This document shows, one piece after another, positions 1-64,000 of a stretch of DNA of 64,000 bases; the stretch's first letter is position 1, and each line of letters begins with the position of its first letter. Source of the DNA: Cyclospora cayetanensis (taxonomy: Eukaryota > Apicomplexa > Conoidasida > Eucoccidiorida > Eimeriidae); NCBI RefSeq assembly GCF_002999335.1, contig NW_020312749.1, forward strand, positions 1 to 64,000, given 5' to 3'. The notes beneath the pieces were generated by a model that searched no databases, was not told the origin of the DNA, and worked only from the letters and a program-made list of their open reading frames with translations. Both the position numbers and the translations under genes were made by a program.

Positions 1-699
1 CAACTACCAAGGAAGGCGTGGAGTGCGGCCCATGGCGACTGGCGTTGTTAACCAAGCAGAGCCGCAAATTCTCCCGCAGGCAGTGCAACCCGCAAGTGCG
101 CCTCCATCAATCACTGAGATTGGCATTCCTCATCGCTTTTGATTAGAAAGGTTCGTGTACTGTGTGATCCCCACTTATTTGCTCTGGAAGCCATCACGGG
201 TAGGTATGGATGTGGATTGTAGGCCTCAAGGGAACTCATAACTTTGTTGATCAAAGTGTGCAAAGAGTTGCTGTGCTCATGAAATGTTTTGAGGGCGCAT
301 AGTAGAGAGTGTTTCGCGCATCCAGCTGTCATAATCATCGATAGAAAAGAGATGCACAGTTCGTGTAGGATAGACTATTTGTCTATTTCTCCTAGAGGCG
401 TGAGTGTGTGTCTACTGCCTCGTTAGGCGCTTCGCGCAAACACCACTGCGGAGTGAAGTCCGGATGGATAAACAACAAGGGTCCGCTGTCCTTCGAATTG
501 CAGTATTTCATTCTCAACGCGGCAGTGATCACCCAATGACCATTCTGCATTTTGACACTAGTGGCAAAGAAGTAGATGTCAAAGGCATAGAATGCGAGCG
601 ATTTTATCGAAACCGCGATTCATAACGGACAAGAGCCAGTGAGCTTCATGCTAAATCAGCCTCTTTTACCCATGTCGTATATTGTCATTTTTTAAAAGA

Positions 700-930
700 A
701 TTAATGAAAGAAGCAGAAATCCGAGTAAACATAGGGACGAAATTCCGGTCTTGAGATCCACGCCCATAGTACTTCGCAGCGTCTTCGTTGTTGCGTATAA
801 GGTAAAGGGCCTACCTGGACTCCGTATTTTGCTGAACTCAGCTCAGTTCCTGCAGTCCAACATAAAGCCCAAAGCTACTCGTTCCCATGAAACAAAAACC
901 CTTGTAGAGATCCACTCTACATCCATTGTC
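700..930 (+). pseudogene. Degraded reverse-transcriptase tail, copy 1 (Ty3/gypsy-like)
   Basis: One frame reads DEIPVL..TPIVLRSVFVVAYK. This resembles the end of the Ty3/gypsy reverse transcriptase, where a lysine-rich linker and a PVP/T segment precede LRSFLGLANYYRRF. The same LRSVF block recurs near 2812 in the second copy, and the two stretches can be aligned by eye for about 150 bases. The match is short and no polymerase active site (YxDD) is visible, so this is a weak call. It would be a separate, more truncated insertion or a duplicated piece of the element at 2740-4770. Confidence 0.4.
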
Positions 931-3089
931 AGGTAAGGCTTGCATTTCTTTTCCACTGAGACAAACCCGTATTAGTGCAAAGCTGACCCGTGTTGGTATG
1001 CAGCTGCGGCTCTATCTTCTGGCCTCATTTGCTTCACTGCAGCCTGCGTGGGGCTTTTCCCGCTTCCCTGACGCGCCTTCAGTACTCACCAAGCAGCACA
1101 CTTCTGCTTGGCCCACGGTATATCTTAAAGGTCTTGGCTTTTCGCGTGCGCTTGCAGTCCCGAATACAATATGACTAAGCTTCCAGCATAGAAAGAGATG
1201 CCTTGTACGGGGGTTTATCCGGGTTTACTTAGGAGAGCAAGTTCCCTCTTGCTCTCCTTTCTTGTTCACCTTAGCCTATAGGCCATACACGGCCCCAAAC
1301 CAATAGGCTTCAAACGCCGGTGTGGCTCTTCCTTGTACACACAACACACTGGAGCTGGACACAGTTGCTCCTGAAACCTCAGTCAGACACTATTTGTGAA
1401 ACCCTAGGTGCATTATTTAAGCACTTAGTTGTTGCCCATACTGCGACCACCTGACGTGAAGTTTCGTGTACGCCTTAGATGAACCCCCCATACAGCAGCT
1501 GCTCCCCTACGCTGTGGCATTTGGAAGATTAGATTTCAACTTCTCCAGTATACCGCTGTTCTGATAGATTCGTGTGCTTTAACGTTCTAAGTTCTCCCAA
1601 AGCTTGCCTGCAAGCTGAATTCGGCTTAAATCGATGACTCAGGGCTTTGCAAACAGGGTTGCCCTGAGCAATCCCTGCTCTGCATCATATAACCCACCTT
1701 TGAAGTACTTATCCAATGCAAACGCTGCAGGGAACCATTGATATTCTTCATCTGTGGGGTACAGGGCGAGCTACATCGCCAACTGGCTTGTGAATGCTTA
1801 GAGTACTTGCCCATCCTTCGGGCCGTCACGCATTTCTGGAAGACATAATATGAATGCAAAGTTCACTATGATTCTATTGAGTAAAGACCATGACTTTTTA
1901 TCAGCGGTGGGGAAGTTCCTTGGCGGGCGGGATACAATGGGTGCCTGCACAAGATGAAGCGAAGTCTTCATGAGGGCGGCTTAAAAGCACAGCGAGACAA
2001 TACGGTTCAGAGCATGCATACCGTTCTAGTGGTTCTAAAAGTAGCATTAACTAGAGAATTCTGTTGAATTATAGTTTTAGGAATAGCAGGAGCGAGCGGA
2101 TATCAAGGAGTTCCCAAAAGTGCACCGCATTGACAAGCGGCCACAAGGCTAGCCTCCTGCTGGCTGTCCATCGTGCCTGATCGAGCTGATCCTTAAATAG
2201 GCTTTGATCTATGTTCCGAGGTATCGGAAGCCCCCACACAATGATGAAGAGACTGGGCGACAGGTGGATAATTCTCTGGAAAAGGCAAAGCGCAGCCATC
2301 GACTAGTACCTTGGGGCATTACCCCGCGTGGGTGCGGGGAAAAGGACGGAAGGTGGCCCACGAGCGCCAGGTTTTTTCCCGTTGAGCAAGCTTCCTGAGT
2401 CAGAACTTCTCAATGTCTCATATTGGCGAGTTACTTAACAAACTGCACGATCAAAAGTTTCCTCGACATTTGACTTTCCAGGCGCTTTGGGAAAAATTCA
2501 TATTTACCCTAGCTACAGGCATAAAATGGCGCTATACAATCGTTTTCGCAATCTAGAGTGGACCTGTAGGCTGTTTGGACTTGTCCATGTTCCAGTCGAG
2601 CTTTATCGGCACGTTATTCGGGAATTTCAGAGCCCATCAAGAAAGTGTCGGTGGCTATTTTTATGAGCAATTTATTAGTCTCCAGCCGGATCGTTCAGGA
2701 ACACCTGCAAAAGCTGCCGCTTCCGTTTTAACTGTTAGGTTACAAGCAGTGGTATGTGGCGTTATGCAAGTGTTTTCGTCTCTGGTCACAGGATGCAAGC
2801 CCACAGAACCTCGCAGCGTCTTCGCGGTTGGGCAAACCGTAAAGGCCACACTTTGGCTGATAAACTTGTAGCCGGATCTCGCTTGATTCCTGCAGTAGAA
2901 TACGGATCCCTGAGCTGATTGATCCCATGAGACGAGAACCCAGAGTTACTTGTTCACTGCTTCTTTCATTGATCCACCCCATGACATGGTAATCTATGAC
3001 GTGGGTAGATGAGGCTGATGCAGTAGCAAGGACGCTTATCGGCCGCCTCAAACCTTTGTCGGTATTTCCGTTGCTAAACGCGAACGTCA

Positions 3090-3475
3090 CCTCTCCTAAA
3101 CAGCCGATGCCAGTGGCGTACCGCAGGCTGATATTCTCTCCCAACAGCTCACGGGTTCTTCAAAACACTAAATTACTGCCAATTATTCTGATGGCTCCAC
3201 CGAAATCAAGCAGCGGTCTCCAATGAAACAAAACTGAAGGCCATGCATTATGGGGGGAAGCAAACAGATTTGCACTATATTGGCACCACTGTACTGTCCA
3301 GACCGACCATCACCCTTCGATGCGCCAAAAGAGAAATTTTTCTTACGTTGGCAGGCCTAAAAGTATTCTCAGTTTCTAGCGGCTTCTGCAATACGAAGTC
3401 GCAGTGAAATATACAAAGTACAACAACAACTGTGTCGCTTATGCCTTCCCGCCACGCCCCAGTAATTTACTATGG
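3090..3475 (+). pseudogene. RNase H domain remnant of a gypsy-type pol
   Basis: Two conserved landmarks of gypsy RNase H are readable in the right order. Near 3108-3200 one frame gives QPMPVAY followed by SPNSSRVLQNTKLLPIIL, corresponding to the PVAYxSRxLSPxExxYxxxEKELLAII block. Near 3290-3470 another frame gives QTDH and then YEVAVKYTKYNNN..AYAFPPRP, corresponding to TDHxxL...FxxxIxYxxGxxNxVADALSRRP. The DALSRRP tail is reduced to YAFPPRP. A stop falls between the two blocks and the frame changes, so this is a pseudogene. Confidence 0.65.
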
Positions 3476-3499
3476 TGAAGCCCATCCGCTCTTGCCCGT

Positions 3500-4330
3500 A
3501 ATATGCATGGTTTAGATGAACGTGCATGGGTTATTTGCCTTTGACGTCTACTCATTCGCTACGATGGCCGAAATTCAGAATGCCGACAAGGTGAAGTACT
3601 ATCACGTTGAGGGTGACGTGCTGTGGCTCGAAAAAAGCGAGCACTTTGTCGTTCATATATCTGGACTACAATCCACAATGTTGGTTTGCGCAAGGCGCAC
3701 GATCATGTTTTTACGAGCCATGAGTGGTCCTATACTGCAATAGAAACGCCCTCGCAATCCTTCTGGTGGCCTGGAATGCTCTCCACAGTAGAGGAGTATG
3801 CACTGTCATGGCCAGGTCGTCAGCAGCTGAAGTCGTGCACTTCTCCTGAACCCGGCCTTTTGCAAGACGCTTCCGCTTTCTGAAGGGATTTAAACTGACC
3901 TGACAATAAACTTTCTTGTTGTTTCACCTAAGTTCAATTGCCAGGATAGCATATACATCGTTATGGACAGACTCATCAAAGATGACTGATCCATTCCTTG
4001 CTCTAGCTCCGTGACAGCCCCAAATGTCACCCAGTTATTCTCGAATAATGTCTGAGAGCTCATAAACTCCCCAGCAGTATGACTGAGGATAGGTGTACGA
4101 AGGTCTGTAGTGCATTCTGGGGTGATAGTGTAACGCGGCTACACACAAACCGTGGTATGGCCACTGCGAGGGACCCTGAGGCAATTGGAGCAACACAGCA
4201 CACCATCCACGCTCCTGTGCACTGTCTGCAACTCTAGGCTCGTTTCACACAAATCCAATTGTTTGGCTCGATTTTCTTCATTGCACTAGTACACAATACA
4301 ACAGTACACTTGTTTATCGGTTGATCTCCA
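3500..4330 (+). pseudogene. Integrase remnant of a gypsy-type pol (zinc module and catalytic core)
   Basis: The frame from 3516 gives YYHVEGDVLW..FVVHI, then a frameshift near 3665-3690 leads to HDHVFTSH, FWWPGM (3761-3778) and YALSWPGRQQLK. In the HHCC zinc module the two histidines remain, but both cysteines have changed, to Trp (3809) and Arg (3818), each one base from a Cys codon. The catalytic core follows: the MDF aspartate is now Asn (about 3909), then DSIYIVMDRLIK, a stop at 3987, CSSSVTAPNVTQLF, a stop at 4052, and a decayed SDR block near 4090. A final MATARDPEAIGATQ block near 4155-4190 corresponds to the gypsy HPQTDGxTER motif with the catalytic Glu lost. All three acidic catalytic positions or their frame are damaged. 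Confidence 0.75.
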
Positions 4331-7300
4331 GCATCCCTGGCCTACACTGATGGGCCCCTTTCCCATTTGGACCTGAGCTAGTGGTCCGGAGTAAGCAATC
4401 CACTTTTATCGAAGAAAAAATCAAAGAACACAATTGGCTAATTCACGTGAATGCATGAGCAAAAATTTTAATAGGAGCAAGCACTGAAACATGGTATGGC
4501 GGTTGAGTGCGTGCGTAAAGCCTGAAGTACTGGTCCTGGTGGATCGACAGGCTCTATGAGATGCACCATGACGTGACCAGATGAAGATGCTTACGGGAAG
4601 CTGGCTAGGGTCATTAGCCATCCCTGTACTAATCGATGCCATTAATTGTATCGATATCTTCAAACGCTGGATGTGCCACATAACTCTATATTGACTTATA
4701 AAGAAGTTTTAGGAGCCACATGGTCTTGATGATCGGGGAACATATATCCACCCCGTTCGCAACTCAAAAATTTGTGCTCATGGGCCCCACTTCTTTGTTT
4801 AAAAATTGCCTAGATTCCGTTTGAACATGCCTACTGACGCCCCTCTTTCAAAAGACTGTCAAACAATTGCTGGTGTCCCGGAGACATGTACTCATTCGCT
4901 TTACCTGATAAAACTAACGGAACTCCCCTTTTCCTGAGAAAAGTCAAAGCTGCCTTAATTATTTACAGACTTTGTTCCCAGGCAACTAACCCGTGTAGAG
5001 GCGTAGGGATCCACAGGGAGCGGTGGAATTGCTGGATCCAAAACAGTCAATCATGGAGAAAAAGCTAGACGGGAGTTTCTAGTGAGAGGAGGTGGGAAAC
5101 GCCAATCTCAGTGGGTGATGGCGTTGCCTGCAGGAGAGCTTTTGGCTCTGCTTGGCTAACGGCTCCCGTCTCCATGGATAGTACTCCTCGTGTCCCTTGG
5201 CAATTGTCCTTCCCCGGCGCATACTTTGCCTGAAATAGCTGTTGTCATCAACGGGTGCTGCTTGAAAAGTTGCGATCATCAGTGTCAAGGTGTTTTCTAT
5301 ACTCAAAGACTATGCACAGGTATTCCCACGGATGCTGTCTTTACAAACTCCCATTTAAAGCCGGTGGTAAGCTTGGTTGTGGAGACGTAGCCCTGATTCT
5401 GGGAGGCGCACAATGCGCACGGTTCTTTTCCTGACTCATTGAGCCTGGTGCAGGCGGGAGTCACTCCGTATAATGCAGGGACCCCCAAGTGGCAGCTTAA
5501 TCATCAATCCACTTGCTGGTGTTGTACACTGTGCTCCACTGTTTCGCTCCCTCGCCCATATTACACTCTCCCTTTTGCCTTGTTTGGGTCTTTAGAATCG
5601 AGTACGCTGCATGCGCCAGCTGTACTTGCATGCAGAGGTTGTTCTAAGGCGTGCGAGCACCGCTCATTTAGTGTGTCTTTTGATTGACGCCACATAGTTT
5701 GCCATCCTTTGGATTTTTACATGGCAGGTGGCACACATTTTAGCGCTACAACAACACCGAGCCATTGCTCCCTCGTGGTCGTGTCGAGCTACCGTGTGGT
5801 CCCTCCTGCCTACTTCAGTTAAGGGTTTGATGCTAACATTTGCTTCTCATTTGCGCTGTTTCCACGTTCTATCTGCCTGCGGAGTGAATCTAGTGCAGGA
5901 ATTCTTTTGCTGTCCTGAACGCAGTTGGTATCGACGTGCCGGTACAGAAAACGGGGCATGTGCCCCGAAATAGAGGAAGGAGATGTAGGATGCTAAGACA
6001 CACTTTGGCCCTTCCTACCACACCAATCTAATTATCAATATTTGCTGAAGGATTGGCTAATTGTTTTGCCTGCTTGTGTATCATACATATATTCCACAGT
6101 ATTTTTAGCACGATACAAGACGAAGGAGTGTGTGCGAGTGCGCTGGATGGTCGGTGCTTAGATGTAGGCACGTGCACCCTAGCTGTCCATCTCCCCTCAC
6201 GTTTGGAGCTCTGAGGGGTGCGTGCAAGACAAGACAAATGTTCTTCGGGGAATCACTCAGTATCCTTCCATTTAATTTGTATCGAGTCGGCAGTAATATG
6301 TTTGTTTACGGGGACCTCAGGTGGCGAGTTACTGATGCACAACTGCACATAAGAATTTCGCGCACATGTATTCAGCTTTTATTATAATGATTTGAAGCTA
6401 ATTCTACTCCACAAAACAGAGAATATGCAGGCGACCAAATCAGTCAATTCTTGACGAGTAGGATTAGCAAAGCACTAAACCCCTAGATCTGGAGTGTCAA
6501 ACTATAAGTCTAGTGTGTAGAGAGCACTCTCAGATCCTTAGGAAAATAAATGAACAGCCAAGTCCTACAATTACTGCTTAGTGCTCCATGGCTACTTTAA
6601 AACTGCTCTATCGGTAAATGTTGAGGTGTACGGTAAACTGATACAGAGGTACTTTTAGGGCAATCCACGATCTACCCTCTTTCCTCTTTTAAAGTATGCT
6701 TCCAAAGCTTAGTACTGTGGGGTAAAATAAGGCATTGGCTGTATGTGAGGTCAGAGCGCCTTTCACGCGCCCTTGTGCAAGGCGGAGCACAGCTGCTAAA
6801 CGAAGGCATTTATGATGCGGCACAAAAAGGCAGCAGCGACAACGGATATGTGGGCCAAAACGTTATTTTTGCTATCTTTTAGGTAAATATTCATTTCTGT
6901 TGAGGAAACGAATGAGAGAAGCACCTCGATCCCTGTTCTGTTAACGGTAACTGCACGGGCCCGCGGGGAAGCGTAAGGGGCCGGACTTGGTAGAGCATCT
7001 CCCTTCCCCCTCCCGCACTTCCTTCTACGCTGATGCTTGTTCTTGCCGATTTGGCCGCTGATTTTCGTTTAACTCGAGAACCCTTGTTTTAAATGCGATA
7101 AGACGTTCCATCATCGACCTTTCGTGCGGTCTGTTGTTAGCAGGGCATCTCCCCACTTGTGGATCGTGAACTGTGCTGCCTATTCACCTCCGGAACGAGC
7201 GCTTATTTTTGACTTTTCCCGCCTTTCTTGGCCACTCTGTTTATTTAATGTTACTTCTATTTCCTGATTACTCTTAAAAATGACACTGTTCTCTTCAAGG

Positions 7301-7848
7301 GATCCATGCTGCTGCCCCGGCGGCAGCGCGCTTCTGTGATCTCTTGTCCCTCGTTCTCATATCCCGCTCCACAGACACGCCCTCTCCCTGCCCTTCCTAA
7401 TTTGCCTTCGTCATCTACTTTCTCTGTTTCTAATAAATCAATTTAACTTGTTTAAATACTACTTCCCTGGGAGCATTTGTCCCCGTGTACCCGGCTGTAT
7501 CTACGCGGAGGATCTAAGCGCGTGGAAACCCCCTGGCACAGCAGACCTGTGCTTCTCCCCCTGTACAGGCCTTTACAAGCGCAACCTCTTTTTTTAAGAG
7601 GGCTGATCTGCGTTAAAGGAAAGCACTTTGGTTTTTTGCCGTTGCACCTTACGAGCGCCTGTAGAGTAGCGTTCGTTGCTTTTTTTCGCGTGCGAGCTGC
7701 CGTCAGCGTCTTCACGACGGAACCCGGCGTTCGTGATTTCATTGCCTTTTTCTTTTTGTCCAGTTCCTGAGGTGTACTCTGGCACCTCAGTCCGCCTGGC
7801 CGCCGCTGCGTAGCGTTCGGCCCTTCTGTGCATCTCTTCCCTCAAGGT

Positions 7849-10299
7849 ATGGATTGTGAGTCACCAGTCGGTCATTATTCCGATTGTGGTGTTTCGAATA
7901 ATTGGAAGGTCTCTCCGCAGTTTTATCCAACGGTACAGCGGCGAACTACGCAACCACAGCACAATGTCGGTGGTGACGTTGTGGTGCTTTCTAGCCCCTT
8001 GGCACTATTTGACTCCCCCTCCCTCGCCGGCTATTCCCAGGCAGCACTGGTGGAAAGCCTAGGCGTTCGATGCGCCCCCCAGAATGACACTGGGATCGCC
8101 GTCCCCCCGACTGTGGGGTCGCCTGCAGGGGCCCTTGTGGGGAACTGCTTCACAGGAATCTGCGCAGTGCGAGATCTTCCCCTCCCTTGTAGCGGTGCAG
8201 CACCCCACCGAGGCTTCTCTTGTTTGTCCGCGTGGTCTTCTGCCACATGTTGTCATGGGCAGGCGGGAGGCGCCCCCTGTGTCGGCGTGGAAGCAATCCC
8301 TTACGGTTGTGTGCAGCGGCAGCAACTGCCTTTTCAACCAGTCGACAGAGTGTGTGGGGAAGCAGCAGTTGTGAACCGCGGCAGTGCCTTCTGCCATGTG
8401 GGAGCCGCGAACGCACCCTTGTACTGTCTTGCTTCACCGCAGCAACCTCAACGGTATCTGTGTGGGACGCTGCAGCAACATCACTACCAGCAGCAACAAG
8501 CGCAATCCGCTGCAACGTACTGCCCCTGCTACTCGACACCCTGTCAGCAACCTTGCTGCGTGGAAAACGGATACCAGCACCCCGATAGAGTGCATCCCCA
8601 GGACTGTGCTGGGTTGCCTTGTTGCACGGCGTATGCTTCCACTGTTGCACAACAGGCGCTGCCCGCTATGTGTTGCGGCTGCTCTCCTCCTCCAGTCCCG
8701 CAGCAGCAGCAGCAGCAGCAGCTAGGAGTTCCCCCCTTTATTGAGCAGATGCCACCGCTTCAACATGGCTTGGGAAGCGTGGAGCAGCGACCACAGACTG
8801 TGGAGCTGCAGCCGGTGCTGCAGCGGCCGACGCAAGTGAGCCATGCGTATTGCTGCTCCACCATGGGCAGTCCAGTGCAGCAATTCGCTTGCGCGTCGCA
8901 GCAGCGCTGCGGCGATCTAGTGCAGCTGGAGCAGGATGGGCTCGAAAAGCAGCCGTCACTACAGCGCAGCTTGTCGGATGGTTCGAACGTTTCTTCTGTG
9001 TATCTCTCGGCGTCTCCCGCAGAACCTGGCAGCCGTAGCAGCACCAGCAGCACAAGCATGGGACTGTGTGGCTCGAATTTCTATGGCAGTTGCATCAGCA
9101 GCGGCGACGAGACGCAGCATTGTCTGCAGAGTTGTTCCCCCTTGCAGGGACCCCTGTCTCCTGTTGATGCGAGTGATGGCGTGCAATTATGCGGCAAAGA
9201 TAAGGAGCCACTCTTGCTGCCGGAGCGAGATCACGGACTCTTTCCTGACAACAACTTGGTGCTGCAGCAGTCCTTGGAGCTCGAATCACAGGAAACGGTC
9301 GCGGCAAAAGCGGCGACAGGCAGATCGGCAGGAGCGGGGAAGGTAGTGCCAGTTGTCGGGGTGGGGGGGTTGTTGTGCTTGCCCCCCCGTGGCCTTAAAG
9401 CAAAGGCGACGGCTGCCGAATGGCATTCCGGCTTTCGCTATCCGTTGGGAAAGGACGGGAGGGCAGAACTCATCAAGCGCATGCGCGTCGTCCACAGACA
9501 CGTGAGTGATGAACACGTGCAATGCGCACACGCATCAAAGGGGAGAAAGGGGCGCAGGTGTGGGTGTGTATCTATGTATGTATGTGTGCATGCATGCATG
9601 TATGCTTGCATGCATAGGCAGCAGTACGCCTGTTCTTGAGGTGCGCGTAGTTGTTTTTCTTGGCCGGCCTACTGTGCTTGCTGTCTTCCTCATGGTTGCG
9701 TGTGACGTCGTCGTTGCTTCCTCCCCGTTTATTTCCTCTCTGACAAGCCGTGCCAGCACACGGAGCTGCCGAGTGCGCTCGAAAGCTGCTGGCTTTGCGC
9801 CTGTACCCGCGAAGTGTCTTGTGCATCTTCTTTGCATGTGAAGCAACGGCACTAAGCGCTAGTATGCATCCTTCGTCGTTTCTGTATGGCCGCCGCGTCT
9901 GTTAACGGAGTCGCTGTACGGCTTCTCAGTTACGCGGTTCTGCGCTTCGTGTTGCGCGTGTCGTTACAGAACAAGGAGTTTTGCGACTCAACTTTGAATG
10001 CTCTTGGCATTTCCTTTCGACGGCTGTCGCATGCAACGGTGGAAAAGCTGTGGCAACTAGCGTACCAGTGGGGTTTGTTTGCTTTCGGGCTGCGCGTTGC
10101 CAGGAAGAGTGCCAACTGGACTCCGCAGGCCCAGCAGCGGAGAAAATCAGCCGTTGCAGCGAAGGAAGCCTCAGCGGAAGGGCAGTGCGAGAGTGATGCG
10201 GTCGGCGTCGCGGCTGGCAGCGACTCGCAAGACGGGGAAGAAGGCGTGCAGAGTGCCGAGGATCTGCAGACCTTCGAGTTCTTACTTCACGCGAAGTGA
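7849..10299 (+). CDS. Orphan Cys/Gln-rich protein, two exons, about 660 residues
   Basis: I do not recognise the family. Exon 1 is 7849-9501 and exon 2 is 9970-10299. The donor CAC|GTGAGT and acceptor TTACAG|AAC join in phase 0. I start at the ATG at 7849; the open frame reaches upstream only to a GTG. Residues 1-520 are low-complexity and very rich in Cys, Gln, Pro and Ser, with many CC pairs and one pure Gln run near 8700-8720. The last 130 residues differ in composition: a basic segment around WHSGFRYPLGKDG and, after the intron, FCDSTLNALGISFRRLSHAT followed by helix-like sequence with Trp and Leu. This looks like a folded C-terminal domain and is the best handle for homology. The tail is acidic. 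No signal peptide or membrane segment is visible. It could be a nuclear regulator, but that is a guess. Confidence 0.7.
9562..9620. repeat. TATG/CATG microsatellite in the intron of the Cys/Gln-rich gene
   Basis: An imperfect alternation of TATG, TGTG and CATG units lies inside the 9502-9969 intron. It keeps the upstream reading frame open past the true donor, so a naive prediction would add about 45 spurious residues (CVSMYVCVHACMYACMH) to exon 1. Confidence 0.75.
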
Positions 10300-13200
10300 G
10301 TGCAAACGACGCTTCCTGGATGCACGCATAGAGCAATTAGAGCAGCCTTCTAGCACGGTCGGAAGCTTCGCGCTATGACGCGCTGTGTGTGTGCGGATTG
10401 CTGTTTGCAGAGAGGAAGGCGATTTTCCCTTCGGCTGCGCGGCCTAGCTCGAGCTCTGGCCCCAGCCTGTGCCCGTTGGCACCACTCTATAAATGAAGAT
10501 TTTCATGAGCGAGTAGAGAGCTACGTTTCTACTCAATGCATCAGATCTAGAGAGTCTTAGGGAAGACATGTTGAATGTGCTTGTATATTTTTGGGCATGT
10601 CCGTCAGTAGATCCTTTGAGCGGCGTTATCACTGCCTCCCTTCGCGTCAACATTTTTCATGCATTTTTGTCCTTTTAGCGCTGTTATGCCTCAAATGAGG
10701 CGCACGGTTTGTCTTTGCTTGCTTGATCACTTAAAGCGCGTCTTCGTTGGTCCTTCAATTTTCTACAGATGTTTTGAATTGTGTTGAAGGGAGACGTTAC
10801 TCCCCTGCACCACGGCGGAGTTACGGATAGTGGGTCGGTAGGCATGTTGTGGTGTCGTACAGCATGCCCCTCGCGATTATAAGGAATGAAAGCCTAGGAG
10901 GGGCCTGACGGATTTGAAGGTTTTGATTGGCGGCAGGCACGGCTCTGGACGACCCCCGCGTTCACCGCTGGCATTTTTGCTTCCACGTACTATTTGTACG
11001 GTGCCTTATTGTGTTCCGTGCATGGGTCATTCGTATCTGAATCATGCCTATATGGTCCCAGTGAGTACATTTACACAGGCTTATAGGTGTGTGTGTGTGT
11101 GTGCGTGTTCATACTGATACATGCACACACACTGTTTGCGCATGCACTAGTCTCTGCCGGCCGGGGCTGTTTTGTTAGCCGGGTGTTTTTTCTTTGGGCT
11201 GTTTGTCCACTGAAGAGACTCAAAGAGGTTTTTTCACGCAAGGCGATTTCGGGAAAACGTTTCCACGTAATATCACATAGAGGAACTGATGTGTGGCGTC
11301 TACTAGTGCGCGAGAAGTGGCGGAACAGCCTAGAGAGGCTCACTTCAAGTTAGGAGGGAAAGGCAAAGAAGGTAGACACGAATGCATTGGCAGTGAAGGG
11401 CATGAAGGGGACGCAAGGGGAGCGTCAGAGAGTCTTTCCGTATTTCGGAGGATGCAGTGCAGCCGTACAGGTTCGCTTGTTGAGTTACCGCACCCAAGGG
11501 CCGCTTTTCTCAATGCGCTGTATGGGTTGAGCTAGTATAGGAAGTACTTGTGTATGTGCAGCTCGATCAGGTCTCGTGCTGTAGACAGTTGTAGTGGGAG
11601 TGGGGGTGTTCTTGTGTCGGGCTGCTGGGTAGGACAAGGGCGCAATGAAGTGTGTCAACCAGCCGTACTCTTTAGGGGGCGACGCAGAAATCCACCCGAG
11701 CGCTTCGTGGATGTTGCGCGTCAAAGATGGCGACGGCGGGAAGCTACAATCGCGTGGTGCGCGCCAGGGGGGCCGAGGTGCAGAGCATAGTTGGACGCTG
11801 CTCATCGCTCGACCTAAAGATCCGCTTCCATTGCTTAGTCTGCGGATGTTTAGAAGGTGATCAAGTGTTGGACGCTTCAAAAGATGTTTTGCAATGCCGC
11901 TTGAAGGACACGTCAGCAAAAGAACCTGATAAGATTACTTGCTGGTGGGTATAGCCCCTTCGCTCCCCGACGTAAAATATCAGGTATTGCCTTTCCTGCA
12001 ACACCTGTTTTAAGTATTTGACTCGATGAGTTGCAGTGTGGCCGACTTGGCAAACAAGGCAGATCACTGCAAATAACATTTTAGCTTATTGGGATAGAAT
12101 CCGCTGGGTGCCTAAGACTTGCGTCCTTACGCATGTATGTTGAGCTATGAATTCGTACTCACTAATGGTGAATACTGGATTGCACACACCTCGGAGAGCC
12201 AGTAGATAAAAAAAGGGCTGGTAGGCAACCCATTTCCGGAACGAACAAGCAACTGGGAATCCTGAATAAATCAAACATGGAGTACGCTTTAGCCAACACA
12301 GGCAATTCCAGGCCAGCTAGGAGCGTTGTTGAGCTGTCACGATACAGATGCTTGTCGTAGAAGGAGTTTCACCTTCAGAACCTCCGGAACTTCAAATTTC
12401 TACCGACAAGCACGGAGACGCGAGAAGGCTCGAGATGAAACAATCCTTCGGAGGAGCCTTGCTTAATCCAGCGCAAGTGTCGAATCGAATACCCCTTACC
12501 CCTTTTGAAGCAAACAGTTTGTGTTTATTATTAATTTCAGCGTAGGCCAGAAAACCGAAATTCCAGTCTTAGAAGAGCGCTTCTACCTCCCGGGATTCCG
12601 ATGTCGTCGGCCTGGGAAAGATTTCCAGGTCAGTATACGCCAATACCTCACTGCATTCTTACCGTCTTGTGCCTCCACTTGCAGGGAGCCGGAAACAGCA
12701 GTGCTTAGCAGTGCCACTGGTCATCGTTACACCATCATGACCTTCAACAACAGCAACCAGGTGCCATATCCCGAAGTATTTCACGGGTTAAACTCTTCCA
12801 TTTTCCTTCCAGCCTTTGAAGCCAATATCCTACTCACCTCATATGCTAAGACTCTGTGAGACTTTCGAGTCCTGGAGCCGCCCTTGTTGGTCTCCGGATG
12901 CTTCCACCCTGGTTATTCGCTACTTTCTATAGGCGTGTTAACAGGGTTGGGAGTGCAATGCATGGATACGGCAAACGGCAGCGCATCACGATAGCTGATA
13001 TTGGAACTGTTGTCCTTTGTTAGGTTTGAATAGCCCGCCGGATGTTCATTGAGGGGACATGTATACCAGGGATCCTTTTAGAGGACGCTCACCAGATAGC
13101 TAAAGAAAAATAACATCACTAATGTGCTCAAATAGCACTGAATACGTGAAAGAGCATGCCCAAATTGAGCGGTAACACCAGAAATCCAATTCCTTTTGAG

Positions 13201-15657
13201 CACTCGGGGTTTGGCCGTTGTAGTAATAAGTTAGTGGTCTCGGAGAGACAACAGCAGAGTCCATTGTTGTAAGCTTGGCGTCTCACGCGGCTGAAGTAGA
13301 ATTCCTGTGTTATTAATTGAGCGCACGCACGAAGCAAGCCTGCTACAAGCTGCATATTGGAGACGACTCTGCAAAAAAGATGTGCCTTTTCTTAGGCTGC
13401 TGAAACAAGTCGTATACCCCAAGAAGGGACCCACGAACAATTAGGGTGTAGAGAGTCTTAGCCAGCTGGCTAGTTCTTGTTCTCCGTGAAACGAGAGACC
13501 AAATCTAGCTGTATATTTAGTTCAGCAAACGTTCGTAGTTTAGGATTACATGCAAAGGAAGCCCCCTCTAGTTTTTGAGATCGCAAACGGTTCGACCGAG
13601 AGACCCTGCATGCCCCAAGTTGTATGGGCAAAGCACTATTCTTCCCCTCTACTTTTCGTATGACATTGTAAGGACAGCTGGCAAAGTTACTTGTCAAGGT
13701 GTAAAAGCAAGGCAGCCAGGTAGGCGTAGCGATCTTTCAGCAATGAGATAGTTATCTCGCCATTTGTCCTTAGACGGCAAGTTGCTAATTCATTGACATT
13801 GATCACCAGGTTAGCAGCATGTAGGCAATTTGATCATCTCCCACTAGGGGCGTCATCTATGCTCATTCGACTTGGTAGTATATTGCACTGACTTTCTGCT
13901 TTCGCGCAGCACCCTATGTATAGCCACCTGCATATCGAGAACTGAGCGCTTCTTCGTACTTTCTACGCATTCGCTCGCAAGGTGCCAATCAAGTAGATAA
14001 TGACACCCTTTTTTCCAAGCAAACAATTTTTTATTTGTATTCTGATGGATAATAGATACGGCATTGCAACCATTGTTAATTCGTTCGAGCAATACTAGCA
14101 GCGCTGAAGCAGCGGCGTCGAATGTATAAGCAGTGACGGCTTTAAAAAAATCGGGGTGCATAGTAAGCCTAACACTACAGCATATGGATCACGAGTCACT
14201 CACACGTCGCGTGAGTGTCTTATATCCGCATATACTCTGCTAACTGAGGCATGGCATTGTTGCGTGCGTACACACAAAAGTCCCTTTTGCGTTATCTAAC
14301 CTAGAACACTTGCGCGTTCTCCCAAGGCACAGTCATTCTTTGCTGCAGGCGTTTATCTCGACTGTGTTCCATTCCCTCTTATTATGCAAACGAGTAGGGG
14401 CATGAAGTGCAGGCTTTAGACTTGATACCTATTGATCTCGAGTGCAGTGACCGACTTTACAGTGTATGCCTTAAAAGGTGCGCTCAAAATCCTGCCTATT
14501 AGGCTTAAGGGTAATGTATCGTGCATTTTCACGACAATGAAAAATCCAAGGACGCTGCCGATTTGTTCTTCCGGTGCATTGAAAAAGCACGCCTAGCCAT
14601 ATCTATTCAAGGTGCTACCGCCACCGGAGTATAAAAAGAGCATTAGCCTACTGTGTGCGATTGCGTGCTCAAGGGTCTGGCAGGTTTTGGGTGCGAATAC
14701 CACCCATTCAATGCAAGACAAGGAGTGCAGATTGTGAACGGATGAGACAGTGCTCGTTCAGGAGGGTGTATACTAAGCCTCAAAGTACTTTCCTTTACGG
14801 CTAAAAGAAAGACAAGGAATGGATAGAAACAGCCAGCCAAACAAAGGAATATGCGTGTCCTAATAATGGGCGGTGCAAGGCTGGCTGGGTGGCAGCAACG
14901 CGCCAATTGCATGCAGGGAAATGGACCCTTCTGCAGAGAACCACTAGAAACGTGCAGCTCAACGAGCACAGGGTTTGGTACTGGTCAGATGTCAAATGGA
15001 AAGGTAGAATAGGCGACTGTAAGTACGGCATCTAGTACCATCTTGTGTAGTGAATGTTCCTGCGAGCGCTACGCCAGCCGTTGGCAGTGGCGGCTGCCGC
15101 TACTGCTACAGCAGCTGCAGCAGCTCTCTGGCGTTGCAGCTGAGGTTTACCTCGCGGCCAGATTCATGCTCCTTTAAATGCAATTACTGAAAGAAGCATT
15201 CTTGCTTCCTCTCTCCGAGTGCTTTTTTCAAGTATCTTTTCTATTCGCAGCCCTGCTGTAGCGCCCTCCGTATGCAGCTGCAATTGCTGCTACCGCTGCT
15301 GCATGCAGCTACGCGCATATGATGTACAGAGACAACTGATCGTCTTTCGGGATTCGATTCTCAAAGACAGAATCTGATTGCGTACAGGGAGGCATTCGCT
15401 GCAGTTGCTGCTACAAGGGAATTCGTTGTCGCACCAGTACCACTTGACTGGTTGCACGCTACCGCGGCAGTGCGACCACCAGCGGGCCACAGCGGAACGG
15501 CACGCATACAGGAAAGCGAACAGGAGTAGTCACCTGTTCGCGGCAGATACGAGGCAGCGGCGGCAGCAGACAGAGCGGCAGCATCAGAGCCGGAGCAAGC
15601 CGAACCGCCGACGAGATTCCCTCTGTGGCCTCTACTATCCTGGCAGCGGACCTGAAA
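10300..15657. other. Long gene-poor spacer
   Basis: No open frame here has coding character. A short stretch at 12521-12860 has several pyrimidine tracts ending in CAG (near 12540, 12685 and 12812) that mimic acceptors, but no convincing protein follows. A small GT repeat lies at about 11087-11103. CAG-type sequence reappears from about 15080, just before the ubiquitin-conjugating enzyme gene. I saw no RNA gene and no recognisable retrotransposon domain in this part. Confidence 0.55.
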
Positions 15658-17506
15658 ATGACGAACGTAGCAAGAGAACTACTTAAAAAGCAATTTATTG
15701 GTGAGGCGTGAATTCCCAAGCATCTGGCATTCATCAAGAAATGCGTTAGAGGCGGGCCTGGGGGTTCCTACATTCTGGAGCACTCGAGACTTGCCCAGTG
15801 CGCGGAGGCTTGCTATACTGCCTTTGTGCGCGTAATTCGCTTCATGACGCTAATTAGGAGTCTCCTGTTGCTGCTGCTGGTCGCATGACGGCCGTTGTTG
15901 GCGTGGCCTGAGCGCTTCCAAAGAACCTTTAACAAGGGTAGTGGAGAGGGAGGTATATACGCATATATGTATATACGTTAGGCACGGAGGTGCAGCACTG
16001 CAGAGCGGGAAATTGAACGTTTCGGGAGCAGAGGGACGGTGCTTTTTTGAAGAACGACAGCATGTAAAGAGTGACGGCTCACCGGCTCCTCCGAGCGTCA
16101 AACGTGGCTGTGTTGAATTAGGCTGGGCGGAAGCGCAGGCAGTCCTCCGATTTGCGTCTGCAGGCGCCTTTCGCGTGCTCTTGTCATGTGAATTTTCTCA
16201 GAGCTGTCTCGAGATGCGCCTAGTGGCTGCTCCGTCGGGCTGGATGACGACGCGAATTTCTTTAGCTGGCGAGTGTGCTTTGAGGGTCCCCCGGATACCT
16301 TTTACGAAGGCGGTATCTTCCAAGCCTCCCTCAAGTTTCCTCCCGATTTTCCAAACAACCCACCAGAGATGGTCTTTGAACAAGACATGTGGCACCCTAA
16401 TGGTAGGGAGAATTGGCTGGGGCGGGTAGGCCAGTGGGATTGCTCCTTTTCTACTGCTAGTTACAGTAGGCAGGTTGGCGCTCTCTATGTGAGCCAGTAA
16501 CGAGGATCGAGGGAAGCTGGGGAAAGAGATGGACAAACACGAGGGAAAGGGAATCTGTATGTATGTTTTCATGGCCATACACGCTCCTCTTTCCCAGTGT
16601 CTCTCTCGATGCCTCCATATTCTATACATACACATATACATGTATTCTAGAGGCATTATTACTTGTGTATAAACATAAGTGTATGTACAAATGCGTAATA
16701 CTGAGTGAAGAAGCGGGCATTCTCTGTTACAGCTGGGCTGAGACGCGCTGTATTGCTTGCTTGCTCGAGTTGGGAAGTTGGCGTGAGTACTACTGGCCTG
16801 GGAAGTTACAGATTTCGGTGCACCTTCTGGCCCTGCCAGGTACTCGTAGTGTTTTTTTGCGAGATTGCGGTCTCCTTCTGCATTTGTATTTCTGCTTCCT
16901 TCAGTGTTTCCAGACGGCCGCGTCTGTATCAGCATTTTGCATCCACCGGGGCATGACATGTTCAACGAGCAGGAGAAGGCGGAGGAGCGGTGGCGACCTA
17001 TACTAGGCGTCGAAGCCATCCTTCTCTCTGTCATTTCTATGTTGGGGGAACCAAATATTGAATCGCCAGCGAATGTGGATGCGGCAGTGAGTGAAAGCAA
17101 GCGAGCGTGCTCTTGGGGTGTCTCGCGCCTGCGGCATCCGGTTAGGGCTCTGGGCTTCAGAGCTGGGGGAGTGAGAAAAAGAGAATTTGCTCGCTCTTTT
17201 CGGGGGGGAGGGACGGAGGGGAAAGAAGGGAGCAAAGCTAGGGGGTTTAGCGCGGGGAGACGCACATACAGAGTGGGCTGAAGGCTTCGAGGGGCGTATG
17301 TCGGTGGGCGTGTTTCATTTACTTCGGCACACGCACGGCCTTTTAACGAGCGTAGTGTGGGAAGGAAGGCTTGGTGCCCCCGCAGGCGGTATGAAGGGGT
17401 GTTTCTTTGGGGTGTCTCTGTGCGCATCCAGAACATGTACAAAAACAATTTGCAAGAGTACAAGAAAAAGGTGCGTGCAATCGCAAGGAAAAGTGTTGAA
17501 GGCTGA
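15658..17506 (+). CDS. Ubiquitin-conjugating enzyme E2, UBE2G2/Ubc7 type
   Basis: Four exons, 15658-15700, 16202-16402, 16905-17086 and 17432-17506, join in frame (phases 1, 1, 0) to give 166 residues, against 165 for human UBE2G2. It accepts ubiquitin from E1 as a thioester on the catalytic Cys and passes it on with an E3. The Ubc7 class works mainly in ER-associated degradation at the cytosolic face of the ER. Visible motifs are the start [23 protein letters not shown], the HPN triad (DMWHPN), and the active-site Cys in [14 protein letters not shown]. By my count this is Cys89, the same number as in UBE2G2. The 13-residue acidic-loop insertion that marks the Ubc7/Cdc34 group follows, then EERW and ESPANVDAA. 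No transmembrane tail is present. The first exon codes only 14 residues and is easily missed. The gene converges with the TRRAP-like gene. Confidence 0.95.
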
Positions 17507-18728
17507 GGGACCAGCCTCGTTTTTCCGAATACCAGCCGGCTACAAGTAGACAGTGGCGTCCCCGATATGTGCGCTTACCCCGTGGCTTGCTGCCAGCGTC
17601 CTCTCACAAGCGAACTAGCTGATTTTGTGCCTGGAAATTGCGCGTTCTTGCCGCTTGACCACCAGTGCGCTGGTTCGCTTTCGGCTAGCGGGCTGAGAAG
17701 AGTTCTGTGCAAGCGTCGTAGGTGGGTGGTAGCCTTCCGCGGGGCAGTCAGGGAGGTGCATGTGGCCACTTAGCCGTTTACGTGGCTAGCCGCTGCATGG
17801 GTAACCGTTGACTGGTCGTTCCCCGTCTGGCTACTTAGCAAGGGCTAGACGAGCGTGATTTCCTGTGGGGAATAGTTGGACCCCTGTTTGGCTAGGGGTC
17901 ACCTATTCTAAGTAGCTTTATCTCTTTAAAAAGTAGAGCTGTGGGTAGCGAGTGGGAAGGCGCTGCCCATAATAAAGCTTTCTCCTCTCTTACCAGAGGC
18001 TGCCTAGCCAGACGCAGCCCTCTGGATAGCTGCCTAGCCAGACGCAGCCCTCTGGATAGCTGCCTAGCTAGCCGATAAACAACCGGACGGGGGAGCTGAC
18101 TGGGTAGCCGCGCACGGGCTGCACCGCTATGCTTTATATTGGCGTGCGGCGTGGGCTCCGAGCTGCTCCTTCCCGGAACTACACAAAGAATAAACCACGT
18201 TGAGGCTACCGGCCAAATCCTTGACCAGCCAGAGCTACAGCACAGCTTTCTGGAAGACTGGTTTGCGGCCGGCTAGCTGTCAACATTGAACCAGCTTTTT
18301 TTCTCTGGCTACACACATAGGACCGGAGGTACAGGGGAGCACTCCGCCGATACTGCTAGCTGTTTGACACTGGCCGCGCGCCTTGGCATGTAGTGCGACG
18401 ACGTCTATGGGAGAGTTTCCTGAGCTTCTCTACAGTTCAGCAGCTCCTGCAGGAACACAGTGCCCCCGCGCAGTTTGTGCGTATGGCTGCGCCGGTTTAG
18501 GAGGGCGTTCGGCGCAAGGGAGACATGCAGCGTTTCGTAAGGGGGGTGTTAAGTGGCTAGAAAGCTAGCCTTGCCGCTCAAACGGAGAGGGCACTTAAAA
18601 GGGCAATGTTTTTGACGCCAAGAGGGGCGAAAAGAGAACTGGGGCAGGCTGCACGAATCGACGCAGCCAGGTGTAGACAGCTGCGCAGGGTGCGCGACAG
18701 CGAGCTGGGCAACTGAGCCTCATTTTCG
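17507..18728. other. Spacer between convergent genes
   Basis: This is the 3' flank of the E2 gene and of the minus-strand TRRAP-like gene. It holds two head-to-tail 30-bp copies (18001-18070), short CTAG-rich sequence around 17770-18070 and no convincing gene. Two open frames near 17567-17773 oppose each other and have no supporting motif. Confidence 0.6.
18001..18070. repeat. 30-bp direct repeat, two full copies and a 10-bp start
   Basis: The unit begins TGCCTAGCCAGACGCAGCCC and is repeated exactly at 18001-18030 and 18031-18060. A third, partial start follows at 18061. It lies in the intergenic spacer between the convergent E2 and TRRAP-like genes. Confidence 0.9.
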
Positions 18729-18833
18729 TTAGTACCAGGCTTGCCAGGTAGGTTTCGCAGTGGCAAGGAAATCTCTGCGGGTGGCAATTCCGAGGAGCAT
18801 CACCACTTGTGAGTCTATTGGGAGTTGCTCGGG
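18729..18833 (-). CDS. Last exon of the TRRAP-like gene: FATC domain
   Basis: This 105-base exon is outside the long open frame that ends at 19108. The donor AAAG|GTGAGC after base 19159 and an acceptor at about 18834 (CGTAG|CCC) join in phase 0. The exon codes [16 protein letters not shown] and ends PTWQAWY-stop. PIKK proteins end in a FATC domain of about 33 residues with a hydrophobic helix and a terminal aromatic pair (TRRAP ends AWHPWL). Without this exon the protein would end in an unrelated tail [14 protein letters not shown]. An acceptor six bases downstream (start 18827) is also possible. Confidence 0.82.
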   Translation of the reverse strand, partial: PEQLPIDSQVVMLLGIATRRDFLATAKPTWQAWY

Positions 18834-19924
18834 CTACGTACACCACACGCACACATGTATAAGTATACATAGATAGAAGTATATATGTATAGGAGTACAT
18901 ACAAACACTTGCACACATACACACAAACACCGCACAGTAAGCGAGGTGTGTGTGATTCGAGGGAGGAGAATGACGCTGGAGAGGATGCACGAGGCAGCAC
19001 ATATGAGCATGCAAGGGCAGACCCCTGCGTGTGTTCCTAAAGTTTCACAGATGCGCATGTCAGCAACTGCATCGCCTCTCAGGGGATTTTGGAAGTAAAG
19101 AGACTCCTCATGCCGTACAAGCAGAAGATGCGGGGAAAAGTCTGTGGCAAGCGCTCACCTTTGGCTCGGCTGGGGGCTTTGGCGTTCCCTGAAGTCTTTT
19201 GAGTGCTTCGGATATGCGGCTGATATTAATGTCAACGACTCGACGGACGGCAGCAATCTCTTCCACACTAGAACTGCTGCTGCTGGTTGTGCTGCTGTTT
19301 CCAGCCGCAGCAGCAGGCACTGGGGGTGAGGAGGATGCAGGTGTCGCCCTCTGTGAAGACCCCTCCGTCAACTGTTGCTGCAGCTGCTGCTTGTGCTGCT
19401 GCTGCTGCTGCTGCTTCTGCTTGTAGAGGAAGGATACGTCGTCTCTCACAAGCAGCGCCGCTGCGTTCGAGAAGTGGCTCGAGTATCGCTGCAGGCAGCA
19501 GACAAGAGTGTACATACACCCGGGAAGAAGGCCCGTGCGGCCAAAGACATCGATGAGAACCTCAATGTTTCTGGTAAGCCTGAAGGGCAGTCGCTCGGAG
19601 AAGTTGAGCGTCAGGCTCGAGGCGCAGTAGCAAGCTTTCAACTCCATCTGAAGAGCCTGTCCTGTCTCCGTATCCAGCAGAACCTTGGAAGGCGTGATAT
19701 CAGACATTGAAAAGATATAATTCAGCACGCAATACAGCGCGTGACTTTGCGTGAACTGACGCCTGAAGATGAAAAGCTCCTCTGCGCTGCGCACCCGCCG
19801 ATGCACATACATGCGAAGAACTTTGTCAGACACCAAGCCACACATGTGGCTGTACACCTCCTGTGCTGCCTGCAGCTGACAGCTCTGCTGGAATTCGGAC
19901 ATCCAGTGGTGCTCTTGCTGCTGC

Positions 19925-19995
<71 letters not shown>

Positions 19996-22900
19996 GGCTG
20001 CTGTCGGCAGGTTACCACCACTCACGAGGCTTTCCGAGATGCTGCCGCTGCTGGAAGCCGTTGCATTCGCAGCTATGCCGTCTTCAGGTCGTTCTCCTCC
20101 CGCTGTCGCACCAGCAGCAGCAGCAGAGGCAGAGGGATCTGCGGAAGCGGATGGAGCCTCTGAAGGCTGCAGCTCCAATATGCGACTGAGGAGTTGCTCC
20201 TGCTGCTCGTCTTGGCAGAAGCCTGGGGAAGTGAGCACTTGAATGAGTTGCTGAGGGAGGCGTCTGCCGCTGCTGCTGCTGTTGTTGTTGTTGGGGATTA
20301 TCTGCTGCTGCAGTTGTTGCTGCTGCTGGTGTTGCGCTCCGCCGTAAGGAGACGGCGTTGTGGGGTTCGCATCCTGAAGGAGCAGCGCCAGTGCTTGTTG
20401 CAGCATCTTGCTGTTGAGCTCATGAGCCATCATTTTGCGATGCAGCAACACGGGTAAGTCGGCGTCCATGCGCATCGTGGGAGCTGCATGCGCCGAGACT
20501 TCGACAAGGATCTGCTGCAAAGAGACGTAGGAGGGCGTGTCTTCTAGGAGTCGGCATCTGGGGTGAATCGACGCCTGAGCCGAGAGGGGGAACGCCAGAC
20601 CTCTCCTGCGAGATTGCTTGTGCCTGAGCAGCAATCTGTTGACTTGCAGCAGCAGACACAGGAGGCGCTGCTCGGTGCGCTGATGGGCTGTACTGTACGG
20701 CTGCACAACGAAGAAGTAGCTGCTGCCATTGCTGCCGATCATCTCGATACGCTTCAACGTGTAGTGGGAACGGGTGACACACGAGTAATCGGTGCCAAAC
20801 TGCTGCAAGTACACTGGAGGACGCTGCTGAGGGCTGAAGGGGCATCCATCTGCCAGCTGGAGCAGCCGCAAGCCTGGAACCTCGATTTCCACACTTACGC
20901 GCATAAACACATCGCACAGAGAGGCGCCAACATCCTCTAACGGTGTCTGCTGCTCGTTGCTCTGGGCAAGCCAAGAGAGCACATCCTTCCACCGCTTCAG
21001 CTTGGCGATGACGTCGCACAGACTCACACTGCTGCTGCTGCCTGTGCTAATGCTGCTGCTGCTGCCTGTGCTGCTGCTGCTGCTGCCTGCATTGCTGCTG
21101 CTGCTGCCTGCATTGCTGCTGCTGCTGCCTGTGCTAATGCTGCTGCCTGCATTGCTGCTGCTGCCCGCGGATGTGGATTCGTGGCAGCTGATCGCAAACT
21201 CAAAATCCTCCTTGAAAAGAGGCCACAAGCTCCGCATCGCTCGTCGCGCAGACTCTGCAGCGACGCCTCCGCAGCAACATCCGTTCCTGCTGCTGTTGCC
21301 TCGCCGGCTCTTGCTGCTGCTGCTCCCGCTGCTGCTGCCAAAGCCTCCAGAATTCGAGGCATCCGTTCCATAACGCGCCCTAAATCGCGAAATGATATTA
21401 ACCTTAAGGAACTGTGCAGCTACAGGAGGCAGAGAGGAATGCCCTTGAGACACCTCGACACACTGCTGCAACAGCGTGCGAATGGCGCAAAGAATTTCAT
21501 CAACTGTGGACGGCTTGGCGTGAGCTACAAGTTCCTCTGCAACACGAGCACACAACAAAAATACACACACGAAATATATATACATATATATGTATAGATG
21601 CGCGTGCGGCACGAAGAATTGCAACCTTCCCTTCTTCCCACCCCTTCCCCACATCCTTCCCCCTCCACGTCAGCGAGTTGTTCTAAGCCACGTATCCTCG
21701 AAGCTTCAGACGACAATATAACATGCCTGCAAGATGATCCAAGGCGATACACTGGGGTGTGAAGGAAGCGCGGAAGACCGTCATAAGCCACGAGAGCAGC
21801 GTCAATGACTGTTGTTGTTGCTGGGGTTGTTGTTGTTGTTGCTGGGGTTGTTGTTGTTGCTGGGGTTGTTGCTGCTGCTGTTGCTGCTGCTGCTGTTGCT
21901 GCTGTTGTTGATGCGGCTTTAGGGTTTGCAGCAGCTGCTGCTGCGCATAGAGCTCCCTCTTTTCCAAGTATGCCGTTCGGATGTCGAAGTAGAGCTGCTG
22001 CGGCGCCTGTAGGAGGAGGGCGTAAAGCAGTCGCTCTAGTTCTGCTGCTTCCTAAGAGAGCAACAGCAACACAAGCACACTGCCGAGTTGAGGATCCGCT
22101 GCAGCCTTACCCACACCGTCTGCCGCCCTCCCTCTGCCCCTCCTCCTCCCCCGAGGAAACTAAAGGACGGAAGCAGCGCCAGTGCGATCGCGCAAGAGCA
22201 CAGGACGGCATGGGCAGCAGCAACAGCAGCAGCAACAGCAGCAGCAACAGCAGCAGCACATGCAGCGCAGCCTACTGGACGATCAAGGCCTGTTAGCACT
22301 TGTGGAAGCCAAGGCAGCAGCAGCTGCGGCTGTGTGCACTTTCCCATGAGCTGTCTGAACACGCGGAGACAAAGGGAAGGCTCCCGTCCTGCTGCTGCTG
22401 CAGCGAGTCCAGTGCTGGACGCCCCTCCAGCAGCAGCAGCTGCTGCTGCTGCTGTTGACGCTGCTGGTGACGCAAATGCATCGCCATGCACGACGGGGGA
22501 AGGCGTGACACCCGCAGGGGATGCTGGAGAGTCTGCCGTTGCTTTCGCTGTGCCTCCGGCAGCAGCAGCTGCTGCTGCCACTGTAGCTGCTGTTGAACTC
22601 AGAGGCACTTGATCTTGTTCAGTCGGAGCAGGAGAGGCAACAGCACCTGCTCCTGTAGGAGGTCGCGTGTCACCATCGTACGACAGCAGCCAAAGGACGC
22701 GAGACATGTAAAGAGAACTCTTAACAGGTCTGCAGAACCAACCGCACACAAAAACACACATATATGTATACATATATATACATATATGCACATATACATA
22801 TATATATACATATATATACAGATACATACACATACATATACATATTCATATATATATATACATAAACACATACACACACATATATATATATATATACATA

Positions 22901-25900
22901 TATATATACATATATATATATATACATGAATAGACACACACTCGAACCGAATCGCTTGAACATATTGTTTTGAGACAGCAATCCAAGTCGTGTGGCTGGC
23001 CTACAGTCGATGCGACTCACCTGAGCTGAATATCCATAACATAGCCTGTAACCGCGGCAGCGAGATGCAGCTGCAGAGTGGACCAGTCTACTGGATTCTT
23101 GTCTAGGATTCCAGTGTCGCAGGCATTGCTGGTGCTGCTCGCATCAGCAGCAGCAAATGATTCTTGCTGCGATGCGCCTGCGGGTGATGCATGTGGCAGC
23201 CCTACTGGTTGTTGTTGCTGCTGTTGCTGCTGTTGTTGTTGCTGTTGTTGCTGCTGCTGCTGTTGGTGCATCTTCTGCTGCTGCTGCTGCAGCAACAGCA
23301 GTTGCTGCTGCTGGTGGCGTTGCTTAAGAGCCGATAGGAAGAGGGTGTCGTGAAGTTTTGCCCAGCACAGCCACGCTGGTGCGTAGAGGGGCTGCAGCAG
23401 CAGCACAGTCTTTAGTACAGACTCGGCTTCTGAAACAAGTTCTGCGTCAGCATCACAAGCGCAGCAATTGGAGCACCCTTCTCGACGAACGCTGCCTGCC
23501 TTTATTGCATGCAGCAGCAGCGGGCATACGCTCTGCTGCCTCGTGTCTGGTTCTAGCAGTGCCTGTTTGTCGGCAACCTTTTGAATACCTTCTCTGGACA
23601 GTCCTGGGTGCTGCTGCGGCTCGTTCGATGCATGCAGACGGTGCAGGAGTTTGGCTTTGAGCAGCAGCAGCTGCAGACTCTGCTGCTGCAGCTGTGGCTG
23701 CTGCCAGGAGGGGCCGTCACACAAGGCGTCCATATTTAGCGAATTTAGCAGCTGGACCCCTGAAGCGCCAGCAGAAGGATCGGCAGACAGCAACAGTGGC
23801 TAAACCACACAAACAAGGCTACAGAATACACACAAACTACTGCTGCTAACGCTAATGCTAGTGCTAATGCTAGTGCTGATGCTAGTGCTAATGCTAGTGC
23901 TGATGCTAGTGCTGATGCTAGTGCTAATGCTAGTGCTAATGCTCGAACTGCGACAGCCTGAACAAGACTCGAGTGAGTGAGGCTGCAGCAGCAGTGTGGG
24001 AGAAGCATGCGCAGCACGTGAAGCACAGCAATTGCAGGAGGTTCTAGACTAACGCGCGTAAATCTGTGCCACAAACGAACCTGCAACCCAGTGAGAGGGC
24101 TCGTCTAGACACAGTTTTGCCTTCTCCACCTGAACATGCCGCATCGCGCAGGACGCATGGGATCGCTCGACATCACAAACAAGCGAACAGACAGCAGCGC
24201 GCTCTCCAAATATATGCAAAGTCTGTCAGATACTTCCCGTCGCGTGTGTGGGTGTCTGGACCAAGTGACACGAGAGTAGAAACCGCCTATAGAATGCAAA
24301 CAGACGCTGCTATCTATCTACCAGCGGCTGCCAGGATGGGCTTAGGGAATGCAGCCTGAGCGCTCTCTCTGTCCAAGTTGCCAAGTATTTATCGCTCTTA
24401 GAGAGGGATACGCTGCAACTCCCTCCCCTGCTGCATGATGCTAGTAAGCAGATCTGCTAGAAGCTAGTCCTTCTAGGGGCGGGGGGAAGAAGGAAGCCGT
24501 GCGGATGCGTTTCAAGGTGCACCAGGCAGAGACAGCACATGCACAGGGAAGGCTAACGCGTCGCAACTGCATGGAAGCTCTTTGTCTACAAGTCTGTGTG
24601 TTTATATACACATGTACGTGGATGCATGCATGTGTGCACATGCCAACATGTGTAGGTGCACTGTCGATGTCTCTACATGGAGTATGTATGTGCATGCATG
24701 CATATACATATATGGATGTACAAGCCTATCTATACGTGCGAGCACATGTCTATGTGTTTGTGTGAGAGTTGGCGGACAAGTGCGGCGAGGTGCTCCTGGG
24801 CATAGGCAGGTTGATTGAAGGCTGGCAGATGCTGAAGTTTTATGAGGAGCGCCAAGGAGATGTCTCGCAATTGATGAGCGCTTCGTGTAACGGAGGCAAA
24901 CCGCAGCATGGTCCATGGCAGATCCTGCAGGAAGGGGGGTAGCGTCCTTTTGGCTTCGGGAGACAAGTGGGGGGATGCTGACACGGCTGACTGCACGATG
25001 CTAAAGACAAAGTTTCGCCTGAGAGGGGTACAGACAGCAGCGGCACACCCGTTTTGAAAACAACGCCTTGAGGGGGGGGGGATGCGGCTCTATCTGTCAT
25101 TACATCACAGGGCAAGAGGAAGCAGCAAAAAGCGTCAACGGCAGCGTTGCGTGTGCCGCCTGCATACATAGCAGACTGAGCCACCTGCTCCAGCAAATCT
25201 GAAGCTTCCCCCCTCTTTCTTTGCCTCCCCCTTGCGCGATCATTTCACGCTCTGCACCTTTCGAGACTCACCAAACAAACAAATCGTTCCAGCAGCTGAT
25301 AGCATCGCAGTCATTCGGAAGACGATCTCTCCACGCATTGAGAGTCGTGCGCACCAACGGAACCTCGCCTGACACCACACACAGCCAACCGCACAGACAT
25401 CACCCCAGGAGACGCTTGAAACGCTTGACCTTCTCTCTTTCTCTCTCTCTCTCCCGCATGCGCGCGGTAAAAGGCGAAAAAAGGAAGAAGAAGGCACCCC
25501 GGGGAAACAAAAAAACGGGGGGACCTTTTTTGTGTAAGCCAGCAACCCGAGGCACTCCGCGCACCTCGCGCTTGCACATGGAGAGAAACACCCACCTGGA
25601 CTGCTTATCTTCTTGGCAAGATGAAGAATCAGTTTATAGCCTTCCAGCAGCTCCACGTACAGCTGGAACTGCAGAAGCAGAGGGACGTGAGCGTCCGTCG
25701 GCTGCGGAAAAAAACACCACCAGAACCAGAGTTCAAGCTTACGATGTTTCATCAAAACAGACATTGAGCTACACGGACAGACACGGCGTGTGTGTGGAGA
25801 CGGCGGGCAAGGCAACGAAAGTGCCCTTCTTCGTCCACGGGCAGACAGTGCAGCGGCGCAGAGTGCGTGCAGCTACAAGAATTTCCCGCGTTGGAAGGCG

Positions 25901-26215
25901 AACTTTTTTCCACGAGCTTTCGAAAAGACAGCAAACCCGCAAGGTCCGCCGAGAAAAGATATTTCATTCGGTATACTCACAATCGATGGCAGACTTCGCC
26001 ACGATTGCAGCAGCAGCCGTTGCACTTCTGCACAGTGCATGTCGATTTCCTGCAGCGCAACAACGGCAAGGCAACCACGCGCCACACGTTCCGCAAGAAA
26101 TGGCAGTTTCAGCTATACGCAGGTTCGAGGGTTACCCTGCAAGCAGACAGGTGTGCGACAGCTACTCTGTACGCCTGCTCTCCTACTCTGACGCCGCTGT
26201 CTCTGTCTCTCTATG

Positions 26216-26274
<59 letters not shown>

Positions 26275-26695
26275 CCCTCCAAGTGGCCTCTAATGCCCTA
26301 AAACAACCACTCAACGCGACGCCTCTCCCGGTGCTAAATACCTGCAGCTTCTCTGTGCGCACCCATGGCCGTGCATCTGCTTCCAGCTGCCCCTTTGGAT
26401 AGAGAACTTCGTGCAGCGACTGGTATGTCTGAAACACGAATTCGCGCAAACACAGTCACACAAAAGACCACAGACACCTGCCCGCAGCCGAAGAGCGTCC
26501 TCGGCTTCCTGCCTGTATCCTCACCCCTTCCCCCCGCGAAGCGCGCATACACCCACACCCCCAAAATTGCCACACACATCTACAAAACATGCACAGACAG
26601 ACACATATGCGCATATATATATGTACATACACATACACACATATATACACACATGTAAAACAAAAACATATACACACACCACATGTAAAACACAA

Positions 26696-26742
<47 letters not shown>

Positions 26743-29700
26743 AAACACCAATATCTATACACACATGTAAAACACAAATATCTATATACACACATGTAAA
26801 ACACAAACATCTGTACACACATTTAAAACACAAACATCTGTACACACATGTAAAACACACACATATACACACACACATACACACACCACCTGTATACACA
26901 CACCACATGTAAAACACAAATATATATATTAACACATGTAAAACACAAATATGTATATTAACACATGTGAAACACAACTATCTATACTCATATAAAACAC
27001 AAATATCTATACACACATAAAAAACACACATGTACATACACACATTTAAAACACACGCATGCGCTTATTACCCCCATACGCCCGTACATACATAGAAAAG
27101 CAACAGGGGGGTTTTAGGAAGGGGGGATTGTACCTGACAAAGCTTCGTCGCCGGTTCACTAACGTGATGCGTCTGCATAAGCCTATCGATCTCTCCCCAG
27201 TGCTGCAGTTTGGCCGCGCACTGTAGCGACAGGCGGGAACGACGTGCTGCCGCTTGCGCCACTTCGTGCAGTGAATTCCAGCGATTCAACTCGCGACAAC
27301 AGTCGATCCACAAGCGTTCCCTGAGCATTTTCGCAATTCGACACCGAAGTGTGGCCTCTACAAAATACGTTGCCTCTTGGCTTGCCCTGAGACAAACCTT
27401 TCTATTCGTCCTGCTGCTGAGTCTGCGAAAGTTGAGGGACCTTCGCGGCAGCCGAAGAGCGAGAGTCATGATGCCTGCCCTCTGCAAAAAAAGAAAAGCC
27501 TCCCTAACTTCCCCTCCCCCCTCTCTCTGATTTCTCTAGGAAACACACCACCACGTCACCTCCTCGCGCCGCTCTTCCGTATCCAGCCGCATGCCCTGAA
27601 AATATGTATACAATAAATATACGCACATATATATAATAAATATACGCACATGTATATAATAAATATACGCACATGTATATAATAAATATACGCACATAGG
27701 TACACCGCGATCAGAGTGAGGCGGAGCGAGCAGGAAAACGCGCAAGCCAGGGGATACCCAACAAAAAACACACGCAGTGCCCCCTCGTGCAAGAGCTGCC
27801 ATCCACACACAGGAAGGCATTTTACACTTCTAGGCCGTAGCCTTCGTAAGCGCGTGCATTAAATATATGCATGCATATATACATATATATAGATATAGAT
27901 ATAGATATATATATATATATTCATCTATTTATGTACAAGTAGACAGGTGGGCTAGCTATTTATGGGGGTAGAGTAGGCAAGCAATTTCGACGATAGCTGT
28001 AGACGAACCTGCGCTTGGAGGGCTTTGAGGTTCGACACGACAACGTTCTTGGCAGAGCCAAAGTGACTGTGCTGCATCAGCGATAAGGCGGTGGCTGTTG
28101 GGCAGCACTGGGTGCGGGTTAGAATAACGCCGACGCGATAGTCGCTCTCTTCAAGGTGTCCATACACCTCAGCAAGGTACTGCAATAAGACCCGCACATA
28201 CACATACATGTGCATGAATACAAACACCCACACACACATGAGAATACACATATACATGCACAGCCACACTTTCGCATGATGTCTCGTAGAAAGAAAGGCA
28301 AAAAACACGAAGTGCAGATCAGGAAACATACACACACACAGAGCACGCAGCTTCTCGCAGAGAAACATGCACATTCCGTCAGGTCGATGCTTACCGCTGC
28401 AGCCTTCCGCGCCAGACTCGCATACTGCTGTTGCTGTAATTTGTACGCTGCCACAGTCGTTGCATCGCCTTGCTGCTGCCCCTCAGCAGCAGTGGAGCCA
28501 GATGCCGCTAGATCATGATCGTAATCGATGCTGTCGTCAAAGAAATGCAATTTACTCAGCCCAAAGTCTAGGGAAGTGGTCTTCTTTTCTTGCTGCTGCT
28601 GCTGTTGCTGCTCTTGTTGCTGCTGCTCTTGTTGCTGCTGCTCTTGTTGCTGCTGCTCTTGCTGCTGCTGCCCTCGATCAGCACACGACTCGTCTTGCTT
28701 CACTGAATTGAGCGGTTCGGTTGTGGAAGGAGTCAGGGGGGAAGGAGCAGCAGCACTAGCACTCCCCCCAGCCGCTGCTGCAGCCGCTTCCGCAGAGACT
28801 GAGACTGCATGCAGATAGCTGTGTTGCAGCAGCTGCAGTGCCTCGTGACTGCAGTTCGAATGCAATGCCAAATGCTGCAGAACCTCCACCGGCAGCAGTG
28901 GAAGAGGGTCAAGTTGCAGCAGCGCCTGCAGGAACGGCTGCAACACGCGGCTTTTGCTGCAGCTGCTGGTGCTACTGCTGCGCTGCAGCATTTGCTGCTG
29001 CTGCTGCTTCTGGTGTGGCTCGCCATCAGGAGTGCCTTCATCTCCGCTGTACATAGAAGCACCCGCAAGCACAAACTCCTCACACGTACAAACAAGTTAT
29101 ACTTAAGCCCGCACTGATAGATATACACACATATATATACATATATGTACATACATGTATATATGTACATATATATGTATATACATATAGCACCCATTTG
29201 CCTCCAAAAGTATCTGGGGACGGCCATGGGGGAATATTACGCGTGAGGCTTGCGTGCTGCCAGCCCTTCCGTCACATTGCCTCTTTGTGGGGTGGTGTGA
29301 GTGCAAAAGAGTTCTTTCTGAGGCTGCGGTTTGAGGCTCTACATATTTATATGTATGTGGGGAATTTGTACCTGTCAGCGTCCATGTGCCTTGAAAGGAA
29401 GAGAGCACACGCCTCTGCGAGGCTGGCGCGCTGGTCGTCTGTAGCAACACTCCAGCATGCCTTAAAGACTGCCGAGAGAAGCAGCTCTGTCAGCGGGATA
29501 GAGAAAAAGGCGGTTACTTCCAAACCTGCGAAGAAGCTCTCGCCGTCTTGCAGACGGCAGAGCTGCTGGTGCTGTTCTAGGGGCAGCACCTGTTGCTTGC
29601 AAAACTCCGCATGCTGCTGCAGCACAGACTCGAGAGATTTGCGCCACGCTGCGAATCCAGGAGCATGTTGCAACAACCCTAGTCTCAGATGCACTTCAAG

Positions 29701-31780
29701 ATATTCGCGGTGAGACTCCTGGAGCTGTTGTTGTTGCTGTTGTTGCTGGTGTAGATATTCCTCGTCCTCCTCCATGGGAGTTGCAGCGAGCTGCTGCTGC
29801 TGCTGCTGTTTCGTTGGCGGAGGGGTTGTTGTCAGCGCAGAGTAGGCAGAAATTCCATGCGCCACCAGTGGCGTTACGCCAGCAGCGGCTGCTGCCTCGG
29901 GAGCAGCTGTTGAGGCTGAATTGCTCTGCTGTTGTAGAATGTGTTGGAGGACGCTGATTTCGCAGACGGTGTTGAGGCTAAGGCTGTTCGTGTGCTGCTG
30001 CTGCGGAACCAGCGGTGGTAGCAGTGCAGCAGCTGCATCACGGAGAAGCTGACGCGGGGGGGGAGGGGGCTTTTGAACCAGCTGTTCAACGCTGCCGCTG
30101 CTGCCGTTCATGAGCATCAGAGCGACGATTGTGTGCAGCACGTTGCGGGAAGAAATGACAGTCCAATGCGGCATGAGCAGGAGAAGCTGCAGCCTCTTGA
30201 GACAGCCCATGGGCCGAGCAGGCAGCCGCTGCTGCTGTAGATACACACGATGCTGCAGCTCGAGCTGCACATCTAGCAACGCCAGAGCAGCGCGTCGGAT
30301 GCTGACTACCGAGGACTGTGTCGCCTGCAGGAGTGAATGCAGCAGCGAGACGGGCAGCAGCTGAGCCTCGTCGGGTAGCTGGGGGAGAGGAGCAGCGCTG
30401 GAAGCTGCGCCGCGAGAAACGCTGCCACCACTGCCACCACCAGAAACACCACTACTACCAGCAGAAACACTGGGAACGACGACGGCGTCTGGAGGCTGCC
30501 GCTCGCTCTTGATTTGGTGCGGCTGCTTAGTGGCAGCGGCGTCTGCTTGCAGGGAGGAAACAGCTGCAACATGAGTGCGCTCAATGAGATCTGCAGCCAT
30601 CGGAGGCGGAGCAGCAGCAAATACCACCGCTAGCCACTGCAGCAACACCCCCACTTCAGCGCTGCGATGGCTTGCCAGCGGAGTCAGCAAGCCCAGCAGC
30701 ACTTGCAACTCTTCGACTGTGAATAATCCCCCTTTGCTGCCATCGACACGCCGCTGCCGCTGCCGCATGCAGCAGCAACAAGCGCCAGCCCCAGCACCGC
30801 CGTCCGCCTCCACACAGCTGCTGCTGTCACTGCTGCTGCTCCCCACACCATCCCCGTTGCGCAGCACGCACGCGCTGCATGCCGCGTCTTCCTCTTCGTA
30901 GACTCCCATGAGCCGCAGACTTCTGTACAGCGTAGGGAGCCGCCGCAAGTCTTGCCGCTTGCGCCGCTGCTGCTCCGGAAGCGCAGCAGCAGCCACCGTT
31001 CTCCACAAGTAGTCCTCCCACAAATGAATCTGCTGCAGCTGCTCAGACTGCTCCTCCATCGTAGGAAGATCCGGCGAAGCAACAAATGTCGCACCGTACA
31101 GCTCCTGCTCCGCTGCAGCTCTAGCCTCCTCGCAGTCCAACTCAGCTCCTGCTGCTGCGACTGCTGCGCCTGAAGAGCTCCCGCTTCCATCTCCCTTGTT
31201 GCCACAGGCGCTCTCGAGGCGCCGCTTCGTCCGCATCTCATCGTCACTCGCACGAAAAGCTGCGTCGGCAACCCCTGCAGCAGCAGCTGCTTCCCTTTCA
31301 AGTGTCTCGACGCCTTTGGTGCTGCTGCTGCAGTTCTTGTTGCTGTCGCTTGCACTGGCAGCGCTGCGGTGTATCTCCAGCCGCAGGAGCTGCACTTCCT
31401 CCAGCTGCAAGACGTCTCGCTGATGTTGCTGCTGGTGCGTGGCGTAGCTGCTTCCCCTGCACGCGCTCCAGGAAGCTCCGGGAACGGCTGCGAGGCTTGC
31501 GACGGTTGCTGCTGCAGCGGATCGCTGCCTGCAGCAAGCACAGTCCTCCCCCTCCCGAGTCTGCACTTCACGTTTTTGCGGCAGCGCAAAAAAGGGGCCT
31601 AATGCAAGACGACCGATGGTATTCAAACATCCCAGCGCGAGAGGATGCAGCGGCGAGGAACACGCGGCAAAGGCGTGCTGCAGCGACTGCAGCAATGCCG
31701 CCTTCTCGGCAGCCACGTCCAGAGGGAAGGCAGCAGCTGCTGCACAGCCCGCTGCAGCTAATGGACAGTCCGTCTTTGCA

Positions 31781-31823
<43 letters not shown>

Positions 31824-34502
31824 GGGGACCAAGCAGCAGGTGTGACGATGTCGAGAGAAGCGTTGAAAGCAACAGAAAGCACCGTACTAGGGCCGTCTCG
31901 TCTGATCGCACATACATAATGTGCACACATACACATATATACACATCTATATATATACACATGCATATATACACACATACACATATATACACATCTATAT
32001 ATATACACATCTACATATATACACATCTATATATATACACATCTATATATATACACATCTACATATATACACATCTATATATATATATACATCTATATAT
32101 ATACACATCTATATATATATACACTATATATATATACATACGCAAATTTACACACATATATATACAACCAATATGCCCTCAAAGGTGGTTCATTCCCTTC
32201 CCCCCAAAGCCGTGGATTCGGAGGGAGAAAGTGGTAGTCGCAGCAGCAGCAGTACGCCTCAAAGAGACGTCTTTATTAGAAATTCAGAAATCGCTTACGC
32301 AGCTGCGTATCCGAAACAGGAGGCCTTCTGTACGAAATGGTGGCAGCAAGTGCTCTGGCGAGATCTGCCAGTGCCTCGTGCATTAGCGGCAGCAGCAGCC
32401 GCAAGTAGATATACACCTCGTCTTGCTGCAGTCTCTGCGCATTGTTGGGAGAACCTCTAAGACTTCCTGCTCCTGCTGCAGTCGAGCCGCTTATCAGTCC
32501 CCGCAGCAAAGCCACCGCTGCTGCCATGCGAACCTGCACACACATACACACACACAAACGACGAAAAGCACGCCAAAAGCCTCACAAAAATCCCTATTTT
32601 AAGCATGCACTACACATTTCACAGTGCGCACACAAAAGCTACACACTAATTACACCTCACCCATTATACGCACACTACAAATTTTGTACATCATACACAT
32701 TTCATATCATACGCCTTACACGCACTGCATACACTGTACTGTCCATACATTATACACACAATAGACGTTTCACACATTAAACGCACTCCACACACACACC
32801 ACACCTTACTACATACACTGTTGACACCCTATACACACATTATACGCACACCACACCTTACTACATACACTGTTGACACCCTATACACACATTATACGCA
32901 CACCACACCTTACTACATACACTATTGACACATCAAACACCCTACACACATTGTATTTATATATATATATATACAATATAAACACATACGTCACGGCAAG
33001 CGACCACGGAGAAGCACCAAACCTACCGAGACGCTGCTGATTTCGGAACCTTCTCCAGGGAGTAGGAGGCGTTCCTTTGGATTAGAGAGCGATCTTAAGC
33101 CTGCAGCAATGCACATCGCGATCATCAGGAGCATCCTCTTGATATCCCAAGTCGCGTAGATGAGGGGCTGTCTGTCCGTGGGGGTGTCTTCTTTTGCCAC
33201 GCAGCGCTCGTTCGTGGCAGCTTTGCACTTCCTCATACCGCCGTTGGGCATGCAGTTGAAGGCTAAGGTCCTTTACGTACCTGTGCAGATGGCTGCAAGG
33301 AGCCGTTCGAAGAGAAGATCTTCTGGGCAGAAATGCTGCGAGGGAGGCAACGTCCACCAGGCAGTGTTACTGTCGGTGGAGGCACTGCTGCAGCTGGTGC
33401 TGCTGCTGCTGGCTGAAGCGCCTGCTGCAGCAGCAGCAGCACCGACAGTGCCTGGTGATCCTGAAGGCGGCAGCAGCTGATTGTGACGCCAGGCAGCGAA
33501 CGCTTTTCGTCCTGCAGCTGCAGCGGCGAGAAATCCAGCAGAAGGGCGATGCAGCAGCACAAGCTTGGCTGTGAGGTGTTGCAATGACCAACACACTCTT
33601 GCGTTGCTGCTGCTGCTGCACGATCCTAGCAGCAACACGACATGCCGCAGACCTTCCCGCCACGTGCAAAGAGGAGCGCCTGGTGCGAGGCTAGGAGGAA
33701 GACTGCTGCTGCAGGAGGTGTTGCTGCACACGCTGCAAGTGCAGATCGCTCCTTGGTTCTCGACGGCTACGTGCGCAGCAGCGAGCGCCACCAGAAGCTG
33801 CTGCTGCTGCTGCGGCTGCTGTTGCTGCTCCTGGGCAGCATGCAGCTCGACGAGAGGCAGCTGCTGCTGCCCTGGCGCGGCGACTGCCTCCGCAGCGGGC
33901 TCGGAGTGAAGCTGCACGGCAAGACAAACACAAATTGCATGCAGACATGCACTGACCAAGAACATAGACTCCCTCTCCTGCTCGAACGTTCAGCGACATT
34001 CTCTCTGCAGCTGCATTCCTTCCACATCCTTCGCCCCCCTGCACGCCGAAGGGAGCGCTCTGCACTGCACCTCCTTGCCCCTCCTTCCCGCCGCCTCTCC
34101 GGCTGCACTTGCCTGTTGACAGAGTCTCGAGACGAGCTGAAGCGGCAGCGGCGTAGCAGGATGCAGCTGCAGCAGCAGCGCGAGTTTGGGGAGGGCAGCA
34201 AGCGCCCCTGCAGCGGCAGCAGCTGCTGCTGCTGCGTCGCGGGGGTTTATGGCCAAACAGCGAAGTAGCAGGAGCACCAGAAGGTTGCATTCGCTGCTCG
34301 AGCACCGCCAGTCTTGCTGCTGCAAGTGCTGTCGGAAGTCTGCGTGCAGCTGCTGCGCAATGGCTGCACTCCGATCGTATACAATGTGGCTAAGGTGCTG
34401 CAGCAGCAGCAGCTCCTTACGTTCAGGCTGTTGCTGCGCTTCGTGCTGTTGCCTGCAAAGCGCCAGTGCGGCAGGAACGTCCTCCAAAAGACAGCCCTCC
34501 TC

Positions 34503-34533
<31 letters not shown>

Positions 34534-37500
34534 TGTTGCTCCCCCGAGACAAGCCTCCGCCGCTTCTCTGCAGCTTCGTTCGCGGCGGGGGTGTTTTCTC
34601 GGCTGCGCTGCAGCAGCTGCAGCAGGAAAGCGCGTCTTTCCCATATCAAAACAACATCCAGAATCTCGAGCACATGCTTCCTGCTATCGCCACCCTTTGT
34701 GTGGGTTTGCGAGCTGTTGGTGGAGCTGCTGCTGCTGCTGACATGCAGCAGCTGCTGAGCAGCGCCCAACAGCAGCTGCACGACAGCGCGACGCCAGTGA
34801 AAGAGAACTTGCTCGTGCTGTTGAGCGAGCCGCATGAATTGCAGCAGAGGGATATCTCCCGAAGCTCGCAGAAGCAGTCGCAGCCATGTGGGAGCAGTGC
34901 TTGTGTTGCAGCCACCAGCAGCAGCAGCAACAGAACCTCCGGCTGAACTCAAAGCTGCGCTGCTTCCGAGACTCTCCAGCTGCAAAGGGGCAAGAACTGG
35001 CGGCAAAGTCACCAGCTGCTGCAGCAGCAAGCCCGCAGCGCGACGCAACAGCAGCGGACGGGGAGATGCCTGCCACGACAGCACTGCATGCAACAGCTGC
35101 AGTGGTAGCCGCTGGTGCTTCAATCCCAAATGCCTCGACACCTCCGAGAGCAGCAACACAGCCATGTGCTGCACCGCAACGCTATCAGCGTTGCACTGCG
35201 CAGAACACATACATATAAATATACATATACACATATATGCATATATCAAGCGGCACAATTTCACTCATACATACACATACATACACATATATACACATGC
35301 ACATACACACAGACACATGCAAACAGCCTGGATTGAACGAAAGGCCTATAAAAGTTATGAGAGCTCCGTAGAGAGAGACAGAGAAGAAGAGAATGGGGAA
35401 GAAAGTCATCAGAAGACCAAGAAAGTGTGTTCCCTTTCCCTTCCATTTCTTTCCTTCCCCCTGCCTCTGGAGGCACACCCCAGAAACGCTGAGAGCGCGC
35501 TCACCGCTGTTCGCCATGCAAACGCAAGAAGCTGTTTCCTCGCAGCCGCATCGTAGAGAAGCAGAGGCACTGCCACTCTCACGGTATCCAAGAAGGCCAT
35601 GCTGCAGCAGCAAAAGCAGCAGCAGCAAAAGCAGCAGCAGCAAACAGCACGCGGAGAGTGAGGCGCTGCTTTCGCTGCTGCCTGGAGCTGGAGCGTAGCA
35701 AACAACACTGCTCTGGGAAAATGTGGCCATGGCGAGCCTAGCCGAATATCGTGAATGTGCAAGAGCCGTAAAACGAAGTGCTTACCAAAGAGAATCATGG
35801 GAATGCAATACCGACTCGAGCTTTACCACAGCAGCGCTCAGCAGCTGCAAAAGGAGCGTTGAATCGGCTACAGACAACACCCTCGGCGGCTGCTGCTGCT
35901 GCTCTTTGGTGCCGCTGCCAGCGGCAGGCTGAAGCAGCTCCCGCAGCATGGGTTGCACCAAAAGCTCCATCACCATTGACAGCTGTAGGGCTTTTAGAGG
36001 AGGCGAACTGCAGCTGCTGCTGTTGCTGCTGCTGCTGTTGCTGCTGCTGCTGTTGGCACAGCCAGCTGCTGCTGCTGCTGCTGCACCCGCTACCTCGAGC
36101 TCTGCGAAGCACGTCATTAGCAGACGCTGCTTCTGCCGCAGCAGCAGCTGCGGCAGAATCTGCTTGAGCAGCAGGGGGGGAACAAAGCCGAAGCGACTGA
36201 CAGTGCTTCCGATGCTGCAGCACCTCACAAGCGTTCGGATAACCAAGAGGGTCTGCTGCTGTATCAGCGGCTGCTGTTGCTGCAGCAGCGCGACATACAC
36301 AGAGGCTGCCATTGGCGTTTCTTCCTCTTTTTCTTCCCGAGTGTTATGCCTTTCCTGCTCTTGCTGCCACAACCAGCCCAACAGGTAGGCGTCCGTCTTG
36401 CCCTGAAGCTGCGGAGACACCGCAAAGTGCAGAAATGCCGTGAGCTGCTGCGCCTGCAGCAGCAACTCCTTTCTGTCTGCTTCCTTCAGCTGGTAGTCCT
36501 CTGCTGCTGTGAGAGCCGCCGCTGCGGCTGCTGCAGACTTCTCTGCGGGAGCTGCAGCAGCGGCAGCAGCAGCAGCAGCTGCTGCTGCCGCTTCTACGAC
36601 GAGCGGCGGCGACACAAACGATCCATCAGCTGCAGTGTCCATGTATGCGCAATACAGCTCGACTAAGGACTGGTGCTGCTGCTGGTGATGGAAATGGTGC
36701 TGCTGCTGCTGCTGCTGCTTTACATGCGGCGAGAGGAGGAAATCCACGAAGAGCAGATCTGGGTGCATCTGCTGCAGAGCATGACACACCCTGATCGCTG
36801 CAGCAGCAGCGAACCGTAGGCTGCGGAGCCATGAACTGCTTGCGGAGGAGGTGGTCGTCGTCGTATTGCTGGAAGCCAACTCAGCGCGCACAGCCCTCTT
36901 CATCTCTGGCAACAGCCGCAACACTGCCAACCTGAGCAGAAACAGCGCAGAGAGAGCAGGCTGCTCAAAAAATCCGCAGGTGCATGCTGCGCCGAAACGA
37001 CCCCAAAAAGAGAGCAACAGCAGCAGCAACAGCAGCAACAACAGCAACAGCAGCAACAACAGCAGCAGCACCACTACCGCGACACACCTCAGAGGACGAG
37101 CCGAAGTTATTTGGATGTGTTGCAACAACACTTCCAGCAACCCCTCCTTCACGCCGCAGTATTGGTACATTTGTTGCTGCTGTTGCTGGAGCTGCTGCTG
37201 CCCAGTCTCGGTGAGCAGAGGGAGCAGCAGCGCTGCAGCTGCCTCCGTGGGGAATCTGTTGAGCAACGAACTCAGAGATCCTGCGTAGAGTGGGCTTTGC
37301 AGCAGCAGCAGCCTCTGCAGCAACTGCTGCTGCGCAGCCGCATTGCTGCTACACCCAGACGGCAGCAGCAAAGACAGCAGCAGCTGCTGCAGAGTTTCCA
37401 GAGAAGGCACAAAGGCAAGTGCTGCTATGGAGGCTGCGGCTGCGCGCCAAACCTGCAGCAGAAGAGCGACGCATACAGACACAGACATCCAGACACCCGT

Positions 37501-40500
37501 AGAGACGGATACACACACATACAAAACATACACGTACACCTCTGCACACATCGTCGTGCCGTCCTTTCGCAGTGGAAGATCACGGCAGTCCCCCCCCTAT
37601 ACCTACGACACTCTTTTCTGCATCACTAGAGAGCCGCGCAGCACCTTCCCTCGCAGCTCCAAGTGCCCCCAGTGCCTCTTTACCAGGAGAGTGGAAGAAG
37701 CAGAAATGCCTTCGGATGCAGCGTTATGGAGGAAGCGGACGGCTGCTGCTGCTGCTGCGTTGTTGTTGCTGCTGCTGCCTGGAGAAGCTCCACAAGTGCC
37801 GATCGCAGAGGAGTAGCAACCCTCGACAGCAGCAACTGCAAAGGTGTGGTGAAGCAGCTGTTGCAGCAGCGTGGCGGTGAGAGGTCTTGCTGTATTCGGC
37901 TGCAGATGCAGCAGGCGCGAAATCCCCTGCAACAACCCCACCAGCATTTGCTCTCGTGGCAGGAGAGCCGCTCCCACGCGCTCCGCTGCTGCTGCTGCTG
38001 CTGCGGCTAGAGGATCTGCCGCTGCCTCCGCAGTCGTTGCAACAGCAGCAGCGAGCTGCTGCTCAACAGAGGGCCATACAATTTCCTCGAGAGCTGCCGC
38101 AGCAATCTCGCTGCGACTGCGGCTCCCGCTAGCCTCTCCCTTCGTGAGCTCGAGACAATTCTGCTCGTGCTTGAGCAGCACTCTCAGCGCATGCATGGCT
38201 GCGCGCGAGAGGTCCTCAATAGGCAGAAACAGGCAGCTGCAAAACACACAGGCAGCACATGCAGCAGCGTCGCACGGAGGCGTTTCGGCTGCTTTTGACG
38301 GCAATCGCAAAGAGCACCTGTTGCAGCTGCGTCTGAAACGTCTTTCCTGCGCATGCTACTGCTGCGCATGCTATGCTGGAGTTGCAGTTCATACCTGGCA
38401 ATCGCAACAACGCAGTGTTGCAGCGCAGGGGCTGAAGGGGAAGCGGCTGCAATTACCAAAGGGACGTCTGCTGCTGCTGCTGCAGCAGCTGCAGCAGCAG
38501 CAGCACTGAGCGCGCTGCTGTTGCTGCTGACTACGCCGCTGCTGCTGCTGCTGCTCCCTGCAGCCGCCGAGGCTTGTACGCCTGCAGGCGGCTGCTCCTT
38601 GCGCGCAGCATGCAGCAACTGCTGCAGCGTGACGCGTGGCAGCAGCAGCAGAGGACGCCACTCTTCATGCAGTGCTGCGAGCTTCAGAAAGCGCAAACCC
38701 AACAGCAGTGCCTGTAGCGCAGGAGCAGCGCAGTCATCAGCACCTCGAATCGCATTTTTCATATACAGAGAGGGCCACATAAGCAACCCTGTGCGACTAT
38801 TTACATATATATACATATGTATATGTATTGTCTGCATTCCTTGCGTCGAAAACTTACCTGCAAGACATCTGCCTCGAGGGAAATCGTAGGCGCAGCTCCT
38901 GTGGGGGCAGCGGCAGTTTGTTTCGCTGCAGCTTGCGTCGCGGCAAGACTTGAAGGCGTACGAGTTGGCGTGCTGGCGCTGCTGCAAAGATGGGCTGCAG
39001 CGGCAGCGGCTGCTACACTGCCTTGCCGCTGCTGCGGAGTTGCAAGAGCAGCGGACTGCGCAGTTGCTGCGGCAGTAGCAGCTGCCGCAACTGTCTGTAA
39101 GCCTCGGTACAGCACCGCCAAGGCGTCATCTAGCAGCCAGCAGATGACAGTCAGGCCGTCTGCTGCAGCAGCAGCAGACGCTGCAGCAGCTGCAGCAGAT
39201 GCTGCTGCCGCTGGGGGGGGGGAAGTTCGTGCGGGTGAGAGGGGGGATGCAGCTGCAGCTGCTGCTGCAACAGCAGCGGTGGGAAGCCCTCCGCTGGAGA
39301 GCTGCTGCTGGTGCTGCTGCTGCTGGTGCTGCTGCTGCTGCTGCTGCTGCTGATCAGGGATCGGGGAGACAGCAGATGAATCCTTCGGCGTGACAGCTGC
39401 AACTGCAGCTGCAACAGCGGCGAGCGCAGCTTTGCCAGGCAGCAAGCCTCTTGGGGTAGGCCTTAAGGCGGCAACAAAACAAACGCATTCTAAAAACGCC
39501 GACTGCCAGACAGGAGCCAGGAGTCGCAAATGGCGCAAAGTCACCCATCGCAACACGCGCAGCAACGGCCAGCTCGCGCTGTTGCTGCTGGTGCTGCTGG
39601 TGCTGCTGCTGCGAGGGTTAGAGACGACTGGTGAGGCTTCGTCTGTGGGCGGATGGTGCTCGTGCTGCTGCTTGAGCTGCTGCTTGAGCTGCTGCTTGTG
39701 CTGCTGCTGCTGTAGCTGCCGCTGCTGTTGCTCTTCCTCTTCGCATCTGGCGGTTGGTGTACGCATGTCTCCGCTGTCTCCCCCTCCTGCAGCTGCTGCT
39801 GCCGCGGAAGCTGCAGCGGCAGCCGCTGCTGCTGTGCTGTGGCTAAGAAGCTCCGAGGGACTGCTGCCAATCAGCGGCGGGAGGAGCAGCAGCAGCCGTT
39901 GCGCAGACTCTCTGCAAATCGGATTCTGGTGAAACAAAGCCGGCAGCAAATGGATGTCAAGACAGCGCCACACGCGCTGCAGCAGACGTGCAGGGTCCTC
40001 CTCGTGTATGCACACCTCGGTGGAAGCTGCAGCACTTGTCGTTGCTGCAGCAGCACTTGCCGTTGCTGCAGCAGCACTTGCTGCATGCTCCGAAGAAGAG
40101 GCGTCGTCCGTGCTCGCACTCGAAGCTCGAGGATGCATCAACACGCCACCCTGCTGCTGCTGCTGCTGCTGCAGCTGCTGCAGCTGAGGCAGCGTGATGA
40201 ACTCGCTACGCTTTAGCCACCAAGGACCCCCCTTGTACGGCTGCCGTCGCTGCTGCTGCTGCACGGGGAAGCTTTCTGGAATCGGAGGGGGTAGTTTCCA
40301 TGCTGCTCCTGAAGGCGCAGCAGTAGCAGCAGCTGCAGCTGCAGCAGCTGGATTTTTCGCCGTCTCGACAGCGGCGTCTGCTGCCGCTCCAAAGGCCGCT
40401 TCTGCCTCCGCTGCAGCGAGCACTCCAGACAAGAACGGGGAGTGAAGCTTCTCCTCCTCCTGCTGCTGCTCATACGCCTCCTGCTGCTGCTCCTGCTCCT

Positions 40501-42058
40501 GCGAAAGTTGACTGCGTCCCCCCACAAGAGCAAACAGCTGCAAAAGCCAAGGCAGCCGCAGTTTCCCTCGGTAACCTAAGCATGCATGCGTCACGAGCAG
40601 CAGCAACAACTCCTCTGCCAACGAGGCGCTAAGACGCGCATCCGTCCCCTCTGCACACATTTCAAAACAGCCCATGCTTCTCCATTCCATCCCTCAGAAA
40701 AGAATCTGTGGAGGTATGCAAGTCGTTGTATGTAGGGATGTATGTATTGCTGTGCATATATATACATAGATGTATTTGCATGGCTGTATGTATGTGTATG
40801 TTTTGATGTGGACATGCATATATACAGATGTATTTGTATCGTTGTACGGATGTATACGTATTGATGTATATATATATATATATATTTATATGTATATGTA
40901 TATATATATATATGTATGTGTATATGTGGAAGCAAGCGAGCAATTCTGCTGCGACTGCCACACATCCCTTCGCGTTAGTACATGTGCATGCATCAAACTT
41001 CGCTCCGTTCGCGGCTCCTCCTCTGTCTCTCTCTCTCTCTCTCTATCTCTCTCTATATCTCCCCGCCTTCACCCCCTCGCTGCGCAACGAAGCTCCCTCC
41101 AACACCTGCACTCCTTCAACCCCCTAGCCCTTCGAACAGCAGCAGCATTTCGCATCCTTACCTGCGCATTTGAGGCAATTGATGGCAGCCTGTGCGATTC
41201 TGAGAAAGTGCCTTCGAGCCCATAGAGGCGGCAAACACCGCAGCAAGCGTATGAGCGCTAAAGAACCGGCAGCTCTCTCCGCGCTGCTTCGCGAAAAGCA
41301 GAGGCGAACAAAGCCTCCACAGCACAGCAGCAACAGATTGCTGCTGCATCCTGCCGCAGCAGAGCCAGGCTGAATCTGCAGAGCATCATCACGCGCGCAA
41401 ACATCCTGCAGCAACAGCTGTCAGAAGCTGGGCAGGGGTGTCGGAGCAAGGGATACGCAAAGAAGACAAGTGCTACATCAACGACACGCTGCATCATGCA
41501 CGACAGACGGCAACACATGCCCTTCAGAATCAGCTGCTCGTCTGAATAAAAAGTTTCTTGGAGCGAGAGCAGAGCAAAGGCAGTCGTAGTTAGACGAGGC
41601 TCACTGCTCTCTCTGCGAGATGCTGATGACGTTGCTAGAATGGCCAAAGCGAAAAATTTATACGCATTTATGTACATTAATATATGAATTCGTATATGTA
41701 TATGCATGCGATTAAGATCCGCATGTCTTACCATGACAAAAGTCGTGCAGCACCGCTCAAGTGCCCTGATAGCATGCAGTGTTGGCAGCAAAGCGGAGGC
41801 ATCGAGGCGTAAGCAAGCGGTTAGCGCTCGTATTACACATGCCGCATCAAGCTGCACACACATACATCCACACACACACACACACATACATATACCCGCC
41901 TTGACATCTCGCATAAATATATATATATATGTATATAGCACATACACACACACATACATATACCCGCCTTGCCATCTCGCATAAATATATATATATGTAT
42001 ATATGTATATAGCACATACACACACACATACATACACCCGCCTTGCCATCTCGCATAA

Positions 42059-42105
<47 letters not shown>

Positions 42106-45100
42106 GCACATACACACACACATACATATACCCGCCTTGCCATCTCGCATAAATATATATATATATAGCACATACACACACACATACATATACCCGCCTT
42201 GCCATCTCGCATAAATATATATATATATATGTATATATATGTATATATATGTATATAGCACATACACACACACACACATATACCCGCCTTGCCATCTCGC
42301 ATAAATATATATATATATATATATGTATATAGCACATACACACACACATACATATATATATATACCCGCTTTGCCATCGTTTTCCAGTGTCTCGCATGTG
42401 GGGAGCTTCTGCTGCCCTCGCTGTAGCTGCCAGCCGTGTGTGTTGAGGCTACGAACAGCCACTACAACCCTAAACTAGGAAGCCCCCTTCCCAGCACTTC
42501 GCAGCATGCGAAACAGAAACGTTCTGACAGGCGTTACCTCGTGAAGCGCTGCACCGGTGCAAAGAGAAGCCGAGTCTTCAGGAGTGACACGAGCAGCGAA
42601 GATAAGCGCACAGTGTTGCAACAGCCCGTAGACGAAGGATGCGCAACTGCTGCTGGTGGAGGTTTGGGGGTCCCCTTGCGGCTGTGTCTGTTGGTGGGGT
42701 TGCTGTTGGGGGGGATCTTTCTTGTCGAGCACTGCCAGCTGCAGCTGGCGACTCTCGTAGACGGCGTCGTCGCATGCGAGCAGCAGCAGAGCCTGCAGAA
42801 GCTGCTGAAGCAACAGCTGCTCAGCATCCCTGTGGCTCTTGGTGCGCAGGGCAGCACGCCGCTTGTCGAGGGGGTATGTGACAGCCGCAGCGGCAAATTT
42901 ATCCCGCTGCAGTTGCTGCTGCTTGAGCAGCTGCGCCTCCTGCTCGAGCAGCTGCTGCTGCTGTGCTGCTGCCCCCGCAGGAATCACGCGATCGCTGCAA
43001 AAGTCGGGGAGCTGCTGGCGAAGCGCAGCGACCAGGGCGGGAGGCAGCAGTTTGCCAGACTCCGGCAGGAGCGGTATCCCCTCGGCTTCGGATTCGCGAG
43101 TGCGCGCACTCCGAGGCGATCTGCTGATGCAGATGACGCGTTTGGAGGAGGGGTGCTGGCGGGAGTGCTGCGACTGCTGCGACTGCTGCGCCGCGGCAGC
43201 CCGTGTGGTAAGCAGCAGCCAGTACAGCGAGAGCGGCGAGTCGAAATTGATGAGCAGCAGCAGCACCTGCTGCAGGAGCCGTCCAGCAGTGTAGCGCATA
43301 TCCGCAGCAATACAACTCTCGCAGAGGGAGAGACACAAGCCAGGGGAGGCAGCACCGTCCGCAGCAAACAGTCCCTGCAGCAGCTGAAGACCTTTCTCTG
43401 CTGTTTCCTTCGTTTGCATTTCGCTGGAGGCTGCATGCGCGATGTCTCTCCCTTTTTTTTCGCTGCCTTTGCTGCTGCTTTGCTCGCTGCCACTCGCGTC
43501 ACTCTCCAAGTCGCTGGTGCCACACGCGCTGCCGCAGCTGCCCGCTTCCCTGCCGCTGTCACTGGCTCTCCAGCTGCGCCGCTGCTTGCGGAGTGCTCTT
43601 ATCGCTCTGCGCAAAGTACGAACCACCTGCGCATGCGGCTCCAGCCGCTGCTCTTCCACCTGCTGCTGAGGATGCGCAGCGATACGCGAGCCCACTGACG
43701 TCAAGAGCGGCTCGGAGGCATAGCAGAGACTGGCTGCAGCTCTGTCCGCGTCTGCATGCTGCAGCAGCTGCAGCACCAGACAGACTACGCGATCCAGTCC
43801 TAGCTGCAGCACAGCCTCGTAGCAGAAGGCGCTCTTGCTGCTGCTGCTACGGCAGCAGCTTGCAGCCTCCGCTGCTCCCGACAGTGCAGACATGCGCTCG
43901 CGATGGAGCTGTACTGGCTCGGCGGCAACTAGGATTCCGTCCGAGCCATCCACAGGCACGCCTCGCAGCTCCCCGCCGCCGCCGTCGCCGCTGCCGTCGC
44001 TGCTGATGGTCGACGTGTTGGTGCACAAGCCCAGAGGCAAGCCAATGCTGAGAACAGGCTTGAAGTAAGGCTCCGGAGAGCATGCAGCCGAATCCTTGAG
44101 GAAAGCCCTATTTTTTCCCCCCAACTTTCCGAGGATCTTGATTACCATTTCCGCGTGCTTCTCGTGTTGCTGCTGCTGCACAATGCTGCTGCTCGTGCTG
44201 CTGCCGTTGCAACTCGTGATAAAGTACCTGGAAAGCAGCAAAGACGGGGTCGGCGCAGGAGGTGGCAGCGGCTGCAGCAGCTGCAGCAACGCAGAGAGCA
44301 GCAGCGTCCGTCGTTGCTGTCGTGCCCCTTGTTGCACCTGCAGCAGCCGCATGCATGCAAACATGTATTCACACATATGTATACACACATATGTATACAC
44401 ACATATATATACACACATGTGTATACACATACACAAAGAAACATAGCAAATAAACACGAACATGTCCTCCTTCTAGAACCTCTGCTGCAGAGGCTGCAAG
44501 ATGCGCTATTTGGAAGGACCAATGGTTGAGAGGGGCAAGGAAAGGAGAGGGAACTGCCGCGTCGGCTAGCTTCTCGGATAAGAGCGAGAGCGGCTGCCTG
44601 AAACGAAGCACAGGTTCTAACAGACGACAGAGATCTAAGGGGCTTCTTCTCACTTGAGAAGCGAGGACTGGATACACGAAATCCGCATGCAGATGTTCAA
44701 CCCAGAGTTCGATGGTGCGAAGACTGAGAGTCAGCAAATCTGCGTCCGAGCTTCGCAAGGAACGCAGCAGCGGATACACCAGATACCCTGCGACAAATAC
44801 ACACAAGCATAAGCGTATAAGCAGGTGCAGGCTATACTTGTGGGTGAAGAGGCGGAGAAAAAAGATCGACATCCCTCTTTCCCTGGGAGTTCAGCCTTAG
44901 AGGCCTTTCAAACGCTTTCGCAACTGCGCTGCATGCAGACGCGCGCCGAAAGCCTTCAGAACAGAGCTGGCTGGTTATACGGGAGGGCAAAGACGGATAC
45001 GTCCAACGATCAAAGTTTAAAGCAGCAGCGAAAAGCGCAGTGCAAACTGCTGCTGCTCCTGCTGCTGCTGCTACTGATAAGGATCAGACTGCGAGGGTTT

Positions 45101-48100
45101 GGAGCGTGCGCATATTATACATATATAGATATAGATATGTGTATACATATATTCTTACCCATGTGGGGAAGGAGATGCTTGAGGCGTGCAGGAGCGAGCA
45201 GAGAAAATTCGATCCACAAATCCTTGAGAACATCCGGTGCTGCAAAGACATCTAACCGAAAGGCGTGAATTTTAAGGTCTGAGCCACGACGTCTTTTTCT
45301 TCAGCCTCCGTATGCTATACCAGCACCCTCAAGCGTCCCCTGCCTCCCCTAAAGCCGCAGACATTACTCACCAGATTGCTGCTGCGCTGCACACGTCTGC
45401 AGGTAGGAATGCAAAAGCGGAGTGAAGGAGGCGAAGAAGTGCACTGAACGGCCTGCATGCGCGCAAGTCAAAATGCCTAGAGCTAATAGACTGTGAACTC
45501 TGAGATTCTAAGCTTGTTCTTCCTCTCCCCCTCTTCAGTCCTCGTGCTGATGCGCTGTAGGCAGATCCCTCCCAACCCCCTGTGCAGGCAAGAAACTGCT
45601 CGGAAGAAACGCAGCATCAACTTGGCGCGATTCTACAAGGGGGAAGCCTCTGCTTTGCAGCACACTTCTTTTCTCCTGACGCGTCGAAAACGAGATCCTC
45701 ACCTGGGGGTGTAATTTGCCGCAAAAAAACCCTCAATAGACCAAGAAGCACGTGTGAAAAGTTGCTCGTACTCGCGAGGTACGCGCTGCCCCTGCACAGC
45801 TGTTGCAGGAACGGATATGCCTGTGCATTAAAGTCAGAAACACGCATCCAGGATGTTTACGAGGAAAGTGTCTGCGTCGAAGGCAGGAGGAGGCTCAGAA
45901 TAGCAGAAGCTGAGGGAATGCCGAAAAAAGAAGAAACGCTTCTCCTTGCATCCAGAGAGACAGACATAGACACACAGACAGATATAGACACACAGACAGA
46001 TATAGACACACAGACACACAGACAGACATAGACAGACAGACAGACATAGACACACAGACAGACAGACATAGACACACAGACAGACAGACAGACACACAGA
46101 CAGACATAGACACACAGACAGACATAGACAGACAGACAGACAGACATAGACAGACAGACAGACAGACATAGACTCACACACAGACACACAGACAGCCTCA
46201 TCGTGCCCTCGCCTCGACACTGAGGAAGAGGAAGGCACAGTAAGGCTGTCTCTTCGTCTCTCTTAAGGGCCTGTCTTGCAGACGTAAAGGCCAAGCCTGC
46301 CTGCGCAGGTGTGGCGGAAGAAGACTTTTACGGCAGAAGCGCAAAGCGCGTCAACCAGGCAGCACGAGAAGGGGCGAATCGCGAGTGTTGCACAAGGCAC
46401 CAAGCCCATGAGACCGTACATACACCGCAGCACTTACGAGGGAGGCTTCGCAGTCTCGACAGCCGACAACAGCCTTCAGGAGGTAGCGGAAGAGACGCAC
46501 CAACGAAGCCACAGGACTCATGCGGCAGAATCCTTGAGTCGCACAAACAAGGGAGAAACTCCTCGAGCCAAATGCTGCTCGCGCGGATCGCAGTGCCACG
46601 CTTTCCCTTCTCTCTGTGTGTACATGTGAATGTGTATGCATAAGTGCACACGTATACATGCATATTTGTCTGCATATACATATGCATATGTGTACCAGAT
46701 GTATGTATAGGCACATGTATGTATACATGTACATATCTATATCTATATACATGTATACATGTATATACGTATATGTATGTATGTATGTATATTTGTCCAT
46801 ATATACATATATATGTACATGTACATGTATGTATATACGTACATATCTACATATATATCTATATTTATATATATATCTATATTTATATATATCTATAACG
46901 TTTTTGTGGAGACAGTCGATGTAAAGCACCTGTTCCTGCTTGTAGGAGGCCGTCTTCGCCTGGGCAGATATCTCCAGTATCTACGTAAGTGCTACGCCCT
47001 CTCCAAGGTTCGACGGCAGGAAAAGGCCAAGCCGCCTTTGCTTCGGTGGGGGGGGGAGTTGTTGCCTCGCGTGATGCTGTGGCGGAGAGGCTCTCACTGC
47101 TTTCCTCAGCGCTGCGAAGCATCAGCATGCGCTTTACCATAAGAGCTGCACTCCTTGCAGCAGCGGTGTGCTGCGTTGGCTGGGGTAGCAACGGGCTGCA
47201 GCGGCAGCAGCAACAGCCAAGTTTTTGCTGCTGCTGACACGGAGGTCGCCTCGCTGCGGCAGCAGCGGCAGAAGGCGAGCTGGCTGCTGCATCGGTGCAT
47301 GCGCAGCAGCAGCACTGCTGCTTGCCGTAGTACTGAGGCAGGAAGCTGGAGGGGTAAATGCAGCGATGCTGCTGCTGCTGCAGAAGAAGGCTTTCCAACC
47401 CCAGACGGGAAAGCCGAGGAGACACCTCCGAGAGGCTGCTGGCAGCCGCCGCAGCAGCAAAATCTGGTGCATGCGGACTCACGCTGCTGCTGCCCGCGCT
47501 GCTGCAAAGCTCCGGAAGACGCAACATTGTCGAGGCGTGTGCCTGCAGTAACAAGCAGCAGCAGCAGTAAGAGCAGCAGCAGTAAGAGCAGCAGCAGTGA
47601 AAGCAGCACCAGTAAAAGCAACAGCAGAGAAAGCAGCAGCAGTAAAAGCAGCAGCAGTGAAAGCAGCAGCAGTAAGAGCAGCAGCAGTAAGAGCAGCAGC
47701 AGTGAAAGCAGCAGCAGTAAAAGCAGCAGCAGTAAGAGCAGCAGGACTGAGGCTGCTTGTTGCTGCAGGAGGTGGAGGAGAAGGACGAGCGCGAGAGGAA
47801 ACGGGGGGAGGCTGGTTACATCAACGCATGCAGCAGCAACTCCTCACCATGTGAATGTCTTGGTGGTTTAAAACGCTTTGCTGCGTGCTATGCGGCACAC
47901 GCGCTGCCCCGCGGAGAACTGCAGCATCAACTGCAGGATCGCATACCTGAAAAGAATAACGCAATAACGCATGCATGCGCGCACTCCTACAATCACCAAA
48001 CGCGCATGCTGCGTGAGAGAGAGAGAGAGAGACAGACACACACACAGAGCAAGAGCAGAAGCAAGCCCAAAAGAGCAGTCTGGGAACGCTATGTATGTAT

Positions 48101-48985
48101 GCTGCACTAGGAAGGCTACGAGCGTAGATGGAGCTTGAGGCTTTTCATTCACTGATAATATGTCTGTCTGTATGATGATTATCTGTCTGTCTGTATGATG
48201 ATTATCTGTCTGTCTGTATGATGATTATCTGTCTGCCTGTATGATGGTATGTCTGTCTGTATGATGAATGTCTGTCTGCCTGTATGATGATTATCTGTCT
48301 GCCTGTATGATGGTATTGCTGTCTGTATAATGATTGTCTGTCTGCCTGTATGATGATTATCTGTCTGCCTGTATGATGATTGTCTGTCTGCCTGTATAAT
48401 GATTATCTGTCTGCCTGTACGACGATTGTCTGTCTGTACGATTGTCTGCTTGCATTCTTCTGTATGCCAGTTTGCACAGCATACAAACCCTACTTACTTT
48501 GAAGGCGTCTTGCGCTGTGACTGCGTCAGATCTGTCAAATATATCGACAGAGAAGAGGAGCTGGTGCGATAAGCCAAGTTGCCTTTGGGGTCTTCCCCCG
48601 CTGCTGCAGCAGCAGCAGCCAGTGCTGCTGCTGCTGCTGCTGCATGCACATGCATTTGCCCCCTTAGCGGGCTCTGTCGCAGGTGGGGATCGTGCCGCAC
48701 AGAGCCTCTGCCATGCATGCCGCGCGCATGTCGCAGCTGCGTCTGGAGCTTGTGAAGGACCAACGAGCTGAGCGGAGATGTGTGGAAAGGGCAGAGCACA
48801 CAAAACACCTGCCACATCGCAAAACACGCATGCAAAAACTCGTGCTCAATGCCTCGCTGCCAGCGGCGTTAACAAGGAGAAATACGCGCATACGCCCACC
48901 CCTGCAGCAGGAGGAAGCAAAACACTACGCCTTTTGCGGCAACAGCACAGCTGTGAAGCAAAGGGACAGTCTCCAAGCCAAACAG

Positions 48986-49018
<33 letters not shown>

Positions 49019-52000
49019 TATAGAGGCACCAAGGTGTTTCTACCCTTGAGACTTGCCTTGCCCAGCTATCGGCACTTGCATTTCAAGAGGCAGCATGAGC
49101 AGATCGCTTGTCTGAGCCTGCGAAGACAGCTGAGAAGCTCCGTCAAACTGCCGATACACCTCCAGCAACACCTCATCGCTCTCGTAGGACTCCCCGCTAG
49201 TGCTCCTGCCGCTGCTTCCACCGTCATTCAAACAGTGAATTATGCGATTGCGTTGCGGCAGCATTGGTGGCATCAGCGCAGCACGCCGCTCCCGCAACAG
49301 AGGCAGTCGGGGTGTCAAATACTCCAAGAAAGCCCATGAGAAGGTCTGTGCATACATATACACACATATATACACATGTATACACAGAGACACATAGATG
49401 GACATATAGATAGAGATATCCTTACATATACAGACTTTGAGACATATAGGAACTGAGGCATACAGACATGCACATACAACAATACAGAGTCGCTAGATAC
49501 ACATCAATACAGAGCCGCTACATACATATAAATACAAACATACATACATATAAGTACATACATTCATACACAGAAATACAAACATACATATAAATACATA
49601 CATTCATACATCTCGATCCAGAAATACATACATTCATACACCTCAATCCAGAAATACATACACTTACACACATGGATCCAGAAATACATACATAAACATA
49701 CATATACATACATACATTTATACGCGTATATGAATACAGATATCCATACACCCCTGGCCGCAAGCCTGCCTCTCATCCCCCTCTACAGAGCTGCCCTCCT
49801 TCCGCGCATGCATTGCTCGAGAGTCTTTGCCGCTGGTGTTGTGTCTGTCTGGTATGCGCTTCTCAGCTTCCCCCCCTCCCCGCGACGCGACTTGAGAGAC
49901 AGCACGTGTCGACAAGTCGCTCGCGTCTTACCTTGCTTGTGTGTTGATGCCCTAGGAAGAACTGCAGCAGCGCAACGCACTGCGGGAAGAGAGAAATGAG
50001 CTGTTGCAACGTCGCCACATTTGCAGCTGCAAAGCCTGCTGCATCGGCAGGGTGCAAGAAGGCTAGGGAGGAAGAGGCAAGTTCGAGCAGCTCCTTCTCC
50101 TCGACTTGCGCAACATTCAATCCGAGAACCTCGACTGCCTCGGGGATCCCCTGCGACGTTGTCACAGCAAGGCTTTGTACGGAGAATCAGTCGACGCTTC
50201 GACGAGACAGCCGCCGAGCGGGCATAAAACGCACCACAACACCTCCCTCCACCTGCAGCAACTTCCCCCCGTCTTATAGCCTGCATGCATGCGAGAAAGA
50301 GGGAGGAGTCTTCTTGCAAGCGGCGCCACACCGTAGATAGAAACTGACCTTAAAAAGGGCGCCAGTGAGGGGATACGTCGGAGGCAGAGCAATAAGCGTG
50401 CAGCCGATGCCACCCTCCTCTACGCGATGCTGCAGCCGCGAAGTTGCAGCAAATGCGAAGCACTGCGGCAGAAAAAAGCGCAACAAGCCACGCCTCTCCC
50501 CGCGCGTGTGACTGACGCAAGAAAGAGTTTCCTTTAAAACAAAATGGGCAAACGGCGTTCCTGAAAAAGGAGCTGCCAGCGCCGCTGCCGAGGCGTCTGG
50601 GGAGGTGCAAGTGCTGCAGTCAAGGAGAGCACGAGACACTCCAAAAAACGCAGCATCAATAGAGTGTCGTCCACACGCAGCAGCAGCAGCCGCTACAAAT
50701 TACCTTGGCGTAGGTAAGCGCACTGCCCACTGTCGCGTAAAAGGCCTCTTCTAGAAGTGCGCGACAATCCGGAGGCAGCATCTGTCCGTGCGGCAGCAGC
50801 CTCACGTCAAAGGAAGCGCGTCTGCTGTTACTCGCTGCCGCCCCTGCTGCTGCTGCTGTGAGGCTCCCTCCTCCTCCGCCTTGCTGCTGCTGCTGCTGCA
50901 GGCGGCGCTGCTGCTGCTGCTGCGGCAGCACCACAATCTGATACACGAGACACCGCAACGCAATGCAGGTGCTCCGCAAAAGACTCTTGGTTTCTCGCAA
51001 GAAGGACTGATACACTTGCTGCTGCTGCGGAGACAGTGGACGCGTCGACGCTGCTGCCACTCCTGCTGCTGCTCCTGCCGATCCTGGCAACGGCACATGC
51101 GGTGGAAAAAAATGAGCACCGCTGTTTCTGCCGCTGCTGAGCCATCCGTCTACCTCTTCAGCTCCTTCATCACTGCATGCCGCCGCATGCATCTGCACAA
51201 AAACATCCTCAGCCCCCACACATGCACACGAAAATGCAACATCCCAAACGCCAGGCGAAACCATACACACATCTGCTAAAATAGACACAAGGCTCTACGC
51301 AACACACCTCCGCATGCACATGGATGGGTGTCTGCTTGCACATGAACATGCATACACGCATTTATGAAGGAGCATGGACATACGTGTACATATATGTATG
51401 TGTATTTATCTATGTATATGTGTGTACATATATTTATATGTGTGTACATATATTTATATGTGTGTATATATATGTATATATGTGTATATATATGTATATA
51501 TGTGCATATAGATGTACATATGTGCATATAGATGTACATATGTGCATATATATGTATATGCATACGTGTATATACATATGTATATGTGTGCATATATATG
51601 TATGTGTGTATAAATATGTATATCTATCTATCTATATACATATATATATATACATATTTAAGCCGACATGCCTGTGGTATCTCCTCTTGTAGCTCGATAA
51701 GCGAAGAGCAGAGAATGCGCAACGCCAGAAGTAAAAGCTCCATCGTTTCTTGTTGCATGCGTTGCACGCTGGTTGTGGCGCTGTTATTGTTGCTGTTGCT
51801 GTTATTGTTGCTGTTGCTGTTATTGTTGCTGTTGCTGTTATTCTTACTGGTGTCTTTCCGTATTTCGGAGGCTACATCATTTCCGACAGCCGCTCCTGCC
51901 GCGGCTTGCTCGTTTGCAGCAGCGGCGGCTAATTCTGCAGGCTCAGCTGCATGCGCAGCGACGTGCACTGCAGCTGGCAATACGCCTGCAGCTGCTGCTG

Positions 52001-52204
52001 GAGCAGAAGCCTCCTTTGTTGCTGCTGTAGGTGCTGCCTCGGGGGCAGCCGCTGCCGCTGCTTCTGCATACTTGTTCACTGCCAAATCGCATACGAAATT
52101 CATCAGCTTCGCAACAAGATGTCGAATGCTCAGCGCCGCCAACTGACTGCCCCCTCCGACAGTGCAACCCCCGAGCCCACCACTTTTCTCCGCTGTATTT
52201 TTAG

Positions 52205-52241
<37 letters not shown>

Positions 52242-52287
52242 ATCGAACGAGCCTCCAGCGCCCTCGTCAAAAGACTTAAGTGCTGCC

Positions 52288-52324
<37 letters not shown>

Positions 52325-55300
52325 GCAAATGCGGACGAGACTGCAGCAGCAGCAGCCCGCTCCACCGAACGACGCGCATCAGCAACGACAGCGACACGCA
52401 AATCGGAGATGGAAATATCAACAAAAAGTCGTGCAAGTGGCATATCGTGTACACCCTAACAAGTCGCAAACACACACACACACACACAACAGCCAAAAAC
52501 AACAAACACTAAGCGTCCTAAAGAACCCCGCTTTGTGCTCGCATGCATACGCATACACACATACGCATAGAGACGTATACGTGTAGACACATACGCATAG
52601 AGACGTATACATGTAGACACATACGCATAGAGACGTGTACATGTAGACACATACGCATAGAGACGTATACATGTAGACACATACGCATAGAGACGTATAC
52701 ATGTAGACACATACGCATAGAGACGTATACATGTAGACACATACGCATAGAGACGTATACATGTAGACACATAGGCATAGACACATACGCATAGACACAT
52801 AGGCATACACAAATACGCATAGATATATACACATAGACACATAGGCATACGCATAGACTTGTACATAATGAAGCATTGACATACACGACATATCCATATA
52901 TGTGCACACATATCCACACACCTACACCCAGATACATATACATATATATATACATAGACACGTACACATATACACACACGCATACACGCGCATATATATA
53001 TATATATATATACATATCCACACAGCGCCGCCTGCGTCATCCAGGCAAGCGAGTCTAGCCAGTAGATGATACACGAGGGTAAGGCCAGAAGCGCATACCT
53101 GAGAAGTGCAGAGTCAAGCCTCTCGGTAAAAACGGAAAGCTCCAGAGACATCAGTCGCTCCACAACTGGCGTGAGAGCACCGACAAAAGAAGATGCGGCG
53201 AGCAACTTTGCCGCCTCATGTACCTGCACAGAGACACCCCACACAGAGAAACCTAGGCGTTGCTTGTGGGGTGGCATCATGGCGTGTGGCAGCAGGGAGG
53301 GAAAGCAGGCAGCATGCTGCGCAGTTACACTAGGGAGAGTGACTGCAAAAGCAGGGAGAAAATGCTACGCGAAAACACACAGTTTTGCGCTTCAGGAAAA
53401 GCGGAGGCTTCAGCGCTTGCAACAGGCGAACCATGACATGCGGCAGCTGCTGAAGGGCACGTGTCGTGAATGCCTCAAGCGAGCCGCTGCTGCCACTGAC
53501 AGGGGTGATGCTGCTGCTGCTGCTGCTGCTGTATGCTCCGTTGACATCCCCAGAGGCGCTATTCTTCAGAAGGTAGCAGAGGAACAGCAAAATGCGACTT
53601 TGCGCTTGAAACAAATCTGCAACAGCCACAGCAGCATCAGTAGTAGCAGTACACCCGCAGAAGCGGCGTCTCTCCACAAATATCACCAACGGCGGCTGCG
53701 ATACCAACAGCGACAGGAGCTATAGCAGTATAGCACCGATAAAGGCTATAGCAGTATAGCAGCAACAGGAGCTATAGCAGTATAGCAGCAACAGGAGCTA
53801 TAGCAGTATAGCACCAACAAAGGCTATTGCAGTATAGCACCAACAAAGGCTATTGCAGTATAGCACCAACAGGAGCTATAGCAGTATAGCACCAACAGGA
53901 GCTAAAAAGAAGTATAGCACCAACAGGAGCTATAGCAGTATAGCAGCAACAGGAGCTAAAAAAAGAAGTATAGCAGCAACAGGAGCTAAAAAGAAGTATA
54001 GCAGCAACAGGAGCTATAGCACTATAGCAGCAACAGGAGCTATAGCACTATAGCACCAACAGGAGCTTAAAAAGAAGTACAGCACCAACAGGAGAAAGAG
54101 AGCAGTGTAGCAGCAACAGGAGCTAAAAAAAGAAGTATAGTACCAACAGGAGCTATAGCAGTATAGCACCAACAGGAGCTATAGCACTATAGCACCAACA
54201 GGAGCTAAAAAGAAGTATAGCACCAACAGGAGAAAGAGAGCAGTATAGCAGCAGCCACAGCCACAGCACAGCATCAGCAGACGTAATTTATCATCGCGCA
54301 GCTGCAAGGAGCTGCATATACTGCGGCAGCAACTGGAGGCATACCCTTGCTGGCTTCAGCAGTTCCTTGATCCGTGAGGAAGGCTGGCGGCAATTCGAGA
54401 GCAACGAATCGCAGCAGCAGATCCAAACAGACCCTAAGGCAGCAATTAATCGCAGCAACAATTCACAGAATTTGAGGGCAGCGCCTTTGAGTCTGTCTTA
54501 TGCGGCGGAGTCTGAAGCGGTTGGCATCAAGCAGTGCAACTGCGAATTTTCGTTGGAGGACAGGCTGCTCGCATTCTGATTTGCCGCTTAAAACTGAAAG
54601 AGAAATTTATCTATCTATACACATATGTATGAATCTGCGTCTGCAAATTTTGTAGAGGGAAAGAAAGAGAAAGAAAGAAAGAAAGAGAACGAGAGGCACA
54701 GAAAGAAAGAGGAAGAGAGACAGAGAAACAGACAGAGAGAGAAAAAGAGAGACAGAGAAAGAGAGAGAGAGAAACAGAGAAAGGCAGAGAGAGAGAGACA
54801 GAAAGAGACAGAGATATACATATAAATATAAAAGAAAGACTTTTGCCCGCAAACCTTTCTGCTTTTTCTTTTTTCCACGCCTCTTTTCGTGCTGCTGCCC
54901 CCGCATCGCACTTGCTGATGTGTGTAGGTGTCGAGGAGTTTTTGCTAGATGACACGTACAAGTGATCTGGCTGCGTGAAAATGGTGAGCGTTTGTAGCTT
55001 GGCGTTCAAGGCGATAACGCAGTAAGCTGCATCTCCAGCAACGCGAACAGAGAGCCGCGAAGGGACTAACTGCCCCGAATCTCGCCGGATGAATCCTGAG
55101 CTCAAGGCACCTCGAAAGCAACTTTTGAAGTCTCCACGATGCAGCAAGGAAGCGCGATCTCGCGAGGCAGCACTAGACAACGGACTCTCTCGTGCACTGC
55201 TGGTGCGGCTGCTGGAGAAAAACGAACCGAGAGGCAGCTCTCCTGGCTTGGGAAGCACGCCAGTGCGTTTGAACTGCAGCACTTGTCGCTCGATAGCCTC

Positions 55301-56622
55301 GATCAGATTCTCGTAGATCTGGAAATCGGCAGATCCAGACGCAGGCAGGCATGCATGCACAGAGGCAGGCGATGGCGGCAGCAGACAACAACAACACACG
55401 CACACAGCCTCCGTGGCAGCTGGAGACGGCTGCCTTCGTCGGCCCTCTTGAGCTTTCAAAACGCCGCAGCGCAAAGTGGGTGCGGAAGCTTGCAGTCAAG
55501 ATTCTGCGGCAGAAGAACATGCCGACAAGCGTGTGCTCCTCCTAAAGACATACCGGAGGTAAAGTCTGCGTGAGCAGCTCGAGAGCCAGTCCTTGCGGCT
55601 CTCGAATGTGCTTTGAAATCTCGATTAAGGCTGCCAAGGATCGCACTGCGCATTCTTCGCATTCCCCGCGAATACTCCACATGCAGCCAGACCACAAGCG
55701 CTGCAGCAGCAGACGGCAAGCACGCGACATGCGGAGCGAGGGATGCCTCTACTGCTGCTGGTCAGAAGAGCCGCTCGAGATGCTCGCGGAGAAACGGCGC
55801 ATTCGGGGAGGCTAGCCTGTCTGCAGCACCTACCGGCAAGAGTGTGGCGTGCTGGTCTAAGAGATGCTGCTGCTGCTGCGACGTCAGGACGGCAAGTTGC
55901 TGCTGCGACAAAACAAGAGGGGTGGCGGCAGGAACGGCTAGCAGCCTCAGCAGCAGGAGGAGCTGCTGACGCAAGGCATGTGGTTCTCCTTCTTGATTTC
56001 CAATGTTCACGTGGTGCAGCATCTGCAGAACGGGAGGCAGCAGGAGCGCCGCAGCTTCCGCTGCAGCAGCGGCTGCTGCCGTCCCTTCCGAGCCAAAGCT
56101 CCCTGCTGCTGCCTCGGCTGCTGCTGCTGAGGATGTTGCTGCTGCTGAGGAAGTTGCTGCTGCTGAGGATGTTGCTGCTGCTGAGGAAGTTGCTGCTGCT
56201 GCATTCGACGCCGTTATTTGCTGCAAGGCGGAGGCACAGCGCCGAGCAGCTGCAAGGCGTTCAGATGCCTCGTCAGGGGGAGCACCAGCACCGCTGGTGT
56301 TGCTGCCGCTGGGTTCGCTGATGAAGCGATCTGCATTCACAACAAAGTGATGCAAGGTTGCTGCTGCAGCTGGGAAGAGCTGGAAGAGTGGACTGAATGC
56401 GGGGGAAGCAGCAGAGCCAGGCGGAGGCGTCGATTGTGGCGTTTGCGCTGCAGCTGCTGCAGCCTCTGCTGCTGGAGGTTGCATTTCCCCTGCAGGATTC
56501 TCGGCGGAAGCTGCAGCTGGTATTTGGCCAGGGGGTGTTGCATGCTCTGATGATGGAGGCGCAGCAGCGTTTACCGCAGTCAGCGGCAGATGTTGTTGCT
56601 GATCGACATGCATCGTCGACAC
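18729..56622 (-). CDS. TRRAP/Tra1-type pseudokinase, giant multi-exon gene
   Basis: TRRAP/Tra1 is the PIKK-family scaffold of SAGA and NuA4 histone acetyltransferase complexes, where it contacts activators in the nucleus. All landmarks occur in order on the minus strand: N-terminal HEAT exons, [16 protein letters not shown] segments ([35 protein letters not shown]), a PI3K-like domain without catalytic residues, and FATC. Exons whose splice sites and phases I resolved include 56622-55834, 55700-55554, 51192-50704, 50150-49932, 47946-47848, 45820-45703, 45452-45372, 45239-45159, 44787-44480, 44337-42538, 41851-41732, 35712-35505, 35195-34113, 33911-33281, 29046-28395, 28179-28009, 27481-27134, 26428-26342, 26049-25981, 25701-25596, 23799-23021, 22729-22276, 22051-21692, 21536-19159 and 18833-18729. 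About 20 others are approximate. Total about 45 exons and 7,500-8,000 residues, against 3,859 for human TRRAP; Gln, Ala, Ser, Leu and Asn runs account for much of the excess. Start at the ATG of 56622 is provisional. Confidence 0.88.
19159..21536 (-). CDS. TRRAP-like exon: end of FAT and degenerate PI3K-like domain
   Basis: The acceptor GTTGCAG|AGGAACTTG fixes the 5' edge at 21536 and the donor the 3' edge at 19159. The exon starts with the last FAT helices ([35 protein letters not shown]). The PI3K-like domain follows: [84 protein letters not shown] and [10 protein letters not shown]. These line up with human TRRAP segment by segment. The catalytic DRHxxN and the DFG aspartate of active PIKKs are absent, as in TRRAP/Tra1, so it should be a pseudokinase. 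Two Gln/Asn/Ser-rich inserts, including a 27-Gln run, sit within the fold. Confidence 0.9.
19915..19995 (-). repeat. Coding CAG/CAA tract: 27 consecutive Gln inside the PI3K-like domain
   Basis: On the minus strand the codons are mostly CAG with scattered CAA. The tract lies between the activation-segment-proximal helix block (ending near residues [15 protein letters not shown]) and [10 protein letters not shown], so it interrupts the pseudokinase C-lobe. The CAA interruptions would slow slippage and suggest the run is kept at protein level. Confidence 0.9.
22745..22930. repeat. TA/CA/CATATA microsatellite in a TRRAP-like intron
   Basis: Dense TATA, CATA and ACACA units fill the intron between the FAT exons 22729-22276 and 23799-23021. 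Short open frames across it on both strands (MYIYIYIC-type translations) are spurious. Confidence 0.85.
23840..23944. repeat. 12-bp-periodic tandem repeat (GCTAATGCTAGT type)
   Basis: Units of GCTAATGCTAGT and GCTGATGCTAGT alternate about eight times. It sits just upstream (on the minus strand, after the donor) of the small exon around 24081-23960 of the TRRAP-like gene and is intronic. Confidence 0.9.
26216..26272. repeat. (TA)n microsatellite
   Basis: About 27 TA dinucleotides with one early interruption lie in the intron between TRRAP-like exons 26428-26342 and 26049-25981. Confidence 0.95.
26640..27060. repeat. Minisatellite with TGTAAAACACAAATAT core
   Basis: About a dozen degenerate units of 24-40 bp share the core ATGTAAAACACAAATAT and are spaced by ACACAC runs, with a (TA)n block at about 26698-26738. 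It fills the intron upstream of exon 26428-26342 of the TRRAP-like gene. Confidence 0.85.
27598..27700. repeat. 23-bp tandem repeat, about four copies
   Basis: Units built on AATAAATATACGCACATG are repeated four times. The repeat is intronic, between exons 28179-28009 and 27481-27134 of the TRRAP-like gene. Confidence 0.85.
28575..28672 (-). repeat. Coding CAG tract giving repeated Q/E units
   Basis: On the minus strand this codes repeated QQQQE pentads. It lies in the FAT-proximal exon 29046-28395 of the TRRAP-like gene. The regular Glu every five residues shows expansion of a 15-base unit rather than of a single codon. Confidence 0.85.
31918..32165. repeat. ACATCTATATATATAC repeat
   Basis: About 12 units around the 16-mer ACATCTATATATATAC, with variants containing CATACACA, fill the intron upstream of the exon starting near 31900 in the TRRAP-like gene. 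Confidence 0.85.
32640..32970. repeat. CACAC-rich intron with a 47-bp triplication
   Basis: From about 32790 to 32935 a unit of about 47 bp containing ACCTTACTACATACACTG is repeated three times with few changes. The flanks are degenerate ACAC/TACAC sequence. It occupies the intron between exons ending 33027 and starting 32533 of the TRRAP-like gene. Confidence 0.8.
33263..33280 (-). other. Candidate 18-base micro-intron in the TRRAP-like gene
   Basis: After exon 33911-33281 (ending LLAAICTG) the minus strand reads GTACGTAAAGGACCTTAG and then resumes in the same frame with [13 protein letters not shown], leading into [20 protein letters not shown]. The 18 bases contain an in-frame TAA, so they cannot be coding. 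Either this is an intron of 18 bases, or a 60-base intron ending at GTGCAAAG (33221-33280) is used; both preserve the frame. Confidence 0.45.
36961..37077 (-). other. Leu-coding CTG tract that may be a retained intron (exitron-like)
   Basis: Inside the open exon at about 37450-35813 a 117-base stretch codes VVVL, a run of about 17 Leu, then [15 protein letters not shown]. It begins GTAGTG after GCG and ends TTTTTTGAGCAG. The length is a multiple of three and contains no stop, so both spliced and unspliced forms stay in frame. If retained, it would put a transmembrane-like Leu run into a nuclear HEAT scaffold, which makes splicing the more likely fate. Confidence 0.5.
40720..40960. repeat. TATG/TATA microsatellite
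   Basis: Mixed TGTATG, GATGTATT and TATATA units lie in the intron upstream of the exon starting near 40652. A (TC)n run follows at about 41025-41055. Confidence 0.85.
41858..42385. repeat. Minisatellite, six to seven units of about 67-90 bp with a CCCGCCTTGCCATCTCGCAT core
   Basis: The 20-base core CCCGCCTTGCCATCTCGCAT is repeated near 41895, 41964, 42039, 42130, 42197 and 42285, each followed by AAATATATATA and a CACATACACACAC run. A diverged seventh copy, CCCGCTTTGCCATCG, stands at 42364. It fills a TRRAP-like intron just 5' (minus strand) of exon 41851-41732. Confidence 0.9.
42538..44337 (-). CDS. TRRAP-like HEAT exon with the ILGKLGG signature
   Basis: An 1800-base exon of exactly 600 codons lies between acceptor GCTGCTGCAG|GTGCAA and donor ACGAG|GTAACG. 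It carries [20 protein letters not shown], the counterpart of the very conserved RxLGKxGGxNR block of TRRAP/Tra1 HEAT repeats. Two acidic/Ser-rich inserts ([20 protein letters not shown] onward) and several Gln and Leu runs follow. The preceding exon, 44787-44480, gives [20 protein letters not shown], which aligns with TRRAP LRTLELCVDNLQPDFLYDHI. This pair is the strongest single piece of evidence for orthology in the HEAT part. Confidence 0.9.
45957..46200. repeat. AGACAGACA/CACA tetranucleotide-type repeat
   Basis: Units ACAGACAGACATAGACACAC are repeated with length variation for about 240 bases. It is intronic in the TRRAP-like gene. Confidence 0.9.
47552..47755. repeat. 18-bp tandem repeat (AGCAGCAGCAGTAAGAGC type)
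   Basis: About 11 units of AGCAGCAGCAGTAAGAGC, with GTGAAAGC and GTAAAAGC variants, lie directly upstream of the acceptor of exon 47542-46930 (minus strand). The + strand translation SSSKSSSKS is a shadow, not a protein. On the minus strand it supplies a CTTACTGCTGCTGCT tract in front of that acceptor. Confidence 0.85.
48155..48440. repeat. About 24-bp tandem repeat (TATCTGTCTGCCTGTATGAT core)
   Basis: About 12 units around TATCTGTCTGCCTGTATGAT, with TG/TC variants, fill most of the intron between exons about 48830-48498 and 47946-47848 of the TRRAP-like gene. Confidence 0.9.
48984..49014. repeat. (CA)n microsatellite
   Basis: About 15 CA units, intronic in the TRRAP-like gene next to the donor side of exon 49345-49057. 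Confidence 0.9.
49500..49735. repeat. Degenerate ATACATACATTCATAC repeat
   Basis: Units around ATACATACATTCATACA and a CTCAATCCAGAA spacer recur for about 230 bases. Intronic, between exons 50150-49932 and 49345-49057. Confidence 0.8.
51370..51662. repeat. TGTGTATATATATG microsatellite
   Basis: Imperfect TATG, TGTG and CATA units extend for almost 300 bases in the intron between the exon about 52340-51670 and exon 51192-50704 of the TRRAP-like gene. Confidence 0.85.
51781..51845 (-). repeat. Coding 18-bp repeat giving Asn/Ser
   Basis: Three and a half units with the core GTTATTGTTGCTGTTGCT (+ strand) encode (N,S)n on the minus strand within the TRRAP-like exon about 52340-51670. The codons are AAC, AGC and AAT rather than CAG, so this homopolymer-like tract did not come from simple CAG expansion. 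Confidence 0.85.
52537..52860. repeat. 30-bp minisatellite, about eight copies
   Basis: Near-identical 30-base units containing ACACATACGCATAGAGACGT repeat head to tail from 52556 to about 52770, then decay into shorter ACACATAGGCATAG units. It is intronic, between TRRAP-like exons starting 53224 and about 52340. All six frames stay partly open, which creates false proteins of [10 protein letters not shown] type. Confidence 0.92.
53703..54260. repeat. Large minisatellite, 25-27-bp units (CAACAGGAGCTATAGCAGTA core)
   Basis: About 20 units around CAACAGGAGCTATAGCAGTA, interspersed with AAAAAGAAGTATAGCA variants, form the longest tandem array in the window (about 560 bases). It begins three bases past a run that reads RYQQRQEL and is intronic to the TRRAP-like gene, between exons starting 55318 and 53616. 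Confidence 0.9.
54650..54828. repeat. Polypurine GA tract
   Basis: About 180 bases of almost uninterrupted purines (GAGA, AAGA, GAAA) on the + strand, so a CT tract on the minus strand. It precedes a minus-strand AAATTTCTCTTTCAG that looks like an acceptor at about 54598, so it may mark the 3' half of a TRRAP-like intron. Confidence 0.88.
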
Positions 56623-57663
56623 GCGTGGTACAGCAGGTGGTTGTCAGGAGGGCACACCCCCTGTGGCAGCCGCGCGATCCTTTGAGGCTGTGAGGAGGAG
56701 GCTGGCTCGCTGCGTTGCAGCACGCACTAGAATCGAATTTTCCGCGCATGCATGCCCGTGATTAGGGCATCCCTCAACACCGAGCAGCAGCCAGGCAGAG
56801 CGCTTGGACCGCCACGCCTACGCGCTGTCGGTACGAGGCGGGAGGGGGGGGGCGAAGCTGCTGCTAAGGCCACTGCTGTAGAATCTGTTGGGTTATTGGT
56901 GCTGCTAACAGAAATTTGGCGCTCAAAAGAGCTGCAATGCTTGCTGGGTGCCGGAGTCAGGCAGCAGCAGCGGCAGCACTAAAGGCTGCCACTGCTGCTG
57001 CTGCGCCGGTTGGTGTGCCTGGACAGAGACTGCAATTTCGAGTGGCGAATTCCAACGAGTAACAGCCTTTATTAACTCATAACAAAACGCAGGAGCTCGC
57101 GTTGGTATATGGCTGCATGCCCTTGATCGCAGCTGCCACTGCAGCAGCAGCTGCTGCTGCAGTTGCTGCTGCTGCGGTGGCTGCAGCCGCCGCCGCTGCC
57201 GCTGTCCAACGCAGCAGCAGCCACAGCAGCAGCAGCTGCTGCCGCAAAAAATGCGGCAATTCGCCCTTTTGTCTCGAGGAAAACATTATTTGTCTCGTGC
57301 TGTCTCAACAGCTTCTGCGTGTGCACCAAAAAGCAGCTCGCACTCCGGACCCTCCGCAGGAGCATCTGCAGCAGCAACAACTCAGCAGCGGCGGCAGGGG
57401 AGGCAGCAGTTATGCGACTGCGCTGCCGAGGCGGGGAGCACACACACTCTGTCTGCCTGACTTATTGGGCTCTTCTTTGAGAGGTATTGGTGGAAAGGAC
57501 TGCTTGCTGTCCAATTTGTCATTGATTTCGTCGCCGCTGCTGCTGCAGCTGCCTTGAGATCGGCGCCGCTGCCGCTTTTAGGGCCGTAGTCGCACAGCAG
57601 CCGCAGGAGCAGCAGAAGCGGATTTGCGGCGCAGAGTACGCTCTGAGCAAGGCGTTTCAGAGG
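56623..57663. promoter_or_regulatory. Divergent spacer between the TRRAP-like and TTC1-type genes
   Basis: About 1.04 kb separates the proposed start codons. It contains a purine-rich block (56840-56860), a CAG/CTG and Ala-type run at about 57135-57245, and no convincing exon. Both genes must draw their promoters, and perhaps their 5' exons, from here. No defined promoter element can be named. Confidence 0.5.
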
Positions 57664-60600
57664 ATGCTGCCGCTGCTGGCGGTGCTGCTGCTGCTCCTTG
57701 CTGCAGCAGCAGCTGCTGCGTGGACGCTGCTGCTGAGGCAGAGGTCACTAACTCATGTCTCCGCAAGGCACCAACAACCCGCGAAGCAACGCGAGCAGCG
57801 AGATGCACACGCTAAAAGGCAGGAAGAAGAGACACCAGAGCCTCAGGGATGCACTGCAGAAGGCCGTTGCACCAACACATCCCCGAGCAACTCCTGCGGA
57901 GGCAGCCTCTCAACGCGAGCGGCAGCAGCGGATAATAGCTGCTACCCCAGCAACCACGGCGAGACAGAGGTCTTACAGTCTGCGGCAGATCTGCTGCCTG
58001 CAGAAAGAGATTTCCTGAGGCAACACAGCGAGAAACGCAGCGGGGGGAGCTTGGGAGGTTCTCCTGCCGCTGCCGCGGCTGCTGCGGAACGCGCTGCAGC
58101 CACCAGAGACGCAGCTCTAGCGGCAATAAACACGGCTTTAGCCGCAACTGCATGTTCTCAAGACTCTCAGCCCCAAGCTGAAGCGCATGATTCGGGTGAA
58201 GACCAGCAGCAGCAACAGCAGCGGCAACGACAGCAGCCTGAGAAAGGTGGTGTCTTCGAGGCAGGAGGGGATATTGCAGCCGATCGTGCAGCAGCAGAGG
58301 GGAGTTGCCGCGTGGATGAGAGCCTTGCCGCGGCGATCGCAGCAGAAGCTGCAGCGACAGCAGCAACAGCCGAGGCGGCAGCAGCAACAGCCGAGGCAGC
58401 AGCAGCCACAGCTGAAACTGCAGCACAAGTTGCGGGAGTCGCTGAGGCTGCAGCAGCGGAGGCAGAAGCTATGGCCGTTAAGGCTGCAGCTGAAGCAGGA
58501 GTCTTCACTGCAACAAGACTTCCTCCCGCGCCGATTTCTGCTGACGTCGAAGCCAGCTGCGCAACAGCAGCAGCCGAAAGTGCCCACACCGTCGCTGCAG
58601 AGGCAGCAGCTGCTGCGCATGCTGCAGGCATGGCAGCTACAGCAGCGTCTATTGCTGCCAGTACGATAGCAAGTGCAGCTGCAGCAGCAGATGCAACTGC
58701 AGCAGCTGCTGCAGACGCAACTGCGGCAGCCGCAGTGGTTGCGGCTGCGCATGCAGCAGCCGATGCAACAAGTGCAGCAGAAGCTGCTGCAGTGCTTCCG
58801 ACTGAACACGCTGCAGCACCAGAAGATGAGGAAACCTCTCTCAAGGCTGCTCACGGAGAGTGTGTAATGGACGCCTTGGAAGCTGCCGCAGCACAAGAAG
58901 GCGAAGCAGAGGCAGCAGCGGGAGAACAAAAAGAAGCGGCAACAGAGGTAGAAGGCGTAGAGCAGAGCTCGTCGGATCTGTTTGCTCAGGTTACTTCCAT
59001 AGGCGAAGCTTACTGCGAAGAGGAAGAGCAAACAGCGGATGCACAACGCCATTCTGATGCCACGAACGGTTCATACAGCGCAGTGCCAGTCGAGTCGGAG
59101 GCGTCACTGCCAACAGCAGCAGGCGAAGCTGTTGCAGCGTCTGCCCCTGCAGAGGAGGAGACACCTCGCTTTGAAGAGCTGGAAGATGAGGAGTCTGCAG
59201 GTGACTCTCAGAGTATCTCGGAACTGAAAGAACGTGGCAACGAAGAGTTTCGCCGTGGCGCTGTGTCGGGAGCTCTACACTTTTATTCTGCCGCCATTAA
59301 GAAGCTTGAAGCAGAAGTCGAGGAGACAGAGACGAAGCTGGATGCGATTGAGATGCAGGCTGAGCAGCTGCAGCTGCAGCAGCAGGAGCAGGAAGGCTAT
59401 CAGACAGAGCAGGGGTCGGCGACAGATCAGGAAGCAGAGGCGAGTGAGGCGAAGAAGGAAGGGGATGAAAGCGCAGCAGGAGAGGCAGCCAACCAGGAGC
59501 AGCAACAACAGCATGACGCAAGAGAGCATCCTGCTGCTCACCTCTTACCAGATGCCACATTAGCCAGATATCGGAAGCTCTTGCATTGCCTCCAGCAACT
59601 CGACGAGATGCATGCCGTCCTCAAGAGCAACAGGTTCGCTACACAGCACAGCGCATGCAGCTAGCCAAAAACTCCTTCACTGCCCTACCTAGGCGCTGCT
59701 TTTGCGCTGTCTGAGGTTCTGCGACCAGCATTGCTTCTGGGGGGATGGGGAGCGTGTTTCTTTCTGTTGCTGCTGTGATATGTGTGCGTTTCTTTCTGTT
59801 GCTGCTGTGATATGTGTGCGTTTCTTTCTGTTGCTGCTGTGATATGTGTGTGTTTTTTTCTGTTGCTGCTGTGATATGTGTGTGTTTTTTTCTGTTGCTG
59901 CTGTGATATGTGTGTGTTTCTTTCTGTTGCTGCTGTGGTATGTGTGTGTTTCTTTCTGTTGCTGCTGTGATATGTGTGTTTCCTTCTGTTGCTGCTGTGA
60001 TATGTGTGTGCTTCTTTCTGTTGCTGCTGCCTCGCACAGAGCGCTCTGTCACTTGCACTATGGAGCTTTCGATGCAGCCGTGACGGATGGCTCGGACGCG
60101 ATTCACGCCAACCCCAACTATGCCAAGGTGGGGAGACTTCTCTCGTGCATTGCTAGCCTCTGCCTTCTGCGTGTCTCTAGTTGCGTGTTGCGGCAAGGGA
60201 ACCCGGCGGAGAGGTCTCTGCACACGCTGCATTCACGAGGGCATGGGTAGATGATACATCAGCATTCAGCAGCAAGGCGCGGAGTGACAGCGATGGAGGG
60301 CTGTTGTCAAGGCGCGGTTTGCGCTGCAGGCGTACTTGCGACGCTTCCGAGCATACGAAGGAAAGAAGAAGTGGCATGAGGCGCTCAGCGATCTGAACAA
60401 GGCCATCGAGTTAGACCCCAAACTCGCGTACGTTTTGCATTCTTCGGCTTCGTTTCACCAGAATTCGCGACTTTTCGGAGTTTGAGTGAGGGGATGGGGG
60501 CTGAGGAGGGCAGTCTGACTGTCCAGGGTCGGCGCGCGTGATTTTTCTGCGCTTTGACGGCGGATTTAGGGATGCTGGAGAGTGCATGCATGGCTTTGAG

Positions 60601-60831
60601 GGTTTGGCAATGTGTGTGTGGCTCAGGGAGGCGTACGGCAACGACTTGCGTCACGTGAAGCGGGAATCCGAGCTGTTGTTCGAGAAAGAGAAAGAAGAGA
60701 TGCTGGGGAAGCTGAAAGACTTGGGTAATTTCGTGCTGGGTAAAGTGGGGCTTTCTCTCGATAACTTCAAGGTCGAGCAAAATCCCGAGACGGGAAGTTA
60801 CAATATACAGTTCCAGCAAAATCCAAAGTAG
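57664..60831 (+). CDS. TTC1-type tetratricopeptide protein with a long Ala/Glu-rich extension
   Basis: Exons 57664-59633, 60040-60127, 60330-60427 and 60627-60831 join in frame (phases 2, 0, 2) into 786 residues. The C-terminal 270 are TTC1: ELKERGNEEFRRGAVSGALH, LHYGAFDAAVTDGSDAIHAN, AYLRRFRAYEGKKKWHEAL, and finally EMLGKLKDLGNFVLGKVGLS then GSYNIQFQQNP, nearly the human ending. TTC1 is a small cytosolic TPR adaptor reported to bind Hsp90-type chaperones and G proteins. Here about 515 residues precede the TPRs. They are mostly Ala, Glu and Gln in helix- and coil-forming runs, and begin with a hydrophobic MLPLLAVLLLLL segment that would predict a signal anchor. An acidic insert of about 90 residues also splits the first TPR. 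The first donor, AACAG|GTTCGC, is weak but the phase and the SNRA junction support it. Divergent from the TRRAP-like gene. Confidence 0.9.
59755..60029. repeat. Intron minisatellite, nine units of about 32 bp, in the TTC1-type gene
   Basis: Each unit contains TTTCTTTCTGTTGCTGCTGT followed by GATATGTGTG. Nine copies fill most of intron 1 (59634-60039). The last copy runs straight into CCTCGCACAG, the acceptor of exon 2, so the repeat unit supplies the polypyrimidine tract of the real splice site. Confidence 0.93.
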
Positions 60832-62045
60832 TAATTTCGCGCGGCGAGAAAGGGCGCTGTAGATGGACGGCACATCTGGCATATGGCAAGCGTCTCATGG
60901 CGCAAATTAGCGAGCGTTCAAGCTTCGAACCTCCCTCAAAACACGCTTTCCATGAAATTTTAAGCGAGGCGCGTGTACAGGAGCCTCGGGCGGGCACGTT
61001 GGAGCAGAGCCAAGCGGCTTCTCACAACCGCAAAGCCTTGAATTTCAGGTGTACAGGCACCTTGCGAGGTGGCCACGATTCGCATGTAGGGGCGAAAGCG
61101 TCCATCCTGAACTCTGGTAGAGCAAGAGGCGTGCACATGTCCGCGCACAGTCGCGGGATAGCCAGTAAACGTCATGTTCAGCACCTCTGAATCGTGCATC
61201 ACTCCTTGACAGCAATGCAGGGTGCTAGGGCTTCTGATCTTCTGGGAAGCCCTTCGCGGCTTGTGGCAGGCACCCTCGCGAAGCGCTTGAACATGCGCCT
61301 CTCTTGCAGGGCAGTGTTCGAAACAGTGACAGCTGTAGCAGCTGGCACTGTTTCGCTTGGGGCGAGGGTAGCAGCACGATAGCGTTGCATCGACAGCGGT
61401 CGCTGCCGATTTGTTCTCTTGCGCTGCGCCGCTGCACGTGACTCCCTAGGCTGGCAGCTGCATCGTTGCCGTTGTTCATTGGTGCGCTAGGCATTCAGAG
61501 ACACCTAACAGTTGTGTAGAGCGTTTTGCAATTTTGGTAGCTAAAAGGCTTTTCCTGAGCCTTGTGGGAGTGTGTGAAGCGTAGCATCAGTTTAGGCTTT
61601 TAGAGGATGCTCCTCAGTGTATATACACTGGTAGCTAAAAGGCTTTTCCTGAGCCTTGTGGGAGTGTGTGAAGCGTAGCATCAGTTTAGGCTTTTAGAGG
61701 ATGCTCCTCAGTGTATATACACTGAGTACTTCTGCAGCCCTGCTGACAGGCAGGCGTAACTAGAGGAGCTCCCACAAGAGAGTCGCGTGTCCATTGAGTT
61801 TGCTGCTGCTCTTTGCAGCAGCACTATATTTCTAAAGAATTTGGCTGTTGCAGAGCGTGGACGCCCAGCAACAGCAGGAGCACTAGCAGCAGCAGCAGCA
61901 TAGGCAAGAGCCGTCGATCATCCTTATCAGCCTTGCACCTCTCCACGGCACTCTGCTCCGCAACTGCTGCGATGCAGTCCGTGAAACGGCAGCAGCAGCA
62001 GCAGCGTAGGAGGCGGCACGCTGATGCAGTGTGCACGAGTGCACT
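60832..62045. other. Spacer between the convergent TTC1-type and phosphatase genes
   Basis: No gene is supported. It contains the 94-bp tandem duplication at 61535-61722 and a CAG-type block at 61860-62010. Short open frames at 60897-61190 and 61813-62049 have no motif support. Confidence 0.6.
61535..61722. repeat. 94-bp exact-looking tandem duplication ending in a palindrome
   Basis: Copy 1 starts at TGGTAGCTAAAAGG (61535) and copy 2 at the same sequence (61629). Each ends in the palindrome CAGTGTATATACACTG (61615-61630 in copy 1). In copy 2 it extends to a perfect 20-base palindrome at 61707-61726. Just before it, GAGGATGCTCCTC is a short hairpin with a three-base loop. The duplication lies between two convergent genes, roughly 0.7 kb past the TTC1-type stop. 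Confidence 0.92.
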
Positions 62046-64000
62046 TTAGAGTAGGAGGCCGTTTGACGAAGGGGGGCACAAGTGTGCCGCTGTATCAATT
62101 ATGAAGGTGGGAAGGGGGGGCCTGGCAGCGGGGGAGCAGCTCAGGCTGCCGATCGAGGCGCTGGTGCGAGCTTTACCGTCGACCTCTTTCGCGTCAGCTC
62201 TGCTTACGTGGCTGCTTGCACCAGCGGCTGCAGCAGCAAAAGCCTCACGCAGCTGCTCGTTACCTGTGACGCCCGTCAGGCAGAGGCAGCTCTGTAGCGC
62301 AGAGGAGGCGGCGAACGCGATGTCTGTCAGGAGCGAGTCTCCGACTACCAGCACGCGATTCAAGTCTTCGCCTTCTGTGCAGGAAAAACAGCAATGGAAA
62401 GCGATCCCAGACGAGCGGTCTCCTCGAGCGACACCCACGAGCCGCCTCGCCATGCGCACAGACGCTCTCCGTCGTCTCCTCGTGGATACAAATCGGCGGG
62501 CATGAAAACTAGCGAGACACATCCACGACGCTTCCTTCCCTTGCCCCCGTGGCTTCAAGAAACATGCGCTTAAAGCATCCTTACCTAGAGCCTCCAAGAC
62601 AAGCTGCTGCATTTGCTCCGAAGGCTTGCCCATGAGGACTGGCTGCGCTCTGCAGGCCGCTGCAACTGCAGCCACCATCGTTCCTGCGCCTGCCCACTTC
62701 TGCAGCATCACAAAGCGCCACAAGAATGAAGACTTTGTCGCAGGAGCCTCCGGATCTCTGCCATCCAACGCACTTCCTGCTCACCCCCTCCCCTCAGCCA
62801 GCCTGAACCCTCGCTCGTCTGCGATTTTTTTACGTGCCAAGGCACGAAAAAGCGTCACTACACACGATACATCTCTGAGAGAGGCACCTGTTTGGTTGAA
62901 AAGTTGCCAAGAGGATCTATGTTGGTGCCAATGAACTGTGCGCCGCAGCTATTTATGTAGAGCTGCGCAGTTTGCAGCTTCTTGTAAGAAAAGCGGCGGT
63001 CAAGACCAACCACGACAAAATCCACGTCGGGCTGTACGGACACCTCTGGGTCGTTCCCAAAGTCGATTTCTTCGTACACTTCTGAGCAGCCACATCGATT
63101 TCGCGAATAAAAGAGGCCGCATTTCACACAGAGGGAGCACGCAACGGAACGCATGCATGCTGTTCCCAACCCTCCTGTATCTCGCAAGCAACCACGCGGC
63201 AAGGCGGCTCGAATTGGGAAGCTGTCTCCTTCCTCTCCGGGTGCCGTGTGTCTACCTTCTTGGCCTCCAAAGGCATCGATGCCGTTACTGCGCAGCTCTT
63301 CAAGGAGGCCTTCTTCGCCAACAACGTAGACGCGAGAGCTCTTGTTGGACTGGTGCATGGCTTTCTTTTGCTGTTTGCGTATGTACTTGGCCGTAGAGTA
63401 GCTCGTACATAGAACCTGCGACACACACGCACACACACACGCATTTACAGGAGCTCTGGAGACACGGGAAACCATGGGCAGCTTGGAAAGCTCCAAAGCC
63501 ACCTTGCGAAGAGAGGAGAGCATCTGGGGAGCTCAGCGAGAAAGCGGAAACGTCGAAGGGAATGTCAAGGATTTAGGGAGAAGCGATCCTTGACCTGCTG
63601 CTCTGTGCAAGGGACGCCCAGCGTCTGGAGCTTCGCAACAAAGCCTTTGCGGCTCAAAGTGCTGTTGTTTGTCAGGTAGTAGACGCTTTTGTGTTGCTTG
63701 TTGCCTGTTGGAGGTGTGCTCGCAGTGCTGCTGGCTGCAGGGGTAGTGAGAGTGCCGCTCATGGGGGTAGGGGTGGAGGGAGTGGTGGAGGCACTCTCCT
63801 CGTTCGCCCTCTGGCGAGGCGTTCGCTGCAGCTGCTGCAGCATCGCCTTGATGCCTGGCAGCAGTTTGTTCCCGTGCCAAAGAACCCCGTCGCAGTCGAA
63901 GACGAAGACATCGAATCGCTCCAGCAACGCCGCTGCTGCAATCCTTTGCTGGCAGAGCTCATTTGCCACTGCTTCTCCGGCTGACGAAGACGCAGAGGCT
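62046..64000 (-). CDS. HAD-family phosphoglycolate/4-nitrophenyl phosphatase, 5' end outside the window
   Basis: Visible exons are >64000-63595, 63415-63256, 63081-62888, 62699-62585 and 62374-62046, joined in phases 0, 1, 0, 1, giving 400 residues so far. The family (eukaryotic PGP, C2-capped HAD) hydrolyses phosphate esters such as 2-phosphoglycolate, a metabolite-repair role. HAD motifs are present: FDVFVFDCDGVLWHG (motif I, nucleophile and acid Asp), YYLTNNST (motif II), MGKPSEQM with the motif III Lys, and VLVVGDSLLTDIAFA (motif IV). Cap-domain blocks VVVGLDRRFSYKKL and FIGTNIDP match PGP. The visible 5' end reads ASASSSAGEAVANELCQQR with no ATG, so the start lies beyond 64000. Odd features are a Thr/Ser/Pro-rich insert of about 37 residues between motifs I and II, and a longer Ala/Ser-rich stretch before the C-terminus. 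Confidence 0.92.

Follow-up and report, generated by a model that had tools for sequence, protein, structure and literature searches.

TRRAP/Tra1 is the activator-binding scaffold of the SAGA and NuA4 complexes, where it helps to recruit histone-acetylating enzymes, and a pseudokinase is its hallmark. In Toxoplasma, TGME49_268370 is listed in Table 1 of PMC6381018 as a TRRAP of 904 kDa that carries both FAT and FATC in one protein, and the same tabulation gives it a genome-wide CRISPR fitness score of -3.56. For Plasmodium, the available excerpt of the 2004 kinome describes three PI3K/PI4K-related proteins found without FAT and FATC (PMC526369), and TRA1 is named in papers that appeared after that survey (including PMC11036802 and PMC8396726). 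As excerpted, these report P. falciparum Tra1 together with MYST/NuA4 and not with GCN5. A full-text search of the open-licence literature for a paper on an Eimeria TRRAP gene found none.

Here we analyse a gene of this type from Cyclospora cayetanensis. It lies on the minus strand of the window, by which we mean the whole stretch of 64,000 nucleotides under study, a piece of contig C368 in a genome of 43.2 Mb and 392 contigs. A double-length Toxoplasma copy has already been tabulated, so the gene adds one more member to the known TRRAP/Tra1 family. The Toxoplasma sequence used for comparison was entry P0001 (strain ARI), a 4,020-aa partial protein that we infer to come from the same gene as TGME49_268370.

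Results

The minus-strand gene is a TRRAP/Tra1 orthologue by sequence

An 853-aa open frame at 21,669-19,111 matches the Tra1/TRRAP group over the FRB and both kinase lobes. When the kinase exon was compared with solved structures (phmmer), the ten best matches all belonged to this group (E 5e-18 to 1.6e-13), nine of them so named and the tenth, 9ynu_A (3,893 aa), carrying a generic kinase name; mTOR ranked after them and matched the C-lobe only (E 1e-9). The spliced FAT piece behaved similarly, with the best ten of 11 matches in the Tra1/TRRAP group (E 1.1e-17 to 4.5e-12) and the eleventh, Snf5, falling on a low-complexity part. For the 44.8-kb exon, searched alone, 10 of the 11 listed rows belonged to the Tra1/TRRAP group, at E 0.2 to 0.92, and the LGGKNR exon alone gave no match to solved structures.

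The profiles that had been proposed as a check of the identification scored unevenly. Pfam PI3_PI4_kinase (72.8 bits at the kinase exon), FAT (51.9 bits on the spliced piece; cut-off 24.2) and Tra1_central exceeded their cut-offs, while a second Tra1_central block (positions 326-403, in spliced pieces) reached 24.5 bits against a cut-off of 27, and Tra1_ring also stayed under its threshold. Pfam FATC gave no score at the last exon, nor in Toxoplasma P0001, though the C-termini of Toxoplasma and TRRAP align there. A six-frame search of the whole genome with Pfam FAT returned no match, and no positive control rang in that search. The blocks follow the order expected from the human protein, with matches to Tra1 (6ig9_T) at 866-934, 2811-2976 and 3314-3471 in sequence, the first of which has E 0.91 when taken alone.

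In a PIKK tree of 13 rows the protein stood beside Toxoplasma (100/100) and inside TRRAP (100/100); the tree was flagged for its long branches and for uneven composition, an ATM row was absent, and the SMG1, ATR, TOR and DNA-PK rows were assigned by source name or Pfam domains. The catalytic residues are replaced as they are in Toxoplasma. The GDRHxxN site of active PIKKs reads SDITPSK here and ADINPSK in Toxoplasma, and the (I/V)D(F/Y) (DFG) site reads ELK in both, whereas GDRH is kept in the SMG1, ATR, TOR and DNA-PK rows and in two kinases of the same genome, own_L025 and own_L026. The protein is therefore probably catalytically dead, judged from these motifs. L025 (G000:C374:9673-10674) is a PI3K/PIKK-type kinase with intact GDRHLNN and DFG, and the kinase exon of TRRAP, poly-Q included, also matches there. 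At four further kinase places (C62, C279, C223 and C364) the catalytic motifs were not found in one frame, so these offer no comparison for the lost motifs.

The same evidence bears on whether the gene might encode another, catalytically active PIKK (TOR, ATM, ATR, SMG1 or DNA-PKcs). The C-lobe match to mTOR, and the label of protein kinase that the Toxoplasma homologue bears in NCBI, would suit such an enzyme; the tree (within its rows), the missing catalytic residues, the Tra1-specific Pfam domains and the FAT matches, all but the low-complexity one in the Tra1/TRRAP group, make it extremely improbable. A placement of the C-terminal part in TOR or ATR, the outcome that had been set against the original prediction, was rejected on the position within TRRAP and the replaced GDRHxxN and DFG motifs. 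Thus the gene that ends at 18,729 on the minus strand is, by its sequence, a TRRAP/Tra1 orthologue, as had been predicted.

Alignment by tblastn placed 18 of 18 Toxoplasma segments collinearly by their starts, from 34,973 to 18,732, at 25 to 70% identity, with the kinase exon 46% identical. No second copy was seen in the genome (22 matches, 53 of 300 candidates scored); among the 22, the C374 kinase (L025) alone also covers much of the kinase part, and the rest centre on poly-Q. Read unspliced, the locus breaks into many short frames, as a decayed pseudogene might. However, the spliced model has no internal stops, the Toxoplasma segments are conserved and no second copy is apparent, and decay was rejected as a scarcely credible account of the locus.

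A draft gene model from the HEAT ring to the FATC-like end

The exons are set apart by microsatellite-rich introns. Under the strictest splice penalty the draft model comprises 43 exons and 42 introns (48 to 1,161 bp, median 283), with 22,557 coding bases, 7,519 aa and 0 internal stops. Exon number varies with the splice penalty (43, 50 or 77), the 50- and 77-exon variants yielding 7,685 and 7,639 aa, and a weak-penalty prediction of 143 exons, many of them tiny, changed with stronger penalties and GC donors; exon edges away from homology blocks are drafts. The model contains five GC donors (first intron bases 54880, 51671, 49056, 34112 and 21726; for example CAG/GCATGT and AAG/GCAAGT), and the one at 21726 is the only one demanded by the Toxoplasma alignment. 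A probable intron at 41871-42330 holds a compound 62/74/94-bp tandem array with AT-dinucleotide tracts and a CACATACACAC...CCTTGCCATCTCGC unit.

Table 1. Exons of the draft TRRAP/Tra1 gene model, listed from the 3′ end, with the evidence for each.
Feature	Position	Strand	Evidence
Last exon, FATC-like C-terminus	18732..18833	-	tblastn to Toxoplasma P0001, 55% identity, E 1e-6; TRRAP profile positions 4149-4177, E 6.5e-5
Large exon: FAT end, FRB, N-lobe, poly-Q insert, pseudokinase C-lobe	19159..21536	-	phmmer and Pfam PI3_PI4_kinase; no match in NCBIfam search
FAT exon, then GC-AG intron	21727..22051	-	tblastn to P0001; donor CAG/GCATGT
FAT exon with VLWLLSYD and PWLPQ	22276..22729	-	tblastn, profile; 3′ end hand-set from Toxoplasma
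FAT exon with poly-Q insert	23021..23759	-	tblastn to P0001; profile 3328-3441
FAT exon	24746..25018	-	tblastn to P0001, E 2e-17; profile 3229-3305
FAT exon	25272..25368	-	tblastn, profile; spliced FAT piece against Tra1 chain 5y81_B, E 1.1e-17
FAT exon	25596..25701	-	tblastn, profile, solved-structure match of spliced FAT piece
FAT exon	25981..26112	-	tblastn to P0001; 5′ edge uncertain
FAT exon	26342..26428	-	tblastn to P0001
FAT exon	27092..27481	-	tblastn, profile; 5′ and 3′ edges uncertain
Exon	28009..28179	-	tblastn, profile
HEAT exon with poly-Q/E inserts	28395..29046	-	profile 2854-2951, E 5e-11
HEAT ring exons (31901-29372, 32533-32299, 33100-33018, 33911-33281, 35195-34113)	29372..35195	-	tblastn to P0001 aa 652-995 at 34973-34107 and aa 1166-1286 at 33668-33279; remaining exons and edges ab initio
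HEAT ring exons, mostly ab initio (35707-35479, 37452-35786, 38169-37645, 38711-38250, 40650-38858, 41405-41162)	35479..41405	-	near-noise ordered profile matches: 40033-39197, E 0.045; profile positions 1099-1147 (1.4 bits) and 1637-1867 (2.3 bits), where a reversed control gave one of 0.4 bits
LGGKNR exon (44.1 kb), Tra1_ring start	42538..44337	-	Pfam Tra1_ring 2-43, E 0.0019, under cut-off
Tra1_central end	44462..44882	-	Pfam Tra1_central 526-571/585, 30 bits (cut-off 27); profile 713-796
Ab initio HEAT-region exons (45239-45121, 45386-45372, 46532-46501, 47377-47138, 47811-47426, 48639-48498)	45121..48639	-	45243-45154, profile E 0.0012; no support from pairwise comparison of the span as a whole
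Tra1_central exons (49345-49057, 50150-49932, 50462-50349, 51192-50704)	49057..51192	-	
Possible N-terminal HEAT exons (52455-51672, 53223-53024, 53719-53381)	51672..53719	-	
Putative first exons (56613-55830, 55419-54881)	54881..56613	-	ab initio only

The 3′ end coincides with the predicted coordinate, the stop codon TAA of the last exon occupying 18,731-18,729. TRRAP-type profiles extend the gene through Tra1_ring and Tra1_central up to about 50 kb; between 35 and 43 kb it is chiefly ab initio prediction that links the exons, and the profile matches are close to noise. Further upstream, 53.7-53.0 kb is weakly similar to the N-terminal HEAT region, which takes up roughly the first 320 positions of the profile, and homology searches of 56.6-54.9 kb gave nothing consistent or clearly above chance. 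The 5′ end is for these reasons a guess; the predicted start is an ATG at 56613 with an in-frame stop upstream. Of the single 38-kb gene originally proposed, about 31 kb is spanned by matching blocks in order, and the 5 kb at the 5′ end show no clear homology.

These gradations in support raise the possibility that the region is divided, with TRRAP confined to a C-terminal gene (about 37-18.7 kb) and one or more separate genes lying upstream of it (56.6-37 kb). Homology is thin over two intervals, 35-43 kb and 56.6-51.2 kb. The ARI entry of Toxoplasma starts, by eye, at about 37 kb (its first tblastn segment, aa 652, lies at 34,973); a search for a longer Toxoplasma sequence gave one TRRAP of unnamed source, and a search for an upstream Toxoplasma piece found none. 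However, Tra1_central and Tra1_ring blocks occur upstream in the correct order and strand, a TRRAP lacking them would be half a protein, and the 904 kDa tabulated for the ME49 TRRAP is well above the 4,020-aa partial entry. We therefore regard a division into several genes as very unlikely, and the TRRAP/Tra1 locus as one predicted gene from the HEAT ring to the FATC-like end.

According to this model, HEAT repeats, FAT, a PI3K-like kinase fold that is dead and a FATC-like end would follow one another in a single very large protein, an order alike in human TRRAP and yeast Tra1; the present protein differs from these two in its roughly double length and in an N-terminal HEAT region that is barely recognisable. 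The Toxoplasma TRRAP is closer, being the sister in the tree, with the same block order and loss of the same catalytic residues. The analysis yields a draft gene model that can be put to use, with a map of its domains, where a plain listing of open reading frames leaves the gene in pieces. Automatic gene callers might split it too, as had been predicted, although in Toxoplasma TGME49_268370 is tabulated as a single 904-kDa protein; the ARI entry is the 4,020-aa partial.

Inserts matched in amount in Toxoplasma account for much of the excess in the C-terminal half

At 7,519 aa, the model is about 1.95 times the length of human TRRAP (3,859 residues in chain 8h7g_C), in agreement with the predicted doubling. 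The prediction had attributed this growth to homopolymer inserts. In the uncorrected model of 7,574 residues, homopolymer runs of at least 5 account for 562 residues, and low-entropy windows cover 53%. Because an automatic alignment of six sequences misplaced the partial Toxoplasma N-terminus, lengths were compared by motif anchors, and the comparison of inserts covers the C-terminal half. Counted from the WER/WEL block of the ring through to the C-terminus, the protein has 3,391 residues here, 3,258 in Toxoplasma and 2,008 in an ordinary-sized TRRAP (P0002); from the eye-matched start of the Toxoplasma entry the figures are 4,050 here (3,995 after intron correction) against 4,020.

The large inserts are likewise held in common. 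The ring-to-FAT insert measures 1554 residues here and 1810 in Toxoplasma against 769 in P0002, and the CRLLED-to-C-lobe insert 266 and 231 against 90, while core spacings are rigid (62/62/63 and 60/60/60 residues for here/Toxoplasma/P0002). Single intervals vary in either direction: VLWLLSYD-to-PWLPQ is larger here (129 versus 33 in Toxoplasma), FRB-to-N-lobe is larger in Toxoplasma (179 versus 87 here), and PWLPQ-to-FRB is longest in P0002 (297/205/340). Since anchor-to-anchor lengths and large inserts match, most of the excess in the C-terminal half is common to Toxoplasma in amount.

Composition, in contrast, differs. Over the eye-matched half, low entropy reaches 49% here and 25% in Toxoplasma, and homopolymer runs of at least 5 number 37 here and 3 in P0001, those of at least 7 being 14 and 0. 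Homopolymers thus fail to explain the doubling, because Toxoplasma is nearly as long and has no run of 7 or more, and this part of the original prediction did not hold. We suggest instead that the extra length consists of low-complexity inserts placed between conserved blocks, on top of which Eimeria-type CAG homopolymers may have been added later. CAG-type repeats were found in the genome, and homopolymers of a like kind are given for 57% of E. tenella genes in the available text of PMC4287421. The homopolymers here look like a further layer over an insert excess common with Toxoplasma, and the combination of like length with unlike composition suggests either an old origin of the inserts or selection on them.

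A NuA4/MYST scaffold is the best guess for function

The original prediction assigned the protein to SAGA and NuA4 jointly. The nearest functional description is that of P. falciparum TRA1 (PF3D7_1303800), which is described in the excerpt of PMC11036802 as an apicomplexan TRA1 in a MYST/NuA4 complex. Because the Plasmodium protein was found there only in NuA4, a SAGA role is doubtful in Apicomplexa, a further difference from human TRRAP and yeast Tra1; the NuA4 part of the assignment is retained by inference from Plasmodium, and joint service is in doubt.

Profile searches of the present genome found MYST matches at two places and matches to the NuA4-type partners EAF6, YEATS and HSA, with an EPL1 match just under cut-off; searches of the genome for Spt20 and for TFIID-18kDa/Spt3 gave no match, and no positive control rang in either. 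On the basis of these matches, of the absence of Spt20 and Spt3 matches and of the Plasmodium association, a NuA4/MYST scaffold role would be our best guess. Most likely, a non-catalytic scaffold would bind transcription activators and hold a MYST (NuA4-like) complex on promoters. Candidate GCN5 genes were observed at G000:C146:107161-108466 and G000:C3:67068-69193, where, as in GCN5, a bromodomain match (in two pieces) comes after a GNAT match within about 1.5 kb.

We place high confidence in the overall reading of a TRRAP orthologue with HEAT, FAT, dead kinase and a FATC-like end, enlarged by inserts between conserved blocks and most likely serving as a NuA4-like scaffold. A bolder proposal, which we consider unlikely, is that Coccidia doubled Tra1 by inserts conserved in total length and free in composition, that Tra1 left GCN5/SAGA, and that the inserts stand in for the missing core subunits of SAGA by offering lineage-specific surfaces on which AP2 factors or the MYST complex dock.

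Neighbouring features in the window

Upstream of the TRRAP gene, and divergent from it, the plus strand carries a 712-aa Ala-rich open frame (57526-59664) with a TPR-like stretch recognised by eye (LKERGNEEFRRGAVSGALHFYSAAIKKL); a match to Pfam CCDC53 stays below its cut-off and probably reflects coiled-coil noise. Two repeats also lie upstream, an 8.7-copy array of a 32-bp unit (59754-60029) and a perfect two-copy tandem duplication of 94 bp (61535-61724). On the minus strand at 62046-63532 are exons of a HAD-IIA phosphatase, like eukaryotic phosphoglycolate/pyridoxal phosphatase, with TIGR01452 matches of E 4e-15 and 1e-11, each under cut-off.
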